Assembly (NCBI GenBank): GCA_003202005.1
Contig: QJJF01000003.1
Span: 124,001 to 188,000 of the forward strand
Reading direction: 5' to 3'
DNA: 64,000 nt
DNA from: Williamsia faeni
Lineage (GTDB): Bacteria; Actinomycetota; Actinomycetes; Mycobacteriales; Mycobacteriaceae
Shown piece after piece: positions 1 to 64,000 of this stretch. The translations under genes and the position numbers were made by a program. The notes beneath the pieces were generated by a model. That model was given only the letters and a program-made list of their open reading frames with translations. It ran no database searches and was not told the DNA's origin. How positions within the stretch are numbered: position 1 is the first letter of the stretch; every line of letters begins with the position of its first letter.

Positions 1-137
1 GCTTCTTCAGCGCTGCAGCTCGACAGCATCAGTGCGCCAACGCCCAGGAACAAGGCTGCGCTTATCTGCTTGATTCGACGTCCGCGGTGCTGACGCTTGG
101 TCGATGCCGGAGGTCGCCCACCGTGTGCCAATTTCAC
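1..137 (-). CDS. ctaC: cytochrome c oxidase subunit II, N-terminal fragment (CtaC)
   Basis: Only the first ~45 codons are in the window; the gene runs off the left edge. Reading from a GTG at 137 gives a basic N-terminus, a hydrophobic stretch and a lipobox ending LMLSSC at about residue 40, so this is a lipoprotein signal peptide. A purine-rich ribosome site (GTAGGAAGG) sits just upstream. The CtaC assignment rests on synteny: in mycobacteria and relatives ctaC, a lipoprotein subunit of the aa3 oxidase carrying the CuA site, is divergent from asnB. The CuA domain itself is outside the window, so the identification is inferred from position and signal type. Confidence 0.7.
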   Translation of the reverse strand, partial: MKLAHGGRPPASTKRQHRGRRIKQISAALFLGVGALMLSSCSAEE

Positions 138-371
138 GCCTTCCTACCCTGCCCTGACTGGAAACAGTCACAACGCTAACCACGACTGGTATCTCGTGTA
201 CTACGCAGCGTAGACCAACCCCCGCCAACATTCGTATCGGGGTTTGGGTTCGTGTCACCGGGTGTTGCCGGCCGACCACCCAACCTGGGCCGCACACGCG
301 GCGGCACTCCTGATTGCGGCATACTCGGGCGTGTTCCGTACCCCGTCCCTGGACGAATTGAGGCAATTTTC
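138..371. promoter_or_regulatory. divergent intergenic region ctaC / asnB
   Basis: This 234-base gap separates two divergent starts and must hold promoters for both. I see no convincing palindrome or riboswitch. An open frame upstream of and in phase with asnB (from 252) is judged non-coding, because the enzyme must begin Met-Cys. Confidence 0.35.
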
Positions 372-2297
372 GTGTGTGGTCTGTTAGGTCTGCTGTCTAG
401 CGACGCATCGGCCGCCGAGTCCGCTGATCTGGTCGCTTCTGCGTTGCACTGCATGCGGCATCGGGGTCCTGACGAACCGGGCACGTGGCACGATTCCGAC
501 CTGGTTTTCGGTTTCAACCGGCTCTCGATCATCGACATCGAGCATTCGCACCAACCTTTGCGCTGGGGCCCGCCGGAGAACCCGGATCGCTACGCACTCG
601 TCTTCAACGGCGAGATCTACAACTACCTCGAGATCCGGGCACAGCTGGCCAAGGACGAGGGTGCCGAGTTCCGCACCGAGGGTGACGGCGAAGCGATCGT
701 CGCGGCCTTCCATCACTGGGGTCCCGACTCGGTCACCCGCCTGCGCGGCATGTTCGCGTTCGCGATCTGGGACACCGAGGACAGGTCGCTGTTCCTGGCC
801 CGGGATCCGTTCGGCATCAAGCCCCTGTTCATCGCAACAGGTTCGGGCGGCACCGTCTTCGGCAGCGAAAAGAAAAGCGTTCTCGAGCTGATCGACCGCA
901 TCGGCGTCTCCGATTCACTCGACAGTCGCGCGATCCAGCACTACACCGTTCTGCAGTACGTCCCGGAACCCGAGACGCTGCACGCCGGTATCCGCCGCCT
1001 CGAGTCCGGCAGCTACGCCACCCTGCGGCCCGGCCGGCTTCCCAAGGTCTACCGCTACTTCACGCCGCAGTTCGCGGTACGTCCGTTCGTGGCCGGCGGC
1101 GAGCAGGCCCGCTACGACGAGATCGCAGAGGTGCTCTCCGACTCGGTCGCCAAGCACATGCGTGCCGATGTCACCGTCGGCTCGTTCCTCTCCGGCGGTA
1201 TCGACTCGACGGCGATCGCGGCACTGGCGATCCAGCACAACCCCGACCTGATCACCTTCACCACCGGATTCGAGCGTGACGGTTATTCGGAGGTCGATGT
1301 GGCGGCGGAGTCCGCCGCACTCATCGGCGCCAAGCACATTGTCAAGGTTGTCAGTCCGGCCGAGTTTGTCGCCGCGATCCCCGAAATTGTCTGGTACCTC
1401 GACGATCCGGTGGCCGACCCGTCACTGATCCCGCTGTACTTCATTGCCAAGGAAGCCCGCAAGCACGTGAAGGTCGTGCTGTCCGGCGAGGGCGCCGACG
1501 AACTGTTCGGTGGCTACACCATCTACAGGGAGCCGTTGTCGCTCAAGCCATTCGAACGACTTCCCCGGGGCCTGCGCACCGCCGCGGGCAAACTCTCGGA
1601 TCGGATCCCGGAAGGCAAACGCGGAAAGAGCCTCCTGCACCGCGGGTCCATGACACTCGAGGAGCGCTACTACGGCAACGCCCGCAGCTTCGACGATGCC
1701 CGACTTCGGGCGGTACTCAAGGACTTCCGTCCCGACTGGCTCCACACGGACGTGACGGCCCCGATCTATGCGACCTCACGCGGCTGGGATCCGGTTGCCA
1801 GGATGCAGCATCTGGATCTGTTCACCTGGTTGCGGGGCGACATCCTCGTCAAGGCCGACAAGATGACGATGGCCAACTCGCTCGAACTGCGGGTGCCGTT
1901 CCTCGACCCCGAAGTGATGCGGGTGGCCGAAGCACTGCCATTTGAGGAGAAGATCTCCCATGGCACAACCAAATACGCGCTCCGCAAGGCGCTGGAACAG
2001 ATCGTCCCGGCACATGTCCTGCATCGCAAGAAACTGGGCTTCCCGGTGCCGGTGCGGCATTGGCTGCGCGGCACCGAGCTCTACGACTGGGCGCACGAGA
2101 CGATCGAGCACTCACAGACCGACCACATCCTGAACAAGGACGCGATCCGCGCCATGCTCAACGAGCATCGCACCGGCGCCGTCGACAACAGCCGTCGACT
2201 GTGGACCGTTCTGATCTTCATGGTGTGGCACGGGATCTTCGTCGAGGGCACCATCGTGCCGCAGATCGAAGACCATCATTACCCGGTCCGGCTCTAG
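372..2297 (+). CDS. asnB: asparagine synthase, glutamine-hydrolysing
   Basis: AsnB makes asparagine from aspartate, ATP and glutamine-derived ammonia in the cytosol. The GTG at 372 is chosen because it places Cys2 directly after the initiator (MCGLLG); this N-terminal cysteine is the glutaminase nucleophile after Met removal. The glutaminase domain (about residues 2-210) shows RHRGPDE and NGEIYN. The synthetase domain has the ATP-pyrophosphatase loop SGGIDS near residue 274 and SGEGADELFGGY near 375. The 641-aa length is usual for the actinobacterial long form. An upstream in-frame extension to 252 would bury the cysteine and is rejected. The gene is convergent with adoK, with a large hairpin between them. 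Confidence 0.95.
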   Translation: MCGLLGLLSSDASAAESADLVASALHCMRHRGPDEPGTWHDSDLVFGFNRLSIIDIEHSHQPLRWGPPENPDRYALVFNGEIYNYLEIRAQLAKDEGAEFRTEGDGEAIVAAFHHWGPDSVTRLRGMFAFAIWDTEDRSLFLARDPFGIKPLFIATGSGGTVFGSEKKSVLELIDRIGVSDSLDSRAIQHYTVLQYVPEPETLHAGIRRLESGSYATLRPGRLPKVYRYFTPQFAVRPFVAGGEQARYDEIAEVLSDSVAKHMRADVTVGSFLSGGIDSTAIAALAIQHNPDLITFTTGFERDGYSEVDVAAESAALIGAKHIVKVVSPAEFVAAIPEIVWYLDDPVADPSLIPLYFIAKEARKHVKVVLSGEGADELFGGYTIYREPLSLKPFERLPRGLRTAAGKLSDRIPEGKRGKSLLHRGSMTLEERYYGNARSFDDARLRAVLKDFRPDWLHTDVTAPIYATSRGWDPVARMQHLDLFTWLRGDILVKADKMTMANSLELRVPFLDPEVMRVAEALPFEEKISHGTTKYALRKALEQIVPAHVLHRKKLGFPVPVRHWLRGTELYDWAHETIEHSQTDHILNKDAIRAMLNEHRTGAVDNSRRLWTVLIFMVWHGIFVEGTIVPQIEDHHYPVRL

Positions 2298-2320
2298 CAC
2301 TCCGGCTCTGGCCACCCAAG

Positions 2321-2388
2321 CAAACGCTCCGCCTATACGAAGACGCTCCACAAGTATGTGGAGCGTCTTCGTATATCTGGAGCGTTTG
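2321..2388. terminator. two-tier inverted repeat between convergent asnB and adoK
   Basis: A 19-bp perfect stem (2334-2352 with 2357-2375, 4-nt loop) is extended after a 3-bp mismatch by a second 10-bp perfect stem (2321-2330 with 2379-2388). There is no strong T-run on either side. It begins 23 bases after the asnB stop and ends 14 bases before the adoK stop, so it probably ends or protects both transcripts. Confidence 0.65.
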
Positions 2389-2402
2389 GTGTTTCCGAAG
2401 GG

Positions 2403-3431
<1,029 letters not shown>

Positions 3432-3495
3432 TCAGGTGAACGCAGGCAGCACCTGGACAGATCATACGAACGGCGTCGAGGGTGTGCCCACAACA

Positions 3496-3536
3496 AAATT
3501 GGCCGCACCCGAGCTGAGCTCGGCTGCGGCCAATTT
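3496..3536 (-). terminator. intrinsic terminator after erpA
   Basis: Read on the minus strand, a 20-bp stem with one mismatch (arms 3517-3536 and 3496-3515, 1-nt centre) is followed by a T-rich TTTTGTTGT tail. It lies about 45 bases downstream of the erpA stop. Confidence 0.75.
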
Positions 3537-3579
3537 CTTGAAGTACGGGGGTCAAGCGGCCCGGTGAGTGGGCTTGGTG

Positions 3580-3954
3580 TCAGTTGAACGAATCGCCGCA
3601 GGCACAGCTGCCCGTTGCGTTCGGGTTATCGATGGTGAAGCCCTGCTTCTCGATGGTGTCGACGAAGTCGATGCTCGCACCCATCACGTACGGGGCGCTC
3701 ATGCGATCGACGGCAAGACCGACACCGTTGAACTCCACAACCAGGTCACCATCGAGGTTGCGATCGTCGAAGTACAGCTGGTACCGCAGGCCGGCGCAGC
3801 CACCGGGCTGAACGGCGATGCGCAGCATCAGCTCTTCGCGACCTTCTTGCTCACGCAGTGCCTTCGCCTTGGACGACGCGGCCTCAGTCATAATCACACC
3901 GTGCGCGGGTGCCTCGGTCTCGGTCTGCACAGCAGTCTCGTTCGATGCGGTCAT
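3580..3954 (-). CDS. erpA: A-type iron-sulfur cluster insertion protein (HesB/IscA/ErpA family)
   Basis: Small Fe-S carrier that hands clusters to apo-enzymes. The 124-aa product has the three conserved cysteines of the family: one in PGGCAGLRY (about residue 53) and two in SCACGDSF at the C-terminus. The first ~20 residues are an acidic, low-complexity extension. Position between adoK and the glycerate kinase matches Rv2204c. LipA, encoded about 12 kb away, is a plausible client, though that is inference. The gene is monocistronic, with its own terminator and a 133-base upstream gap. Confidence 0.9.
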   Translation of the reverse strand: MTASNETAVQTETEAPAHGVIMTEAASSKAKALREQEGREELMLRIAVQPGGCAGLRYQLYFDDRNLDGDLVVEFNGVGLAVDRMSAPYVMGASIDFVDTIEKQGFTIDNPNATGSCACGDSFN

Positions 3955-4087
3955 GAATTCTCCTCAATGTGCGGGGCGTCGGCGTGCGAACCCACAGTGG
4001 TCCGGGATCGGATGCGAACTTCCGTCGGATACAACCGTACTCCGTCCCGGCCTATTCCCGCGTATCACACAGGTCGGCCGCCGGTGG

Positions 4088-5134
4088 TCATGACCATGTG
4101 CCGGCCACCTGGCGGGTGAGCTCGGTCAGTTGATTCTGGGCGTCGTCCATCGCCCGCTGAACCGATCCGGCGACTTCGACGATGGCGTGACCTCGTGCGA
4201 TGCCGGCCTCGGCGATCTGCGCAGGCGTCAGGGCGAGCTGTCCGGCGAGCACGATCGTCGGGATCCCATGCGCTCGGGCAGCGCTGGTCAGTGCCGCGAC
4301 GACCTTCCCTTTGAGGGTCTGCTCATCACACTTGCCCTCGCCGGTGATCACCAGGTCGACGCCTGCGATCAGTTCGGCCTGGCCGGTCGCTTCCGCGATC
4401 ACCGTGGCACCGGAGATCCGGGTGCCGCCGAGCGCCAGCAGCACCGCTCCCAATCCTCCCGCGGCGCCGGCGCCGGCGAGCGGACTGATGTCATGGCCGG
4501 CGAAATCTCCGAGCCGTGCCGCCCAGGTGGTCATCCGCTGCTCGAGCGCGACGACGGTGTCCGGGTCGGCACCCTTTTGCGGACCGAATACGGCGGCTGC
4601 GCCATCAGGACCGAGCAGCGGGTTCTCCACGTCGGACGCGGCGACGAGTTCCACGCCCTGCAGCAGCTGCGCCGCGCCTTCCAGTCCACCGAAGGCATCA
4701 ACCAGACCCTTGCCTCCGTCGGTACTGCCGCTGCCACCGAGACCGACGACGATCTTCACCGCACCGGCGGCAACCGCTGCCGCGACGAGCCGGCCCACCC
4801 CGTAGGTGTCCGCCGCGACCGCGGTCCGCGGTGACGGGCGACCGCCCAGCTGGTGCAGACCGCAGGCCTGCGCGCATTCGATGTATGCGGTGTCACCGTG
4901 GAGCAGCCAGTCCGCATCCACCAGCGCACCGAGCGGTCCGGCAACGGTTTCTGTGTGGATCTCTCCGAATCGGCTGGCCAGGACCGATACGAATCCGGGG
5001 CCGCCATCGGACTGCGGCGCCAGGATCAATTCGTCGTCCGGCCGGGACAACGCCCAACCGGCAGCGATCGTCTCCGCGGCGGCCACAGCGGTCAGGGTGT
5101 CGCCGAACGAATCCGGGGCGATCAAAGCCTTCAT
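4088..5134 (-). CDS. glxK: glycerate kinase (PF02595 family)
   Basis: Phosphorylates D-glycerate with ATP, feeding glyoxylate and serine carbon into glycolysis. The 348-aa product starts MKALIAPDSFGDTLTA, the typical N-terminus of the GlxK/GarK family (KIVIAPDSFK in E. coli). It has the Gly-rich VVGLGGSGSTDGGKG near residue 130 and ITGEGKCDEQTLKGKV near residue 280; both are signatures of the family. Gene order matches Rv2205c. It is divergent from the DUF3043 gene over a 131-base promoter region. Whether 2- or 3-phosphoglycerate is the product cannot be told from sequence. Confidence 0.88.
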   Translation of the reverse strand: MKALIAPDSFGDTLTAVAAAETIAAGWALSRPDDELILAPQSDGGPGFVSVLASRFGEIHTETVAGPLGALVDADWLLHGDTAYIECAQACGLHQLGGRPSPRTAVAADTYGVGRLVAAAVAAGAVKIVVGLGGSGSTDGGKGLVDAFGGLEGAAQLLQGVELVAASDVENPLLGPDGAAAVFGPQKGADPDTVVALEQRMTTWAARLGDFAGHDISPLAGAGAAGGLGAVLLALGGTRISGATVIAEATGQAELIAGVDLVITGEGKCDEQTLKGKVVAALTSAARAHGIPTIVLAGQLALTPAQIAEAGIARGHAIVEVAGSVQRAMDDAQNQLTELTRQVAGTWS

Positions 5135-5265
5135 GGACGAAGTATAAGAAGGACAGGCCCCGTCGGCAGGGCCCGAGATCGCTCATCGAAGCACCACAGC
5201 CGTCACAAACCGCGCAGTCGCAGACCCGGCAGCCACTGCCTGCGCAGGCGAGATAATCTGGATAG

Positions 5266-5934
5266 GTGAAATTGCCCTGGAAAAAAGACGACGACGCCGA
5301 GTCCGCTGCGACGTCGACCGTCGAGCAGACGCCGGAAGAAGCTACGGCCGATCGCAGGTACACCGAGGGCAAGGGCCGCCCGACGCCCAAGCGTCGCGAC
5401 GCCGAGGGCAAGAAACGCGGTCCGGTTGCTCCGGCTCCGACGACCCGCGCCGAGGCCCGGGCCCGCAAACGCGAACTGAAGGGTTCGACGGTCAACCTGA
5501 CCAAGGACGAGAAGCGCGCGCAGTCCGACGAACGCCGCAAGGCTCGAACCGACCAGCGCGAAAAGATGATGGACGGCGACGAGCGCTACCTGATGGCTCG
5601 GGACAAGGGCGAAGTCCGTCGGTACGCCCGCAATATCGTGGATTCACGGCGCAACTTCGCAGGCCTCTTCATGCCGTTCGCGATTCTGCTGATTCTCGTG
5701 ATGTTCCTGCCCGCCCTCGCGGTCTACGCCACGCTGTTCATGCTCGTATTCGTCGTCTTCCTGGTCATCGACGGCTTCCTGCTCGGACGTACCCTCAACA
5801 ACCGGGTCCACGAACGCTTCCCGAACACCACCGATGGTGGTTTCAAACTCACCTGGTACGGATTCAGCCGCGCCATGCAGATGCGATTCATGCGCGCACC
5901 TCGCCCCATGGTCAAGCCGGGCGACGCGGTCTGA
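5266..5934 (+). CDS. DUF3043 membrane protein (Rv2206-like)
   Basis: Function unknown. The 222-aa product from a GTG start has a long, charged, Lys/Arg/Glu-rich cytoplasmic N-terminus (about 1-125) and then two adjacent transmembrane helices (about 130-172) around LFMPFAILLILVMFLPALAV. The C-terminus is short and basic. MKLPWKKDD at the start and DERYLMARDKGEVRRYARN before the membrane are typical of the actinobacterial DUF3043 family. It sits 3 bases before the cobU-cobT gene and is probably co-transcribed with it, but nothing in the protein suggests a cobalamin role. Confidence 0.85.
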   Translation: MKLPWKKDDDAESAATSTVEQTPEEATADRRYTEGKGRPTPKRRDAEGKKRGPVAPAPTTRAEARARKRELKGSTVNLTKDEKRAQSDERRKARTDQREKMMDGDERYLMARDKGEVRRYARNIVDSRRNFAGLFMPFAILLILVMFLPALAVYATLFMLVFVVFLVIDGFLLGRTLNNRVHERFPNTTDGGFKLTWYGFSRAMQMRFMRAPRPMVKPGDAV

Positions 5935-5937
5935 TCG

Positions 5938-7626
5938 GTGATGCGAACCCTCGTACTTGGTGGAATACGCTCGGGTAAATCAGCTTTCGGCGAAAGCCTG
6001 CTGCCCGAAAGCGGTGTCAGATACCTGGCGACGGCCTCGGATCCGGCGACCGGCGATCCGGAGTGGTCGAACCGGATCGAGGCCCACCGGGCCCGACGTC
6101 CGAGCACATGGACCACGGTCGAATCCGCCGATGTCGCAGCCGAATTGCGCCGCGACCCGGTCGCGCCGACGCTGGTCGACGATCTCGGCAGCTGGCTGAG
6201 CCGGCACATCGACTCGGTCGGCGGCTGGGACGACGAGAACTTCGACATGTCCGCCGTGGTGACGGAATTGTCCACGGCGGTGGCCGATTTCACCGGAGAT
6301 CTGGTGATCATCAGTCCAGAGGTCGGCCTTTCGCTGGTCGCACCCGTTCCCGCCGGACGGCTGTTCCAGGACCAATTGGGCATCGTCAATGCCGCGGTTG
6401 CCGCGGTCTGCGACCGGGTTGTCCTGGTCGTTGCGGGACGAACACTCGAACTACGCGGCGGCGCGGCCGTCGACGCCGAGCCGCAAGCAATGACATCCGC
6501 TGTGCCGGCCCCGACCCCGATTCCGGCACCCGAGCCGGTACCTTCGCCGGCGCCGGTCACCGAGTTCGAGAACCCCGAACAATTCGATTTCGTGGACGCA
6601 CCAGATCGCACTACCGCGATCGCTGCACGCGAACGCCACGGGGAACTGACAAAGCCGCCCGGATCACTGGGGCGGCTCGAAGAGATCGGCATCTGGATGG
6701 CCTCCTGCCAGGGAGTCTGCCCACCTCGCCCGATCACCGAACCCACCGTGGTGATCTTTGCCGGCGACCACGGCGTCGCCCAGGCAGGCGTTTCGGCATT
6801 TCCCCCCGAGGTCACCGCGCAGATGGTCGGGAATTTCCTGGCCGGCGGTGCGGCCGTCAACGTGCTGGCCAAGCAGAACGGCGCGCGGGTACGCGTCGAA
6901 GATCTGGCCGTGAACGCTCAGACCCCGGAAGCGGTGAGCCGCTTCAAGGTTCGCCGCAGCACTGGTGACCTCACGCGTGAAGATGTCTTGACCACCGAAG
7001 AGACCCGCGCTGCCCTGGCAGCCGGCCGTGCCATCGCCGATCGAGAGATCGACTCCGGCGCGGACCTTCTCATCGCCGGTGAGATGGGTATCGGGAACAC
7101 CACGCCGGCCACGGTTCTGATCGGCCTGCTCACCGATTCCGAGCCCGTGGTGGTCGTCGGGCGCGGCACCGGCATCGACGACAACGGCTGGATCCGTAAG
7201 ACTGCCGCGGTGCGGGACGGTATGCGCCGGGGCCGGTCCCACACGCGGATCCCCCTCGAACTCCTGCGTACTGTCTCCGGCGCCGAGATCGCCGCGATGG
7301 CCGGATTCCTGGCGCAGGCCGCTTTGCGCAAGACACCTGTCATCCTCGACGGCCTGGTGGTGACCGCGGCCGCACTGGTGGCCAACGACCTTGCACCCGG
7401 CGCCCGCGAATGGTGGGTGGCCGGACACCGCTCGGCCGAGCCGGCTCATCGAATCGCCTTGCGGCATCTGGATCTCGAACCCCTGCTCGACCTGTCGATG
7501 CGCCTCGGTGAAGGCAGCGGGGCCCTGACCGCACTCCCCATCGTGCAGGCCGCCGTGAACACGCTCGCATCGATGGCAACATTTGCCGAAGCCCAGGTCA
7601 GTGGTGCACCCGATGCGTCTTCCTGA
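5938..7626 (+). CDS. cobU-cobT: fused CobU-CobT: cobinamide kinase/guanylyltransferase plus DMB phosphoribosyltransferase
   Basis: Two lower-ligand cobalamin enzymes in one 562-aa chain. Residues 1 to about 175 are CobU-like, with the P-loop GGIRSGKS near residue 8, [10 protein letters not shown], and [10 protein letters not shown]; this part should phosphorylate adenosylcobinamide and add GMP. Residues ~180-218 form a Pro/Ala-rich linker. Residues ~225-562 are CobT, with [29 protein letters not shown] and [15 protein letters not shown]; this part makes alpha-ribazole phosphate from dimethylbenzimidazole and nicotinate mononucleotide. In M. tuberculosis cobT stands alone here (Rv2207) and cobU is elsewhere. 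The start is GTG 5938 or the adjacent ATG 5941. cobS follows after 6 bases. Confidence 0.93.
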
Positions 7627-7632
7627 CCACAG

Positions 7633-8397
7633 ATGAATGTGCGAGCCGCATTTCGGGGTCCACAGACCGCGATCTCGTGGTTGACGATCCTGCCGATCCC
7701 GGCACCCAAGGGTCCTTTTGACCGGGCGCTGGGCGGCGCGGCGATCGGATCGGCGCCGCTCGTCGGAGCACTGCTCGGTGTGATCACCGCGGCGATCGCT
7801 CTCGGTCTGGGTCACACCGAGCTGCCACCGCTGCTGGCGGGCCTGCTGATCGTCGGGGTCCTCGCGATCCTCACCCGCGGAATGCATCTGGACGGATTAT
7901 CGGATACCGCAGACGGATTGGGGTGTTTCGGTTCACCCGAACGCGTGCACAAGGTGATGCACAGCGGCAGCGCCGGCCCGTTCGGCGCCGCCACGTTGGT
8001 TCTGGTCCTGGTCGCACAGGCGGCCGGTTACGGTGCCCTGATTGAGCAGAGCGATTGGGCTGCAATCGTTTTCGTGCTCTTTGCCAGCCGGGTGGCACCG
8101 GTCGTCGGATGCCGCGTAAATCTGTCCGCGACCGAAGAATCGAAATTCGGCGCCCTGACCGCCGGGACACAACGACTCACGATCGTCTTCTGGGCGCTCG
8201 GGGCGATTGCGGTCGGCTACATGGTGGACCCGGCGCTACCGCTTCCGGGCGTGTTGAGCGCCCTGGCCGTCGTCGGATTCGCCTGGTGGTTCAGCTTTCA
8301 CTGCTCCCGCCGATTCGCCGGCGTCAACGGCGACGTGCTCGGCGCGCTGATCGAACTCAGCGCCCTGATCGCCATCTGCGGGTTACTGATCGCCTGA
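7633..8397 (+). CDS. cobS: adenosylcobinamide-GDP ribazoletransferase (cobalamin synthase)
   Basis: Joins adenosylcobinamide-GDP and alpha-ribazole (phosphate), the products of the two halves of the upstream fusion, in the membrane. The 254-aa, highly hydrophobic protein has several membrane helices. It carries the family signature GMHLDGLSDTADGLGCFGSPER near residue 80 (Asp-rich, metal binding) and ASRVAPVVGCR near residue 155. It directly follows cobU-cobT and is almost certainly in the same operon. The stop codon lies inside a small hairpin facing convergent ilvE. Confidence 0.93.
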   Translation: MNVRAAFRGPQTAISWLTILPIPAPKGPFDRALGGAAIGSAPLVGALLGVITAAIALGLGHTELPPLLAGLLIVGVLAILTRGMHLDGLSDTADGLGCFGSPERVHKVMHSGSAGPFGAATLVLVLVAQAAGYGALIEQSDWAAIVFVLFASRVAPVVGCRVNLSATEESKFGALTAGTQRLTIVFWALGAIAVGYMVDPALPLPGVLSALAVVGFAWWFSFHCSRRFAGVNGDVLGALIELSALIAICGLLIA

Positions 8398-8419
8398 GTC
8401 GCGATTTCGCGACCCAGGC
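8391..8419. terminator. small hairpin between convergent cobS and ilvE
   Basis: GCCTGAGTCGCGA pairs with TCGCGACCCAGGC with one internal mismatch. The cobS stop codon is in the left arm. There is no T-run, so it is a weak bidirectional terminator at best. Confidence 0.4.
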
Positions 8420-8439
8420 CCACGTACCTGCGGCCGAGT

Positions 8440-9540
8440 TCAGCCGTGGAGTGTGGTCATCCACCCGTGGGTGTCGGCGAAGGTGCCGCGCTGGATACCG
8501 GTGAGCGTGTCGCGCAAGGCCATCGTGACCTCGCCCGGGCGCCCGTCTCCGATGGTGTAGTCGTCGGTCTCGCCCTTGACGTGGCCGACCGGCGTGATGA
8601 CGGCGGCGGTACCGCAGGCGAAGACCTCGGTGATCTCGCCGGAGGCAACCCCCTTGCGCAGCTCTTCGACGCTGATCTTGCGTTCGACGCATTCGAAGCC
8701 CGCGTCGGCGGCGAGCTGCAGGAGCGATTCCCGGGTGATGCCCGGGAGCAACGAGCCGGACAGTTCCGGAGTGACCAGTTTGGCGTCGGCACCGGAGCCG
8801 AAGACGAAGAACAGGTTCATGCCACCCATTTCTTCGACGAAGCGGCGTTCGATGGCGTCGAGCCAGACCACCTGATCGCAGCCCTTGTCGGCGGCCTGCG
8901 CCTGTGCGAGCAGCGAGGCGGCATAGTTGCCACCGAACTTTGCCGCACCCGTTCCGCCTGGCGCAGCCCGCACGTATTCGGTGGAGAGCCACACGCTCAC
9001 CGGCTGCACACCACGCGTGAAGTAGGCCCCGGCGGGCGAGGCGATCAGCAGGTACTTGTATTCACTCGACGGACGCACGCCGAGCCCGACTTCGGTGGCG
9101 ATCATGAACGGGCGCAGGTAAAGCGAGGCCTCGCCGCCGGCCTCCGGAACCCAGAGGTTGTCGGCATCCACCAACGCACGCAAGGAGCCCATGAAGTCCT
9201 CGACCGGCAGCTCCGGCATCGCCAGACGCCGCGCCGAACGCTGCATGCGACGCGCGTTCGCGTCGGGGCGGAACGACGAGATGCTCCCGTCCGCCTGGCG
9301 GTAGGCCTTGAGACCTTCGAAGATCTCCTGCGCATAATGCAGAACCATCGCCGACGGGTCGAGTTGGATCGGTCCGTACGGCAGTACCTGCGCATCGTGC
9401 CAGCCCTGATCGGCGCTGTGATCGATGGTCACCATGTGGTCGGTGAAGTACTTACCGAACCCCGGGGCAGCCAGGATTTCCGCACGGCGTTCTGCCGACA
9501 GCGGCTGCGGGTGTTCGGACCGGGCGAACTCCAAAGTCAT
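8440..9540 (-). CDS. ilvE: branched-chain amino acid aminotransferase
   Basis: PLP enzyme for the last step of Val, Leu and Ile synthesis and the first of their breakdown. The 366-aa fold-type IV transaminase has [10 protein letters not shown] and [13 protein letters not shown] in the N-terminal domain and [11 protein letters not shown] near residue 200, whose Lys is the PLP-binding residue in the mycobacterial enzyme. The C-terminal half has [13 protein letters not shown] and [15 protein letters not shown]. Length and order (cobS-ilvE-gcvT) match Rv2210c. It is the second of two minus-strand genes, 56 bases after gcvT. Confidence 0.95.
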
Positions 9541-9596
9541 GCGTCAATCCTATCGCCTGACATCGGGAGCCATTTCTCCGGTGGACCGGACCGAAT

Positions 9597-10715
9597 TCAG
9601 CTGGTCCCGGCGGTCACGAACGGCGGGAGAACGACCTCGCATTCGAGCGCGCGGCCACGGACATCGATCACCACGGTGTCACCCTTGGCGACATTCGCCG
9701 ATGAATCGATGAGGGCCAGAGCTATTCCCGTCTTGAGGGTCGGCGAAAACGTTCCCGACGTGGTGATGCCGATCTGTGTTCCACCCGGCCCATCGAGGAC
9801 CGCGAGGTCAGCCCTCGGAACGCCGCGCCCGGTTGCCCGCAGACCCCACAGGCGGCGCGCCGGACCGGATTCCTTCTCGGCGAGCAGTGCGTCGCGACCG
9901 AAGAATTCGGGCTTGCGCCAGCCGACGGCCCAGCTGCAGCGGGCCTGTAGCGGACTGATGTCGACGGACAGCTCGTGGCCGTGCAGCGGGTAGCCCATCT
10001 CGGTCCGCAACGTGTCGCGGGCACCCAATCCGGCGGGGGCTCCACCGGCCGCGATGACGGCGGCGGACAGCGCCGCGAAGACGGGTTCGCTGTCGCCCCA
10101 GGCCGGCAGCAATTCGTAACCGATCTCACCGGTGTAGCCGGTCCGGCACACCCGGACCGGGTAACGCTCCTGACCCACAACCATTTCGGTGTCGGCGAAC
10201 GACATGTACTCCATGTCGGTGGGCAGCCCCAGCCCCGACAACACCGCCGAGGACTGCGGGCCCTGCACCGCGAACACCCCGAAGTCACGATGACGATCGG
10301 TGACCTCGACGCCCTCGGGAGCCACCGCCGCCAGAGCGGCCACCACGGCTGCGGTATTGGCCGCATTGGGGACGAGGAACACGTCGCCGTCGGAGACCCA
10401 GTAGGCGATGAGGTCGTCGATCACACCGCCAGAGCTGTTGGTGCACAACGTGTATTGGGCCTTGCCCGGCTGGATCTTGTTCAGATCGTTGGTCAGGCAG
10501 CGATTGACGAACTCGGCCGCACCCGGTCCGGTGACCGAGGCCTTGCCCAGGTGACTGACATCGAAGATTCCGACCGTCTCGCGGACCGCCGTGTGTTCGG
10601 CCACGGTGCCCGCATACGACACCGGCATGTTCCAGCCGCCGAATTCGGCGAAACTCGCGCCGAGTTCGCGATGCAGATCTTCGATGGGGCCGGCAAGCAA
10701 TTCACCTTCGCTCAT
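9597..10715 (-). CDS. gcvT: aminomethyltransferase, glycine cleavage T-protein
   Basis: Moves the aminomethyl carbon from lipoyl-H-protein to tetrahydrofolate and releases ammonia. The 372-aa product shows [11 protein letters not shown] near the N-terminus, [27 protein letters not shown] and [18 protein letters not shown], all classic T-protein motifs. The other glycine cleavage genes are not nearby. T-protein function depends on lipoylated H-protein, so it shares cofactor supply with the lipB-lipA pair downstream in the window. It is divergent from pepA over 90 bases, too short for a glycine riboswitch, and I see none. The mycobacterial cyclase gene Rv2212 found here in M. tuberculosis is absent. 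Confidence 0.95.
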
Positions 10716-10805
10716 GTGGCAACGCTATCGCGCCGCGAGTGTGACGAAGGCGCGACCACTAAGCTTGGTCCTCGGCAAGGGTTCGGCTACGAGTGGGAGT
10801 GAAGT

Positions 10806-12317
10806 GTGAGCAAGTCAAGCGCGATACGTCAACTGGGTCCTGAACTGTCATTGGTCACCGGGATCAGCAAGGACGACGACGTTCTGGTCATCGGACTGAC
10901 CACCGCCGACGAGGACGGGGCCCCGAGCCTGGTCATCGGTGACGGCCTGCTCGACGATGCCACGGCCTCCGCCATCGACGATGCGCTCGCCGCCGTCGGC
11001 GCCAAGGGCTCGGCCGGCGAACTGACCAAACTCCCCGCCCCCGCAGGGCTGGGCGTGACATCGGTGCTCGCCGTCGGACTCGGCGCAGCAGAAAAACTCG
11101 ACGATGCCGAACACATTCGCCGTCAGGCAGGTGTGGCCGCGCGCAGCCTGCAAGGTGTGGCCACCGCTGTGACCAGCCTTCCGGTCGCCGATCTGGCAGC
11201 GACCGCCGAGGGGTTCTTCCTCGGCGCGTACCGCTTCGACGAGTTCCGTTCGACTCCGCCCGAGAAGGCTCCGCTGTCGGCGGTTCGCCTGATCGTGCCC
11301 GCGGCCGACAAGACCAACCAGGCCGAATTGGATCGCGCCAAGGCCATCGCCCGCGCCGTGTCCATCGCCCGCGACTTCGTGAACACCCCACCGAGCCACC
11401 TGTTCCCCGAGGAGTTCGCCGACCGCGCGAAGGCCCTCGGATCGGCTGCCGGACTCAAGGTCGAGATCCTCGACGAAACCGCCCTGGACAAGGCCGGCTA
11501 CGGCGGCATCGTCGGCGTCGGCAAGGGCAGCTCGCGTCCGCCACGCCTCGTGCGCCTGAGCCACAGCGCCGGAAGAAAGGCCAAGACCGTCGCCCTCGTC
11601 GGAAAGGGCGTCACTTTCGACACCGGTGGCATCTCGATCAAGCCGGCCGCCGGCATGGAGAACATGACCTCCGACATGGGCGGCGCCGCAGCCGTCATCG
11701 CCACCGCGATCCTGGCGGCCGAACTCAATGTCGGCGTCAACGTGATCGCCACGGTTCCGATGGCCGAGAACATGCCGTCGAGCACCGCGCAGCGTCCCGG
11801 TGACGTCCTGACCCAATACGGCGGCAAGACCGTCGAGGTCATCAACACCGACGCCGAGGGCCGGCTGATCCTGGCCGACGCCATCGTGCGCGCCTGCGAA
11901 GACGAGCCCGACTACCTGATCGACACCGCCACCCTGACCGGTGCGCAGCTGGTCGCCCTGGGCACCCGTACCCCGGGCGTGATGGGTACCGACGAGTTCC
12001 GCGACCGTGTCGCATCGATCTCGCAGGCAGAAGGTGAATCGGGTTGGCCGATGCCGTTTCCGGAAGAGCTCCGGCCGGATCTCGATTCCCGGGTCGCCGA
12101 TCTCGCCAACGTCACCAATCACCGGTGGGGCGGAATGCTCTCGGCCGGCATCTACCTCAAGGAGTTCGTTGCGAAGGACGTGCAGTGGGTCCACATCGAC
12201 ATCGCCGGGCCGGCTTTCAACACCGGCGGCCCTTGGGGTTACACCGGTAAGGGTGGAACCGGGGTGCCGGTACGGACCATCTTTGCGGTACTGGAGGACA
12301 TCGCTGCCGAAGGATGA
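10806..12317 (+). CDS. pepA: leucyl aminopeptidase (M17)
   Basis: Two-metal hexameric aminopeptidase that trims N-terminal residues from peptides in the cytosol. The 503-aa product begins at GTG 10806. Its C-terminal catalytic domain has [15 protein letters not shown] (metal and catalytic Lys), TSDMGGAA, and the family signature [13 protein letters not shown] near residue 350. N-terminal residues 1-170 are the variable macro-like domain. The stop overlaps the region ahead of dlaT. Order matches pepB (Rv2213); the ephD gene that follows in M. tuberculosis is missing. Confidence 0.95.
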
Positions 12318-12451
12318 GGCAAAAGGTAGGGTTTAGAACGGCGGTTCGCCTCATCCGGCGTATCACCAACCACATGCCTGCCACCAACACCGGTGGTTTG
12401 GCCCAGACCGTAGACCGCACACCGGTTCTCGAAATCAAGGAGTCGACAACG

Positions 12452-14203
12452 ATGGCCTTCTCCGTCCAAATGCCAGCCCTGGGTGAAAGCGTCACCGAAG
12501 GCACTGTCACCAGGTGGCTCAAGCAGGAGGGTGACACGGTCGAGGCCGACGAACCGTTGCTGGAAGTGTCGACCGACAAGGTCGACACCGAGATCCCGGC
12601 ACCGACGTCCGGCGTCCTGGTCAAGATCGTCGCGCAGGAAGACGATGTCGTCGAGGTCGGCGGCGAGCTCGGTCAGATCGGTGACGCCGGCGAGTCCGCC
12701 GGTGACAGTGCCCCGGCACAGGAAGCCGCCGAGCCGGAAGCCGCGGAACCTGAAGCAGAGCCCGAACCCGAATCCGAGCCCGAGGCACCGGCGGCTTCCG
12801 CTGCGTCGACCGGCGGGTCCGCCGAGGGCACCGACATCACGATGCCCGAACTGGGTGAGTCGGTCACCGAGGGAACCGTCACCCGTTGGCTCAAAGAGGT
12901 CGGCGATTCGGTCGCGGCCGACGAGCCACTCCTGGAGGTCTCCACAGACAAGGTCGACACCGAGATTCCGTCGCCTGTCGCCGGCACCCTGCTCGAGATC
13001 ATCGCCCTCGAGGACGACGTCATCGAGGTCGGCGGTCGCCTGGCCGTGGTCGGCTCTGCCGACTCCAAGCCCACCGTCGCTCCTTCCGCACCGGAGCCCG
13101 AGGCCGAGGCCGAACCGGAGCCCGAGCCCGAACCCGAGCCGGAGGCAAAGCCCGAGCCGGTCGCAGCATCGAAGCCGGCCCCGAAGGAAGAGCCTGCTCC
13201 GAAGGAAGAATCCAAGCCGGCAGCCGAGTCCGGGGCCGACCAGGAGTCGACCCCGTATGTGACCCCGCTGGTCCGCAAGCTCGCGGCCGAGAACAACGTC
13301 GACCTCAGCGCCATCAAGGGCACCGGTGTCGGTGGCCGCATCCGCAAGCAGGACGTGCTGGCCGCCGCCGAGGCCGCCAAGGCCCCCGCAGCTCCGGCAA
13401 CCCCGGAACCGGCTGCAGCACAGGCGAAGTCGGAACCCTCGAAGTCGGCGCCGGCCAAACCGAGCCCGGAACTCGCCAAACTGGTCGGCACCACGCAGAA
13501 GATCAACCGGATCCGGCAGATCACCGCCAAGAAGACCCGCGAATCCCTGCAGGAGAGCGCACAGCTCACCCAGGTGTTCGAGGTCGACATGACCAAGATC
13601 GCCACGCTGCGGGCAGCCGCGAAGGAAGGCTTCAAGGCCAGCGAGGGTGTCAACCTGACCTACCTGCCGTTCATCGCCAAGGCAGTCGTCGAGGCACTGA
13701 AAGCGCATCCGAACGTCAACGCCTCGATCGACGAAGAGGCCAAGGAGATCACGTACTACTCCAAGGTCCACCTCGGGATCGCGGTCGACACCGAGCAGGG
13801 TCTGCTCTCCCCGGTCATCCACAACGCCGACGATCTCTCGATCGCCGGTCTGGCACGGGCCATCGCGGACATCGCCGCGCGGGCACGGAGCAACAAACTC
13901 AAGCTCGACGACCTCACCGGTGGAACGTTCACCATCACCAACATCGGTAGCCAGGGCGCGCTCTTCGACACCCCGATCCTGGTTCCGCCGCAGGCGGCCA
14001 TGCTCGGTACGGGTGCCATCGTCAAGCGTCCGGTCGTGATGACCAGTGCGGACGGTTCGGAGTCGATCGCTGTGCGCTCGATGTCGTTCCTGCCGCTCAC
14101 CTACGATCACCGCCTGATCGACGGCGCTGACGCCGGCCGCTTCCTGAGCACCGTGAAGCATCGCCTCGAAGAAGCCGCGTTCGAGGCGGACCTGGGACTG
14201 TAA
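12452..14203 (+). CDS. dlaT: dihydrolipoamide acyltransferase E2 with two lipoyl domains (DlaT/SucB)
   Basis: E2 core of 2-oxoacid dehydrogenase complexes. The ATG at 12452 is chosen because an AAGGAG site precedes it by 9 bases and it begins the first lipoyl domain directly. The 583-aa chain has lipoyl domains at 1-80 and ~127-205, each with STDKVDTE (Lys43 and Lys167 are the lipoylation sites). Glu/Pro/Ala linkers separate them. An E3-binding domain ([17 protein letters not shown], ~265-310) follows, then a catalytic domain ending [17 protein letters not shown] with the catalytic His and Asp. In M. tuberculosis this protein serves pyruvate dehydrogenase and the peroxynitrite reductase complex. 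LipB and LipA, which attach its cofactor, lie just downstream. Confidence 0.95.
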
Positions 14204-14211
14204 GAAAGTCC

Positions 14212-15111
14212 ATGCGGATCGCCATAGCGGGATCTTCTGGTCTGATCGGCTCGGCCCTGGTGGAAAGTCTCACCGGGGCCGGCCACCAGGTCCTCCGCCT
14301 GGTTCGCCAACCCTCTACCGCCCCGGACCAGATCCATTGGGCGCCTGATTCATTCGGCATCGATCCCAAAGCATTGGATGGGGTCGGTGCGGTGGTCAAC
14401 CTCTGTGGTCGGGGTATCGCCGACCACCGGTGGTCGGGACGTGTGAAGCAAGAGATCCGGGACAGCCGGATCATCCCGACACAAGTCCTTGCCGAGAGCG
14501 TGCGACTCGCCGGCGTCCCGATTTTTGTGAGTTCCAGCGCAACCGGCTTCTACGGCGACACCGGTTCACGAGCCGTGACCGAGAAGGACGCCGCCGGAAC
14601 CGGGTTCCTGGCCGATCTCACCACCGACTGGGAAGCCGCGGCGCTCACCGCTGCGGCGTCCGGATCCTCGACCAGGATCGCCCTGATCCGCACCGCGCCG
14701 GTGCTGTCGCAGTCCGGCGGCCTGCTCGGCAAGCTGCGACCGCTGTACCGGCTCGGCCTCGGTGGCCGCCTGGGCAACGGTCGGCAGTACTTCCCGTGGA
14801 TCAGTCTTCTCGACGCGGTACGGGTCCTGGAGTTCGTGTTGACGCGGCCGCTGGCCGGTCCGGTCAACATGTGCGGACCCCGAGCGGTCACGAACGCCGA
14901 GTTCACGAAGGCTTTCGGGCGTGCCGTCGGGCGGCCCACGGTGTTCGCGGTACCGGGTGTCGTGCTGTCGAAGGCAGTCGGTGAGATGGCCGAGGAAATG
15001 TTGTTGCAGGGTCAGAACGTTGTACCTGAAGTGCTGATCGACAACGGCTTCGAATTCCGTCATCCCACCCTCGCCTCTGCGCTCGCATACGCGTTGGGCA
15101 AGGCGTCGTGA
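14212..15111 (+). CDS. TIGR01777-family SDR epimerase (Rv2216-like)
   Basis: Atypical extended short-chain dehydrogenase of unknown substrate. The 299-aa product opens with [16 protein letters not shown], an NAD(P)-binding GxxGxxG variant, and has [15 protein letters not shown], where the Ser/Tyr active-site region of the family lies, followed by [17 protein letters not shown]. It starts 8 bases after dlaT and its stop codon overlaps the lipB start, so it is translated within the dlaT-lipB-lipA operon. The position is conserved in mycobacteria (Rv2216), but no role in lipoate metabolism is established to my knowledge. Confidence 0.88.
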
Positions 15112-15860
15112 TGTCCAGTGCCCGTCTGTCCGACACGCCCCTCGAAATCCGCTGGCTCGGCCGCGTCGACTACCAGGAGACCTTCGACCTGCAGCACCGG
15201 CTGGCGAACGAACGTGCCGACGGCGTCCTCGACCACGACGTCCTGCTGATGCTCGAACATCCGTCGGTGTACACCGCGGGCCGGCGGACCGAGGATGCGG
15301 ATCGTCCCACCGACGGCTCACCCGTGATCGACGTCGACCGCGGCGGCAAGATCACCTGGCACGGCCCCGGACAGCTTGTCGCCTACCCGATTGTTGCGTT
15401 GGCCAGTCCGGTCGATGTGGTCGATTACGTCCGGCGCCTGGAAGAGGCGATGATCCACGTCTGCGAGGCGTTGGGGTTGCCGACCTTCCGCGTCGACGGC
15501 CGTTCGGGTGTCTGGGCGGTCGATAGCCCGGGCCTCGACGCGCCCGGGCCCCGCCCCGACCGCAAGATCGGCGCGATCGGCATCCGGGTGGCACGGGCGG
15601 TGGCGCTGCACGGAATCGCCTTGAACTGCGATCCTGACCTGCGTGCCTTCGAAGCCATCATTCCCTGCGGCATACCCGACGCCGGGGCCGGATCCCTCAC
15701 GAACGAACTCGGTCGCCCGATCACCGTCGACGAGGTCCGGCCGCTGCTCACCAAGGCGGTGGTCGACGCCCTCGACGGGACGTTGCCCGTCACCACACAC
15801 TCTGCATCAACCACGGTCACCGAGCGTGACAATCAACCCCGCGTAGGATCACTCCAGTGA
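15108..15860 (+). CDS. lipB: octanoyl-ACP:protein octanoyltransferase
   Basis: Transfers octanoate from acyl carrier protein to lipoyl domains, giving the substrate for LipA. The 250-aa product has the expected [34 protein letters not shown], and the catalytic dyad: Lys in [10 protein letters not shown] and Cys in FEAIIPCGI. Initiation is at GTG 15108 or the adjacent ATG 15111, overlapping the epimerase stop. The lipA start overlaps the end of this gene by 4 bases. Order lipB-lipA is standard. Confidence 0.95.
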
Positions 15861-16909
15861 CTGTTTCTCACGACAAACCAGCCAAATCGAGCGCTACGGC
15901 AGCAGCAGGCCCGGGTGGACGCAAACTTCTGCGCCTCGAGGCCCGCAACTCCGAGACCCCGATCGAGCGCAAGCCGTCGTGGATCAAGACCCGCGCCACC
16001 ATGGGCCCGGAGTTCACCGAACTCAAGGCGCTGGTCAAGAGCGAGGGCCTGCACACCGTCTGCGAAGAGGCCGGCTGCCCCAACATCTACGAGTGCTGGG
16101 AAGACCGCGAGGCCACCTTCCTGATCGGCGGCGAGCAGTGCACCCGCCGCTGCGACTTCTGCCAGATCGACACCGGCAAGCCCGACGATCTCGATCGCGA
16201 CGAGCCCCGCCGGGTGGCCGAGAGTGTCGCCACCATGGGTCTGCGCTACTCCACCGTGACCGGTGTGGCCCGCGACGACCTCCCCGACGGCGGTGCCTGG
16301 CTCTATGCCGAGACGGTCCGGTACATCAAACAACTCAACCCGACCACCGGCGTCGAGCTGCTGATCCCCGATTTCAACGCCGATCCCGACCAGATGGCCG
16401 AGGTCTTCGCTTCGCGCCCAGAGGTGTTGGCGCACAACGTCGAAACCGTGCCGCGCATCTTCAAGCGGATCCGTCCGGCATTCCGTTACCAGCGCAGCCT
16501 CGACGTCATCACCGCAGCCCGCGATGCCGGCCTGGTGACCAAGTCGAACCTGATCCTCGGTATGGGCGAAACCCCTGAGGAGGTCACCGAGGCGATGGTC
16601 GACCTGCACGAGGCCGGCTGCGACATCCTCACCATCACGCAGTACCTGCGTCCGTCGCCGCGGCACCATCCGGTGGACCGGTGGGTCAAGCCCGAGGAGT
16701 TCGTCGAACATTCGACGTTCGCCGAGAACCTCGGCTACGCCGGTGTCATGGCCGGACCACTGGTTCGCTCCTCGTACCGGGCCGGACGTCTGTACGCGCA
16801 GGCGATGAAGCATCACGGACGGGAACTCCCCGAAGCGATGTCGCATCTCGCCGACGGCGGAACCGCCAGCCAGGAAGCCTCGTCACTGATTGCCCGACTC
16901 GCTCGCTGA
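15857..16909 (+). CDS. lipA: lipoyl synthase, radical SAM
   Basis: Inserts two sulfurs into octanoyl-lipoyl domains using S-adenosylmethionine and two 4Fe-4S clusters. The 350-aa product from GTG 15857 has the auxiliary-cluster cysteines in [12 protein letters not shown] (about residues 55-66) and the radical SAM triad in CTRRCDFCQ (about 95-103). [16 protein letters not shown] and the C-terminal HH motif region are also present. It overlaps lipB by 4 bases. Probable clients in this window are DlaT; H-protein, which works with GcvT, is encoded elsewhere. Confidence 0.97.
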
Positions 16910-17008
16910 ACGCTGATCGGCGCTCTCCACGAGCCGAGTCACACCGCCGGCCGAGTCCGGGGTACCGCGTTGACCGGACCCCGACCACGGGCCAGTATCC
17001 TGGTGGGT

Positions 17009-17749
17009 ATGGCGAAGGCAACAAAAGCGACAAAGGAATCAAAGGCAGCCGCGAAGGCTGCTCGTAGGGAAGCGTCGCGCGCTCGCCGCAAACAGCTGTG
17101 GCAGGCGTTCCAGATGCAGCGCAAAGAAGACAAGCTGCTGTTGCCCCTGATGATCGGCGTGATCGTCGGCTTGACGGTGATCGCGGTTCTCATCGGGATC
17201 TTCATCGGCGGTCTGATCTTTGTCCTTCCGATGGGCATCCTGCTCGGTGTGCTGCTCGCGTTCCTCATCTTCGGACGCCGCGTGCAGAAGACGGTGTTCA
17301 AGAAGGCCGACGGTCAGGCCGGTGCCGCTGCCTGGGCCCTCGACAACATGCGTGGGCAATGGCGGGTCAAGCAGGCCGTCTCCGGAACCGCCCAACTCGA
17401 CGCCATCCATCGCGTGATCGGAAAGCCGGGTGTGATCCTGGTCGCCGAAGGCTCTCCCGTCCGCACCAAGTCGTTGCTGGCCCAGGAGAAGAAGCGCGTT
17501 GCCCGCATCGTCGGCGACACTCCGATCTACGACATCACCGTCGGCAACGAAGAGGGTCAGATCCCGCTGAAGAACCTTGAGCGGCACCTGAACAAACTCC
17601 CGAACAACATCGACAAGAAGCGCATCGACCAGCTCGAGTCGCGCCTTGCCGCACTCGGTGGCAAAACGCCCGGTCCGGGCATGCCCAAGGGCCCGATGCC
17701 CGCAGGCGCCAAGATGCGCAGCATCCAGCGCACCGCACGTCGTCGCTGA
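17009..17749 (+). CDS. DUF4191 membrane protein (Rv2219-like)
   Basis: Function unknown. Start ATG 17009 gives MAKATKATKESKAAAK, matching the Lys/Ala-rich start of the mycobacterial homolog, and is preferred to an in-frame upstream start at 16970. The 246-aa product has a basic N-terminus with QLWQAFQMQRKEDK, two transmembrane helices (about 45-95, LLLPLMIGVIVGLTVIAVLI onward), and a cytoplasmic C-terminal domain with GVILVAEGSP and a basic tail ending TARRR. It lies 99 bases after lipA and ends just before a strong terminator. Confidence 0.88.
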   Translation: MAKATKATKESKAAAKAARREASRARRKQLWQAFQMQRKEDKLLLPLMIGVIVGLTVIAVLIGIFIGGLIFVLPMGILLGVLLAFLIFGRRVQKTVFKKADGQAGAAAWALDNMRGQWRVKQAVSGTAQLDAIHRVIGKPGVILVAEGSPVRTKSLLAQEKKRVARIVGDTPIYDITVGNEEGQIPLKNLERHLNKLPNNIDKKRIDQLESRLAALGGKTPGPGMPKGPMPAGAKMRSIQRTARRR

Positions 17750-17764
17750 TCACCCCAGATCAAC

Positions 17765-17802
17765 AAAAAACCACCCGCGCCAGTTGGAACGGGTGGTTTT
17801 TT
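17765..17802. terminator. bidirectional intrinsic terminator
   Basis: A 13-bp perfect stem, AAAAAACCACCCG with CGGGTGGTTTTTT, has a 12-nt loop and A/T runs on both flanks. It serves the DUF4191 gene and the convergent RDD gene. Confidence 0.9.
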
Positions 17803-17810
17803 CTGTGCTG

Positions 17811-18290
17811 TCAGCGAGTGCGAATCAATGCGGTACCGGTGGCCCGATCGTGCATACCGCGTCCGTCGTAGTCGTTGATCAGTGGTGGCACCAGGAAGAC
17901 GATGAGGATCTGCCGGACGAATGCGCGGACGAAGCCGACCCGTACTCCCCCGTCGACGCGGGCCACCCGCATGCCGGTGAGGAACTGTCCCGGGGTGAAG
18001 CCGAATGCGGTCACCGACCCGACACCGACCACAAACCAGACGAGCAGCACCACGTTCGACAGGATCGGCGACTCCAGGTCACGGACGAAGATCAGCGTGA
18101 CACCACCGGACATCAGCCAGTCGGCGAGCAAACCGAGGCAGCGATGCCAGGACGATGCCAGTGAGTTCGGGCCGGACTCGGGCAGACCGAGCTTTTCGCC
18201 GCGGTATGAACCTACTTCGCCGTTCTCTCCGAGTGCCGCCTGCGGACCAGAAAGCCACGATCCGGTGATTCGTCCCATGGGCTCAATCAT
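17811..18290 (-). CDS. RDD-family membrane protein (Rv2219A-like)
   Basis: Small multi-pass membrane protein of unknown function. The 159-aa product has the family opening SWHRCLGLLADWLMSGG (Arg-x-x-Asp region near residue 50), a second hydrophobic segment VVLLVWFVVGVGSVTA, and GFTPGQFLTGMRVARVDGG near residue 115, followed by a third helix. Start is ambiguous: ATG 18290 or ATG 18278 (MGRITGSW), neither with a strong ribosome site. The gene is divergent from glnA1, and the position matches Rv2219A. Confidence 0.82.
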   Translation of the reverse strand: MIEPMGRITGSWLSGPQAALGENGEVGSYRGEKLGLPESGPNSLASSWHRCLGLLADWLMSGGVTLIFVRDLESPILSNVVLLVWFVVGVGSVTAFGFTPGQFLTGMRVARVDGGVRVGFVRAFVRQILIVFLVPPLINDYDGRGMHDRATGTALIRTR

Positions 18291-18368
18291 AGATGTGCTG
18301 GGAGAACAGCCTCACCACGCATTGTGCGGCCCATCTCACACAACAAATCGACATGGTCAGACGCACGT

Positions 18369-18406
18369 AACACGGGCGAAACACCGAAGTATCCGCCTAG
18401 CAACCT
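18369..18406 (+). promoter_or_regulatory. double GlnR box upstream of glnA1
   Basis: The sequence reads GTAAC-6-GAAAC-6-GTATC-6-GCAAC. That is two consecutive GlnR boxes (18369-18384 and 18391-18406) with the exact spacing of the actinobacterial consensus gTnAC-n6-GaAAC. The first box is perfect, the second degenerate. It lies about 125-165 bases upstream of the glnA1 GTG, where GlnR activates glnA in Streptomyces and mycobacteria under nitrogen limitation. Confidence 0.8.
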
Positions 18407-18532
18407 GACGTCAATACGGTCAGCGTTGATGATCCGCCACTCTACAGTGGACAAGGACAATCGCCAGCCCTTGCAAAATCCATGAATCTGGCGCTGGCAG
18501 CAATTGGGCACGAGTGAAGGAGTCACCCGCAG

Positions 18533-19966
18533 GTGTACAACACAAAGGAAGAACTGCTCGAGGGCATCAAGGCTGAAGGTGTCGAATACGTCGACATCCG
18601 CTTCTGCGACCTCCCCGGAACGATGCAGCATTTCTCGATCCCGGCAACGGCCTTCGACGAAAGCGTCTTCGAGGACGGCCTGGCATTCGACGGTTCGTCG
18701 ATTCGCGGCTTCCAGTCGATCGACGAGTCGGACATGATGTTGCTGCCCGACCCCACCACCGCACGCATCGATCCTTTCCGCAAGGCGAAGACGATGAATG
18801 TGACTTTCTTCGTGCACGACCCGTTCACTCGCGAGTCCTACAGCCGCGACCCGCGCAACGTTGCCCGCAAGGCCGAGGATTACCTGGCCAGCACCGGCAT
18901 CGCCGACACCTGCTTCTTCGGCGCCGAGGCCGAGTTCTACATCTTCGACTCGGTGTCGTTCAGCTCTGAGGTCAACGGCACCCACTACAACGTGGAGTCC
19001 GAATCGGGCTGGTGGAACGCGGGTTCCCAGGTTGATCCCGACGGATCACCGAACCTCGGCTACAAGGTCCGCCAGAAGGGTGGCTACTTCCCCGTCGCGC
19101 CGTACGACCACTACGTCGACCTGCGCGATGAGATCTCGACCAACCTGACCAACGCCGGGTTCATCCTCGAGCGCGGCCACCATGAGGTCGGCACCGGCGG
19201 CCAGACCGAGATCAACTACAAGTTCAACACGCTGCTGCACGCCGCTGACGACGTTCAGCTGTTCAAGTACATCGTGAAGAACACCGCATGGCAGAACGGC
19301 AAGACCGTCACGTTCATGCCCAAGCCCCTGTTCGGCGACAACGGTTCGGGCATGCACGCCCACCAGTCGCTGTGGAAAGACGGCAAGCCGCTCTTCCACG
19401 ACGAGGCCGGCTACGCGGGACTGTCCGACCTGGCTCGCCACTACATCGGCGGCATCCTGCACCACGCCCCGTCGCTGCTGGCATTCACCAACCCCACGGT
19501 GAACTCCTACAAGCGTCTGGTCCCGGGTTACGAAGCTCCGATCAACCTGGTGTACAGCCAGCGCAACCGCTCCGCGTGTGTGCGTATCCCGATCACGGGC
19601 AACAACCCGAAGGCCAAGCGCCTCGAGTTCCGTTGCCCCGACAGCTCGGGCAACCCGTACTTCGCGTTCGCCGCCATGATGATGGCCGGCCTCGACGGCA
19701 TCAAGAACAAGATCGAGCCGCACGAGCCCGTCGACAAGGACCTCTACGAGCTCCCGCCGGAGGAGGCCAAGGGCATCCCGCAGGCTCCGACCTCGCTCGG
19801 CGCCGTCATCGACCGCCTCGAGGAGGATCACGACTACCTCACCGAGGGTGGCGTGTTCACCGAGGACCTCATCGAGACCTGGGTCAGCTTCAAGCGTGAG
19901 CAGGAAATCGAGCCCGTCCAGATCCGCCCTCACCCGTACGAGTTCGCGCTCTACTACGACGTGTGA
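18533..19966 (+). CDS. glnA: glutamine synthetase type I-beta (GlnA1)
   Basis: Main ammonium-assimilating enzyme: glutamate + NH4+ + ATP to glutamine. The 477-aa product starts at GTG 18533 with AAGGAG 10 bases upstream. It has [39 protein letters not shown] (ATP/Glu region) and [13 protein letters not shown]-like sequence as [13 protein letters not shown]. The loop [11 protein letters not shown] holds Tyr405, matching the adenylylation site of type I-beta enzymes; GlnE, encoded at 54282-57311, is the matching adenylyltransferase. In M. tuberculosis glnE directly follows; here ~34 kb intervene. Probably controlled by the upstream GlnR boxes. Confidence 0.97.
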
Positions 19967-19987
19967 TTCGTGTGATCGTTTGATCTG

Positions 19988-20043
19988 ACAAATCCGGCCC
20001 GGCCTTCTGCAGAAATGCAGATCGCCGGGCCGGATTTGTTTGT
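19988..20043 (+). terminator. intrinsic terminator after glnA1
   Basis: A 16-bp perfect stem (19988-20003 with 20024-20039) with a small internal CTGCA/TGCAG stem in the loop is followed by TTTGT. It lies between glnA1 and the convergent P450 gene and marks the left edge of the catabolic island. Confidence 0.85.
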
Positions 20044-20048
20044 CGAGC

Positions 20049-21284
20049 TCACACCACTGATGCCCTGATCGGCAGGTGTTTGAGTCCGCCGACGAAGGTG
20101 GTTTCGATCAGTTCGGGTTGGCCGGTGAGTTCCACCGACCGTAGACGGGGCAGCAATTCCGAATAGAAGCTGCTGACCTCCATGCGAGCCAGTGCCGCCC
20201 CAAGGCAGAAATGGACCCCGTATCCGAACGCCACGTGGTTGTTCGGGCTGCGGCCGACATCAAATCGGAATGGATCCTCGAAGACGTCTTCATCCCGATT
20301 GCCCGACACATACGAGAGCAGTAATGACTCCCCCTGCGTGATCGGCACACCCCGCACCTCGGTGTCCTGGGTCGCGGTCCGCATGAATGCCTTGACGGGT
20401 GTGGTCCACCGGATCATCTCTTCGGCGGCCGATGCCATCAACCCCGGATCGGCGACCAAACGTGCTCGCTCATCCGGGTTTTCGATCAGTGCCTGCATGC
20501 CGCCGGAGATCGTTGCGCTGGTGGTGTCGTGGCCTGCCGTGGCGATGATCAGGTAGTACCCCACCGTCTCGATATCCGACAGCGGCTCACCGTCGATCGT
20601 CGCGTTGGCAATGGTGGACGCCAGATCGTCGGTGGGATGTTCACGCCGGGACGCGGTCACCCCGTTGAAGTACTCGAACATCTCCAGCAGAGCCATGGTT
20701 CGATCTTCTTCGGTTGCACCGCGGTGATACTCCGGCTCGTCACTACCGAGCAACTCCTGCGTCAGCTTGAGCATCAGCGGAAAGTCGGACTCGGGCACAC
20801 CGAGCAGCGACATGATCACGTACAAGGGATAATTCACCGCAACCTCTTGGACGAAGTCGCAGTCGCCATCCATGGCGCGCATCTTGTCGACATAAATGGT
20901 TGCGAGCTCGGCGACGCGGGCCTTCATTGCCTTCATCGCTTTGGGACGGAACCAGTCCCCCGCGATCGCGCGCACCACCTTGTGCTCGGGATCGTCCATG
21001 TGGATCAGCGTTTTCACCTGGCTCGCGATATCGGTCTCTTCCTGCACCGACTTGATCAGAACCGGACGCGGATAGTTGGTGAACAGGGTGTTGTTGCGCG
21101 AAACCGCCATGATGTCTTCATGTTTGGTGATCGCCCAGAACGGGCGATAGTGCGGCTCCTCCACCCTCGAGACCGGAGCCGTCGCACGCAGATGGGTCAG
21201 CGCACTGTGTAAGCGCGCGTCATCGGCATACGCCGACGGATCGGCCAACACCCGTGCTGCGTCCTCAATACCCGGAACTGCCAT
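20049..21284 (-). CDS. cytochrome P450
   Basis: Soluble class I P450 monooxygenase needing a ferredoxin and reductase that are not encoded nearby. Start ATG 21284 has AGGGGA 7 bases upstream and is preferred to 21305. The 411-aa product has the I-helix AGHDTTSATI, the ExxR motif EEMIRW, and the heme loop FGYGVHFCLGAALARME with Cys360 as the thiolate ligand. It follows the DapB-like gene by 17 bases, so the two probably form an operon. Likely role is hydroxylation of the island's unactivated substrate. I cannot assign a CYP family; the overall look is of the soluble terpene/sterol-type actinobacterial P450s (for example CYP108, CYP111, CYP124). Confidence 0.93.
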   Translation of the reverse strand: MAVPGIEDAARVLADPSAYADDARLHSALTHLRATAPVSRVEEPHYRPFWAITKHEDIMAVSRNNTLFTNYPRPVLIKSVQEETDIASQVKTLIHMDDPEHKVVRAIAGDWFRPKAMKAMKARVAELATIYVDKMRAMDGDCDFVQEVAVNYPLYVIMSLLGVPESDFPLMLKLTQELLGSDEPEYHRGATEEDRTMALLEMFEYFNGVTASRREHPTDDLASTIANATIDGEPLSDIETVGYYLIIATAGHDTTSATISGGMQALIENPDERARLVADPGLMASAAEEMIRWTTPVKAFMRTATQDTEVRGVPITQGESLLLSYVSGNRDEDVFEDPFRFDVGRSPNNHVAFGYGVHFCLGAALARMEVSSFYSELLPRLRSVELTGQPELIETTFVGGLKHLPIRASVV

Positions 21285-21301
21285 ACGAATTCCCCTACAC
21301 A

Positions 21302-22369
21302 TCAATTCTCTGTGCTGGCCAACACGTGCTTGCCGATGATCGTCGGCAGATCCAGGAATGTGCGGATCCCCGGCGCCGCCGCGCAGACGGGTTCGATCGC
21401 GTGCACAGCATGCATCGCGGTCCCCAGGCAGGCCTGGTCGTTCTCGTCCTCACCGCCGGTTGCGATCTGCGCCTCGAGAACCAGCGAGGGCGTGCCCTCC
21501 ACGATGACCTTCCAGCCCCGCCCGCTCGGCCAGTCCGGTGCCTGGTCGTCGCGAAGCCGCGTGATGTGTTCGACGGTCAACGCAGGTCTGCCGTCGACGA
21601 CGGCGGTGCAACTGAATCGCTGGGCCGATACGGTCCCCGCGCCGATGCTGCCGGCCTTGACCTCAAAGGCTTCTTCGGTGACAGCGACCTGGCGGTCGAA
21701 GGTGAAATCGTCGATGGTGGCGCCGAGGCCGTCGGCGAGCAGCATCAGCGAGGCCCGGAACGACGAGCCGGCAACTGCCGGGTCGGACATCGGCACCTGG
21801 TCCAGCGGGCGCTTCCCAAAACCCATGATGTCGAACAGCATCGAGGGGCTGTCGTACTCCCCGTAGTCGAGGAGTTCCTGGACCAGGATCGAGTCCACCT
21901 TCCGGCAGAGCCCTGACATGGTCAGCGGCACCACTTCTGCCGCCCAGCCCGGCTCGATACCGGTGGCGTGGAATGACGTCCCACCCTCTGCGCAGGCCGC
22001 CGCCAGCCTGTCCACCACACCGGCGCCGAGGCTCTGCGGATAGATCAGTGCGGTCACCGCGGTCGAGACCACGTTCTTTCCGGAGGCCAGCAACCGGCAG
22101 ATGTTGTCGACCGCACCGAACGGATCCATCTCTCCCTGCGCCATATAGAGAACGCAGTCGGCATCGAGGGCGAGGACGTCGTCGATGCTGTTCGTGGCGA
22201 CCACACCGGTGTCGTCGATTCCGCAGATCTCACCGATGTCTCGACCGACCTTGGTATCGCTGTACACATAGGCACCAACCAACTCGAGATCGGGATGCGC
22301 GGCAACCGCCGCAACCGCGTGCCTTCCGACAGTCCCCGTGGCCCACTGGATGATTCGACGTCTGCCCAT
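21302..22369 (-). CDS. DapB-fold NAD(P)-dependent dehydrogenase
   Basis: Rossmann enzyme of the dihydrodipicolinate-reductase-like group often labelled 'amine dehydrogenase' in mycobacteria. Start ATG 22369 gives MGRRRIIQWATGTVGRHA, where the dinucleotide-binding GTVG lies directly at the N-terminus; a GAGGAG site lies upstream. The 355-aa product has the DCVLYMAQGE and ASGKNVVSTA segments and a C-terminal domain around SGLCRKVDSILVQ. It is the first gene of the leftward P450 transcript, preceded by two operator-like sites. Likely to oxidise or reduce an island intermediate; the substrate is unknown, and no lysine-pathway role is suggested by the context. Confidence 0.8.
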   Translation of the reverse strand: MGRRRIIQWATGTVGRHAVAAVAAHPDLELVGAYVYSDTKVGRDIGEICGIDDTGVVATNSIDDVLALDADCVLYMAQGEMDPFGAVDNICRLLASGKNVVSTAVTALIYPQSLGAGVVDRLAAACAEGGTSFHATGIEPGWAAEVVPLTMSGLCRKVDSILVQELLDYGEYDSPSMLFDIMGFGKRPLDQVPMSDPAVAGSSFRASLMLLADGLGATIDDFTFDRQVAVTEEAFEVKAGSIGAGTVSAQRFSCTAVVDGRPALTVEHITRLRDDQAPDWPSGRGWKVIVEGTPSLVLEAQIATGGEDENDQACLGTAMHAVHAIEPVCAAAPGIRTFLDLPTIIGKHVLASTEN

Positions 22370-22454
22370 ACTGCCCACGTGCTCCTCGCAAAGTTGGTGT
22401 TCCGGTCTCCGGGCGGTGACCACGATGCCTGTCACAACTCGGAGGATTGCATCT

Positions 22455-22477
22455 AACTGTAAGGCATACCGTATCCC
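22455..22477. promoter_or_regulatory. island operator-like site A
   Basis: AACTGTAAGGCATAC followed by CGTATCCC. The 3' part is an imperfect inverted repeat (GGCATAC-C-GTATCCC). The 15-base core recurs at 36889-36903 (reverse). Lies in the divergent gap between the DapB-like gene and the amidohydrolase gene. Confidence 0.5.
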
Positions 22478-22532
22478 ATTCCCCAGATCTTGAGATGACT
22501 TCCCAACATCGTCGATGCAGGCTAAATTGAAA

Positions 22533-22547
22533 GCCATACTGTATGGC
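22533..22547. promoter_or_regulatory. island operator-like site B, perfect palindrome
   Basis: GCCATAC-T-GTATGGC, a perfect 7-1-7 inverted repeat that contains TACTGTATGGC. It lies 20 bases upstream of the amidohydrolase start, where a bound repressor would block transcription. Size and symmetry suit a TetR-family dimer. Confidence 0.6.
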
Positions 22548-22567
22548 CCTCGGAATGGAGAACAGTC

Positions 22568-23869
22568 GTGGACAAAAATGACATGATCCTGATCAGCGTC
22601 GATGACCACATCATCGAACCGCCCGACATGTTCAAGAACCATCTACCGAAGAAGTACCTCGAGGACGCGCCTCGGCTGGTCCACCAGGACAGTGGCGCGG
22701 ACGTCTGGAAGTTCCGCGACATCGTCATCCCGAATGTTGCGCTCAACGCCGTGGCCGGCCGTCCGAAAGAGGAGTACGGGCTCGAACCAGATGGGCTGGA
22801 CGAGATCCGCCCCGGGTGCTTCGACGTCGATGAACGCGTCAAGGACATGAACGCCGGCGGGGTCCTGGCCCAGATGAACTTCCCGTCGTTCCCCGGTTTC
22901 GCAGCCCGCCTGTTCGCGACGGACGACCCCGACTTCTCACTGGCGCTGGTGCAGGCCTACAACGATTGGCACATCGACGAATGGTGCGGGGCCCATCCGG
23001 GACGCTTCATCCCCATGGCGTTGCCGGTCATCTGGGACGCGGAGCAGTGCGCCAAGGAAGTCCGCCGGGTCTCCGAAAAGGGCGTTCATTCACTGACATT
23101 CAGCGAGAATCCGGCAGCTCTGGGCTATCCCAGCTTCCACGACCCGTACTGGAATCCGCTCTGGAAGGCCCTGGTCGACACCGAAACCGTGCTGTCGGTC
23201 CACATCGGATCGTCGGGCCGGCTCTCGATCCCAGCCGTCGATTCACCGCCCGATGTGATGATCACACTGCAACCGATGAACATCGTGCAGGCCGCGGCAG
23301 ATCTGCTGTGGTCCCAACCGGTCAAGGACTATCCGGACCTGAAAATCGCGCTCTCCGAAGGCGGAACCGGATGGATCCCCTACTTCCTCGAACGGGTCGA
23401 TCGCACCTTTGAAATGCATTCGACGTGGACGTTGCAGGACTTCGGCGGCAAACTGCCGAGCGAGGTGTTCCGCGAGCATTTCCTCACCTGCTTCATCAGT
23501 GATCCACTCGGGGTGAAGCTGCGCCACGAGATCGGCGTCGACAACATCAGCTGGGAGATGGACTACCCCCACAGCGATTCGGTGTGGCCCAACGCCCCTG
23601 AAGAACTGTCCGGCGTGTTCGATGCCGAGAACGTTCCCGACGACGAGATCAACAAGATCACCCACCTCAACGCCATGCGCTGGTATTCCTTCGACCCGTT
23701 CAAGCATGTACCCCGCGAGAAGGCGACGGTGGGAGCACTTCGCGCGGCAGCGGCCGGCCATGACATCAGCATTCAGGCGCGCAGCCACCACACCGTCGAC
23801 GCGTCGGTGAAGCTCGCGAACTTCCAGACCCAGATCAAGGCAGCCACCGGGCACACCGCAACCAAATAG
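22568..23869 (+). CDS. amidohydrolase-family (PF04909) hydrolase/decarboxylase 1
   Basis: TIM-barrel metal enzyme of the amidohydrolase-2 group, which includes ACMSD-type decarboxylases and C-C hydrolases. The 433-aa product starts at GTG 22568 with GGAG 8 bases upstream. Metal-ligand motifs are SVDDHIIEP at residue ~10, LSVHIGSSG mid-chain, and SWEMDYPHSDS near residue 335. It begins a rightward pair with the carboxyltransferase gene. Three paralogs lie elsewhere in the island (27796, 31366, 33891); this one is the most divergent in its C-terminal third. Substrate unknown; ring or C-C bond cleavage of a CoA or free-acid intermediate is inference. Confidence 0.85.
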   Translation: MDKNDMILISVDDHIIEPPDMFKNHLPKKYLEDAPRLVHQDSGADVWKFRDIVIPNVALNAVAGRPKEEYGLEPDGLDEIRPGCFDVDERVKDMNAGGVLAQMNFPSFPGFAARLFATDDPDFSLALVQAYNDWHIDEWCGAHPGRFIPMALPVIWDAEQCAKEVRRVSEKGVHSLTFSENPAALGYPSFHDPYWNPLWKALVDTETVLSVHIGSSGRLSIPAVDSPPDVMITLQPMNIVQAAADLLWSQPVKDYPDLKIALSEGGTGWIPYFLERVDRTFEMHSTWTLQDFGGKLPSEVFREHFLTCFISDPLGVKLRHEIGVDNISWEMDYPHSDSVWPNAPEELSGVFDAENVPDDEINKITHLNAMRWYSFDPFKHVPREKATVGALRAAAAGHDISIQARSHHTVDASVKLANFQTQIKAATGHTATK

Positions 23870-23905
23870 CCGCGCCAACACCACTTTCGACGAGGAATGA
23901 GCTAC

Positions 23906-25405
23906 ATGACAAACGCACAGGGCTGGAAGGCGACGATCGAGGATCTCGACAACCGCCGGCAGCACGCGCACGGGATGGGCGGACCGGAAAAGGTTGCCAA
24001 GCACCACGCGAAGGGCAAGCTCGATGCCCGGCAACGGGTTGCCCGCTTCCTCGATCCGGGTAGCTTCCAGGAAATCGGCACCCTGGTCGGTGGCGAGATC
24101 GCCTCCGACGGCATCGTGGTCGGATCGGGCCGGGTGAACGGCAACCCGGTGATGGTCGGTGCCGAGGACTTCACCACGATGGCGGGCACCATTGCACCGG
24201 GCAGCAACTCCAAGCGGTACCGCATCGCCGAACTCGCTGTGCGCAACAAGGTCCCGCTGGTGATGATGCTCGAAGGAGCCGGCTTCCGCGCCACCGCACA
24301 CGCCTACGGGCGCACTCCCACCGACCTGCTGGCGCAGGCTCAGTGTTCGGGTCAGGTCCCTCTGATCACCGCCGTTCTCGGATCGTCGGCCGGCCACGGC
24401 GCCCTTGTCGCCCCCATCTCCGACTTCACCGTCATGAGCAAACAGGGCGCTATTTTCACCGCGGGCCCTCCGGTGGTCAAAGAGTCGACCGGAGAGACCA
24501 TCACCAAGGAAGACCTCGGTGGACCTGCGACCGCGATCGCCAGCGGGGTCATCCACAACCTCGCCGACGACGACGAAGCCGCCATCGACGACATCCGGCG
24601 GTATCTGAGTTACTTCCCCTCGAGTGCCTGGTCATATCCGCCATCGCTGGCGGCCGATGACGATGACAACGAAAAACGGCCCACCACTGAGCTTCTCGAC
24701 ATCATTGCGCGCGACAGTCGCCGGGTCTATGACATGCACGATGTGCTCGACGTGGTGTTCGATCGGCCGGACTACTTCGAGGTTCAGCCCACCTTCGGTC
24801 CGGCAATCATCTGCGCGCTCGCGCATCTGGGCGGTCACCCGGTGGCAGTGGTGGCCAATCAGCCTCAGGTGCTCGCCGGTTCCATCAACTCCGATGCGGC
24901 GGACAAGGCCGCGCACTTCATCAACGTGGCCGATTCATTCCATCTCCCGCTGATCTTCCTGGCGGACAACCCCGGCATGCTCCCGGGCAGCGCGTCCGAG
25001 CGGGCCGGCGTACTCCGCAGCGGCGCACGGATGTTCGCGGCCCAAACGACGTCCTCCACCATCAAGTTGCACGTCACGTTGCGCAAGGCATATGGATTCG
25101 GCTCGATGGTCATGTCCCTGATCGGATTCGACAGCCAGGCAGCCACTTTCGCATACCCCGGGGCAACGATGGGCGCCATGAGCGCGGCGGCGCTGAGCCG
25201 GGCATCCAATGCGAAAGAGGACGTGAGCACCGTACTTCGCGAAATGGAACTCGAGGCCTCCTATCGCTCCGCCGGACATCTCGGATTCGATGAACTCATC
25301 AACCCCGCTGATACCCGCAATGCTCTCCTCGGCTCGCTGGAACTGGCTCTGCGCGGCCGGCAGGCTGCTGCCCAGCCCGTCCTGCGGACCACCATCACAC
25401 CCTGA
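23906..25405 (+). CDS. acyl-CoA carboxylase, carboxyltransferase (beta) subunit
   Basis: Carboxyltransferase half of a biotin-dependent acyl-CoA carboxylase (PccB/AccD family). The 499-aa product has HHAKGKLDARQRVARFLDPG at the N-terminus, the first crotonase-like half with LLEGAGFR-type sequence as MLEGAGFRAT and VAPISDFTVMS, and the second half with NQPQVLAGSINSDAADKAA and ADNPGMLPGS. No biotin carboxylase or BCCP gene is near, so it must use a shared alpha subunit such as AccA3. ATG 23906 is preferred to 23897 because GAGGA is too close to the latter. Substrate could be a branched or terpenoid acyl-CoA, but this is inferred from context only. Confidence 0.88.
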   Translation: MTNAQGWKATIEDLDNRRQHAHGMGGPEKVAKHHAKGKLDARQRVARFLDPGSFQEIGTLVGGEIASDGIVVGSGRVNGNPVMVGAEDFTTMAGTIAPGSNSKRYRIAELAVRNKVPLVMMLEGAGFRATAHAYGRTPTDLLAQAQCSGQVPLITAVLGSSAGHGALVAPISDFTVMSKQGAIFTAGPPVVKESTGETITKEDLGGPATAIASGVIHNLADDDEAAIDDIRRYLSYFPSSAWSYPPSLAADDDDNEKRPTTELLDIIARDSRRVYDMHDVLDVVFDRPDYFEVQPTFGPAIICALAHLGGHPVAVVANQPQVLAGSINSDAADKAAHFINVADSFHLPLIFLADNPGMLPGSASERAGVLRSGARMFAAQTTSSTIKLHVTLRKAYGFGSMVMSLIGFDSQAATFAYPGATMGAMSAAALSRASNAKEDVSTVLREMELEASYRSAGHLGFDELINPADTRNALLGSLELALRGRQAAAQPVLRTTITP

Positions 25406-25428
25406 CTTGAAGGGGCCCACAGGGTCAT

Positions 25429-25467
25429 AAAGTCTGAGCCCGTGCCGGTGGCACGGGCTCGGACTTT
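25429..25467 (+). terminator. terminator after the carboxyltransferase gene
   Basis: An 18-bp stem (25429-25446 with 25450-25467) with one G-T pair and a 3-nt loop separates two convergent transcripts. Only a short T-run follows. Confidence 0.75.
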
Positions 25468-25538
25468 GTCGGAAGCAAAACGTTCACCCTAGTCGCCGGC
25501 AGGCAACGGTATGAAATTTTCCTCCCTGTTCGGGTCCA

Positions 25539-26348
25539 TCACGTGATCGTCATCGGACCGGTTTCGACCACCGACCGCAGTTGACCGAGATCAACTCCTG
25601 ATTCCGCTGCTGAGGCGATACAAGCTGCCACGTCCTTGGCGATATACGGACCGGCCAGGTCGGTGAAGCCCGAAAGCCCACCAATGAGCTGCAACGATTC
25701 CACCGCCTTGCTCGCCCCGCTGCAGACGGACAACGCCTCGAGTAGGTACTTCTCCTTGACACCGAGCTTCTCACCGAGCTCGATCGCCGAGGCGACCAAT
25801 TGCGCATTGGCCGCGAACAGCACGTTGTTGATGAGTTTGAGCGCCAACGCACTTCCCACCTCACCGGTATCGATGATCGGGTCGGCGTAGGCCTTCAGGA
25901 CCGGCCGGACCCGGTCACGGACCGACTCCGGGCCTGCCAGCAGAACGGTCAGTTCACCGGCAAGGATGTCGGTTGCCGCACCACTCACCGGCGCATCGAT
26001 CACCGCCGGGCCGGCCGGATACTCTTCCGTCAGCGCGGTCAGGGTGCTGAGTAATCCGGTGGTATGTGAGATCACCACAGATCCTGGTTTCGCGTTGGCC
26101 ATGAATCCGTCGGGACCACGGCCGATGTCGCGGATCTGCGAATCCGAGAACAAACACAGGATCAGGATGTCGCCGACCGCGGCCACCTCGGCGACCGAAT
26201 CAACAAGTCGTGCACCCTGATCCGACAGACGGTTCCGCACCTCGTCTTTGCGCGCGTAGAGCACGACCTCGTGGCCGCCGGCAAGCAAACGGGTAACCAT
26301 GGGCTCACCCATCTGACCTGCCCCGATGAATCCGATCACGTCTGGCAT
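25539..26348 (-). CDS. 3-hydroxyisobutyrate dehydrogenase-family oxidoreductase
   Basis: NAD(P)-dependent beta-hydroxyacid dehydrogenase. Start ATG 26348 has GGGGA upstream and puts the nucleotide motif GFIGAGQMG at residues 6-14; an in-frame start at 26453 would add 35 unlikely residues. The 269-aa product has DAPVSGAATDI (substrate loop) and ALKLINN with Lys171 at the catalytic position of the family. Single leftward gene, divergent from the CoA-transferase gene with operator-like site C between them. Probably oxidises a hydroxy-acid intermediate of the island; substrate not determinable. Confidence 0.87.
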   Translation of the reverse strand: MPDVIGFIGAGQMGEPMVTRLLAGGHEVVLYARKDEVRNRLSDQGARLVDSVAEVAAVGDILILCLFSDSQIRDIGRGPDGFMANAKPGSVVISHTTGLLSTLTALTEEYPAGPAVIDAPVSGAATDILAGELTVLLAGPESVRDRVRPVLKAYADPIIDTGEVGSALALKLINNVLFAANAQLVASAIELGEKLGVKEKYLLEALSVCSGASKAVESLQLIGGLSGFTDLAGPYIAKDVAACIASAAESGVDLGQLRSVVETGPMTIT

Positions 26349-26412
26349 ACGTCCATCCCCACTCCAGTTTCCCATGTCCTGAACCATTGTCGCCGGACCG
26401 ATGAGCTGACTA

Positions 26413-26429
26413 ACTGTAGTTATTACAGT
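26413..26429. promoter_or_regulatory. island operator-like site C, inverted repeat
   Basis: ACTGTA-GTTAT-TACAGT, a perfect 6-5-6 inverted repeat in the divergent gap. Both half-sites match the ACTGTA core found at the other island promoters. Confidence 0.6.
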
Positions 26430-26474
26430 AGGCTCGAACAATAGGCTCGTCAATCAGTTGGAAAAGGAGTGCGG

Positions 26475-27695
26475 ATGTCCTCATTGTTGAGCGGTGTCAC
26501 CGTGGTCGAACTGGCGTCATGGACGTACGTTCCGAGTGCGGGGGTCATCCTCCGCGACTGGGGCGCCGACGTGATCAAGATCGAGGACACTCGCGGCGGC
26601 GACCCATGCCGGCAACTGACCGTCGGTGGTCTGCAGCCGCAGGACTCGCGGGTCAAGGTCAACTTCATGATGGAAATCGGCAATCGCGGCAAGCGCAGCA
26701 TCGGCATGGACATCAAAACCCCTGACGGCAAAGCGATCTTCGCCAAGCTGATTGCCGGCGCCGATGTCTTCCTGACCAACTGGCTCCCCGGACCACTCGA
26801 GCGCGCCGGACTCACCGTCGACGCGCTTCGCGCAATGAACCCGAACATCATCATCGCCAGGGGCAGCGGTCAGGGCTCGCAGGGGCCCGACCGCGACAAG
26901 GGCGGATTCGACGCCTCCGGCTACACCGCCCGTGCCGGCGTGGCCTACGCGCTGACGCCGGACGGCAGCGAGTTCCCGTTCGCCCAGGGTCCGGCCTTCG
27001 GTGATCTGCAGGGTGGCAGCACACTCGCCGGCGGGATCGCGGCCGCACTGTTCCATCGCGAGCGCACCGGGGAACCCGACATCGTCGACGGTTCGCTGCT
27101 CGCGCAAGGCATGTGGGCTGTGGCACCGGATATCGTGGCAGCCGACCACTACGGGATCGACCGCATCCCGGCCTACGCGCCGGGCGATGCCCCCAACCCC
27201 GTGGTCAATCGTTACAAGACCCGCGACGACCGCTGGTTGCAGCTCGTCTTCCTGCAGGCCGATCGCTACTGGGCCGGCTTCTGCGACCGGATCGGACGCC
27301 CGGAACTGGCGACCGACGAACGCTTCACCCCAATCGCCAACCTCGTCGCCAACAAGGACATCGCGACCGCCGAACTGCGAGCGATCTTCGCGGAGCGGGA
27401 TCTGGCCGAATGGTCCAAGCTCCTGGCCGACGAGCCCGGGGTGTGGGCCAGCCTCGCCACACCGCGGGAGGTCCTCGACGACCCTCAGGTAGCGGCCAAC
27501 GGCTACCTCCTGACGGCGGCCGACGACGACGGCGTCGCCTTCCAGACCGTCAGTGCTCCAATCCGATTCAACAACACAGCGCCCGAGGGTGCCCGCGCGC
27601 CCGAATACGGCGAGCACACCGAGTCGATCCTCCTCGAACTCGGGATGGACTGGGACGAGATCATCGCCGCCAAGGAATCCGGCGCGATAATCTGA
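26475..27695 (+). CDS. class III (CaiB/BaiF family) CoA-transferase
   Basis: Moves CoA between carboxylic acids, activating a substrate without ATP. Start ATG 26475 has AAAGGAG 5-6 bases upstream. The 406-aa product has LRDWGADVIKIE near residue 35, KRSIGMDIKTP, and GGFDASGYTARAG, in which Asp146 matches the acyl-anhydride aspartate of formyl-CoA transferase; GSLLAQGMW follows. Monocistronic, with a strong terminator 18 bases after the stop. It gives the island a second route to CoA thioesters besides its five ligases. Confidence 0.9.
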   Translation: MSSLLSGVTVVELASWTYVPSAGVILRDWGADVIKIEDTRGGDPCRQLTVGGLQPQDSRVKVNFMMEIGNRGKRSIGMDIKTPDGKAIFAKLIAGADVFLTNWLPGPLERAGLTVDALRAMNPNIIIARGSGQGSQGPDRDKGGFDASGYTARAGVAYALTPDGSEFPFAQGPAFGDLQGGSTLAGGIAAALFHRERTGEPDIVDGSLLAQGMWAVAPDIVAADHYGIDRIPAYAPGDAPNPVVNRYKTRDDRWLQLVFLQADRYWAGFCDRIGRPELATDERFTPIANLVANKDIATAELRAIFAERDLAEWSKLLADEPGVWASLATPREVLDDPQVAANGYLLTAADDDGVAFQTVSAPIRFNNTAPEGARAPEYGEHTESILLELGMDWDEIIAAKESGAII

Positions 27696-27713
27696 CACGT
27701 TCGGCACAACCGA

Positions 27714-27756
27714 AAAGAACTCTGGCGCCGGGATCCGATCCCGGCGCCAGAGTTCT
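27714..27756. terminator. terminator between convergent genes
   Basis: A 21-bp perfect stem (27714-27734 with 27736-27756) around a single central base, with A and T runs at the outside, ends the CoA-transferase transcript and probably the leftward amidohydrolase operon. Confidence 0.85.
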
Positions 27757-27795
27757 TCTGTCAGTTCACTTCAGATCCGGCAGGTCAGGCGCTCC

Positions 27796-29001
27796 CTAGC
27801 TCACCTGGACCTTTGGCTCGATACCGAGGAGCTTGGACATGTTGCCACCCATGATCTTTCGGGTGTCCTCGTCAGACAGACCGGAGAGCTTGCTGTCGAT
27901 CAGGCTCAGCGGATCCTGGAGTCCTTCCGGATGCGGCCAGTCCGATCCGAACAGGACGTGATCTGCCCCGAGGAGGTCGACCACGTCGGAGTAGCTGTCC
28001 TCCCAGAACGGGTTGACATACACGCAGCGCTTGAATGCCTCGATGGGATTCTCCAAGAACAGCTGTGGCAGCTTCTTGTAAGTCTGTTCGAGGTTCCGGA
28101 ACAAGGTCGGCAGCCAGTCCGCCCCGTTCTCGATCAGCAGCAGCTTCAGATCCGGTACCCGCGACAGCGTCCCGTGACAGGTCAACGCGGTCATCGCATC
28201 CTCGATGGCACGACTACCCATCGCGGCGGTCCGGAATCCCGTCGTCGGCGCGAACGGCTTGTACTCCGACGCCGGCTCCCAGATGTTGAGCACTTCGGAG
28301 TAGCCGCTGTCCGACGCGTGCATCGAGACCGGGATGCCGGCGTCGACGCAGGCCTGCCAGAACGGATCGAACTCTTCGAAACCGAAAGACCGCGAGCCTT
28401 TGAACCCGGGAACCGGTGCCGGGCGCACCAATACGGTGCGGGCTCCCCGCTCGAGGCACCAGTGCAACTCCTCGATCGCCCGATCCACGATCGGGAGCGT
28501 GATGACCGGCGTCGCGAAGATTCTGTCCTCGTAATTGAACGTCCACTGTTCGAACATCCACTCGTTGAGCGCATGGATCACGTCATGGGTCAGTTCTGGA
28601 TCGTCCTTCAGACGTTCCTCGACGAGAGATGCCAGCGTCGGGAACAGCAACGCGTAATCGACACCCAACTCGTCCATCTTCTCCAGCCGGGCAGCCGGTT
28701 CCCGGAACGCCGGAATCGACTTCATCGCCTTGCCCATGATCTCGCGGGCGCTCTTGCCGTCCGGGTTTCCGTTGCGGAAGTAGTCCTCCTGCGCACCCGG
28801 TGCGGCGACGACAGAGAAGGTCGGGTTGGGGATGAACTCGCTGATGGTGTCGCGGACGACGATCTTGGTCCGCCCGTCGATGTCGACGTAGCGGATCGTG
28901 CCCTTGGCGTGATCCGGAAGATATTTGGTCAGGGCTTCCCGCGTCTCGTACATGTGGCTGTCCGAATCGAATACCGGGAAGTTCACTTTGCGCGACGGCA
29001 T
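27796..29001 (-). CDS. amidohydrolase-family (PF04909) hydrolase 2
   Basis: Second TIM-barrel amidohydrolase-2 member, last gene of the seven-gene leftward operon that begins at 35947. Start ATG 29001 has AAGGAG upstream and yields MPSRKVNFPVFDSDSHMYE, where DSDSH is the metal motif; the open frame continuing to 29112 overlaps the previous gene and is rejected. The 401-aa product has VSMHASDSGYS and the final metal motif LFGSDWPHPEGL near residue 355. It shares VRPAPVPG, SDSGY and GSDWPH with the paralog at 33891 and is likely its duplicate. Function in the pathway unknown. Confidence 0.85.
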   Translation of the reverse strand: MPSRKVNFPVFDSDSHMYETREALTKYLPDHAKGTIRYVDIDGRTKIVVRDTISEFIPNPTFSVVAAPGAQEDYFRNGNPDGKSAREIMGKAMKSIPAFREPAARLEKMDELGVDYALLFPTLASLVEERLKDDPELTHDVIHALNEWMFEQWTFNYEDRIFATPVITLPIVDRAIEELHWCLERGARTVLVRPAPVPGFKGSRSFGFEEFDPFWQACVDAGIPVSMHASDSGYSEVLNIWEPASEYKPFAPTTGFRTAAMGSRAIEDAMTALTCHGTLSRVPDLKLLLIENGADWLPTLFRNLEQTYKKLPQLFLENPIEAFKRCVYVNPFWEDSYSDVVDLLGADHVLFGSDWPHPEGLQDPLSLIDSKLSGLSDEDTRKIMGGNMSKLLGIEPKVQVS

Positions 29002-29053
29002 GGTTGCACACTCCTTGTTGTCAAAATTGTTGTGCCACAGAGCGCAGCGGCTG

Positions 29054-30250
29054 CTATTGGCCAACCTTGGCCTTGGGCGGCGAATAGTCGGGGCGGCCCA
29101 GACCCAGTGCATGCTGGGCGATCATGTTGCGGAACACCTCGAGCGTGCCGCCGTAGATGCCACACAGCGGCGCCCAGCGGTACAGGTACTCGGACGCACC
29201 GTCATCGGCCGCGCCGTCGGTCTCGATCGGTAGGGTCGACGCGGTGCCGAGGACATCCATCAGATCCGGTGCGGTGTCACGCATCGTCTGGGCGATGGCA
29301 ACCCGTCCGAACATGCTCGGCGCTGACAGCGACGCCTCCATCCGCGCGGCACTGCGGCCGAGCCGGTAGGCCACCGACGAATCATCGAGAGCCTTTTGGC
29401 CTGAGGGCGTCTCACGCGATACGGCGGCCGCGACCTTGTCGACGGTGGTCGCCATGTACAGGCCCTGATGCATCATGATGGCGATGTCGTCCAGCCCATC
29501 GGGTTTGCGCTCGGTGACACCGTGCTCGACGGCCAGCGGTCCCATCAGCACAGCCCAGCCGCCGTTGACCTCACCGAGCCGGTAGCGGTCGTCGACTTTG
29601 ACGTCGCTGTAGTAGACGATGTTGGTCCGGTCCCCGTCGACAGTACGAATGCCCTGGATTTCGATGCCGGGCGAATCCAGCGGCACCAGGAACATCGTCA
29701 GGCTCTTGTGCTTCTTGGCATCAGGGTCGGTGTTGGTGATCAGGAAAACGTACTTGCTGTTGTGGGCACCGGTGGTGAACATCTTGGACCCGTTGATGAT
29801 CCAGCTGTCGCCGTCCCGCACGGCACGGGTCTTGGACGTCGCGATGTCCGAACCGCCTTCCGGCTCGGTGTAACCCAGGCACATGCGGACATGCCCGCTG
29901 AAAACGCCTGGGAGGACCTCTTCCCGGAGTTCGGGTGAGCCGAAGGTCAGCACCGATCGCGCCACGATCGCCGTGGTTCCCCAGGTCACCCACGGTGCGT
30001 GGAACCGCCGCTTCTCCAGTTGCCAGATCCGCCGCTGGACCCGTCCCCAACCGCCTTCGGTTTCCGAGTGGAACTCGGCCGAGAGATACCCCGCCGCACC
30101 CATTGCCAGGTGTACGCCCTCATCGAAGTTGTCGCCGCTTTCACGGTCGCGGCGAATCACCTCATCGGTGACATGTGTGCTCAGGAATGCGCGCACCTCA
30201 TCGAGAAATGCCTGGTCTTCTGATCCCAGTTCGACCTGTGAGAAATCCAT
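29054..30250 (-). CDS. acyl-CoA dehydrogenase, large partner of a pair
   Basis: FAD enzyme forming alpha,beta-unsaturated acyl-CoA. The 398-aa product has all three ACAD domains: N-terminal helices, the beta domain with CLGYTEPEGGSDIATSKTRA and WIINGSKMFTTGAHNS (FAD/substrate contacts), and the C-terminal helical domain ending YGGTLEVFRNMIAQ. The position of the usual MCAD glutamate (YEGT) is Gly here; a Glu in SAARMEASL sits where LCAD/isovaleryl-CoA-type enzymes carry theirs, by eye. It follows the next gene by 15 bases. In steroid catabolism such adjacent ACAD genes encode alpha2beta2 heterotetramers (FadE28-FadE29), and I infer the same here. Confidence 0.88.
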   Translation of the reverse strand: MDFSQVELGSEDQAFLDEVRAFLSTHVTDEVIRRDRESGDNFDEGVHLAMGAAGYLSAEFHSETEGGWGRVQRRIWQLEKRRFHAPWVTWGTTAIVARSVLTFGSPELREEVLPGVFSGHVRMCLGYTEPEGGSDIATSKTRAVRDGDSWIINGSKMFTTGAHNSKYVFLITNTDPDAKKHKSLTMFLVPLDSPGIEIQGIRTVDGDRTNIVYYSDVKVDDRYRLGEVNGGWAVLMGPLAVEHGVTERKPDGLDDIAIMMHQGLYMATTVDKVAAAVSRETPSGQKALDDSSVAYRLGRSAARMEASLSAPSMFGRVAIAQTMRDTAPDLMDVLGTASTLPIETDGAADDGASEYLYRWAPLCGIYGGTLEVFRNMIAQHALGLGRPDYSPPKAKVGQ

Positions 30251-30265
30251 GTTTCCTAGTCCCTC

Positions 30266-31363
30266 CTAGACCGTTACCGGTGTTGCCAGATGAGCCCGCT
30301 GCGAGCCCTCCGCGCTGACGCGGGATCCGATGATGTGGGCGATGCGACGTGCGCTGACCGCCGGATCTCCGCCCGCCAGTGGCCACCCCCTGGCGCGGAC
30401 CAGGTACGCGGTGGCCGCCGCTTCGGTGGTCACACCCAGCCCGCCCTGAACCTGGACGGCACCGGACGCGCTGCGGGCCGCCTCGTCGGCCATGTACACA
30501 AAAGCGGCGCTGGCGAGTTCGCGCCGTTCCTCGGGTTCGTTGTCGAGGAACCAGGCCGCCCGCCGCGACAGGTTGCGTCCCGACTCCACCACGATCGCCA
30601 TATTGGCCAGCGGATGGGAGATGCTCTGCAGAGTCGAGATCGGCACGCCCATCGTGTAGCGGCTCTTCGCGAACTCGGCCGCGATCTGCATCGTCTTCTC
30701 GACCAGACCGGCCAGTGCCGCTGCGGTCAGAACGCGCCATTCATCCAGCGCCAGTTCATATTCGGCAACCGCCTCCGGGCCACTCGCGAGAACGGTGCGA
30801 TGCTCTCCCCCGGCGGGATCAACCCACGCCATCGGAAGATGCCCGATGTTGTTCACCCGGGCCGGGCGGGTGTCCGCGGTCAACCTGACGATGTCGTCGC
30901 CATCGCGGAGGACGACGTGGTCGGCAACCGAACCCGCCGGCACCAGCCGGGCACCTTCGACGTCGTCGCAGTGTGGGTCGAGTGCGACGAGCTGCCGCCC
31001 CGCGACCACATCCTGCGTGAAGGCCGAATCCTCTGCGAGCGCGCCGATTCGGGCCAGCAGCCGGACCGCACAGGCGTGGTCGATCCATGGGACGGGCGCG
31101 AGTGACCTACCGATCTCCGCGGCGACCAGGGTCAGGTCGACCAGGCTGGCACCGTCACCGCCGGCCGACTCCGGCACCGCCATCGACGTGGCACCGGTGG
31201 CGCACAGCCGTTCCCAGAGGTTCTTGTCGAAGCCTTCGGGTTCTGCGGCGCGAACCACCTCGATCGTGGAATGGGTACTGAAGAACTTCGAATATGCGGA
31301 CTGGAGGTCGATCTGGTCAGGCGACAGGGTGTAGTCCAGCCTGCGCAATTCGTAGCGGTCCAT
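30266..31363 (-). CDS. acyl-CoA dehydrogenase-like, small partner of a pair
   Basis: Shorter ACAD homolog of 365 aa. Start ATG 31363 has CAGGAG upstream; an in-frame extension to 31579 lies inside the previous gene and is rejected. The beta domain is weakly conserved: the CxGxTEPxGGSD and WxxNGxK motifs of its partner cannot be found. The C-terminal domain keeps KSRYTMGVPISTLQSISHP (FAD-binding region of the dimer mate) and QVQGGLGVTTE. The residue at the catalytic Glu position appears absent. This pattern fits the second subunit of a heterotetrameric ACAD that completes FAD binding for its neighbour. Homodimer activity seems unlikely, but that is inference. Confidence 0.8.
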   Translation of the reverse strand: MDRYELRRLDYTLSPDQIDLQSAYSKFFSTHSTIEVVRAAEPEGFDKNLWERLCATGATSMAVPESAGGDGASLVDLTLVAAEIGRSLAPVPWIDHACAVRLLARIGALAEDSAFTQDVVAGRQLVALDPHCDDVEGARLVPAGSVADHVVLRDGDDIVRLTADTRPARVNNIGHLPMAWVDPAGGEHRTVLASGPEAVAEYELALDEWRVLTAAALAGLVEKTMQIAAEFAKSRYTMGVPISTLQSISHPLANMAIVVESGRNLSRRAAWFLDNEPEERRELASAAFVYMADEAARSASGAVQVQGGLGVTTEAAATAYLVRARGWPLAGGDPAVSARRIAHIIGSRVSAEGSQRAHLATPVTV

Positions 31364-31365
31364 TG

Positions 31366-32235
31366 TCACTGCTCCTGTTTCCGGTCGCCGAAGAAGAATT
31401 CCTGCGCATTGTTGTAGAGGTAGTTCTCGAGCACGTCCGTCGGCAGATCCAGCGCCGCCGCTTCCGGCAGCACCCGCCGCATCGGCAGGACCGGCCAGTC
31501 GGAAGCGAACATGATCTTGTTCGGCCCGCGGGTTCGCATGTAGTGCAACAGGCTCTCGGGCAGTCGTTTTGGTGACCACGCCGACGTCATCAGCCGGAGA
31601 TTTTCATACTTCACCAACAGCCGGATCGCGACGTCCCACCAGGGATCGGCGCCGTGGATCATGCACAGCCGCAGTTCGGGGAAGCGCACGCACACCCGGT
31701 CGAGGTGCATCGGATGCTGCACTTCACCAGGTATCGGTGGTCCGGGTATCCCGGTGTTGATACACAGCGGCAGATCCAGGTCCACGCACTTGGTATAGAG
31801 CGGGTAGTAGACCGCGTCGCTGGCCGGGTACATCCCGTCACCCCAGAAACTGGGCCCCACCACGGCATACGTGACCGGAAGGTCCCGGACAACCGCGGTC
31901 AGCTCCCGGAGCGCCGGCATCGGCTTGAGCAGGTTGATGCCACCCATCGCCAGGGTGAACCGCTCGGGCTCGGCTTCGACGAACTTGCGTGCGGTGGTGG
32001 ACGGTGTGGCGAGGTTGTCCATCAGGATCGCCTTGCGCACACCCTGCTCATCCATCTCGTCGAGCAGTTCCGACATGTCCACCGGCCCGAACATCGACTT
32101 GGGACCTTTGAAGTAGTCGTCGCGGACCTTGAGCATCCAGCCCGGTTGCTGGGCGGTCTCGCCGAAGTGCACGTTGACCAGACAGTCGATTGCGGGAGTA
32201 GCGATTGCCGGAGTTGCGTTTGCTTGTGTTGGCAT
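31366..32235 (-). CDS. amidohydrolase-family (PF04909) protein 3, short and atypical
   Basis: Shortest of the four paralogs at 289 aa. It keeps CMIHGADPWWD and the final MFASDWPVLP, but the N-terminal metal motif is degraded to AIDCLVNVHFGE and the mid-chain His of the other paralogs is replaced (LCINTGIPGPP). The metal site may therefore differ or be partial. The start ATG 32235 lies 15 bases after the ligase stop, and it ends 2 bases before the ACAD start, so translation is probably coupled. Role unknown. Confidence 0.78.
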   Translation of the reverse strand: MPTQANATPAIATPAIDCLVNVHFGETAQQPGWMLKVRDDYFKGPKSMFGPVDMSELLDEMDEQGVRKAILMDNLATPSTTARKFVEAEPERFTLAMGGINLLKPMPALRELTAVVRDLPVTYAVVGPSFWGDGMYPASDAVYYPLYTKCVDLDLPLCINTGIPGPPIPGEVQHPMHLDRVCVRFPELRLCMIHGADPWWDVAIRLLVKYENLRLMTSAWSPKRLPESLLHYMRTRGPNKIMFASDWPVLPMRRVLPEAAALDLPTDVLENYLYNNAQEFFFGDRKQEQ

Positions 32236-32250
32236 GTGAGCGAATCCGTT

Positions 32251-33894
32251 TCAGTGTGATGAGGTGGCGGGGACCGCGGCGTCGGCGGCATACGATTCGA
32301 TGGCGGCCTTGGCCCACCGGTAGTCGGGTTTGCCGTTGCCCAGTCGCCCGACCTGCTCGACGAAGATCACCGCCTTGGGTGCCTTGAAACCGGCCAGTTC
32401 GGATTTGCAGAGTGATCGAAGGCTTTCCTCCGTCTCCTCGGATCCGGGATCGAGCGCGACGAGCGCCACCACCTCTTGACCCCATCGATCACTGGCGCGT
32501 CCCAGCACCAGGGCATCGGTGATACCGGGCTGCCGGCGGATCACCGCCTCGACTTCTTCGACGAAGACCTTCTCGCCACCGGTGTTGACCACCAGCGAAT
32601 CGCGCCCGAGCAGTCGCACCGTGCCGTCGGCGTCGAGAGTCGCCCGGTCACCGGGGATTGACATCCGCTCGCCGCCCACGACGGGGAACGTGGCCTCGCT
32701 GGCAGCCTGATCCCGGAAGTATCCGAGCGGAACGCGCCCGATCCGGGCAGTCCAGCCGATCTCGTCGTCCCCGGGTTCGAGGATGCGGCTGCGATCCGCG
32801 GAGACAACCGTGCCACCGGGCCGCAGCCCGAAAGTCTCTCCCAGCGCACCCTTCTGGCTGGTGTAGAAACCCAGGCCACCGGTCTCCGACGATCCGTATC
32901 CATCGATGACGGTGACGTTCGGCAGGCATTCGAGCAGCGCTGTCTTGTGGATCGGATTGGTCGCCGCACCGCCGGTTCCGATGGCGTACATCGACGACAG
33001 GTCATAGGTGGTGCGACGGAGCTCGGCGACGATCGGCGCCGCGTAGGCATCGCCGACCATGGTCATGAGCGAAACCTTTTCTCGCTCTGCGGTTTCCAAT
33101 ACCGACCTGGCGTCAAACCGCTCGCGATCGTCGAACAGCACCACGGTCTGCCCCGTCAGGAGTCCTGAGAACGCCGTCCAGATACCCGCCGCATGCACGA
33201 GCGGCGACATCGCGAACCACACCTGACCGCCGGTCAACGCGATGTTGTGGAGGTCGGTGGCCGACTCGTAGTCGTTGCCGGCCAGCGACGACACGTACAG
33301 GTCGCTCTGGCGCCACAGCACGCCCTTGGGCCGCCCGGTTGTCCCGCCGGTGCACTGCATGATCATGTCGTCGGGCGATGACGGGAGCGCCCGATCCGGA
33401 TCACCTTGGGCCACAGCGTCATCGAACGACACCGATCCCTCGATACTCGGCACATCACTTCCGTCGTCGACTTCGATGAGGAGCTCGACACCCTCTGCGG
33501 TCAGGGCTGCCGCGAACTCGGGTCCGAATGAGCGGTGGTACATGACCGCACGCGGACGAACGTAGTCGAGCAGTTCGGCGATCTCGCGCGCCGTGTAGTT
33601 GTAGTTGACGTTGACCGGGACCACCCGGGCCTTCAAACAGGCGATCATCGCATCCGGGAACAGGTCGTTGCGCATGATCAGCGCAACGCGGTCCTGCCCG
33701 CATTCCCAGCGCTCATGTTCTGACTGCGGAGTATTGACACCGAAACCTTGATCGACCAGGAAGTTGGCCAGCCGGCGCGTCCGCACCGCCGACTCGGCGA
33801 ATGTGCTTCTCCTGCCACCGCATACCGTCATCTCGCGATCCGGCACCGCCGACGCCACTTCGTCGAGCACATCACCAATCGACCACTCTGTCAT
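32251..33894 (-). CDS. acyl-CoA synthetase (FadD/ANL superfamily) 1
   Basis: ATP-dependent CoA ligase. The 547-aa product has the phosphate-binding loop CTGGTTGRPKGVLWR near residue 190, GYGSSETGG for the adenylate, LGRDSLVVNTGGEKVFVEEV at the domain hinge, and GNGKPDYRWAK with the catalytic Lys near residue 525. VLWR after the loop is typical of actinobacterial steroid-type FadDs such as FadD19, as I recall. It overlaps the upstream amidohydrolase stop by 4 bases. A close paralog is at 36952. Likely activates a cyclic or side-chain carboxylate. Confidence 0.9.
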   Translation of the reverse strand: MTEWSIGDVLDEVASAVPDREMTVCGGRRSTFAESAVRTRRLANFLVDQGFGVNTPQSEHERWECGQDRVALIMRNDLFPDAMIACLKARVVPVNVNYNYTAREIAELLDYVRPRAVMYHRSFGPEFAAALTAEGVELLIEVDDGSDVPSIEGSVSFDDAVAQGDPDRALPSSPDDMIMQCTGGTTGRPKGVLWRQSDLYVSSLAGNDYESATDLHNIALTGGQVWFAMSPLVHAAGIWTAFSGLLTGQTVVLFDDRERFDARSVLETAEREKVSLMTMVGDAYAAPIVAELRRTTYDLSSMYAIGTGGAATNPIHKTALLECLPNVTVIDGYGSSETGGLGFYTSQKGALGETFGLRPGGTVVSADRSRILEPGDDEIGWTARIGRVPLGYFRDQAASEATFPVVGGERMSIPGDRATLDADGTVRLLGRDSLVVNTGGEKVFVEEVEAVIRRQPGITDALVLGRASDRWGQEVVALVALDPGSEETEESLRSLCKSELAGFKAPKAVIFVEQVGRLGNGKPDYRWAKAAIESYAADAAVPATSSH

Positions 33895-35117
33895 CGGCCT
33901 GCCTTCGTCTCGGGGCCGGCACCGACCCCAACTGAACGCCCAAGCAGGTCGAGGGCGTTGTCACGCATGATCTTCCGAACATCTGCCTCGTTGAAACCGG
34001 TCAGATCGTCGACAAACGACACCGGTGTCTCCAGCCCCTCGCCGTGCGGCCAATCCGAGCCGAACAGGATGCGGTCGGCGCCGATGAGTTCCGCCAGAGC
34101 GGACATGTCCTCCTCGTAGTACGGTGCCGCCCACACGTGATTCCGAAGGGTCTCGACCGGGTCGTTGGGGAATGACCGCGGGAACTGGTTGGCGAGCTTG
34201 GCCAATCGCTTGGCCAGGCGGTGCATCCAGTCCGTTCCGTTCTCGATGCTCGCCACCCGCAGCGTGGGATGGCGATCGAAGACACCGTGAACGATCAGCG
34301 AAGCGATGGTGTCGTGAATCGCCCGGTCGTCGACAACGATCTTGTCGAACGGATCCGTGGTGCCAAAGCCCTCGAAGTTCGACTTTCCGCCCCACATCGC
34401 CGCGATGTTGAGGTATCCGCTGTCGCTGAGATGGAAGGCCACCGGTACACCGGCCTCGGCCAGAGCAGCCCAGACCGGGTCGTGCAGCGGATCACCGAGT
34501 GATCGCGGCTTCGGGATCCCGGGCACCGGTGCGGGCCGGACGCAGACCAGCCGTGCACCCTTGGCGATGACGGAATCAACTTCTGCGGCAGCGGCTTCCG
34601 GATCGGCGAACGAGATGATGGGGGCCGTGATGATCCGGTTGTCCGACCTGGCAAAACCCCAATCCTCGTCCAGCCACAGGTTGAACGCGTGCAGCGACGC
34701 CATCGTTGCTCCGATGTCGTGGGTCAGGGCCTCCTCGACACCACACCCGAACGTCGGGAACATCAGGATCGTCTCGATGTCCTGCTCATCCATGATCGCC
34801 ACGCGGGCATCACGATCGCGATACTCGGGCCGCATCTCGATGCTCTCGACCTGCATCAGCGACGCGGGGTCGACGCCTTCGGGGATCTGACCCCGGAACA
34901 TCAGATCGAGGCAGCCCGGCACGATGATCGGATCGAACGACGGGTTGGGGATGAACCGATTGACCCGATCGCCGATGATCGCCATTGTGTGCCGGCCGTT
35001 GTCGGCGAACTGAACCCCCCGACGACGGAACCGCTTGTCGAGGTGGCGCGTGAACGCATCGAGGGGTTCGTAGTAGTGGTTGTCGGCATCAATCGCCTGG
35101 TAGGGAAGTTTCGGCAT
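33891..35117 (-). CDS. amidohydrolase-family (PF04909) hydrolase 4
   Basis: 408-aa TIM-barrel metal enzyme with AIDADNHYYEP (metal His near residue 14), VAFHLSDSGYL, and LFGSDWPHGEGLE near residue 365. It is paralogous to the protein at 27796 through shared RLVCVRPAPVPG-like and SDWPHGEG segments and the same overall length. Second gene of the leftward operon; a 17-base gap separates it from the crotonase gene, and its 3' end overlaps the ligase start. Two similar copies in one operon may act on successive intermediates or form a hetero-oligomer; neither is shown by sequence. Confidence 0.85.
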   Translation of the reverse strand: MPKLPYQAIDADNHYYEPLDAFTRHLDKRFRRRGVQFADNGRHTMAIIGDRVNRFIPNPSFDPIIVPGCLDLMFRGQIPEGVDPASLMQVESIEMRPEYRDRDARVAIMDEQDIETILMFPTFGCGVEEALTHDIGATMASLHAFNLWLDEDWGFARSDNRIITAPIISFADPEAAAAEVDSVIAKGARLVCVRPAPVPGIPKPRSLGDPLHDPVWAALAEAGVPVAFHLSDSGYLNIAAMWGGKSNFEGFGTTDPFDKIVVDDRAIHDTIASLIVHGVFDRHPTLRVASIENGTDWMHRLAKRLAKLANQFPRSFPNDPVETLRNHVWAAPYYEEDMSALAELIGADRILFGSDWPHGEGLETPVSFVDDLTGFNEADVRKIMRDNALDLLGRSVGVGAGPETKAGR

Positions 35118-35134
35118 TGAAGTCCTTTCGATCC

Positions 35135-35947
35135 TCAGAGCGACGGGAAGTTGGGCTTACGTTTTTCGAAGAAGGCCAAGATGCCTTCCATGAAGTCCGG
35201 TCGGGTCAGCGAATCACTCATCAGGGCCTCGGCCCGGGAGCCGGCCTCGTCCACATCGCCGGTCGAATCCCGGTATGCCTGCTGCTTGATCTGCGCCAAC
35301 GAACTCGGAGCACACTGCAGGGCAATGGATTCGGCGTACTCGAGCGCCCGCTTCATCAGTTCTTCCGGCGCCACGACCTCCTTGATCAACCGGAGTTCGT
35401 AGGCCTCATCGGCATAGAACGTGCGACCACTGAGTAACAGGTCCATGGCCACGCCCCATCCGACAAGACGGGGAAGGATCCAAGAGATGCCGTTCTCGGC
35501 GACCAGGCCCCGCTTTGCGAACGGTGCCGCAAACTTGGTGCCCGTGGAGGCAAAACGAACGTCACACATCAGCGCCAGCACCAGACCGATGCCGACACAG
35601 GGTCCGTCGATGGCCGCGACAACGGGTTTGCGCAAGCCGGTCAGAAAAGACACCGGCCGATCTCCGATGATCTTGCTGATGTCGACATCTCCTGAGCGCG
35701 ACAGCGAGTCGCCGATGGTGTCGGACGAGCCCATGTGTGCGCCGGCGCAGAACGCACCGCCGCCACCGGTGACGACAAGCACCCGGACATGCGGCGCCGC
35801 TTCGGCGCGATCGACGCACGCGTAGAAGGCATCTGCCATGTCGATACCCCACGCATTCATCCGTTCCGGACGATTGAGGGTGAGAACAGCAACCCCGGCG
35901 TCGGTCTCGGAATACAGAACCGCGTCGGACACATCCGCCTCGGTCAC
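35135..35947 (-). CDS. crotonase-fold enzyme 1 lacking both hydratase glutamates
   Basis: Enoyl-CoA hydratase/isomerase superfamily, 270 aa. Start GTG 35947 has AGGAGG 7 bases upstream; the frame continues upstream to 36028 but through the promoter. CoA/oxyanion-hole segments GAFCAGAHMG and GPCVGIGLV are present. The two glutamates of classical hydratases (Glu144 and Glu164 of rat ECH) are replaced by Val (GLVLALMCD) and Phe (FAAPF). A Glu in LVAENGISWILPR lies where enoyl-CoA isomerases keep their acid (PDSG/PENG), so isomerase chemistry is the better guess. First gene of a seven-gene operon. Confidence 0.85.
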   Translation of the reverse strand: MTEADVSDAVLYSETDAGVAVLTLNRPERMNAWGIDMADAFYACVDRAEAAPHVRVLVVTGGGGAFCAGAHMGSSDTIGDSLSRSGDVDISKIIGDRPVSFLTGLRKPVVAAIDGPCVGIGLVLALMCDVRFASTGTKFAAPFAKRGLVAENGISWILPRLVGWGVAMDLLLSGRTFYADEAYELRLIKEVVAPEELMKRALEYAESIALQCAPSSLAQIKQQAYRDSTGDVDEAGSRAEALMSDSLTRPDFMEGILAFFEKRKPNFPSL

Positions 35948-35998
35948 GGCGGCACCTCCTGAATTGGGAAAACAGCCCCGAGGACTCTCTGGCACCAT

Positions 35999-36019
35999 TA
36001 CTGTATACCTATCGGTAGT
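35999..36019. promoter_or_regulatory. island operator-like site D
   Basis: TACTGTATACC then TATCGGTAGT. It contains the TACTGTA core plus an overlapping TACC-TATC-GGTA inverted repeat. It lies between the leftward crotonase operon and the tetR gene, so it may serve both. Confidence 0.55.
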
Positions 36020-36113
36020 GCATTCCACAAGGGGTTTGCACAGGCCACGAGGGCGATCCCGCGTAAGCCGAACCCGCTGCCCGGTGACGAGTATTTACGG
36101 AAGTGGTCTGCAC

Positions 36114-36833
36114 ATGGCGAAGCAAAACGTTCCATTGAAGCGGCAACGACGAGAGCGTGGATCCATCGACCCCGACGACATCATCAAAGGTGCGTTCGAG
36201 CTGGCAGAAGAGGTTTCGGTCGACAACCTCAGCATGCCGCTGCTCGGCAAACATCTCGGCGTCGGAGTCACCAGCATCTATTGGTACTTCCGCAAGAAGG
36301 ACGACCTGCTCAACGCGATGACCGATCGGGCGCTGAGCCGGTTCACCCGCGACACCCCTTTTCCGAGGAACCGGCCTTGGCGTGAAACGCTCAGCGACCA
36401 CGCCCATGGGATGCGTGAGACGTTCCTCGAGAACCCGATCCTCTGCGACCTGATCCTGATCAGGGCGTCGATGAGTCCCCGGGCGGGTCAACCGGGCGCA
36501 CAACTCATCGAGATGGCCGTTGCCAATCTGGTGAAAGCCGGGCTCTCCCTGGACGACGCGTTCGAAACATACTCGGCGGTCCAGCTCCATGTGCGGGGTT
36601 CGGTTGTCCTGGCGCGGCTGTATCAAAAGCAGAAGGCGACCGACCCCGACGCCCGCGCCTACTACGAACATCTGGTCATCACGCCCGAAACGACACCACT
36701 GCTCTCCGAAGGCGTCGGTCGGGGGCACAGTGTCGGCGCCCCCGACGACAAGAACTTCGCCTTCGGACTCGAATGCATACTCGAACACGCCGAACGACTG
36801 ATCGACACCAACGCGGCAGCGCCCACCGGTTGA
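36114..36833 (+). CDS. TetR-family transcriptional regulator
   Basis: Only regulator gene in the island. ATG 36114 gives a 239-aa protein; the open frame runs upstream through the promoter and is ignored. Residues ~20-70 are a TetR N-terminal helix-turn-helix: DDIIKGAFELAEEVSVDNLS, then LGKHLGVGVTSIYWYFRKKD and DLLNAM, the usual recognition helix and end. The remaining ~170 residues are the ligand-binding/dimer domain, which I cannot assign to a subfamily. Its central position, divergent from the largest operon and next to site D, makes it the likely reader of the shared element at five promoters. The inducer would probably be a pathway CoA thioester, as with KstR-type regulators (inference). 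Confidence 0.88.
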   Translation: MAKQNVPLKRQRRERGSIDPDDIIKGAFELAEEVSVDNLSMPLLGKHLGVGVTSIYWYFRKKDDLLNAMTDRALSRFTRDTPFPRNRPWRETLSDHAHGMRETFLENPILCDLILIRASMSPRAGQPGAQLIEMAVANLVKAGLSLDDAFETYSAVQLHVRGSVVLARLYQKQKATDPDARAYYEHLVITPETTPLLSEGVGRGHSVGAPDDKNFAFGLECILEHAERLIDTNAAAPTG

Positions 36834-36888
36834 AAGTGCTCGTCGAGCCTTCGAATACTTGTTGCGAAACTCTGTCGCAGGCGTTCCC

Positions 36889-36903
36889 GTATGCCTTACA
36901 GTA
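36889..36903. promoter_or_regulatory. island operator-like site E
   Basis: GTATGCCTTACAGTA; on the minus strand this reads TACTGTAAGGCATAC, matching site A in 14 of 15 bases. It lies 49 bases upstream of the ligase 2 start, downstream of tetR. Confidence 0.6.
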
Positions 36904-36951
36904 GTGGGATCCGGCCGCGTGGCCGAACGTTGCCATCACCGAGGAGGAATC

Positions 36952-38628
36952 GTGTCCAAAACGGATACCGGGGCCGGGCCGACCACCATCGAGTTCACGG
37001 TCGGCGGGGTCGCCGACGTCGTCGCCGCCGCGATCGGCGATCGCGTCTTCATCTCGCAAGGAGACAATCACTACACCCATGCCCAGGTCGCGGATCGCTC
37101 CAAACGCCTTGCCTCCTACCTACATTCCCGGGGCCTGGGAGTGCACACCGAACGCGACGCGCTCAGTGGCCACGAGACCGGCCAGGATCTGCTCGGTATC
37201 TACGCGTACAACGGAAACGAATACGTCGAGGCGCTGCTGGGTGCCTTCCGGTCCCGGGTCGCACCGTTCAACGTGAACTACCGGTATGTCAGCGACGAGC
37301 TCCGCTACCTGCTCACCGACTCCGGTGCGAGCGCCCTGATCTACCACGCCGTATTCGCACCGCAGCTCGCAGAGGTGCTGCCCGACCTCCCCCACCTGAA
37401 GGTGCTCATCCAGATTGCCGACAACTCCGGCAACGCCCTGCTGCCCGGCGCGGTGGACTACGAAACCGTCATCGCCGAGAGCTCCCCCGAATCGCCACCC
37501 GTCGAACCGTCACCGGACGATCTGTATGTGCTCTACACCGGTGGCACCACCGGTATGCCCAAAGGCGTTCTGTGGCGCCAGCACGACATCTTTGTCGCCG
37601 CCTTCGGTGGACGCAATCTCAGCACCGGTGAGCTCGCTCAGTCGTACGACGACATCGCCACCCGAGTGGTCGACAACCCCGGGATCAAGATCGTGGTACT
37701 GCCGCCGTTGATGCACGGCGCCGCCCAGTGGGCCGCCATGCAAGCGCTGAGTACCGGCCAATCCCTGGTGTTCCCCACCGTGGTCGACCATCTCGATCCG
37801 CGCGACATCGTCGCCACCATCGAACGGGAGAAGGCCGGGGTGGTGATGCTCGTCGGCGATGCCGTCGCGCGCCCACTGCTCACCGCGCTGGAAGACACGT
37901 CCGCAGACCTCACCTCGCTGTTCGCCGTGGCCAACGGCGGTGCGATCCTGACGCCGACCATCAAGCAGCGACTGATCGACGCCCTGCCCAACGCCATCGT
38001 CATCGACGGCGTCGGGTCATCTGAGACGGGTGCACAGATGACCCACTTGTCCACTGCCGAAGCGGTTTCCACCGGAACGTTCAGTCCCGGACCGGATACC
38101 TTCGTCCTCTCCGAGGATCTCGAGAAGATCCTCGAGGCCGGACACGATGGTATCGGATGGCTGGCTCAGCGCGGGCACGTACCGCTCGGCTACAAAGGCG
38201 ATGAGGCAAAAACCGCGAAGTCGTTTCCCACCGTTGCCGGCGTCCGCTATTCACTGCCCGGCGACCGGGCGCGACTGCTTTCCGGCGGCAACGTCGAACT
38301 CCTCGGCCGCGACTCGGTGACCATCAACTCCGGTGGCGAGAAGATTTTTGTCGAAGAGGTCGAGATGGCCATCGCCTCCCACCCCGCCGTGAGCGATGTC
38401 GTGGTCGCGGGACGTCCCAGTGATCGCTGGGGCGAGGAGGTGGTTGCCCTGGTGTCGCTGATCGACGGCGCCACCGCCGATTCCGACACCCTCATCGACC
38501 ACGCGGGGCAGTCCATTGCCCGGTACAAGCTTCCCAAGGCCGTTCTGTTCCGTTCGGAAATCCAGCGAAGTCCGGTGGGCAAAGCCGACTACCGGTGGGC
38601 CCGCCAGCAGGCTGCCACCGGCGAATGA
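36952..38628 (+). CDS. acyl-CoA synthetase (FadD/ANL superfamily) 2
   Basis: 558-aa CoA ligase. Start GTG 36952 has GAGGAGG 6 bases upstream; the in-frame upstream open frame crosses operator site E and is excluded. Motifs: YTGGTTGMPKGVLWRQHD near residue 200, VGSSETGAQ, LLGRDSVTINSGGEKIFVEE, and SPVGKADYRWAR with the catalytic Lys. It is the closest relative of ligase 1 in the window, sharing the rare VLWRQ and GGEKxFVEEVE runs. First gene of a rightward operon with the DUF35 and SCP2-thiolase genes, which suggests activation of the acid that is later cleaved by that pair. Confidence 0.9.
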   Translation: MSKTDTGAGPTTIEFTVGGVADVVAAAIGDRVFISQGDNHYTHAQVADRSKRLASYLHSRGLGVHTERDALSGHETGQDLLGIYAYNGNEYVEALLGAFRSRVAPFNVNYRYVSDELRYLLTDSGASALIYHAVFAPQLAEVLPDLPHLKVLIQIADNSGNALLPGAVDYETVIAESSPESPPVEPSPDDLYVLYTGGTTGMPKGVLWRQHDIFVAAFGGRNLSTGELAQSYDDIATRVVDNPGIKIVVLPPLMHGAAQWAAMQALSTGQSLVFPTVVDHLDPRDIVATIEREKAGVVMLVGDAVARPLLTALEDTSADLTSLFAVANGGAILTPTIKQRLIDALPNAIVIDGVGSSETGAQMTHLSTAEAVSTGTFSPGPDTFVLSEDLEKILEAGHDGIGWLAQRGHVPLGYKGDEAKTAKSFPTVAGVRYSLPGDRARLLSGGNVELLGRDSVTINSGGEKIFVEEVEMAIASHPAVSDVVVAGRPSDRWGEEVVALVSLIDGATADSDTLIDHAGQSIARYKLPKAVLFRSEIQRSPVGKADYRWARQQAATGE

Positions 38629-38668
38629 TCACTTCCCATCACATGCAGACCCAAGAATGGAGTGCTTG

Positions 38669-39085
38669 ATGCAGAAAGCCCTGGCGCCGGAGATCTCGAA
38701 CTGGCCGAACGAGGATCCACAACTGATCGGGAGCAATTGCAGCGACTGCGATGCCACAGTGTTTCCCGAACACCAACTCTGCCCGCGATGCAGCAGCGAC
38801 CAGGTGTCGGCAGCTCTGCTGCCCCGCCGCGGAACCCTGGTCGCATGGACCACCCAGGGGTTTCTCCCGGGCGCTCCCTACGCCGGACGCGAGACCACGA
38901 AGACCTTCACACCGTTTGCGGTGGGTCTGGTCCAGCTCGGTGATGTGGTCCGGGTCGAGGGCCGGCTGACCGAAAGCGATCCGGACAAACTGCAATTCGG
39001 GATGGACGTCGAGCTGACGATGATTCCGTTCACCTCAGATGACGACGGCAACGAGATCGTGACGTTCGCCTTCCAGGCGATCTGA
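38669..39085 (+). CDS. DUF35 OB-fold Zn-ribbon acyl-CoA-binding protein
   Basis: 138-aa partner protein of SCP2-type thiolases. Start ATG 38669 has GGAG 7 bases upstream; in-frame starts further 5' lie inside the ligase gene. It has a rubredoxin-like Zn ribbon with Cys24, Cys27, Cys38 and Cys41 (NCSDCDAT ... QLCPRCSS) and then an OB-fold with RGTLVAWTTQG and TPFAVGLVQLGDVVRVEGRL. In steroid degradation, ChsH2/Ltp2-type pairs use such a domain to hold the CoA substrate for aldolytic or thiolytic cleavage. The thiolase gene follows after 34 bases. Complex formation is inferred. Confidence 0.88.
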   Translation: MQKALAPEISNWPNEDPQLIGSNCSDCDATVFPEHQLCPRCSSDQVSAALLPRRGTLVAWTTQGFLPGAPYAGRETTKTFTPFAVGLVQLGDVVRVEGRLTESDPDKLQFGMDVELTMIPFTSDDDGNEIVTFAFQAI

Positions 39086-39119
39086 TGCCGTACTCACCGA
39101 CCACAGAAGGGTTTTGAAG

Positions 39120-40265
39120 ATGACAGAGGTCGCCATCATCGGAGTGGGCCTGCACCCGTTCGGGCGGTTCGAAGGCAAATCCGCCATGGAGATGGGCGTT
39201 GATGCCGTCCGGTATGCGCTCAAGGACGCCGGCCTGGAATGGAAAGACATCCAGTTCGGTGTCGGCGGTAGCTGGACGGTCGCCAATCCGGACAACATCG
39301 TCGGAATGTTGGGGCTCACCGGAATACCGTTCACCAACGTGTTCAACGCCTGCGCCACCGGTGCGAGCGCAACACAGGTCTGTGCCGACACGATCCGCGT
39401 CGGACGCTACGACATCGGTATCGCCATCGGCCTGGACAAACACCCGAGGGGCGCGTTCACGGAGGATCCGACGCTGGTGGGCATGCCAAAGTGGTACGCC
39501 GAAAACGGCCAGTACCTCACCACTCAGTTCTTCGGCATGAAGGCCAACCGATACCTCCACGACCACAACATCTCCCAGCAGACCCTGGCGAAGGTGGCTG
39601 CCAAGAATTACCGCAACGGAGCGCTCAATCCGAATGCGTTCCGGCGCAAGCCGATCTCCGAGGAAGACATCCTGGGCGCACCGATGCTCAACTACCCATT
39701 GACGCACTACATGTTCTGCGCCCCCGACGAGGGTGCCGCCGCCGTGATCATGTGCAACGCCGACATCGCTCATCGGTTCAAGACGAAGCCGGTGTTCGTG
39801 AAGGCAGTGGAGCTACGGACACGCAGCTATGGTGCCTACGAGGTCAACACCACCTATGGGCCCGTCGACGAAGACGTGGCCCCCACCGTGTACGCGTCGC
39901 GAGCCGCATTCGAGGCCGCCGGGGTGTCCCCGGAAGATGTTGACGTGATCCAACTCCAGGACACCGATGCCGGCGCCGAGGTCATCCACATGGCCGAGGC
40001 GGGCTTCTGTGCCCACGGTGATCAGGAGAAGTTGCTCGCCGAAGGGCATACGGAGATCGGCGGTTCGATGCCGGTCAACACCGACGGCGGCCTGATCGCC
40101 AACGGTGAGCCGATCGGGGCCTCGGGAATCCGCCAGATCCATGAACTGGTTCGCCAGCTGCGCGGCGAGGCCGGTGACCGGCAGGTCGGTGGCACGCCCC
40201 GGGTGGGCTTCGCGCAGCTCTACGGTGCACCGGGAACCGCTGCCGCCACGGTTCTGACGACCTGA
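39120..40265 (+). CDS. SCP2-type thiolase / lipid-transfer-like acyltransferase
   Basis: 381-aa thiolase-superfamily protein with ATG 39120 and GAAGG upstream. It has VFNACATGASA with Cys78 at the nucleophile position, MFCAPDEGAAAVIMCNAD, LQDTDAGAEVIHM, and the Gly-rich VNTDGGLIANGEPIGASG near residue 315 that holds the catalytic His/Gly loop in related enzymes (here NGEPIGASG, without the usual GHP). Loss of the GHP His is seen in the Ltp2-like aldolases that pair with DUF35 proteins, so retro-aldol or non-decarboxylating chemistry is as likely as true thiolysis. Last gene of the operon; the stop is directly followed by a large hairpin. Confidence 0.85.
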   Translation: MTEVAIIGVGLHPFGRFEGKSAMEMGVDAVRYALKDAGLEWKDIQFGVGGSWTVANPDNIVGMLGLTGIPFTNVFNACATGASATQVCADTIRVGRYDIGIAIGLDKHPRGAFTEDPTLVGMPKWYAENGQYLTTQFFGMKANRYLHDHNISQQTLAKVAAKNYRNGALNPNAFRRKPISEEDILGAPMLNYPLTHYMFCAPDEGAAAVIMCNADIAHRFKTKPVFVKAVELRTRSYGAYEVNTTYGPVDEDVAPTVYASRAAFEAAGVSPEDVDVIQLQDTDAGAEVIHMAEAGFCAHGDQEKLLAEGHTEIGGSMPVNTDGGLIANGEPIGASGIRQIHELVRQLRGEAGDRQVGGTPRVGFAQLYGAPGTAAATVLTT

Positions 40266-40342
40266 CCCCTGAAAACTGACAAATATGAGGGCGGCGAGGG
40301 AAGATTTCCCTCGCCGCCCTCGTATTCAACAGTTTTCAGGGG
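40266..40342. terminator. two-tier hairpin terminator
   Basis: The outer stem is 13 bp perfect (40266-40278 with 40330-40342); the inner stem is 16 bp perfect (40287-40302 with 40306-40321, 3-nt loop); the spacers between them also pair partly. It starts at the base after the thiolase stop and lies 22 bases from the stop of the convergent SDR gene. Confidence 0.8.
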
Positions 40343-40363
40343 TGGAGCTCAATGTCGGCCGAC

Positions 40364-41161
40364 TCAGGTGAAGTCTGTGCCCCCGTCGACATTGACGTTG
40401 GCGCCGGTCATGTAGGAGTTGGCGCGCGACGCCAGAAATGTTGCCACACGCGCTATTTCGTCGGGCAACCCGGCCCGGGGAAGGTGAGCAGGATGCCCGA
40501 AGTGCTTGTCGATGGCGGCCATCAGCTGGTAGGGATCGTCGCTGTCTACGCCCACCGACTTGGCCCATTTGATCAGTGAATCCGAGGCGACACTGCCCGG
40601 AGAGATCACGTTGACCATGATCTCGTCCGGTGCCAGGTACAACGACAGGTTCTTCGAAATGCTGGTGACCATCGCCTTTGCCGCTGTGTAGGCCGGCAAC
40701 CGAACACTCTGCCGCTGCGTCGAACCCGCCGAAAAGTTCACCACCCGAGCCCATTCGGCGTTTCGGAGCAACGGCAGCGCCGACCGCACGGTGTGCACCA
40801 TACCCATCACGCCATCGTCGAATCCGGCCTGCCAGTCGTCGTCGGTGAGCGCCCCGAAGTCGCCCTGCACATTGGGGCCGGTCGCATTGATCAGCACATT
40901 GAGCCGGCCATCCCAGCGCTCCCCCAGTTCCGCAAACACCTCGGTGACCCGGTCTTGATCGCCGACATCCGCGACCAGCCCCACGGCATCCGGGCTGCCC
41001 GCGACGGTGAGGTCGGCAACCGCACTCTCGAGATCAACAGGTGTGCGGGCCAGGACGGCAACGCGGGCACCTTCTTCGGCAAGGCAGCGGGCGACGGCCA
41101 GGCCCATACCCCGGCCGCCGCCCGCCACCACTGCACTGGCACCGGTGAATCCAAGATCCAT
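40364..41161 (-). CDS. short-chain dehydrogenase/reductase 1
   Basis: 265-aa classical SDR with the cofactor motif VVAGGGRGMGLAVA near residue 12, VNFSAGS (catalytic Ser region) and PAYTAAKAM (Tyr-x-x-x-Lys) near residue 160, and the C-terminal GANVNVDGG typical of FabG-like enzymes. The fingerprint NAG of many SDRs is NATG here. Last gene of a leftward four-gene operon (thiolase, crotonase, SDR2, SDR1). Likely oxidises or reduces a hydroxyl/keto group on the pathway's ring or acyl chain. Confidence 0.88.
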   Translation of the reverse strand: MDLGFTGASAVVAGGGRGMGLAVARCLAEEGARVAVLARTPVDLESAVADLTVAGSPDAVGLVADVGDQDRVTEVFAELGERWDGRLNVLINATGPNVQGDFGALTDDDWQAGFDDGVMGMVHTVRSALPLLRNAEWARVVNFSAGSTQRQSVRLPAYTAAKAMVTSISKNLSLYLAPDEIMVNVISPGSVASDSLIKWAKSVGVDSDDPYQLMAAIDKHFGHPAHLPRAGLPDEIARVATFLASRANSYMTGANVNVDGGTDFT

Positions 41162-41191
41162 GATTCTCGATCCCTGTGTTTTACTCGCCGA

Positions 41192-41962
41192 CTACTTCGG
41201 CTGGAACCGCTGACCGCCGTCGATGCGGACTACCTCACCGTTGATGTAGGTGTTCTCCAGCAGGTAGTGCGCGAGGCCGGCAAACTCTTCTGGCTGGCCC
41301 AGTCGCTTCGGGAAGGGCACTGCGGACGCGAACTTGGCCAGCCCTTCTTCCCCGATCAATTCCATGATCGGTGTGCGCATGGTGCCGGGAGCGATACTGT
41401 TCACCCGGATTCCGACGGCGCTGAGGTCGCGCGCGGCGGTCAGTGTGAGCGAGATGACGCCGCCTTTGGCTGCCGCATAAGCGGATTGACCGATCTGTCC
41501 CTCGTATCCGGCGATCGAACTGGTCATCACGATTGCGCCGCGCGCACCATCTGCCAACGGCTCACGGGTGGCGATGTTGGCAGCTGCCAGCCGCAGCACG
41601 TTGTACGTTCCGGTGAGGTAGAGCGCAATCGTGTCGGTGAAGCCCTTTTTCGTGTGCGGGGTACCGTCACGGTTGACGACCTTCTCCAGCACACCGAAAC
41701 CGCCGTGCGCAATCACGACGGACCGAAAATCGCCCAGCTCTTCGGCTTTGGCGATGGCGGCCAGAACCGCGTCGTCGTCGAGGACATCGGTGCGGACGTA
41801 GGCAACCTTGTTGCCCAGTTCCTCGGCCAGTGCCGAAGCCTTGTCATCGGCCAGATCGGCGATGACCACAGCGGCACCTTCGGCATGAAGTTTCCGGACG
41901 GTCGCGGCGCCGAGGCCTCCCGCACCTCCGGTGACCAGAACAGACTGACCTTCAAATGACAC
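41192..41962 (-). CDS. short-chain dehydrogenase/reductase 2 (type II 3-hydroxyacyl-CoA dehydrogenase-like)
   Basis: 256-aa SDR with LVTGGAGGLGAATVRKL at the N-terminus, MTSSIAGYEG (Ser) and SAYAAAKGG (Tyr/Lys), then IRVNSIAPGTMRTP and INGEVVRIDGG. The TGGAGGLG start, the insertion around residues 85-110 and the IAPGTMRTPI run resemble type II hydroxyacyl-CoA dehydrogenases (HSD17B10-like), so it is the best candidate for the beta-oxidation dehydrogenase step. AGGAG lies upstream of ATG 41962. It is 30 bases before SDR1 and 54 bases after the crotonase gene. Confidence 0.87.
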   Translation of the reverse strand: MSFEGQSVLVTGGAGGLGAATVRKLHAEGAAVVIADLADDKASALAEELGNKVAYVRTDVLDDDAVLAAIAKAEELGDFRSVVIAHGGFGVLEKVVNRDGTPHTKKGFTDTIALYLTGTYNVLRLAAANIATREPLADGARGAIVMTSSIAGYEGQIGQSAYAAAKGGVISLTLTAARDLSAVGIRVNSIAPGTMRTPIMELIGEEGLAKFASAVPFPKRLGQPEEFAGLAHYLLENTYINGEVVRIDGGQRFQPK

Positions 41963-42016
41963 AGAGCTCTCCTAACGTGAAGTGATACAACATGTTTTGT
42001 TCAGTAGAGGGGTCGA

Positions 42017-42778
42017 CTACTTGCCGGTCCAGTTCGGCTTGCGCTTCTCCGCGAAGGCGATGGCGCCTTCCTGGGCATCCTTCGATCCGAAGACCGGAAT
42101 GATCAGCTGCATTTGCTTTTCCCACATTTCCTGCTCGCTCCAGCCGCGCGACTTCACGATCACCTCTTTGGTGGTCGCCACCGCGAGTGGACCGTTTGCG
42201 GTGATCCTCTCGGCGAGTTCCAGCGCCTTGTTCAGCGCCTCACCCGGTTCGGCCACGATGTTCACGAAGCCGTAGCCGGCCGCTTCTTCTGCGGTGAAGC
42301 TGTCGCCGGTGAGCGCCAGCTCGAGTGCCTTCTGATACGGGATGCGATCGGGCAGCCGCAGCAGACCACCGCCGGCGGCGACCAGGCCCCGCTTGACCTC
42401 GGGGATACCGAATTTCGCGGTCTTTGACGCCACCACCAGGTCAGTGGCGAGCACGAGTTCCGTGCCACCGGCGAGCGCGTACCCCTCCACCGCGGCGATG
42501 ATCGGTTTGACCGGGGGCTTCTCGGTGAATCCCATACCCCGACCCGGTATCGACGGCACTTCACCGGCGGCGAATGCTTTCAGATCCATACCCGCACAGA
42601 AGTTGCCGCCGGCACCGGTCAGCACCGCAACCGACAGTTCCGGACTGCTGTCGAGTTCGTCGACCGCATCGGCCAAACCCTGACTGACCGCCAGGTTCAC
42701 CGCATTTCGTGCGTCCGGACGGTTGATGGTGATGACCAGCGTGCGCCCGCGGCGCTCGACAATGACCTCGTCTGACAT
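42017..42778 (-). CDS. enoyl-CoA hydratase, classical active site
   Basis: 253-aa crotonase. Start ATG 42778 has GAGGGG upstream; the frame upstream overlaps the thiolase gene. This is the only one of the five island crotonases with both catalytic glutamates: GGTELVLATD (Glu144 position) and FGIPEVKRG (Glu164 position). GNFCAGMDL and GYALAGG form the oxyanion hole. Therefore the normal syn-hydration of an enoyl-CoA is expected. It lies between the thiolase and SDR2 genes, which completes a hydratase-dehydrogenase-thiolase set. Confidence 0.92.
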   Translation of the reverse strand: MSDEVIVERRGRTLVITINRPDARNAVNLAVSQGLADAVDELDSSPELSVAVLTGAGGNFCAGMDLKAFAAGEVPSIPGRGMGFTEKPPVKPIIAAVEGYALAGGTELVLATDLVVASKTAKFGIPEVKRGLVAAGGGLLRLPDRIPYQKALELALTGDSFTAEEAAGYGFVNIVAEPGEALNKALELAERITANGPLAVATTKEVIVKSRGWSEQEMWEKQMQLIIPVFGSKDAQEGAIAFAEKRKPNWTGK

Positions 42779-42809
42779 GCCTACCCCTCGTTGGATGTGA
42801 TTGTTTGTT

Positions 42810-43985
42810 TCAGACTTCGATGACCACGGCGCCACCCTGGCCGCCGCCGGCGCACATCGCTGCGACGCCGATGCCGCCGCCGCGGCGCTTGAGCTCGTAC
42901 AGAAGGGTGGTGACCATACGTGCACCCGATGCGGCGATCGGATGACCGAGGCTCGCGCCACTTCCGGAGAAGTTGACCCGCTCTTCGTCGAGCCCGTATT
43001 CCCGCACGGCCGCGATCGGCACCGAGCAGAACGCCTCGTTGATCTCCCACAGGTCGACGTCCTCGGCCCGCAGACCCGCCCGATCGAGCACCTTGCCGAT
43101 CACCGCGACCGCACCGAGTCCGGTATCTCGCGGCGCGACTGCCGCGGCAGCCCAGGCTTTTACGGTTCCGAGCACTTCCAGGCGTTCAGCGAGCGCGTAT
43201 TCCTCGTCCACCACAACCACTGCGGCGGCGGCATCGTTGACGCCGCTGCTGTTGCCCGCGGTGATGGAGAAGCCCTCGATCTCCGGATGCAGCACCGGGA
43301 GTGCAGCCAGCCGTTCGAGGCTGCTGTTGCGGCGCGGGTGCTCATCGACGCTGAAGTCGACAACTGTTCCGTCGGGAAGTTCGATCTTGAGCGGGAGGAT
43401 CTCGTCGCCGAACTTGCCTCCGTCGATCGCGGCGATCGCACGCTGGTGCGACCGCAGCGCCCAGGCATCCATCTCCTCGCGGCTGATGCCGATCGCCTTC
43501 GCGGTGTTCCAGCCGACGGTGATGGACATGTCGAGTGTGGGCGCATCGGGCGTCTCGGGGTGGCTCGGCGGCATCCAGCCCTCTTTGAACTCCAGCTCCG
43601 GACCCGGTATCCGCCACTTCATCGCCGGGCCGGTCGACAACGACTGCACACCCCCGGCGACAACAACGCGTTCCATGCCGTAGCCGACCTGGGCCGACGC
43701 ATTGCCGATGGCGGTGAGGCTACCGGCGCAATGCCGGTTGACCGCCTGTCCGGGGACGGACTCCATCCCGGCGGCCACCGCGGCGTATCGCGCCAGGTCA
43801 CCGCCGCCGTAGTGCGACTCGGCTAAGATCACGTCGTCAACCGCAGTGGGGTCGATACCCGCACGCCGGACGACCTCCGGAAGTATCGCGGTCGCCAGTG
43901 TTTCGGCGGGAGTGTTGACCAGTGCGCCTTTGAACGATCGTCCGATCGCTGTCCTGGCTGCACCGACGATGACGGGTGTGGACAT
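42810..43985 (-). CDS. acyl-CoA thiolase (FadA/AtoB type)
   Basis: 391-aa degradative thiolase for the last beta-oxidation step. Start ATG 43985 has CGAGG upstream; the in-frame ATG at 44018 falls inside a palindrome. It has the acyl-accepting Cys86 in NRHCAGSLTA, NEAFCSVP, GHPIAASGAR with the catalytic His, and CAGGGQGGA with the second Cys. The usual GMESMS run is VVVAGGVQSLS, a common actinobacterial variant. First gene of a leftward four-gene operon, with operator site F and a 26-bp palindrome ahead of it. Confidence 0.92.
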   Translation of the reverse strand: MSTPVIVGAARTAIGRSFKGALVNTPAETLATAILPEVVRRAGIDPTAVDDVILAESHYGGGDLARYAAVAAGMESVPGQAVNRHCAGSLTAIGNASAQVGYGMERVVVAGGVQSLSTGPAMKWRIPGPELEFKEGWMPPSHPETPDAPTLDMSITVGWNTAKAIGISREEMDAWALRSHQRAIAAIDGGKFGDEILPLKIELPDGTVVDFSVDEHPRRNSSLERLAALPVLHPEIEGFSITAGNSSGVNDAAAAVVVVDEEYALAERLEVLGTVKAWAAAAVAPRDTGLGAVAVIGKVLDRAGLRAEDVDLWEINEAFCSVPIAAVREYGLDEERVNFSGSGASLGHPIAASGARMVTTLLYELKRRGGGIGVAAMCAGGGQGGAVVIEV

Positions 43986-44007
43986 TTTCCAACCTCGGGG
44001 CTCTTGG

Positions 44008-44033
44008 GCTGCAGCCACATATGTGGCTGCAGC
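44008..44033. promoter_or_regulatory. 26-bp perfect palindrome in the thiolase leader
   Basis: GCTGCAGCCACAT followed by its exact reverse complement. It lies 23-48 bases upstream of the thiolase ATG. It could be an operator or, in RNA, a hairpin over the leader. It is unlike the TACTGTA sites. Confidence 0.5.
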
Positions 44034-44070
44034 GTGGTGATCACAAGCTGCGAATCAAAATCGTAGCATC

Positions 44071-44092
44071 TACCGTAGGTCTAACAGTATGC
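44071..44092. promoter_or_regulatory. island operator-like site F
   Basis: TACCGTAGGTCTAACAGTATGC; on the minus strand CATACTGTTAGACCTAC, related to sites A and E. The TACCGTAGGT part resembles the right part of site D. It lies between the divergent thiolase and crotonase 3 operons. Confidence 0.5.
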
Positions 44093-44155
44093 TTATTCAG
44101 AACCCCGGCGACAGCGCCGATTTCGTGACACCCGGCAGAGAGGTGCGAACCAGAT

Positions 44156-44974
44156 ATGGGCGACTCCGACCCGTCAGATTCCGGCAAGGGAACGCTGACG
44201 GCCTCCATCGACAGTGGAGTTCTGCGCATCGTGATCGACCGGCCGTCGCGGCGAAATGCCATGACCCACGCGATGATCGACACCTTCGTCCAGACGCTGA
44301 CCGACGCCGCGACAGATGACTCCCTGCGCGTCGTACACATCCGGGGCGCCGGCGGCGACTTCTGCACGGGAGCGGACTGGGTGGCGACGAACAAGACCGA
44401 TCAGCGACCCCGCGCAGGCAACCTGATCCGCCGGATCCCCCATACGGCACACCGGGTGATCGAGTTGGTCACCACCATTCACCTCCCCGTGGTCTGCACC
44501 GTGCAGGGATGGGCAACAGGCCTCGGGTGCAGCCTGGCGCTGGCCGCCGACTTCACGGTCGCCGATGACAGCGCCGTCTTCTGGGAACCGTTCATGGCAC
44601 GCGGCTTCACACCCGATTCCGGTTCCACCTGGCTGCTTCCGCGACTGATGGGTATCGCCAGAGCCAAAGAGATGCTCCTGCTCGGCGAGAAGGTCTCGGC
44701 AACCCAGGCTGCAGACTGGGGCATGATCCACCGGTCCGTCGACAGTTCAGAGATCGACACCGTCTCCGCCGCTTTGGTCGACCGTCTCGCGGGCGGACCC
44801 ACCGTCGCCATCGGTCTGGCGAAGGCCGCGATCAATTTCGGACAGGGTGCGTCCCTCACCGAGTCGATGAACCACGAACTCTCAGATCTTGAACTGGCGT
44901 GCCGAACAAGCGATTTCAAAGAAGGCCTATCCGCATTCAAAGAGCGGCGGACACCGGATTTCGATGGTCGATAG
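44156..44974 (+). CDS. crotonase-fold enzyme 3, enoyl-CoA isomerase (PaaG)-like
   Basis: 272-aa crotonase. GGDFCTGADW and GWATGLGCSLAL form the oxyanion hole. The Glu144 position is Ser (GCSLAL) and Glu164 is Phe (FWEPF), but TPDSGSTWLLPRLMG carries the Asp used by PaaG and related double-bond isomerases, and DWGMIHRSVD also resembles that group. Isomerisation of a beta,gamma-enoyl-CoA or similar is therefore expected. First gene of the seven-gene rightward operon ending at 51675. The ribosome site is weak (AGAGAGG, long spacing). Confidence 0.87.
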   Translation: MGDSDPSDSGKGTLTASIDSGVLRIVIDRPSRRNAMTHAMIDTFVQTLTDAATDDSLRVVHIRGAGGDFCTGADWVATNKTDQRPRAGNLIRRIPHTAHRVIELVTTIHLPVVCTVQGWATGLGCSLALAADFTVADDSAVFWEPFMARGFTPDSGSTWLLPRLMGIARAKEMLLLGEKVSATQAADWGMIHRSVDSSEIDTVSAALVDRLAGGPTVAIGLAKAAINFGQGASLTESMNHELSDLELACRTSDFKEGLSAFKERRTPDFDGR

Positions 44975-45046
44975 CCGGTGCCCGCCGTCCCCCGTTTTCC
45001 GAACCAACGATCAACCCGGCGCCACGCGCCGGCCGAAGGGAGCACC

Positions 45047-45850
45047 ATGTCGTTCGACTGCATCAAGTATGAGGTCGACGGCCACACGGCCACCGTCACG
45101 CTGAACCGCCCGGAAGCACTCAATGCGCTCAGCCCCCACATGATCACCGAACTGCGCGCGGCCTACGACGACGCGGAGAACGACGACAACGTCTGGGTGA
45201 TCATCGTGACGGCCACCGGGCGGGCTTTTTGCACCGGAGCCGACGTGAAGGAGATCCCCGGCGACGGCAAGGTCGTCAACGAGCGCCCCTATCTGTCGAC
45301 GTACGAACAGTGGGAAGCGCCGCAAGAGGGCACCCCACCGTTTCGCACGATGGCCAAACCGATCATTGTCGCGGTCAACGGATTGTGCTGCGGCGCCGGA
45401 CTCGACTGGGTCACCACCGGCGACATCGTCATCGCCTCCGACCAGGCCACGTTCTTCGATCCCCACGTCAGTATCGGCCTGGTGGCCGGCCGCGAGACGG
45501 TGCGTCTGGCCCGGGTCCTGCCCAGGTCTGTTGCCCTTCGGATGGCGTTGATGGGCAAACACGAGCGGATGAGTGCCGATCGCGCCTACCAACTCGGGAT
45601 GGTCAGCGAGGTGGTCGACCACGACAATCTCCTCGAGCGGGCACACGAGATCGCCGCGATCGTGAATTCGAATGCGCCACTGGCGGTTCGGGGAACCCGG
45701 CTTGCCATCATCAAGGGCCTGGACCTCCCCCTTCACGAAGCCGAGATGCTGGCCGAATCGTTCCGCGAACGTGTCACCCGCACCGAAGACGCGCTCGAAG
45801 GACCACGGGCATTCACCGAAAAGCGGGCTCCGAACTGGCAGTGCCGATGA
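45047..45850 (+). CDS. crotonase-fold enzyme 4, non-classical active site
   Basis: 267-aa crotonase. Start ATG 45047 has AAGGGAG upstream. GRAFCTGADV and NGLCCGAGLDW mark the fold. The Glu144 position is Asp (GLDWVTTGD) and the Glu164 position is His in FFDPHVSIGLV. That His is shared with crotonase 5 and lies where I recall 6-oxocamphor hydrolase having an active-site His, so hydrolytic C-C cleavage is possible; this is only a suggestion. It overlaps crotonase 5 by 4 bases, and the two are paralogs that may form a hetero-oligomer. Confidence 0.85.
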   Translation: MSFDCIKYEVDGHTATVTLNRPEALNALSPHMITELRAAYDDAENDDNVWVIIVTATGRAFCTGADVKEIPGDGKVVNERPYLSTYEQWEAPQEGTPPFRTMAKPIIVAVNGLCCGAGLDWVTTGDIVIASDQATFFDPHVSIGLVAGRETVRLARVLPRSVALRMALMGKHERMSADRAYQLGMVSEVVDHDNLLERAHEIAAIVNSNAPLAVRGTRLAIIKGLDLPLHEAEMLAESFRERVTRTEDALEGPRAFTEKRAPNWQCR

Positions 45851-46632
45851 CTCCGTCGTTCGACACCGTCCTGCTGGAGGTCGACTCAACCGATCGCGTC
45901 GCCACCATCACCCTGAACCGGCCCGACCAACTCAACACATTCAATCGCGCGATGTGTCACGAGATGGCCGAGATCTGGCAGATCGTCAAGAACGACGATC
46001 GAGTCAATGCAGTGGTCTTGCGGGCGGCCGGAACCCGGGCGTTCAGCGCCGGACTCGACATGAAAGCCGCCTACGGTCAGCCGGACATCGTCTGGAACCA
46101 CGAGGATCCCGGCGAATTGCTCAGCCCGAAATGGCAAAAGGTGTGGAAGCCGGTCGTGTGCGCGGTGCAGGGTATGTGCACCGCCGGCGCGTTCTACTTC
46201 GTCAACGAGGCGGACGTGGTGATCTGTTCGTCGGACGCGACCTTCTTCGACTCGCATGTCACGGCCGGGTTGGTCTCGGCCCTCGAACCCATCGGGTTGA
46301 TGCGCCGGGTGGGCCTGGGTGACACCCTGCGAATGGCCCTGATGGGCAACGACGAGAGGGTCAGCGCCCAGACTGCACTGGAGATCAGATTGGTCACCGA
46401 AGTGGTTCCGGCGGAAGAACTCTGGGAGCGCGCCCACGCCATCGCCCGGACCATCGCGGCCAAACCACCGACCGCCACCCAGGGCACGGTCAAGGCCATC
46501 TGGGAATCGCTCGACAAGCCCTACCGGGCAGCCATGGATCAGGGCCTGATCTACACCCGGCTGGGCAATCCGATCGGCAAGAACGAACTCGCCGCCAACC
46601 CGGTTACCAAACAGACACCGAGGATCCGCTGA
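45847..46632 (+). CDS. crotonase-fold enzyme 5, non-classical active site
   Basis: 261-aa crotonase translated from ATG 45847, overlapping the previous stop. The open frame extends 5' to 45229 inside crotonase 4 and is a shadow. AFSAGLDMKA and GMCTAGAFY form the anion hole. The two hydratase glutamates are replaced by Tyr (GAFYFVNEAD) and His (FFDSHVTAGLV). The shared FFDxHV and the similar MALMGNDERVSA / MALMGKHERMSA runs show common ancestry with crotonase 4. Ends one base into the ligase 3 start (TGATG). Confidence 0.85.
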   Translation: MTPSFDTVLLEVDSTDRVATITLNRPDQLNTFNRAMCHEMAEIWQIVKNDDRVNAVVLRAAGTRAFSAGLDMKAAYGQPDIVWNHEDPGELLSPKWQKVWKPVVCAVQGMCTAGAFYFVNEADVVICSSDATFFDSHVTAGLVSALEPIGLMRRVGLGDTLRMALMGNDERVSAQTALEIRLVTEVVPAEELWERAHAIARTIAAKPPTATQGTVKAIWESLDKPYRAAMDQGLIYTRLGNPIGKNELAANPVTKQTPRIR

Positions 46633-48143
46633 TGACCGACCCGACCGACGTCTCGACCCGGCACCCACTGGGCCGGCGCATCACCGATGTCCTGACCCTG
46701 CAACCGGATACGCGAGCGATCGAACACGACGGTGTGTGGTCGACCTGGGGCGAACTGGCCGTCCTGTCCGGCCGGATCAGCGAACTGGTCGACACTTACA
46801 GCGGCGGCGAGCAGCGCCGGGTCGGGGTGTTGCTCCGGAATACGCCCGCGCATGTGGCGACGATGCTGGGCATCTTGATGGCGGGCGGCAGTGTGGCGGT
46901 GATCAACCCGTCACGCGGCGACGATCGCACCCGGGCCGACATCGCCGGACTGAAGCTGCGATTGATCATCGGAACCGATGACGACGTCACAAAATTGGTC
47001 GCACCGGCGCCTGAGTCAACAGTTCTCGCCATCTCGGACCTGACGACTCATCCGGTGGTGCGCGAGGCCGGCCAGATCGGCTCGAGCCACAACCAGACGG
47101 CGTCCGATGTTGCCGTGCACATGTTGACGAGCGGCACCACCGGCCCGCCCAAACGCGTGGACATCACCTACAACATGTTGGCCCGCAGCGTCATGGGGCC
47201 GGACCGGACCTGGGCGTCGTCGCCCAACGAGCTACGCAACGGCGTCGCGATCGTCAACGCTCCGCTGGTGCACATCGGCGGCATCTTTCGGGTTCTCCAA
47301 TGCGTCAGCGAGGGCCGATCGTTTGTCCTGCTGCCGCGTTTCGATCTCGACCGGTGGGCCGATGCCGTGCGCGCCTATCGGCCGCGGGCCGTATCGCTCG
47401 TCCCCACGGCATTGCGAATGGTCCTGCATTCGGACCTGACCGGTGACGACCTGCAGAGCATTCGTGCCGTGACCTCGGGAACCGCACCGTTGTCCGTCGA
47501 GGACGCCGAAGCGTTCACCGCCAAGTTCGGTATCCCGGTCCTGACCTCTTATGCCGCAACCGAATTCGGAGGTGGGGTGGCCGGTTGGTCATTGGCCGAT
47601 CACCAGCAGTTCTGGGCGAGCAAACGAGGCAGTGTGGGCCGGGCCACCGGCGGCGCGCAGCTCCGGGTCGTCGATGCCCACGGAAACCCGCTGGGCCCCG
47701 ATGAATCCGGCGTCCTGGAGGTCAAACCCGGACAGATGGGCACGTCGGCACCATGGCTTCGCACCACCGACATCGGCCGGATCGACCCCGACGGCTTCGT
47801 GTGGATCCTGGGCCGTGCCGATCAGGCGATCATCCGCGGCGGATTCAAGGTGATGCCCGACGATGTACGACTGGCACTCGAACGCCATCCGGCCATCGCC
47901 GGTGCGGCCGTCGTGGGCAAGGCCGATCAACGACTGGGACAAACACCCGTGGCCATGGTCGAGCTGCGCCCGGACGGATCCACCGACCCCGACGAACTGA
48001 CCACCTATCTACAAAAAATCCTGGCCCGCTACGAGATCCCGACGGAGATAGCCGTCGTCGGTGAGATACCCCGGACTCCATCCGGCAAGGCCGATCTCGG
48101 AGCCGTCCGCCGCCACTTCGACACCGGCGGTGCACGTGTCTGA
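46632..48143 (+). CDS. acyl-CoA ligase (ANL superfamily) 3
   Basis: 503-aa ligase. Phosphate loop LTSGTTGPPKRVD near residue 165 has Arg after the Lys, where most relatives have Gly. SYAATEFGGG matches the A5 acid region, TTDIGRIDPDGFVWILGRAD the hinge, and TPSGKADLG holds the catalytic Lys. It differs from ligases 1 and 2 and is the closest relative of ligase 5 (50176). ATG 46632 overlaps the upstream stop. Substrate unknown. Confidence 0.88.
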   Translation: MTDPTDVSTRHPLGRRITDVLTLQPDTRAIEHDGVWSTWGELAVLSGRISELVDTYSGGEQRRVGVLLRNTPAHVATMLGILMAGGSVAVINPSRGDDRTRADIAGLKLRLIIGTDDDVTKLVAPAPESTVLAISDLTTHPVVREAGQIGSSHNQTASDVAVHMLTSGTTGPPKRVDITYNMLARSVMGPDRTWASSPNELRNGVAIVNAPLVHIGGIFRVLQCVSEGRSFVLLPRFDLDRWADAVRAYRPRAVSLVPTALRMVLHSDLTGDDLQSIRAVTSGTAPLSVEDAEAFTAKFGIPVLTSYAATEFGGGVAGWSLADHQQFWASKRGSVGRATGGAQLRVVDAHGNPLGPDESGVLEVKPGQMGTSAPWLRTTDIGRIDPDGFVWILGRADQAIIRGGFKVMPDDVRLALERHPAIAGAAVVGKADQRLGQTPVAMVELRPDGSTDPDELTTYLQKILARYEIPTEIAVVGEIPRTPSGKADLGAVRRHFDTGGARV

Positions 48144-49719
48144 GTCGGTAGCCACAGCACAGACCATCGAGCAGATGGTGAAATCCGGTGCCGCCCAATA
48201 CCCGGACAAGCCGGCGATCGTCGATCCCGACAGCCGGATCACCTACCGCGAACTCGACGTTTCCACCCGTGAGCTGGCCGCGGGATTCATCGAGGCCGGC
48301 GTCGGCAAAGGCTCCCGTGTCGGGGTGATCATGCCCAACAGCGCCCGATGGGTGCAGGTTGCGGTCTCACTCACCCGCGTCGGCGCCGTCCTGGTTCCGC
48401 TGAGCACCCTGTTGTCACCACGGGAACTGTTGGCACAGTGCGATGTTGCCTCGATCGAGTTCCTGGTGAGTGTGCGCGAGTTCCGCGGACACCGGTATCT
48501 CGACGATCTGCAGGCCTCATTGCAAGTCGACGCCCTGACCGATCAGGTCATCTACCATCCGGTTCTCCCCTCCTTGCGCCGCATCTGGACCGATGACGGT
48601 CTGCCTCGGAGTGCGGACAACGCATCGATGGGTGAGATCGTGGACGCACTCGCGGCCACCGTGCATCCCGACGACCCGCTGATCATCACCTTCACCTCGG
48701 GCAGCAGCGGAATACCCAAGGGCGTGATGCACTCTCATGCCAGCGCGCTCGGTGCCGTCGCGTCCGGCCTCGCTGATCGCTGCATCACCGCCGACACCCG
48801 CCTCTACGTTCCGATGCCGTTCTTCTGGGTGGGTGGTTTCGGAAGCGGCATCCTCTCGACGTTGGTGGCCGGCGCAACGCTGGTGACCGAACAGATCCCC
48901 CGGCCAGAGACCACCCTGCGTCTCATCGAACGTGAACGGGTGACGCTGTTTCGGGGCTGGCCCGATCAAGCCGAGGCGCTTGCTCGGCACCAGCACAGTG
49001 TCGGGGCCGACCTGTCCTCCCTGGTTGTCGGCAGTCTTGATGCCCTGCTACCCACCGACCAACGCGCAACACCCGGTGCTCGCGCCCGACTGTTCGGGAT
49101 GACGGAGACCTTCGGGCCATACTGCGGATACCCCGCGGACACCGACATGCCCCGATCTGCCTGGGGTAGCTGTGGAAAACCGTTCTCCGGCATGGAGGTC
49201 CGGATCGTTTCCGGCGATGGTGTGGCGCCCACCGGATCCACCGGGGAGATCCAGGTCCGCGGGCCACACGTCCTGCAAGGGATCTGCCGGCGCAGCCGTG
49301 GCGACATCTTCACCGCCGACGGCTTCTATCCCACCGGCGACCTCGGACATCTGGACGAGGACGGATTCCTGTTCTACCACGGCCGATCCGACGACATGTT
49401 CAAGGTCAGCGGCGCGTCCGTGTATCCCAGCGAGGTGGAGAAGGCGCTGCGCGGCATCGCCGGCATCCAGGCCGCGTACGTCACCGACGTGCCGGTCGGG
49501 GGCGCGCAGCAAGTCGGCGTAGCGGTCGTCTGCGACACCGCCACCGTCACCGTCGAAACGCTGCGAGGCGCCGCATCAGCAATGCTGAGTTCGTTCAAGG
49601 TGCCCACCGTCTGGCTGCTGGTCGATTCGGACGACGACATCCCCCGCGGAGGCACCGGTAAGGTTCCGGCCCCACAACTACGTCAACTGCTGTCAGCCAG
49701 TACTGATCTGACGTTCTGA
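48136..49719 (+). CDS. acyl-CoA ligase (ANL superfamily) 4
   Basis: About 527 aa. Start chosen at GTG 48136 (or GTG 48130), overlapping the ligase 3 stop; the frame is open to 48061 but that part lies in ligase 3. It has FTSGSSGIPKGVMHSH near residue 195, LFGMTETFGPY for the adenylate, YPTGDLGHLDEDGFLFYHGR, and RGGTGKVPAP with the catalytic Lys. The sequence is of a third ligase type, nearer to generic long-chain/3-methylmercapto-type FadDs than to its neighbours. It lies in the middle of the seven-gene operon. Confidence 0.87.
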   Translation: MSESVATAQTIEQMVKSGAAQYPDKPAIVDPDSRITYRELDVSTRELAAGFIEAGVGKGSRVGVIMPNSARWVQVAVSLTRVGAVLVPLSTLLSPRELLAQCDVASIEFLVSVREFRGHRYLDDLQASLQVDALTDQVIYHPVLPSLRRIWTDDGLPRSADNASMGEIVDALAATVHPDDPLIITFTSGSSGIPKGVMHSHASALGAVASGLADRCITADTRLYVPMPFFWVGGFGSGILSTLVAGATLVTEQIPRPETTLRLIERERVTLFRGWPDQAEALARHQHSVGADLSSLVVGSLDALLPTDQRATPGARARLFGMTETFGPYCGYPADTDMPRSAWGSCGKPFSGMEVRIVSGDGVAPTGSTGEIQVRGPHVLQGICRRSRGDIFTADGFYPTGDLGHLDEDGFLFYHGRSDDMFKVSGASVYPSEVEKALRGIAGIQAAYVTDVPVGGAQQVGVAVVCDTATVTVETLRGAASAMLSSFKVPTVWLLVDSDDDIPRGGTGKVPAPQLRQLLSASTDLTF

Positions 49720-49738
49720 ATCTCTGAAAGGCTTCACT

Positions 49739-50179
49739 ATGACCTTCACGAAATCCATTGGTGAGCTGTTCGACGAGATCGGGTTTCGGCGGACCGCCGT
49801 CGACGGCGCCGCGATGGCGTGGGAGCTGCCCGTCGCCCCCCATGTGATCAACACCGCCGGAGGCCTCCAGGGCGGCTTGCTGGCCACGTTGGTCGACATC
49901 GTCGCCGGGCGCCTTGCCCTCGATGTCTGCGAGGACGGCAGTGTGGTGACCTCCGACATGCACCTGCGGTATCTGCGACCGGTGACCGCCGGAGCCGCCC
50001 AGGCGACGGCCCGCATTGTGCACGCCGGCAAACGCTCAGTGATCATCGACGTCGAGATCACGTCCCAGCCGGCAGGTGAACTCGCCGCCATCGCGACCAT
50101 CAACTTTGTCAGGGTCCGGGGCACATCGCCCTCGGCGGCACTCGACGCTGCGGCATCGCGGCAGCCTCAGTTCGGGTGA
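49739..50179 (+). CDS. PaaI-type hotdog acyl-CoA thioesterase
   Basis: 146-aa single hotdog domain. VINTAGGLQGGLLATLVDIVA near residue 40 contains the PaaI-type Gly-rich helix with an acidic residue (Asp), followed by VTSDMHLRYLRPVT. It would release CoA from dead-end or surplus thioesters. ATG 49739 has AAAGG upstream. The stop overlaps the GTG of ligase 5. Confidence 0.88.
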   Translation: MTFTKSIGELFDEIGFRRTAVDGAAMAWELPVAPHVINTAGGLQGGLLATLVDIVAGRLALDVCEDGSVVTSDMHLRYLRPVTAGAAQATARIVHAGKRSVIIDVEITSQPAGELAAIATINFVRVRGTSPSAALDAAASRQPQFG

Positions 50180-51675
50180 ACACGATGACTGGTACCGAAA
50201 CAGATCCCGGTGCGCGGTTCGCCGCCGAGCTCGACGATCGACTGGCCGGATACGGTGATGCGCCGTTCATCGAGTTCGACGGGCAGTGGTACTCCGGCAA
50301 CAGCATTGGCCACTACCGGGAGCTGATCGACAACGCACTCGCCGAGGCGGGCGTCCGGGCAGACGAGTCCGTCGGCATTGTCGTCCGCAACCGGGTACCC
50401 CACGCCGCCGCGATCTTCCAGTTCATCACCGCCCGCCGTCCGATGGCGATGATCTACTCCTACCAGTCCGAGAACTCCATCGCCCGCGACATCGAAACCC
50501 TGCGCCCCGCTGCGGTCGTTGTCGATCGCGAGGACTGGACCGACGCTGTTTCTGCCGCGTGCGGGCGAATCGGTGCCGCGACGGTTGTCCTGTCGCTGAC
50601 CGAGCCCATCGTCGAACTCGCAGGGTCGCGCGATCGTAAGACCCACGATCACGACGGGACGTTCGATCTACCGGGACTCCACATCCTGACCAGCGGGACC
50701 ACCGGTCCACCCAAGCGCCTGCCCTTGCCGACCAAAGCACTCCAGCACACCGTGCTGAGCATGACCATCGGCCAGACGGCAACCCCCGACGATCCACCGG
50801 AACTCGTGTATTGGCCCTTCGGGAGCATCGGAATCTGCCAGTTGCTGGCGGCTCCGTTTCTCCAGAAACGCATGGTGCTGCTCGAGAAGTTCAACGTCGA
50901 GGGGTGGGTGCGGGCGATTCGCACGCACCGCATCACCCGGACCGGTGTGCAGCCGGCGATCCTGCGCATGGTCCTCGATGCCGGTGTCCCGCCCGAAGAC
51001 CTCTCAACGTTGCAGTACCTGCCGGGTGGGTCCGGACCACTCGACCCCGAACTACGCGAGAGATTCGAAAAGACCTACGACGTCATTCTGCTATGGGGTT
51101 ACGGGGCAACCGAATTCGCCGGCTCGGTCTGCACATGGACGCCGGATCTGTATCGGGAGTTCGGGGAGTCCAAACCCGGCAGTGTGGGTCGGCCGTTGCC
51201 CGGTGTCGAGGTGCGGATCATCGATCCCGACACCGGAGTCGAAGCGCCCGTCGACGCGCAGGGTCGCCTCGAAGCCAGGTCAGAGGTTCTCGACAACCGT
51301 TGGGTGGCAACCACCGACATCGCATCGGTCGATGCCGACGGATTCGTGACCATCCACGGTCGGGGTGACGGTGCCATCAACCGGGGTGGATTCAAGATCC
51401 TGCCCGAAACAGTGCGGGGCGTCCTCCTCGGACATCCGTCGGTGCTCGACGCCGCGGTGGTGGGCGTCGAAGACCGATTGCTGGGCCACGTGCCGTTTGC
51501 CGCGGTCGAAGTCCGGGCCGGACAGCCGGCGCCCACCGAGGATTCATTGAAAGACCTTGTGCGCGAGACACTACCGAGCCATCACGTTCCGGTCGCCATC
51601 ACGGTTGTCGACGAGCTACCCCGCAATGCCGCCCTCAAGGTGAAAGTGAACGAGGTCGCCGCGCTCTACCCGTGA
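50176..51675 (+). CDS. acyl-CoA ligase (ANL superfamily) 5
   Basis: 499-aa ligase from GTG 50176 (or ATG 50185). LTSGTTGPPKRLPLP near residue 173 has the same Lys-Arg variant as ligase 3. WGYGATEFAG is the adenylate motif, and TTDIASVDADGFVTIHGRGD the hinge. The C-terminal catalytic region reads LPRNAALKVKVNE, where the usual GK is LK. Similarity to ligase 3 (same length, loop and PPKR) suggests an old tandem duplication in this operon. Last island gene; the FKBP lipoprotein gene starts 25 bases later. Confidence 0.88.
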   Translation: MNTMTGTETDPGARFAAELDDRLAGYGDAPFIEFDGQWYSGNSIGHYRELIDNALAEAGVRADESVGIVVRNRVPHAAAIFQFITARRPMAMIYSYQSENSIARDIETLRPAAVVVDREDWTDAVSAACGRIGAATVVLSLTEPIVELAGSRDRKTHDHDGTFDLPGLHILTSGTTGPPKRLPLPTKALQHTVLSMTIGQTATPDDPPELVYWPFGSIGICQLLAAPFLQKRMVLLEKFNVEGWVRAIRTHRITRTGVQPAILRMVLDAGVPPEDLSTLQYLPGGSGPLDPELRERFEKTYDVILLWGYGATEFAGSVCTWTPDLYREFGESKPGSVGRPLPGVEVRIIDPDTGVEAPVDAQGRLEARSEVLDNRWVATTDIASVDADGFVTIHGRGDGAINRGGFKILPETVRGVLLGHPSVLDAAVVGVEDRLLGHVPFAAVEVRAGQPAPTEDSLKDLVRETLPSHHVPVAITVVDELPRNAALKVKVNEVAALYP

Positions 51676-51699
51676 ATCAGGGGCTGTTAGATTTCTTTC

Positions 51700-52275
51700 A
51701 TGTTCTCCAAGCGCCTTGCCATGTCCATCGCGACGTTGTCCTCACTGCTGATGCTCGCCGCCTGCGGTTCCGAGGACGACTCGTCCGACTCCACCGCTAC
51801 CGCGGACGCTGTCGCGTCCTGCCCCACCGCGGAGCCGGCAGACGATGTGGCACCGGAATGGAGTGTGGACGGCATCACCGGTTCAGTGGAGGTCACCGGC
51901 TCGACCGACACAGCTGCACCTAAGGTGACTGTGACAACACCATTTTCGGTGGACACGACCGAGGTTTCGACACTGACCGAAGGCCGAGGTGAAGTAGTGT
52001 CCGAAACCGCCGAGGTGTCGGTCTGCTACATGGGCGTGAACGGCCGTGACGGCACCGTATTCGACAGCAGCTACGAACGCGGCGCTCCTGTGGAGTTCCC
52101 ACTCACGGGTGTCGTCACGGGCTTCCAGAAGGCCATCGCCGGACAGAAGGTCGGTTCCACCGTCGCCGTGGCGATGACCCCCGACGACGGATACGGCGCG
52201 AGCGGGAACCCGGCAGCCGACATCGAGGGAACCGACACCCTCATCTTTGCCATCAAGATCCTCGAAGTCGTCTGA
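51700..52275 (+). CDS. FKBP-type peptidyl-prolyl isomerase lipoprotein
   Basis: 191-aa exported lipoprotein. The signal peptide ends LMLAACGS with Cys22 as the lipidation site. A Ser/Thr/Asp-rich spacer follows, and the C-terminal ~90 residues are an FKBP domain: GTVFDSSYERGAPVEFPLTG, VVTGFQKAIAGQKVGST and MTPDDGYG. It folds or isomerises proteins at the outer face of the membrane. It begins 25 bases after ligase 5, with AGGGG upstream but at long spacing, and may be transcribed with it, although its function does not fit the catabolic set. Confidence 0.9.
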   Translation: MFSKRLAMSIATLSSLLMLAACGSEDDSSDSTATADAVASCPTAEPADDVAPEWSVDGITGSVEVTGSTDTAAPKVTVTTPFSVDTTEVSTLTEGRGEVVSETAEVSVCYMGVNGRDGTVFDSSYERGAPVEFPLTGVVTGFQKAIAGQKVGSTVAVAMTPDDGYGASGNPAADIEGTDTLIFAIKILEVV

Positions 52276-52300
52276 TCCCCGCTGCACCACAACAGCGGTA

Positions 52301-52422
52301 AACCGCCGAGCGTGCCGTCGTTACCGTTGAGCGTGCCGAAAGTGATTGGCGCACCAGCATTTTCGGCACACTCAACGGTGATTTCGGCACGGTCGGCGGT
52401 TGTATCGGCACGCTCGGCGGTT
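52301..52422. repeat. intergenic array of ~20-bp repeats (array 1)
   Basis: At least five degenerate copies of AACCGCCGAGCGTGCCGAAA: two forward (52301-52322, 52323-52344) and three reversed (52361-52379, 52381-52401, 52404-52422). The forward and reversed halves can fold on each other. The same unit occurs at 61439-61470 and 63177-63290. Not CRISPR: there are no uniform spacers. Confidence 0.75.
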
Positions 52423-52476
52423 GCTCAGGTCGTTCCACTGCCGGCACCGTTCTGACGGGCTATACGATCGCGGTCT

Positions 52477-53040
52477 TCAGTGAACGACGTCGAAAACCTG
52501 CTTGGTGATGCCGTTGCCGTATGCCTCGTGTTCGACCAGCTTCAGCTTGGTGGTGTCTTTGTCGGCGTCGCTGAACAACCGCTTGCCCGCACCGAGCAGC
52601 AACGGGAACACCAGCAGGTGATAGCGGTCGACGAGTCCGGCGTCGGCCAGGCTCCGGCCGAGGGTCGCGCTGCCGTGCACGGCGATCGGTCCACCCTCGG
52701 TGTCCTTCAGCGCTGCCACATCATCCACCGACCGCAGGATTGTCGCGGGCCAGCGCGCGTCGTCCGATTCCAGAGTCGTCGACACCACATACCGGGGCAT
52801 CGCGTTGTACTCGGCGAATTCGTTCATCGTGGGCCACACCGGGGCAAACGCCTCGTAGGAGGTCCGGCCGAGTAGCAGTGCCGCTGTCTCTTGCTGTTCC
52901 CGGCCCTTGATCTCGTACGCGGCCGGATCGAACTCGACATCCTTGAATGTCCATCCGGAATTGCGGTAACCGGCCTCCCCGCCCGGAGCCTCCATGACTC
53001 CATCCAGCGAGACAAAAGCCGTGACGATCAGAGTGCGCAT
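52477..53040 (-). CDS. dihydrofolate reductase-like / RibD C-terminal-family protein
   Basis: 187-aa protein of the RibD_C/YwjB group, stand-alone NADPH-reductase folds often annotated 'dihydrofolate reductase family'. Start ATG 53040 has AAGGAG 8 bases upstream. Conserved points are LIVTAFVSLDGVMEAPGG, LLLGRTSYEAFAPVWP, IAVHGSATLGRSL and LLLGAGKRLF. True DHFR function is unlikely because the folate site motifs are lacking. No operon partner; flanked by the repeat array and a broken frame. Confidence 0.87.
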   Translation of the reverse strand: MRTLIVTAFVSLDGVMEAPGGEAGYRNSGWTFKDVEFDPAAYEIKGREQQETAALLLGRTSYEAFAPVWPTMNEFAEYNAMPRYVVSTTLESDDARWPATILRSVDDVAALKDTEGGPIAVHGSATLGRSLADAGLVDRYHLLVFPLLLGAGKRLFSDADKDTTKLKLVEHEAYGNGITKQVFDVVH

Positions 53041-53142
53041 AACGAATCTCCTTGAAGGGTCGCCGCCTCGGCCCGCTGCCGAAGTGGTCTCATACTCACG
53101 TCGAATAGACCTCGCCGATATCGACAATTACAAACCATCAAA

Positions 53143-53289
53143 ATCATCGGGCGCCAGCCGGTGTACGCTCCCAGTTCGGCGACAGCGCCTCGTTGAAACC
53201 GAAGGCCCGCATCGCTTCATCGAGCGCCCGCAGTAGCTGCGCGCAGCCTGTCCATCGTCGTGCCCGTGGCGACAGGTGTTTCCGTCATC
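53143..53289 (-). pseudogene. possible frameshifted small reading frame
   Basis: From ATG 53289 on the minus strand, MTETPVATGTTMDRLRAA runs 23 codons to a TGA at the point where a +1 shift would continue as LDEAMRAFGFNEALSPNWER to a stop at about 53143. The joined product would be ~50 aa. I do not recognise it. It may be a decayed gene or chance; the rest of the 53041-53301 gap shows nothing else. Confidence 0.25.
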
Positions 53290-53301
53290 GCGTCGTCTCC
53301 C

Positions 53302-54285
53302 TCAGTTGGGTACCAGTGATACCACCAGGCCGCGATGGTCGGCGCCGGCGATCCCAAAAGTGCCCAGTTCCACTGCGGTGAACCCACGAGAAACCACGTG
53401 ATCGATTCCGATCACCGGCGGATAGCTGCGCCCGGCCGGATATGTCAACTTCCATCCCGCCCCCGACTGTTCGGTGGCGTCGGCGTAACCGTTCTCCAGC
53501 AGATCGCGGAACTGCTTGTGATCCCAGGTCGAATTGAAATCGCCGCTGACGATCGCCCGATCGGTCGCGGTGGAATGGATGATCACACCCAAACGCTCCA
53601 TCTCCTGGACCCAGCGCCACGGTTCTCCCGGATAGGGCGGAATCGGGTGCACGGCAAACACCGTCGTGGTCGCAGCACCGGGCAGGTCGACCTCGGCACG
53701 GAGATTGTTGAGCCCGAAGTCGTTCAGCTCGGCGGTGTTCCGCAGCGGATAGCGACTGAAGATCCCGGTACCCCCACCGCCGTCGTGGGGCACGACGAAC
53801 TCGTACGGCAACAAACTCCGCAGATCTGTCCGCTCGATCCGATCGAGCGCTTCCGGAGTCAGTTCCTCGACCGTGAGCAGGTGCGCCTTATCGGCCCGCA
53901 CCTGCGCCACGAGCTCATCGACGTCGGCCTCACCGAGCGCGATGTTGGACTGGACAACCACGATGCGTTCGCCTGACGGTGCATCCGCGGCGACGAACAA
54001 CGGTGCCTGCGTCCAGATTCCGACCCCCACCAGGACCACGGTCAATGCAGCGGTGAGCCAGCGCCGGGTCACGGCGAGGATGATGATCGCCGGAATCCCC
54101 GCCAGCAGAAGCCACGGCACGGCACTGGCGACCGCCGTGGAAACGCGGCCCTTACCGGGATAGAAGTGCAGCCAGATCGCCGCGATGACGACGCCGAGCA
54201 GCGCCCAACCCAGAAGCACGGCGACCAGGTACAGAATCTTGAAGGCAGGACCACGTCCGGCGAGACGTTCCGAAGTCCGTATCAC
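53302..54285 (-). CDS. membrane-anchored endonuclease/exonuclease/phosphatase (EEP) family protein
   Basis: 327-aa protein. Start GTG 54285 overlaps the glnE stop by 4 bases. Residues ~15-110 contain three transmembrane helices ([20 protein letters not shown], then two more), and the rest is an extracytoplasmic EEP domain: [12 protein letters not shown] at its start, [14 protein letters not shown] (metal Glu), [20 protein letters not shown] and [11 protein letters not shown] with the catalytic His. Substrates of this group range from nucleic acids to phosphodiesters and lipids; I cannot choose. Translational coupling to glnE is notable but may be only a matter of position. Confidence 0.85.
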
Positions 54286-57200
54286 CCGCCGAAGACCTTC
54301 AGCACGACAGCCTTTGCCCGGCGCGTGACCCGCAAATAGTGGTCCAGGAACACCCCGGAGTCGACATCGTGCCAACCGGCGGCAAAAGCGACCGCGCGCA
54401 ATGCCTTTCCCGGTCCGGGAAGTTGATCCACAGCTTTTCCGCGGACCAGTACCAGCGCGTTGCGCGCCTTGGTGGCGGTCAGCCAGGCATCTTTGAGGAG
54501 CCGGACATCGTCTTCGGCCAGCAGTTCGGCCGACCCGATCGCCTCAAGACATTGCAGGGTGGACGTGTTGTGCAGCGCCGGGATCCGGTGCGCGTGCCGC
54601 AACTGCAGCAGCTGCACAGTCCACTCGACGTCCGCGAGTCCGCCGCGGCCCAACTTGGTGTGGGTCGCCGGATCGGCACCTCGCGGCAGACGCTCTGCGT
54701 CGACGCGTGCCTTGATCCGGCGGATCTCCCGCACCGCGTCCGACGAGACGCCACCGGCCGGGTAACGGATTTTGTCGGCCATGTGCAGAAAGTCCATACC
54801 GAGTTCTTCATCGCCGGCCGCCGGGTGTGCGCGCAACAGGGCCTGAACCTCCCATGGCTGCGCCCACTGCTCGTAATACGCCGCGTAGGCGGCGAGCGTG
54901 CGGACGACCGGTCCGTTGCGTCCCTCCGGACGCAAACCGGTGTCGACCTCGAGCGGTGGATCGGCACTGGGGGTTCCGAGCAGGGAACGCACCTTGTCGG
55001 CGATGGTATTGGCCCATCGCACGGCGCCGGCGTCGTCGACGCCTCCCGCTGGCTGGCAGACGAAAAGCACGTCGGCATCAGATCCGTAGCCGAGTTCGCC
55101 GCCGCCGAGCCGTCCCATACCGATGACAGCTATCCGGGCAGGTGCCGGCGAACCACGCTCTGCGACAGAGGCACTCACCACCACCTGCAACGCGGCATTG
55201 AGCACACCGGCCCACACCAGCGACAGCGCCCGGCAGACCTGTGGGACGTCGAGCATGCCGAGGAGGTCGGCCGACGCGATCCGGGCCAGCTCTCCGCGTC
55301 GATGGGAACGAGCCACCGAGATCGCCGATTTGAGATCACGCTGGCGAACGGTCGACGCCACCATCCCGGCGACGACATCCTCTGAGTCGACCTCGATCAG
55401 CTTGGGGCCCTTCACACCGTCGACATACAGGCGGATCACGTCGGGCGACCGCATCAGCAGCTCCGCCGCGTACGCCGAGGTCCCGAGCACGGTCATCAGC
55501 CGCTCGGCGACAACACCTTCGTCGCGGAGCAGTCGCAGGAACCAGTCCCGGTCGTCGGCCGCGTCGCACAACCGCCGGTAGTTCAGCAGGCCGGCATCGG
55601 GATCCGGTGTGCGGCTCAGCCATTCGAGCAATGTGGGTAGGAGGAGTTCCTGGATCTGACCCTTACGGCCGGGCGCCGAGACCAGCGCTTTGAGGTGCCC
55701 GAGAGCATTCTCCGGCTTGCCGTAGCCCAAGGCACCGAGCCGCCGAATCGCCGAATCGTCCGATAGCCGCAACTCGTCCTTCTCGAAGCGCGTGACCGCT
55801 TCGAGCAACGGACGATAGAAGATCTTCTCGTGCAACCTGCGTACCCGGTGGGATTGCCGGCGGATCTCCTCGCGCAAGGTTCCCCCGGCATCGAGGTCAC
55901 CTTCAGGACGAATGTGTGCGGCGCGGGCCAGCCACCGCATGGCCTCGCGGTCGTCGAACTCGGGCAACGTATGGGTCCGCTTGAGTCGCTGCAGCTGCAG
56001 GCAATGTTCGAGCAGTCGCAGAAACTCGTAGGAGGCAATGAGATTGGCGCCGTCATCACGGCCGACATAGCCACCGTCACGCAACACCGTCAGAGCTTCC
56101 ACGGTGCTCCTGACCCGCAGCGACTCATCAACGCGTCCATGCACCATCTGCAACAACTGGACGGCGAACTCCACATCGCGCAATCCGCCGCGGCCGAGTT
56201 TGATCTCCCGCACCCGCAGGTCCTCGGGTAGCTGCTCCTCCACCCGTCGGCGCATCGCCTGCACATCGACGACAAAGGCCTCGCGTTCCGATGCTTCCCA
56301 GACCATCGGGCTGACGGCGTCCACGTAGGCGCGCCCCAACTCCATGTCACCGGTCATCGGACGCGCCTTGAGCAAGGCCTGGAACTCCCAGGTCTTCGCC
56401 CAGCGCCGGTAATAGGTCAGATGGGAATCGAGGGTACGGGTCAGCGCACCGGCCTTGCCTTCGGGACGCAGCGCGGCGTCGACCTCGAAGAATGCCAGCG
56501 AGCCCACCCGCATCATCTCGCCGGCGATCCGACTGCTCTGACCGTCGGCCGGCTCGCTGACGAAGATGACATCGACGTCGCTGACGTAGTTCAGTTCCCG
56601 GGCACCACATTTGCCCATCGCGACGACGGCCAGCCGGGACTTCAAGGGTTTGTCGCCACAAACGTCGGCGATGGCCACCGCGAGCGCCGCCGTCAGAGCC
56701 GCATCGGCGAGGTCGGCGAGGAACGCGCCGACGTCGCGAAATCGCAGAACCGGTTCGTTCTCGACAGTCGGCGCGAGGTCTCGGGCCGCCAGTTGCACGA
56801 GCAGGTTGCGGTAGGCCAGCCGCAGCGCGACAACGGCCTTCGGTCCGGTGAGTTCGGCACGGAACACCAGGTTGCCGTCGTCGGCCCCGGTTCCGCGATC
56901 GTTGTAGCCCGGCTCGGGCTGTGCTCCCACCGATTCGAGCATCAGCCGCCTGACCTCATCGGCATCCGGGAGCGGGTTGCAGGTCAGCAGGCGCCAGGTT
57001 TCCGGCTCGGCGACGAGATGATCGCCGAGAGCGGTGGACGAACCGAGGACCGCAAACAAGCGGCCACGGAAACTACGGTCGGTGCGTAGCAGTCGATCGA
57101 TCTCGGGCCATTCCGGCCCGACGGCACTGCGCAGACGCACCAGGGCACGCAACGCTATGTCTGCACTGGGCGCTCGCGACAGCGACCACAACAGGTCGAT

Positions 57201-57311
57201 TGTTGCTTCGTCATACCAACCGAGTGTGGCCAGGTCGGCAGTGGCTGTTCGCTCGAGCAGACCTAGCCGTCCGACGCTTGGAACTCGAGATCTGGACGCA
57301 GGTGGTGTCAC
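54282..57311 (-). CDS. glnE: glutamine synthetase adenylyltransferase/deadenylylase
   Basis: Adds and removes AMP on the regulatory Tyr of GlnA1 (Tyr405 here). About 1009 aa from GTG 57311; ATG 57350 is the alternative. GTG is preferred because it leaves the short lead before PSVGRLGL seen in M. tuberculosis GlnE. It has two nucleotidyltransferase domains, each with its acidic pair: [13 protein letters not shown] near residue 245 (deadenylylation half) and [13 protein letters not shown] near 745 (adenylylation half). The regulatory [11 protein letters not shown] and [11 protein letters not shown] sequences are also present. The EEP gene overlaps its end, and glnA2 lies 66 bases upstream on the same strand. 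Confidence 0.95.
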
Positions 57312-57356
57312 AGTCGTAAACCGTACTGGTCGGTGTACCGGACACACCATGAGCCT

Positions 57357-57377
57357 GCCCGGAGCCCCGGACCGGGC
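57357..57377 (-). terminator. weak hairpin after glnA2
   Basis: GCCCGG pairs with CCGGGC across a 9-nt loop directly after the glnA2 stop. There is no T-run, so read-through into glnE is likely. Confidence 0.3.
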
Positions 57378-58721
57378 CTACAGCGACAGATAATTCTGCA
57401 GTTCAAACGGCGTGACCTGACTGCGATAGTTGGTCCACTCGGCCCACTTGTTCCGCAAGAAGTACTCGAAAACGTGCTCTCCGACAGCCTCTGCGACCAG
57501 TTCGGACTTCTCCATCTTCGTCAGCGCCTCGGCCAGTGAACCCGGCAGCTCCTTGTAGCCCATGGCCCGACGCTCGGCGGAAGTCAACGAGAACACGTCG
57601 TCCTCGGCATGCTCCGGCAGCTCGTAGCCCTCCTTGATGCCCTTGAGTCCGGCCGCGAGCAGCACCGCGAAGGTCAGGTACGGGTTGCAGGCCGAGTCGG
57701 GGCTGCGAACCTCGATACGTCGCGACGACGCCTTGTTCGGCGTATAGAGCGGCAGCCGGATGAGTGCTGAACGGTTGGCCGCACCCCAGCTCGCCGCGGT
57801 GGGTGCTTCACCGCCGTGGATGAGCCGCTTGTAGCTGTTGACCCACTGGTTGGTGATGGCGCTGATCTCGTCGGCGTGATGCAGGATGCCGGCGATGAAC
57901 TGCTTACCGGTCTCCGAGAGCTGCATCGGGTCGTCGGGATTGTGAAAGGCGTTGGTGTCGCCCTCGAACAGGCTCATGTGCGTGTGCATCGCCGAGCCGG
58001 CGTGTTGCGAGAACGGCTTGGGCATGAACGTGGCCCACACGTTTTCCGAGATCGCGACCTGCTTGACGACGTACCGGAACGTCATCACGTTGTCAGCCAT
58101 CGACAGGGCGTCCGCGTACCGCAGATCGATCTCCTGCTGGCCGGGCGCGCCCTCGTGATGCGAGAACTCGACCGAGATACCCATCGACTCCAGTGCGTCG
58201 ATCGCGTGCCGGCGGAAGTTGGGCGCGGAATCATGCACGGACTGGTCGAAGTAACCGCCGTTGTCGGCGGGGACCGGGACCGAGCCGTCGAGCAATGGTG
58301 GGTTCTTCAGCAGGAAGAACTCGATCTCGGGGTGGACGTAGCAGCTGAATCCCTGATCCGCGGCCTTGTTCAGCTGCCGGCGCAACACATGCCGCGAATC
58401 AGCCCAGGACGGCTCGCCGTCGGGCATGACGATGTCGCAGAACATCCGGGCCGAATGATGCCGGCCGGCGCTGGTGGTCCACGGCAGGATCTGGAACGTG
58501 GAGGGGTCGGGCTTGGCGATGGTGTCGGCTTCCGACACCCGCGAGAACCCCTCGATCGCCGAGCCGTCGAAGCCGATGCCCTCGGCAAATGCACCTTCGA
58601 GCTCGGCAGGCGCAATGGCAACCGACTTCAGATAACCGAGTACGTCGGTGAACCAGAGGCGAACAAAGCGAATGTCGCGCTCTTCGAGTGTTCGGAGCAC
58701 GAATTCTTTTTGGCGATCCAT
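57378..58721 (-). CDS. glnA2: glutamine synthetase-like GlnA2 (type I-alpha)
   Basis: 447-aa GS-I-alpha enzyme. It has FTDVLGYLKSVAI, GIGFDGSAIEGFS, HPEIEFFLL, HAGSAMHTHMSLF (ATP/Glu region) and RRIEVRSPDSACNPYL. The loop that in GlnA1 carries the modified Tyr is missing (ERRAMGYKELPGSL), so GlnE control is not expected. Besides glutamine synthesis, GlnA2-type proteins have been proposed in actinomycetes to act on other amines; this cannot be settled here. A GlnR-like half-match lies in the promoter. Confidence 0.93.
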   Translation of the reverse strand: MDRQKEFVLRTLEERDIRFVRLWFTDVLGYLKSVAIAPAELEGAFAEGIGFDGSAIEGFSRVSEADTIAKPDPSTFQILPWTTSAGRHHSARMFCDIVMPDGEPSWADSRHVLRRQLNKAADQGFSCYVHPEIEFFLLKNPPLLDGSVPVPADNGGYFDQSVHDSAPNFRRHAIDALESMGISVEFSHHEGAPGQQEIDLRYADALSMADNVMTFRYVVKQVAISENVWATFMPKPFSQHAGSAMHTHMSLFEGDTNAFHNPDDPMQLSETGKQFIAGILHHADEISAITNQWVNSYKRLIHGGEAPTAASWGAANRSALIRLPLYTPNKASSRRIEVRSPDSACNPYLTFAVLLAAGLKGIKEGYELPEHAEDDVFSLTSAERRAMGYKELPGSLAEALTKMEKSELVAEAVGEHVFEYFLRNKWAEWTNYRSQVTPFELQNYLSL

Positions 58722-58745
58722 GACAAACGAGCCTAGGAGTGCCCT

Positions 58746-58761
58746 GTTAAATGCGTGTTAC
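58746..58761 (-). promoter_or_regulatory. possible GlnR box upstream of glnA2
   Basis: Minus strand GTAAC-ACGCAT-TTAAC, one mismatch in the second half-site from GTnAC-n6-GAAAC, 24 bases ahead of the glnA2 start. It is weaker than the glnA1 site, and I see no second box. Confidence 0.35.
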
Positions 58762-58806
58762 AGACGCGCATCATCCAGAATATCCTGGGGATTTCGCACC
58801 ACATTC

Positions 58807-60396
58807 TCAGCATGTGAGGCCTTCATTCGGCAATGTGAGATCGACGAAATACGCGATGACGGCATCGTCAACACAATCATCGCCCTCCAAAGACGCCGTG
58901 TGCTGGTCACCCTCGAAAGTGATGAGCCTGGCATCCAACGATTTCGCCAGTGCAACACCGGCTTCGTACGGCGTGGCCGGATCATTGGTCGTGGATATCA
59001 CAACCGTCGTAGGGAGTCCCTGCACGTCTAGCACGTGCGGTGCACTGGTGGGCGGAACCGGCCAGAACGCACATTCGTCCCGGGCACCCACTCCGGTGCC
59101 CCGGCCGTCGTCGGCAAACGGAGCCGCCCGGCGCCCTTCGGTGTCGAGGCGGTCGAGTGTCGCCTGATCGGTGATCGGCGGGTCGTCGACGCACCGGACG
59201 GCGGTGAAGACGTCGCCTACGTTGGCGTAGTGGCCGTTGCTGTCGCGTCCCTCGTACATGTCGGCCAGCCGGAGCAGCGTGTCGCCGTTTCCGCGGACCA
59301 ACTGGTCGAGTCCCTCGTGCAGCGCATCCCACAGCGCCTCGGAGTACAGGGCCTGGAAGACGCCGGTGATCGCGTCCTCGTAGCTCAGAGAACGGCCGAG
59401 CCCGGTCGGCGCCGGCCGGTCGATCAGCGGCCGGGTGAGTTCCTGGAAACGCTTCGTCGCCTGCGCCGGATCATCCCCTAGCGGACACCCGCCACCGGCT
59501 GCACAATCCGCGGCGAAGGCGTCGAAGACCGACTGGAAGCCGGCCATCTGTTCGACGGTGTCCTCCACCGGATCTGCTGCCGGATCGACCGCCCCATCGT
59601 TGACCATCGCCCTGACGTTGGCCGGGAATTCCTCGGCATAGGTCGCCCCGATCCGGGTGCCGTAGGAATAGCCGAGATAGTTGAGCTTGTCGTCGCCGAG
59701 CGCGGCCCGCAACACATCGAGGTCTTTGACCACATCGGCGGTCCCGACATGGGCAAGGTATTCCGTACCCATCCGCTGCTCACACTTGTCGGCCGTGTCC
59801 TTGGCTTCCTGTTCCTGTTTCGCGATCCCCGCCGGGGTCATGTCGGCCAGTGTCACCGCCCGCAGCTCGTCGCGTTCGGCATCTGTGAGACAACGGATTT
59901 CGGGTGTCGACTTGCCGATACCGCGGGGGTCGAAACCGATCAGGTCGAATCGGTCCCCGAGTTCGGTTTCGGAGAAGTCGGCGCCGCGCCCGGCCATGAA
60001 CTCCACGCCCGACCCGCCCGGACCACCCGGATTCATCAGCAACGAACCGATCTTGTCACCCTTCGCCCGCACCCGCAGCACCGCAAGCTGGGCGGACTCT
60101 CCGTCGGGGTTGTCGTAGTCGATGGGGACCGTGACGGTCGTACAGTCCGTCCGGTCCTCGGGATATCCGTACGACTTCTGATCGGCGTAGTCGTCGCAGG
60201 ATTCCCAGTGGAGTTGCTGGCCGTAGAACCGATCTAGCGACGGCGTGGGTGCGGTACCCGAGCTGAAGGTCGCGGGCTGTGCCGAACCGTCGAGGCTCGT
60301 ACTGCAGCCGGGGACGGCCAGGACCGCCACCGCAATGGCCATCACACCGCACAGGATTCGTCGCCCACTGCGGGTTCGCCTCGTCACCAGGCACAT
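58807..60396 (-). CDS. caeA: cell-envelope serine hydrolase, CaeA/Hip1-type alpha/beta lipoprotein
   Basis: 529-aa exported protease/esterase. Start ATG 60396 gives MCLVTRRTRSGRRIL then a hydrophobic stretch and lipobox AVPGC (Cys31). The alpha/beta hydrolase domain has NPGGPGGSG (oxyanion region), FDLIGFDPRGIG, the nucleophile in GYSYGTRIG (Ser near residue 240), and the C-terminal TAP-like domain with TTNDPATPYE (Asp) and GDQHTASLEG (His). M. tuberculosis has two tandem copies (Rv2223c, Rv2224c = CaeA/Hip1, which cleaves GroEL2); here there is one. Position between glnA2 and panB is conserved. Confidence 0.9.
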   Translation of the reverse strand: MCLVTRRTRSGRRILCGVMAIAVAVLAVPGCSTSLDGSAQPATFSSGTAPTPSLDRFYGQQLHWESCDDYADQKSYGYPEDRTDCTTVTVPIDYDNPDGESAQLAVLRVRAKGDKIGSLLMNPGGPGGSGVEFMAGRGADFSETELGDRFDLIGFDPRGIGKSTPEIRCLTDAERDELRAVTLADMTPAGIAKQEQEAKDTADKCEQRMGTEYLAHVGTADVVKDLDVLRAALGDDKLNYLGYSYGTRIGATYAEEFPANVRAMVNDGAVDPAADPVEDTVEQMAGFQSVFDAFAADCAAGGGCPLGDDPAQATKRFQELTRPLIDRPAPTGLGRSLSYEDAITGVFQALYSEALWDALHEGLDQLVRGNGDTLLRLADMYEGRDSNGHYANVGDVFTAVRCVDDPPITDQATLDRLDTEGRRAAPFADDGRGTGVGARDECAFWPVPPTSAPHVLDVQGLPTTVVISTTNDPATPYEAGVALAKSLDARLITFEGDQHTASLEGDDCVDDAVIAYFVDLTLPNEGLTC

Positions 60397-60547
60397 CGTG
60401 CCACGACGACCGATCACCCTGGAGCACGCATTGTGACAAATTGCACACCACCAGGCGTTTCCCTGGTTGACACGCAGTGCAACACTGGTGGGGTCATCCA
60501 CCAACCCGGGTACCTGCGGATGCAGGACTCGAGGCACGAAAGAGACA

Positions 60548-61417
60548 ATGATGTCCGAAACCTCGGTATATGGCGCTGCGCCCTCGGCAAGTTCCGCCGC
60601 AGCTGATCCATCTTCTCCCCGCCGCCGCGCAACTCGCGTGCACCATCTGGCCCAGATGAAATCTGAGGGCGAAAAATGGTCGATGCTCACCGCATACGAC
60701 TACTCCAGTGCGCGCATCTTCGACGACGCACACATCCCGGTCCTGCTGGTAGGCGACTCGGCGGCAAATGTGGTGTACGGCTACGACACCACCATTCCCG
60801 TCACCATCGACGAACTGCTTCCGCTGGTCCGCGGTGTCGTGAAGGGCGCCCCGCACGCGCTCGTCGTCGCCGACCTGCCGTTCGGTAGCTACGAGGCCGG
60901 TTCGCAGCAGGCCCTCGAGTCGTCGATCCGATTCTTCAAAGAGGGCGGCGCCCACGCGGTGAAGCTCGAAGGCGGTGAACGTGTCGCCGATCAGATCGCA
61001 ACACTGACCGCGGCCGGCATCCCGGTCATGGCGCACATCGGCTTCACCCCGCAGAGCGTCAACGGACTCGGCGGATTCCGCGTCCAGGGCCGGGGCGACG
61101 GCGCCGACCAGCTCATCGCCGACGCGATCGCCGTTCAGGAAGCCGGCGCATTCGCTGTCGTGATGGAGATGGTGCCCGCCGACCTGGCCGGACAGATCAC
61201 TCGCAAGCTCACCATCCCGACCGTGGGTATCGGGGCCGGCCACGAGACCGACGCCCAGGTGCTCGTGTGGCAGGACATGGCCGGCTTCACCCACGGCAAG
61301 ACCGCCAAGTTCGTCAAGCGTTATGCCGATGTCGGCGGCGAATTGCGCCGCGCGGCAGAGCAATACGCCGACGAGGTACGCCGCGGCCAGTTCCCCGGCC
61401 CCGAGCACAGCTACTGA
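60548..61417 (+). CDS. panB: 3-methyl-2-oxobutanoate hydroxymethyltransferase
   Basis: First step of pantothenate synthesis, using methylene-tetrahydrofolate and 2-oxoisovalerate, the keto acid IlvE interconverts with valine. 289 aa from ATG 60548 (or 60551) with GAAAGAG upstream. It has [34 protein letters not shown] (metal Asp), [22 protein letters not shown] and [13 protein letters not shown]. The N-terminal ~30 residues are an acidic Ser/Ala-rich extension. Divergent from caeA over a ~150-base promoter region. Confidence 0.95.
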
Positions 61418-61438
61418 CGCGATCTCGGGTGGCCCCAA

Positions 61439-61470
61439 ACCACCGTCGACCGTGCCCAAATCACCGTCGA
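61439..61470 (+). repeat. left remnant of repeat array 2
   Basis: ACCACCGTCGACCGTGCCCAAAT followed by CACCGTCGA, where the unit is cut by the insertion sequence. Same unit as array 1. Confidence 0.7.
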
Positions 61471-63176
61471 GAGGCTGTTGCCGATTCGTTTTGGGTCGGT
61501 GGCGGCGGCGTCTGAGGGTTGCGGTGTGAGGTATTGGCCGACCTAGCGGGCCCGGTTCACGCGGTGGCTGCGTTGGTGGTGGTGAACAGTCGCATGAGGT
61601 TGGTGGCCAGGGCGGCGAGGTGAAGTTCGCCTTGGACTGCGGCGGCGCCTCGCAGCGCGAACTGGCGGAGGTTTCGGCGGTCTTTGAGGTGTCCGTTGAC
61701 GGGTTCGACAATGGCCTGTCGGCGGCGGTAGGTGGCGAGGTCGTCGGGTTGTTGGAGCCGTTGTTCCATCGCAACGATGTCTGGTTCGCGATACTTCTTC
61801 GGATGTTGTTGCGCTGCAGTATGTTCAATAGTTCCGACAGTGGCACGTTTGTCGACCGCGTGAGCACGGCCGGTGGCAATAAGCCGGTCTGGGCCTTCGC
61901 ACTGCAGGTTCTCAACCGACAGATAACCGGCATCAGCAACGGCGGTCCCCACCGTGCGAACGTGCTGGTCGCAGGCTTCGGCGTTGAGACGGGTCAACGC
62001 CGCATCGATACGTTCGAGCATGAACTTGAAGGCACCCACATCGAGGCCGTCGACGATGTGTGCGGCCACGATGATGTGATCTTCGGAAACGGCGAGTTGG
62101 GCGTTGTAGCCCTGGACGTAACCTTTGCGGGTCTTACGCATCCGAGAATCTGGGTCAGTGAGGTTGCAGCGCAGGTTCTTCCGTATCCCACCAGATGCTT
62201 CCTTGGCACCGCCAGGACCGTAGTCGACGACCCGCTTGTGGGCCCGTTCGACCCGCTCGCGGGCTCGGTGGACATGGGAATGCTGCTCGGGCGGCAAGCG
62301 CTTGTTCCCGGCGACCGGCGTCCCTGCAGCCAGGTCGGCCTCGTACCGCTGGTGACGTTCGGTGACCTCATCGGTGATCGTGCTCAACCTCGCCTCGGCA
62401 TCCTCAAGACGGCGAATAGCGTTGTCGTGCGGGGTGATCGGCAAGTCAGCCTTGTCGCCTTCGATCCGATCGAGGAGGCCTTTGAGGTAGGCGCGGCGCG
62501 CTGCGCCGGTGCCCAACCCCGGCGGGGCGCTCATCCCATCCGGTTCGTCAGCGAGGTCTTCGGCAGCATCGGTTTCTTCAGCTTCGGCGACGAGCTTGTC
62601 GACCATCGACCGGATAGTGGCCTCGGTCTTGTTTTTGTTGATGCTGGCGTTGGCGGCGATAGTGGTCCCGTCGATCGCGACAACCCCGACTTTGACCATC
62701 CCGGCCTGGGCGCAGAGCCCCAGGACCTGGGCGAACAGGTCGGCGAACGCGGCGTGGTGGTCTTTGCGGAATCGGGCGATGACGGTGTGATCGGGAATGT
62801 CCCCCGCGCACGCGATCCGGAATGCAACGTCGGTGCGGCACAGCTGCTCGATCCGCCGCGAGGACGGGATTCCCACGCAGTAGGCGTAGATCAGCAACGC
62901 AGCCAACATCGACGGGTCATACCCACGCTGACCTGCAGTGGAAGTGGCCGTCGACCGCCGCCGGCGGCGTCCTTCAAACACCGACATATCCGCTTGCTCG
63001 ATCACATCGATGACGAACCAGACCACATGATTGTCCGGCAGCCAATCGCGCATGTTCTCCGGCATCAGATACTGCTGATCACGCACCACCGGTCGATACG
63101 ACTTCGCCATCTCAAGAATTCTTCCGCACCCATCCCCAAAAGCCCAGACGACCCGCCGCGATTCGGCAACAGCCTC
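61471..63176 (-). mobile_element. IS1182-family insertion sequence, intact
   Basis: 1706 bp with one transposase gene. Its ends are inverted repeats beginning GAGGCTGTTGCCGA (61471-61489 and 63158-63176, one mismatch in 19). It is flanked by TCGA on both sides (61467-61470 and 63177-63180), a 4-bp palindromic target duplication as seen in several IS1182 members. Joining the flanks through one TCGA restores an uninterrupted copy of the local repeat unit, so the insertion occurred inside that array. Both ends and the gene look undamaged. Confidence 0.9.
61557..63110 (-). CDS. IS1182-family transposase
   Basis: 517-aa DDE transposase. Start ATG 63110 yields MAKSYRPVVRDQQYLMP; the open frame to 63281 leaves the element and is excluded. 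An N-terminal helical DUF772-type region (STAGQRGYDPSMLAALLIYAY, GIPSSRRIEQLCRTDVAFR) leads to the catalytic Asp in VVAIDGTTIAANAS, YNAQLAVSEDHIIVAAHIVD, VADAGYLS (second Asp) and EPVNGHLKDRRNLR (Glu). Central coiled charged region as usual. No frameshift or stop, so probably functional. Confidence 0.93.
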   Translation of the reverse strand: MAKSYRPVVRDQQYLMPENMRDWLPDNHVVWFVIDVIEQADMSVFEGRRRRRSTATSTAGQRGYDPSMLAALLIYAYCVGIPSSRRIEQLCRTDVAFRIACAGDIPDHTVIARFRKDHHAAFADLFAQVLGLCAQAGMVKVGVVAIDGTTIAANASINKNKTEATIRSMVDKLVAEAEETDAAEDLADEPDGMSAPPGLGTGAARRAYLKGLLDRIEGDKADLPITPHDNAIRRLEDAEARLSTITDEVTERHQRYEADLAAGTPVAGNKRLPPEQHSHVHRARERVERAHKRVVDYGPGGAKEASGGIRKNLRCNLTDPDSRMRKTRKGYVQGYNAQLAVSEDHIIVAAHIVDGLDVGAFKFMLERIDAALTRLNAEACDQHVRTVGTAVADAGYLSVENLQCEGPDRLIATGRAHAVDKRATVGTIEHTAAQQHPKKYREPDIVAMEQRLQQPDDLATYRRRQAIVEPVNGHLKDRRNLRQFALRGAAAVQGELHLAALATNLMRLFTTTNAATA

Positions 63177-63290
63177 TCGAGCGTGCCCAACCGTCCGTTG
63201 ACCGTGCCGAAATCGCAAGGGCGATAGCGGTTTCGGCACGCTCGGCGGTCGCAAGGGCACGCTCGGCGGGTGGTTGGGCACGCTCGACGG
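63177..63290. repeat. right part of repeat array 2
   Basis: Two forward copies (63177-63195 and 63195-63213, CGAGCGTGCCCAACCG and CGTTGACCGTGCCGAAAT) and three reversed copies (63231-63248, 63256-63269, 63274-63290). It mirrors the forward-then-reverse layout of array 1. It ends 15 bases before the stop of the next gene. Confidence 0.72.
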
Positions 63291-63305
63291 ATGGGCTGGC
63301 CGACC

Positions 63306-64000
63306 TCAGGCTTTCGTGGCTTCGAGGAACGCCAGGATCCGTGGCACAACTGTGGTCGGATCGTCGAGTAGCAACAAATGGCCGCCATCCGGGACGATGT
63401 GCAGCTGCGCATTCGGCAATGTCGCCGACATCAGTTCCGCGTTGAATACCGGCGACAGCGGATCGGCGCGCCCGTGGACCACCAGTGTGGGGTGTAGAAC
63501 GCTGTGGAGCCACGGCCATGAGCTGAATGTGGAAACCGCAAAGAGCTGATACGTGTAGCCACGCCAGCTGGGCGGGTGCGACTGCCTCAGGGTCAGATCA
63601 GACTTCATCTTCTTGGCATCGCGCGCTGTCCGACCGCCGGCGATCAGCGGGACCATCACCTGCGCCGCGCGACGGTTGTAATACCGCAATGGGTTGAGCA
63701 TCAGCCCGAAGACGATCGGATGCGGCATCATGCTCGGCGTTCCCGGCATCGTGCTGGCGAGCACCAGCCGCCGGACCCGGTCGGGGTACCGATGTGCGAG
63801 TTCCATGGAGACAATTCCGCCGAACGAGTAACCGAGTACGTCCACGCGGGCCAGCCCCAGCACATCGAGAACTCGGACGACCGTGTCGGCGATACCGCGC
63901 ATTCGCAGGGGAATTCGCGGTACCGGAGACAGTCCGCAGCCAGGTAGGTCCAGGCAGATCACCTGCCGGTCAGCGAGTTCGGCGATAAAGGGGTGCCACA
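63306..64000 (-). CDS. alpha/beta hydrolase, 3' part of gene
   Basis: Minus-strand gene whose 5' end lies beyond the window; the frame is open to base 64000 (WHPFIAELADRQVICLDLPG at the edge). An internal GTG at 63962 is not the start, since the fold needs the upstream strand. It has the nucleophile elbow LGYSFGGIVS, a cap region with RYYNRRAAQVMVPLI, VVHGRADPLSP with the acid, and PDGGHLLLLDDP with the His. The latter resembles PHA-depolymerase-like or lipase-like members. Substrate unknown. Confidence 0.85.
   Translation of the reverse strand, partial: WHPFIAELADRQVICLDLPGCGLSPVPRIPLRMRGIADTVVRVLDVLGLARVDVLGYSFGGIVSMELAHRYPDRVRRLVLASTMPGTPSMMPHPIVFGLMLNPLRYYNRRAAQVMVPLIAGGRTARDAKKMKSDLTLRQSHPPSWRGYTYQLFAVSTFSSWPWLHSVLHPTLVVHGRADPLSPVFNAELMSATLPNAQLHIVPDGGHLLLLDDPTTVVPRILAFLEATKA

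Follow-up and report, generated by a model that had tools for sequence, protein, structure and literature searches.

A gene island between glnA1 and glnE of Williamsia faeni as part of a candidate split regulon with predicted dinuclear amidohydrolase-fold oxygenases

What do the catabolic genes lying between glnA1 and glnE in Williamsia faeni encode, how are they controlled and where do they come from? In the 64,000 nucleotides analysed here (the window), a Pfam search places glnA1 at 18533-19966, glnE at 54282-57350 and glnA2 at 57378-58721. The island occupies 20049-51675, between glnA1 and glnE as a preliminary description had stated, while its count of 28 catabolic genes plus one regulator is revised to 27 enzyme-like genes plus one TetR gene, in all 28 open genes annotated with Pfam and NCBIfam. 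They encode a P450, a DapB-like protein, four PF04909 proteins (AH1-AH4), a carboxyltransferase, a 3-hydroxyisobutyrate-dehydrogenase-like protein (HIBADH), a family III CoA-transferase, two acyl-CoA dehydrogenases (ACADs), five AMP ligases, five crotonases, a DUF35/ChsH2 protein, an LTP-type thiolase, a further thiolase, two SDRs, a hotdog thioesterase and the TetR protein. The likely true starts of DapB, HIBADH, ECH1, TetR, FadDb and ECH5, estimated from the first residue of the family or homologue match, lie downstream of the listed ORF starts.

20049..21305, minus: cytochrome P450 (Pfam p450)
21302..22642, true start near 22363, minus: DapB-like dehydrogenase (DAP_DH_C, DapB_N)
22568..23869, plus: AH1, PF04909, DitZ/PtmU3-like, predicted dinuclear oxygenase (PDB sequence matches, ligand residues)
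23897..25405, plus: acyl-CoA carboxyltransferase subunit, CarbT (Pfam Carboxyl_trans)
25539..26453, true start near 26336, minus: HIBADH-like (NAD_binding_2, NAD_binding_11)
26469..27695, plus: family III CoA-transferase (CoA_transf_3, 282 bits)
27796..29112, minus: AH2, PF04909, predicted dinuclear oxygenase (PDB sequence matches, ligand residues)
29054..30250, minus: ACAD1 acyl-CoA dehydrogenase (Acyl-CoA_dh M/N/1)
30266..31579, minus: ACAD2 acyl-CoA dehydrogenase, probable ACAD1 partner (Acyl-CoA_dh_1/N)
31366..32235, minus: AH3, short PF04909 protein, ligands lost (Pfam, alignment)
32251..33894, minus: FadDa acyl-CoA synthetase, PRK07798 subfamily (NCBIfam NF005863 above cutoff)
33891..35117, minus: AH4, PF04909, predicted dinuclear oxygenase (PDB sequence matches, ligand residues)
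35135..36028, true start near 35932, minus: ECH1 crotonase (NF004857 above cutoff)
36114..36833, plus: TetR-family regulator, probably of the regulon (TetR_N, TetR_C_1)
36859..38628, true start near 36988, plus: FadDb acyl-CoA synthetase, PRK07798 subfamily (NF005863 709 bits, above cutoff)
38516..39085, plus: DUF35/ChsH2-type zinc-ribbon OB protein (OB_ChsH2_C, zf-ChsH2)
39114..40265, plus: LTP-type thiolase (Thiolase_C_1; BbsB 154.6 bits)
40364..41161, minus: SDR1 (adh_short_C2)
41192..41962, minus: SDR2 (adh_short_C2)
42017..42961, minus: ECH2 crotonase (NF006100 above cutoff)
42810..44018, minus: acetyl-CoA acyltransferase, thiolase (TIGR01930 355.7 bits, above cutoff)
44156..44974, plus: ECH3 crotonase (ECH_1)
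44978..45850, plus: ECH4 crotonase (ECH_1)
45850..46632, start approximate (listed ORF 45229-46632), plus: ECH5 crotonase (ECH_1, ORF residues 222-430)
46632..48143, plus: FadDc AMP ligase (AMP-binding)
48061..49719, plus: FadDd AMP ligase (AMP-binding)
49739..50179, plus: hotdog thioesterase (4HBT)
50176..51675, plus: FadDe AMP ligase (AMP-binding)

The listed NCBIfam matches of the HIBADH-like protein are all under cutoff. The LTP-type thiolase keeps its Cys in all 14 alignment rows, and has GEP in place of the GHP motif. To the right of the island, FKBP and EEP have matches in all eight other genomes of the genus and are thus backbone genes outside it; RibD_C has no match above 45% in these eight genomes. 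Comparison of the interval with relatives gave no common edge sequence and did not define the insertion junction. As the preliminary description had noted, the edges carry no tRNA (no tRNA or tmRNA in the whole window), Pfam detects no integrase among the 28 genes, and codon use resembles that of the neighbours (GC3 of 0.775 for the 28 island ORFs versus 0.777 for 15 flank ORFs, p=0.79). Composition therefore gives no sign of foreign origin.

A clue to the control of the island is a 19-bp dyad, TACTGTA-N5-TACAGTA, which precedes each putative transcription unit, as read from same-strand gene runs, and is absent from the flanks:

22455..22473, no strand: putative operator between DapB-P450 and AH1-CarbT (PWM 23.6 bits)
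22525..22543, no strand: weaker putative operator between DapB-P450 and AH1-CarbT (PWM 13.1 bits)
26412..26430, no strand: putative operator between HIBADH and CoA-transferase (PWM 28.4 bits)
35999..36017, no strand: putative operator between the ECH1...AH2 unit and TetR (PWM 21.8 bits)
36885..36903, no strand: putative operator ahead of FadDb-DUF35-LTP (PWM 20.1 bits)
44071..44089, no strand: putative operator between the thiolase...SDR1 unit and the ECH3...FadDe unit (PWM 24.2 bits)

At a threshold of 13 bits, the PWM scan found six sites in the island versus none in 32 kb of flanks, nine at 1215-1262 kb of contig C1 versus none in the remaining 32 kb of that contig that were read, and four in 40 kb of contig C19. 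Three further catabolic loci, 60 kb together, gave none. Permuted dyad matrices (n=200) yielded a mean of 0.16 and a maximum of two sites, versus 19 observed, and the spacer of the dyad shows a clear peak at spacing 5. Of twelve neighbourhoods supplied for training, ten contributed sites; the other two, G173 and G085, had none under this strict setting and match a looser operator pattern. The matrix is not fully independent, as the motif was first noticed by visual inspection of the island and a pattern derived from it served to select the training sites. Genome-wide, dyad sites are not in excess of a reversed-pattern control, with 13 versus 14 at up to two mismatches and 34 versus 169 at up to three; at up to two mismatches, the eight relatives without the TetR have 0-2 sites each versus 10-20 for the control.

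The TetR protein itself is matched in 24 of the 201 genomes of the family, its own included: it occurs in 24 of the 25 genomes with AH4 and in none of the remainder, and its DNA-binding region is nearly invariant across 14 alignment rows. TetR and dyad co-occur across genomes. This TetR probably binds the dyad, and the common operator disfavours constitutive expression of the island genes. The half-sites resemble those of the E. coli LexA box; this identity was considered and set aside, since the spacing is shorter by one base and the LexA boxes of actinobacteria are different. No description of the motif was found in the literature searched.

The dyad also occurs elsewhere in this genome, on C1 (1.215-1.262 Mb) and on C19. 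The C1 locus encodes a second TetR, 79% identical to that of the island, together with homologues of genes that belong to the clusters of relatives and are missing from the island: a KshA-like Rieske oxygenase, an aldehyde dehydrogenase and P450s, which relatives keep with the block. From the dyad, these genes and the second TetR we infer that the island belongs to a split regulon, and the prediction that island, C1 and C19 form one regulon of at least three loci is strongly supported. Of the suggestion that the island has the parts for complete conversion of an unactivated cyclic or branched compound, the parts hold up; a self-contained pathway does not, as partner genes sit on C1. With operator, marker gene set and additional loci named, the gene list has become a defined regulon, and the search for growth substrates can proceed by induction and not by guesswork.

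We consider it probable, with some reserve, that this split regulon serves an inducible, aerobic, CoA-dependent degradation of an alicyclic isoprenoid-type compound in which PF04909 proteins act as acyl-CoA hydroxylases; substrate class and order of steps are guesses. The TetR (36114-36833) and its close copy on C1 would repress through TACTGTA-N5-TACAGTA at the promoters and be released by a CoA ester or acid of the pathway. P450s (island, C1 and C19) and the KshA-like Rieske oxygenase (C1) would oxidise the compound to an acid, which the FadD ligases would convert to its CoA ester. AH1, AH2 and AH4 would then hydroxylate, as dinuclear-metal enzymes, carbons beyond the reach of beta-oxidation, AH4 perhaps paired with the degenerate AH3, and ACAD1/2, crotonases, SDRs, carboxyltransferase, CoA-transferase and thiolases would break down the chain and the rings to CoA esters of central metabolism.

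This proposal gives a role to the PF04909 proteins, all four of which score over the Pfam cutoff. AH1 matches DitZ (388.6 bits), PtmU3 (112.7), the 5-carboxyvanillate decarboxylase 4icm (37.8) and AibH2 (30); AH2 matches 4dzi (296 bits), PtmU3 (77 bits) and, third, AibH1; AH4 matches 4dzi (682 bits) and PtmU3 (83 bits). All three contain the pattern DxH...H...E...DxxH plus an acidic residue two positions after the last His, and the ligand positions are identical in five of five homologues of AH1 (D12/H14, H212, E264, D332/H335/D337) and in the one homologue of AH2 (D51/H53, H265, E328, D391/H394/E396), and kept in 15 of 15 homologues of AH4 (D12/H14, H229, E292, D355/H358/E360), including a paralogue from the same genome. 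PMC7782822, from which the AibH2 ligand identities are taken, ties the acidic residue and the six ligands to dinuclear centres. In AH3, Leu (L19) takes the place of the first His ligand and Val (V249) that of the last, as in 13 of 13 homologues. Its Asp residues are kept, and the middle positions were assessed by eye. Its predicted model has a pLDDT of 64.5 and was built from seven sequences, so that the best Foldseek match, 3irs, is read as a TIM-barrel match alone.

On these residues, AH1, AH2 and AH4 are likely dinuclear-metal oxygenases and AH3 is better read as a degenerate partner protein. Of the four amidohydrolases of the preliminary description, three have AibH2's full ligand set and the fourth has lost at least two ligands, so that a hydrolase role is not the better reading. 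A non-redox role instead, as decarboxylases, hydratases or ring hydrolases of CoA-bound intermediates, with all other parts of the model unchanged, appears unlikely. Most characterised PF04909 enzymes are one-metal and non-redox (PMC10811679; PMC10401708 section 7), decarboxylases are among the weaker matches of AH1, AH2 and AH4, and for AH1 4icm outranks AibH2; yet PtmU3 outranks every decarboxylase for all three, and all three have the six ligands and the acidic residue linked to dinuclear centres (PMC7782822).

The nearest known counterparts are the dinuclear oxygenases PtmU3, AibH2 and SfbO, with which AH1, AH2 and AH4 share PF04909 and the full metal ligand set of AibH2. PtmU3 is described as a beta-hydroxylase of diterpenoid biosynthesis that takes CoA-ligated substrates (PMC7782822). 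The island differs in having three such proteins encoded alongside FadD, ACAD and crotonase genes within a single catabolic cluster, in its conserved degenerate AH3 and in having no small Rieske ferredoxin gene among its 28 genes (Pfam); such a gene adjoins 90% of AibH2-like genes (PMC10401708 section 7), a trait of that group that is no strict criterion. The nearest solved relative of AH1, matching over nearly its full length, is DitZ of Rhodococcus rhodochrous (PDB 8uyr), known by its PDB title; no paper on it was found in the literature searched. The aib cluster of Rhodococcus wratislaviensis shares two PF04909 subunits, one noncatalytic, and a HIBADH-like gene, and is set apart by an amino acid substrate, a LysR regulator and a dedicated ferredoxin and reductase (PMC7782822). 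Its one-metal subunit AibH1 keeps five ligands and one zinc (same source), whereas AH3 is short of at least two His, so that the analogy to a noncatalytic partner is loose. If AH1, AH2 and AH4 are oxygenases, many mycobacterial PF04909 proteins are misnamed amidohydrolases, and it can be tested directly whether dinuclear oxygenases of the amidohydrolase fold act on CoA esters in catabolism.

The substrate class is hinted at by the P450, whose best matches among solved structures (phmmer) are P450terp (354 bits), 3tkt (330), CYP125MRCA (323) and P450tol (305). P450terp is its nearest solved relative, from which alone no substrate can be inferred, and with CYP125MRCA, named after a steroid P450 family, among the next matches the terpenoid hint is weak. 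Actinobacterial KstR/KstR2 clusters combine TetR control, a FadD19-type ligase, a DUF35+LTP pair, paired ACADs, a P450 and KshA, and the island resembles them in all of these, its TetR control being predicted and the KshA-like protein lying on C1. A distant steroid cluster of this type, acting on a modified steroid or bile acid, would further account for the PRK07798-subfamily ligases (the subfamily of FadD19), the ChsH2-like DUF35 with its LTP thiolase, an IpdE2-like ACAD and CYP125MRCA among the matches. We nevertheless regard it as distinctly unlikely. Pfam finds among the 28 genes no family I CoA-transferase, FAD-dependent ketosteroid dehydrogenase, ring-cleaving dioxygenase or alpha/beta hydrolase, the types to which Ipd, KstD and Hsa proteins belong; among the NCBIfam matches listed, IpdE2 reaches 91 of 450 bits (ACAD2), EchA19 313 of 400 and CasG 170 of 750 at best; the operator differs from the KstR and KstR2 boxes; and the island, unlike those clusters as far as is known, has several PF04909 oxygenase-like proteins. 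Membership in a KstR2-type CD-ring cluster was rejected, as no IpdAB or IpdC domain occurs among the 28 genes (Pfam; NCBIfam likewise among the best 25 matches listed per protein) and IpdE2 is far under cutoff. The earlier remark that this is not a recognised cluster is borne out: no description of the pathway was found in the literature searched.

The interval comparison that had been proposed bears on the origin of the island. glnE is present in all eight other genomes of the genus, and in seven of them glnA1 and FKBP lie 978-4254 bp apart with no island; in G076 the contig stops short of glnA1 and the interval is unreadable. AH4 and TetR are both absent from all eight other species. Within the family, AH4 was found in 25 of 201 genomes, TetR in 24 and both in 24. 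The gene set recurs in other genera, chiefly Mycobacterium, where it does not lie at glnA1 and its order is shuffled. Of 14 neighbourhoods fetched from the 24 other AH4-positive genomes, 13 hold 8-22 clustered island genes, with G022 (eight genes) and G150 (two genes) partial or weak; CarbT has 73-76% matches in nine and the P450 67-73% matches in eight of the 14 regions. Among named mycobacterial loci, which were found via AH3, all 64 that span at least 19 kb contain ACAD1, ACAD2, AH3, FadDa and AH4 together; with 80 of 391 loci kept, all mycobacterial by title, the search is no measure of distribution. The gene set occurs in many non-tuberculous mycobacteria. We tentatively suggest that environmental mycobacteria and their relatives share a widespread aerobic pathway, so far undescribed, that would degrade alicyclic isoprenoids through several dinuclear (Fe2 or Mn/Fe) oxygenases, one a heteromer of catalytic and degenerate subunits, under one TetR operator, with genes that travel between genera and are here split.

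A cluster tree of 12 genomes, leaving out G085 for its few genes, rejects a clade of G000 and G151 (p-AU 2.9e-22), whereas GlnA1, the one core gene compared, groups the genus with G151. Together with the absence from relatives in the genus, this conflict points to horizontal acquisition from within the family, so that the view of the island as not an obviously recent arrival stands for composition and not for distribution and phylogeny. A plasmid copy, with AH4 as query, was rejected: all 200 matching plasmid records are below 60% identity (best 44.7%). An ancestral presence of the cluster in the genus, followed by loss from the other species sampled, would fit the flank-like GC3 and the presence of the cluster in G151, the carrier nearest by GlnA1, but is improbable given that AH4 and TetR are missing in eight of eight other species and that the trees conflict, though hidden paralogy may contribute to the latter. 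That the genes are a patchwork collected at a permissive site, as the different genes found between glnA1 and FKBP within the genus (an F420-oxidoreductase-like gene, or NUDIX plus a solute-binding-type gene; a transposase-like gene in G076) and the rarity or absence of DapB, AH2, thioesterase and FadDe in the clusters of relatives might suggest, is very improbable: one operator is shared by all units, and most of the genes also stay together in other genera. DapB was dropped as a cluster marker: its one close match among 150 other family genomes (69%, G045) lies on a contig other than that of the cluster, and its own genome holds at least nine matches including itself (11 of 28 candidates scored).

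The island between glnA1 and glnE is probably part of a CoA-dependent catabolic regulon, distinguished by its unusual complement of enzymes that are probably dinuclear oxygenases. The preliminary description was correct on gene order and coordinates. In all, 28 genes at 20049-51675 lie between glnA1 and the glnE backbone, which on the right-hand side reads FKBP-RibD_C-EEP-glnE-glnA2. Its tally of 28 catabolic genes plus one regulator was one too high: according to profile matches of the window ORFs, there are 27 enzyme-like genes and one TetR regulator. Missing from its list were the family III CoA-transferase, a DUF35/ChsH2 protein and one gene that is 3-hydroxyisobutyrate-dehydrogenase-like.

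Selected features of the window
18533-19966, glnA1, left neighbour of the island
26469-27695, family III CoA-transferase
33891-35117, AH4, one of four PF04909 proteins (AH1-AH4)
36114-36833, TetR
61557-63281, minus strand, DDE transposase (DUF772/DDE_Tnp_1), about 10 kb right of the island

The absence of tRNA genes and the neighbour-like codon use noted earlier hold for the whole 64-kb window and for third-position GC (GC3; 0.775 in island ORFs, 0.777 in flank ORFs), respectively. The transposase sits past an alpha/beta hydrolase gene and does not adjoin the island. Only 24 bp (51676-51699) separate the stop of FadDe, an AMP/CoA ligase, from the FKBP start, so that transcriptional read-through from the island into the FKBP gene is possible.

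The island promoters share a 19-bp dyad, TACTGTA-N5-TACAGTA, first noticed by eye where they are divergent; the pattern derived from it has just four matches in the 64-kb window, every one at island promoters. A matrix built from 37 operator sites in the clusters of relatives gives six window sites above 10 bits; all lie within the island, the 32 kb of flanks having none. In 20 Markov shuffles of the window it gave three such sites altogether. With starts corrected and units inferred from strand runs, every one of the 28 genes falls in a unit that has one of the five operator regions at its head. The DNA-binding region of TetR is nearly invariant across 14 aligned rows, a second W. faeni TetR among them.

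The operator search also led to two further stretches of the genome, C1:1,217,072-1,260,470 with ten sites and C19:3,258-35,041 with four, and to single sites (at most two mismatches) on contigs C11 and C14 and at C3:246,915. At 13 bits or more, 19 sites fall in the stretches of the island, C1 and C19 combined, compared with a mean of 0.16 and a maximum of 2 in 200 dyad-preserving column permutations; a half-site spacing of 5 forms a clear peak. Three catabolic loci elsewhere in the genome, 60 kb in all, have no site. As a point against the regulon, allowing two mismatches, the operator (13 sites) is level with its reversed pattern (14) in the W. faeni genome, and allowing three it is rarer (34 versus 169), its matches being scattered over many contigs. 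In eight genus relatives, none of which has the TetR, two mismatches give 0, 1, 1, 0, 2, 0, 0 and 2 sites, far fewer than the reversed pattern (10-20), and one mismatch gives none. Single weak sites therefore carry little meaning, and the operator evidence resides in the clustering of sites.

The C1 stretch contains homologues (51-85% identity, most above 60%) of relatives' cluster genes that are not present in the island.

Genes of the C1 locus
KshA_C-domain Rieske oxygenase, 75% identical to the copy in the family genome G151
aldehyde dehydrogenase, a second one being seen by eye
SDRs, two P450s and acyl-CoA dehydrogenases, homologues of relatives' cluster genes
two Bac_luciferase-type proteins
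second TetR, 79% identical to the island TetR
AH4 paralogue, 54% identical
L195:4188-11277 (C1 locus), branched-chain-type ABC transporter with substrate-binding protein; molybdopterin oxidoreductase

The set that many relatives seem to keep at one place is thus split in W. faeni. An operator lies 151 bp upstream of the transporter, which could possibly serve acid uptake. On C19, an operator lies 28 bp upstream of a homologue of the island P450 (69% identity), and on C14 similarity to the DapB-like gene starts about 100 bp past the operator. The only mismatch-free operator in the genome, C11:177542 (L200:10043), stands apart from the other loci, about 33 bp upstream of an Epimerase/3Beta_HSD-type gene. 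Among the relatives, G151 has a second TetR elsewhere in its genome.

The closest solved structure to AH1 is DitZ (388.6 bits), followed by PtmU3; for AH2 and AH4 it is 4dzi, titled a putative hydrolase, again followed by PtmU3. Further down come AibH1/AibH2 and the oxygenase candidates from PMC10811679, with decarboxylases lower still, except that for AH1 the decarboxylase 4icm ranks above AibH2. According to its title, entry 8uyr is manganese-substituted DitZ from Rhodococcus rhodochrous; the literature search returned no publication on DitZ or 8uyr. PMC7782822 lists six metal ligands for AibH2 (two Asp, one Glu, three His) and describes an acidic residue two positions past the last His as a mark of dinuclear centres. 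Every one of these residues is present in AH1, AH2 and AH4, and they are identical in 5/5, 1/1 and 15/15 homologues, respectively. The three are probable members of what PMC10811679 names amidohydrolase-related dinuclear oxygenases. According to PMC10401708, the group has many uncharacterised members, 90% of which adjoin a small Rieske protein, whereas the island has none. AH3 keeps the two Asp, and its first and last His are replaced by Leu and Val in 13/13 homologues. AH3 possibly pairs with AH4 in the way that AibH1 pairs with AibH2, although the analogy is loose because AibH1 retains five ligands.

In the most likely scheme, a pathway intermediate would release the repressor, P450 and Rieske oxidation would convert the substrate to an acid, and the ligase FadDa or FadDb would form the CoA ester. 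AH1, AH2 and AH4, with AH3, are predicted to hydroxylate CoA esters, and desaturation would fall to the acyl-CoA dehydrogenases ACAD1/2; the remaining enzymes would provide hydration, dehydrogenation, carboxylation, CoA transfer and thiolysis. In the LTP thiolase the Cys is conserved in 14/14 rows, and GEP occupies the position of GHP, the usual motif in thiolases; among solved structures it matches BbsB best (154.6 bits), with the lipid-transfer protein 6ok1 lower (95 bits). The role of PtmU3 in diterpenoid biosynthesis and P450terp as best match of the island P450 would suggest a terpenoid-like substrate, the weakest part of the scheme because CYP125MRCA scores almost as high. No published description of the cluster was found in the literature searched on the pathway, the operator and PF04909 oxygenases, subscription papers being mostly outside reach.

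Among the 201 family genomes, 25 have AH4 matches at E 1e-90 or better, W. faeni being one of them, and none of the eight other genus genomes does; 13 of the 24 other carriers are Mycobacterium (group g29). TetR is matched at E 1e-60 or better by 24 of the 201, each also AH4-positive, G150 being the sole AH4 genome without one. The search for the gene set elsewhere, proposed in the preliminary description, recovered 8 to 22 island genes (at least 48% identity) in shuffled order in 13 of the 14 AH4 neighbourhoods compared (from 14 of the 24 other carriers), and two in G150; none of the 14 contains a glnA1 or glnE match. Of 391 loci from a named-genome search with AH3, 80 were kept, each mycobacterial according to its title. 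ACAD1, ACAD2, AH3, FadDa, AH4, the crotonase ECH1 and TetR are each found in all 64 loci spanning at least 19 kb. At the 55% identity threshold, DapB, AH1, AH2, CoA-transferase, HIBADH, SDR2, FadDc, FadDd, thioesterase and FadDe are found in none of the 80 loci of about 20 kb each, several of them sitting beyond that distance in longer stretches of relatives.

The genus was also compared at the glnA1-glnE interval, as had been suggested. All eight genomes have glnE (86-88% identity), and in seven just 978 to 4254 bp separate glnA1 from FKBP; the contig of the remaining genome, G076, ends before the interval closes. Four genomes carry an F420-oxidoreductase-like gene at the site (aligned, one typed by domain), and four a NUDIX and a solute-binding-type gene (those of G092 typed by domain), accompanied in three by a membrane-protein gene. 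In G076 (L039:3988-12918), NUDIX-type, solute-binding-type, membrane-protein, AbiTii-domain and integrase-core genes precede the contig end. The site seems to gather variable cargo, and the island resembles a block inserted into a permissive location; the genus comparison of the interval did not reveal the exact junction.

Built from 12 genomes on a concatenation of 13 cluster proteins, a tree places W. faeni apart from G151, the nearest cluster carrier compared by GlnA1 (91% identity), whereas the GlnA1 tree groups the two. Constraining them together in the cluster tree was rejected (p-AU 2.9e-22), the pair having been picked by GlnA1 kinship, yet only once a first tree had been inspected. 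This conflict and the absence from the genus favour acquisition from within the family, with doubt left by paralogy and the single reference gene.

Elsewhere in the genome, L205 (C2:638000-657999) holds a second DUF35 and LTP pair, its LTP 76% identical to that of the island, and, some 10 kb from the pair, a match (43%) resembling AH1; the locus contains no operator and is perhaps a related pathway under separate regulation. The DapB-like dehydrogenases form a sizeable paralogue family in W. faeni, judging from at least nine matches at E 1e-40 or better, the island's included, among 11 scored of 28 candidates (e.g. C18:904, C13:34247 and C4:136765).
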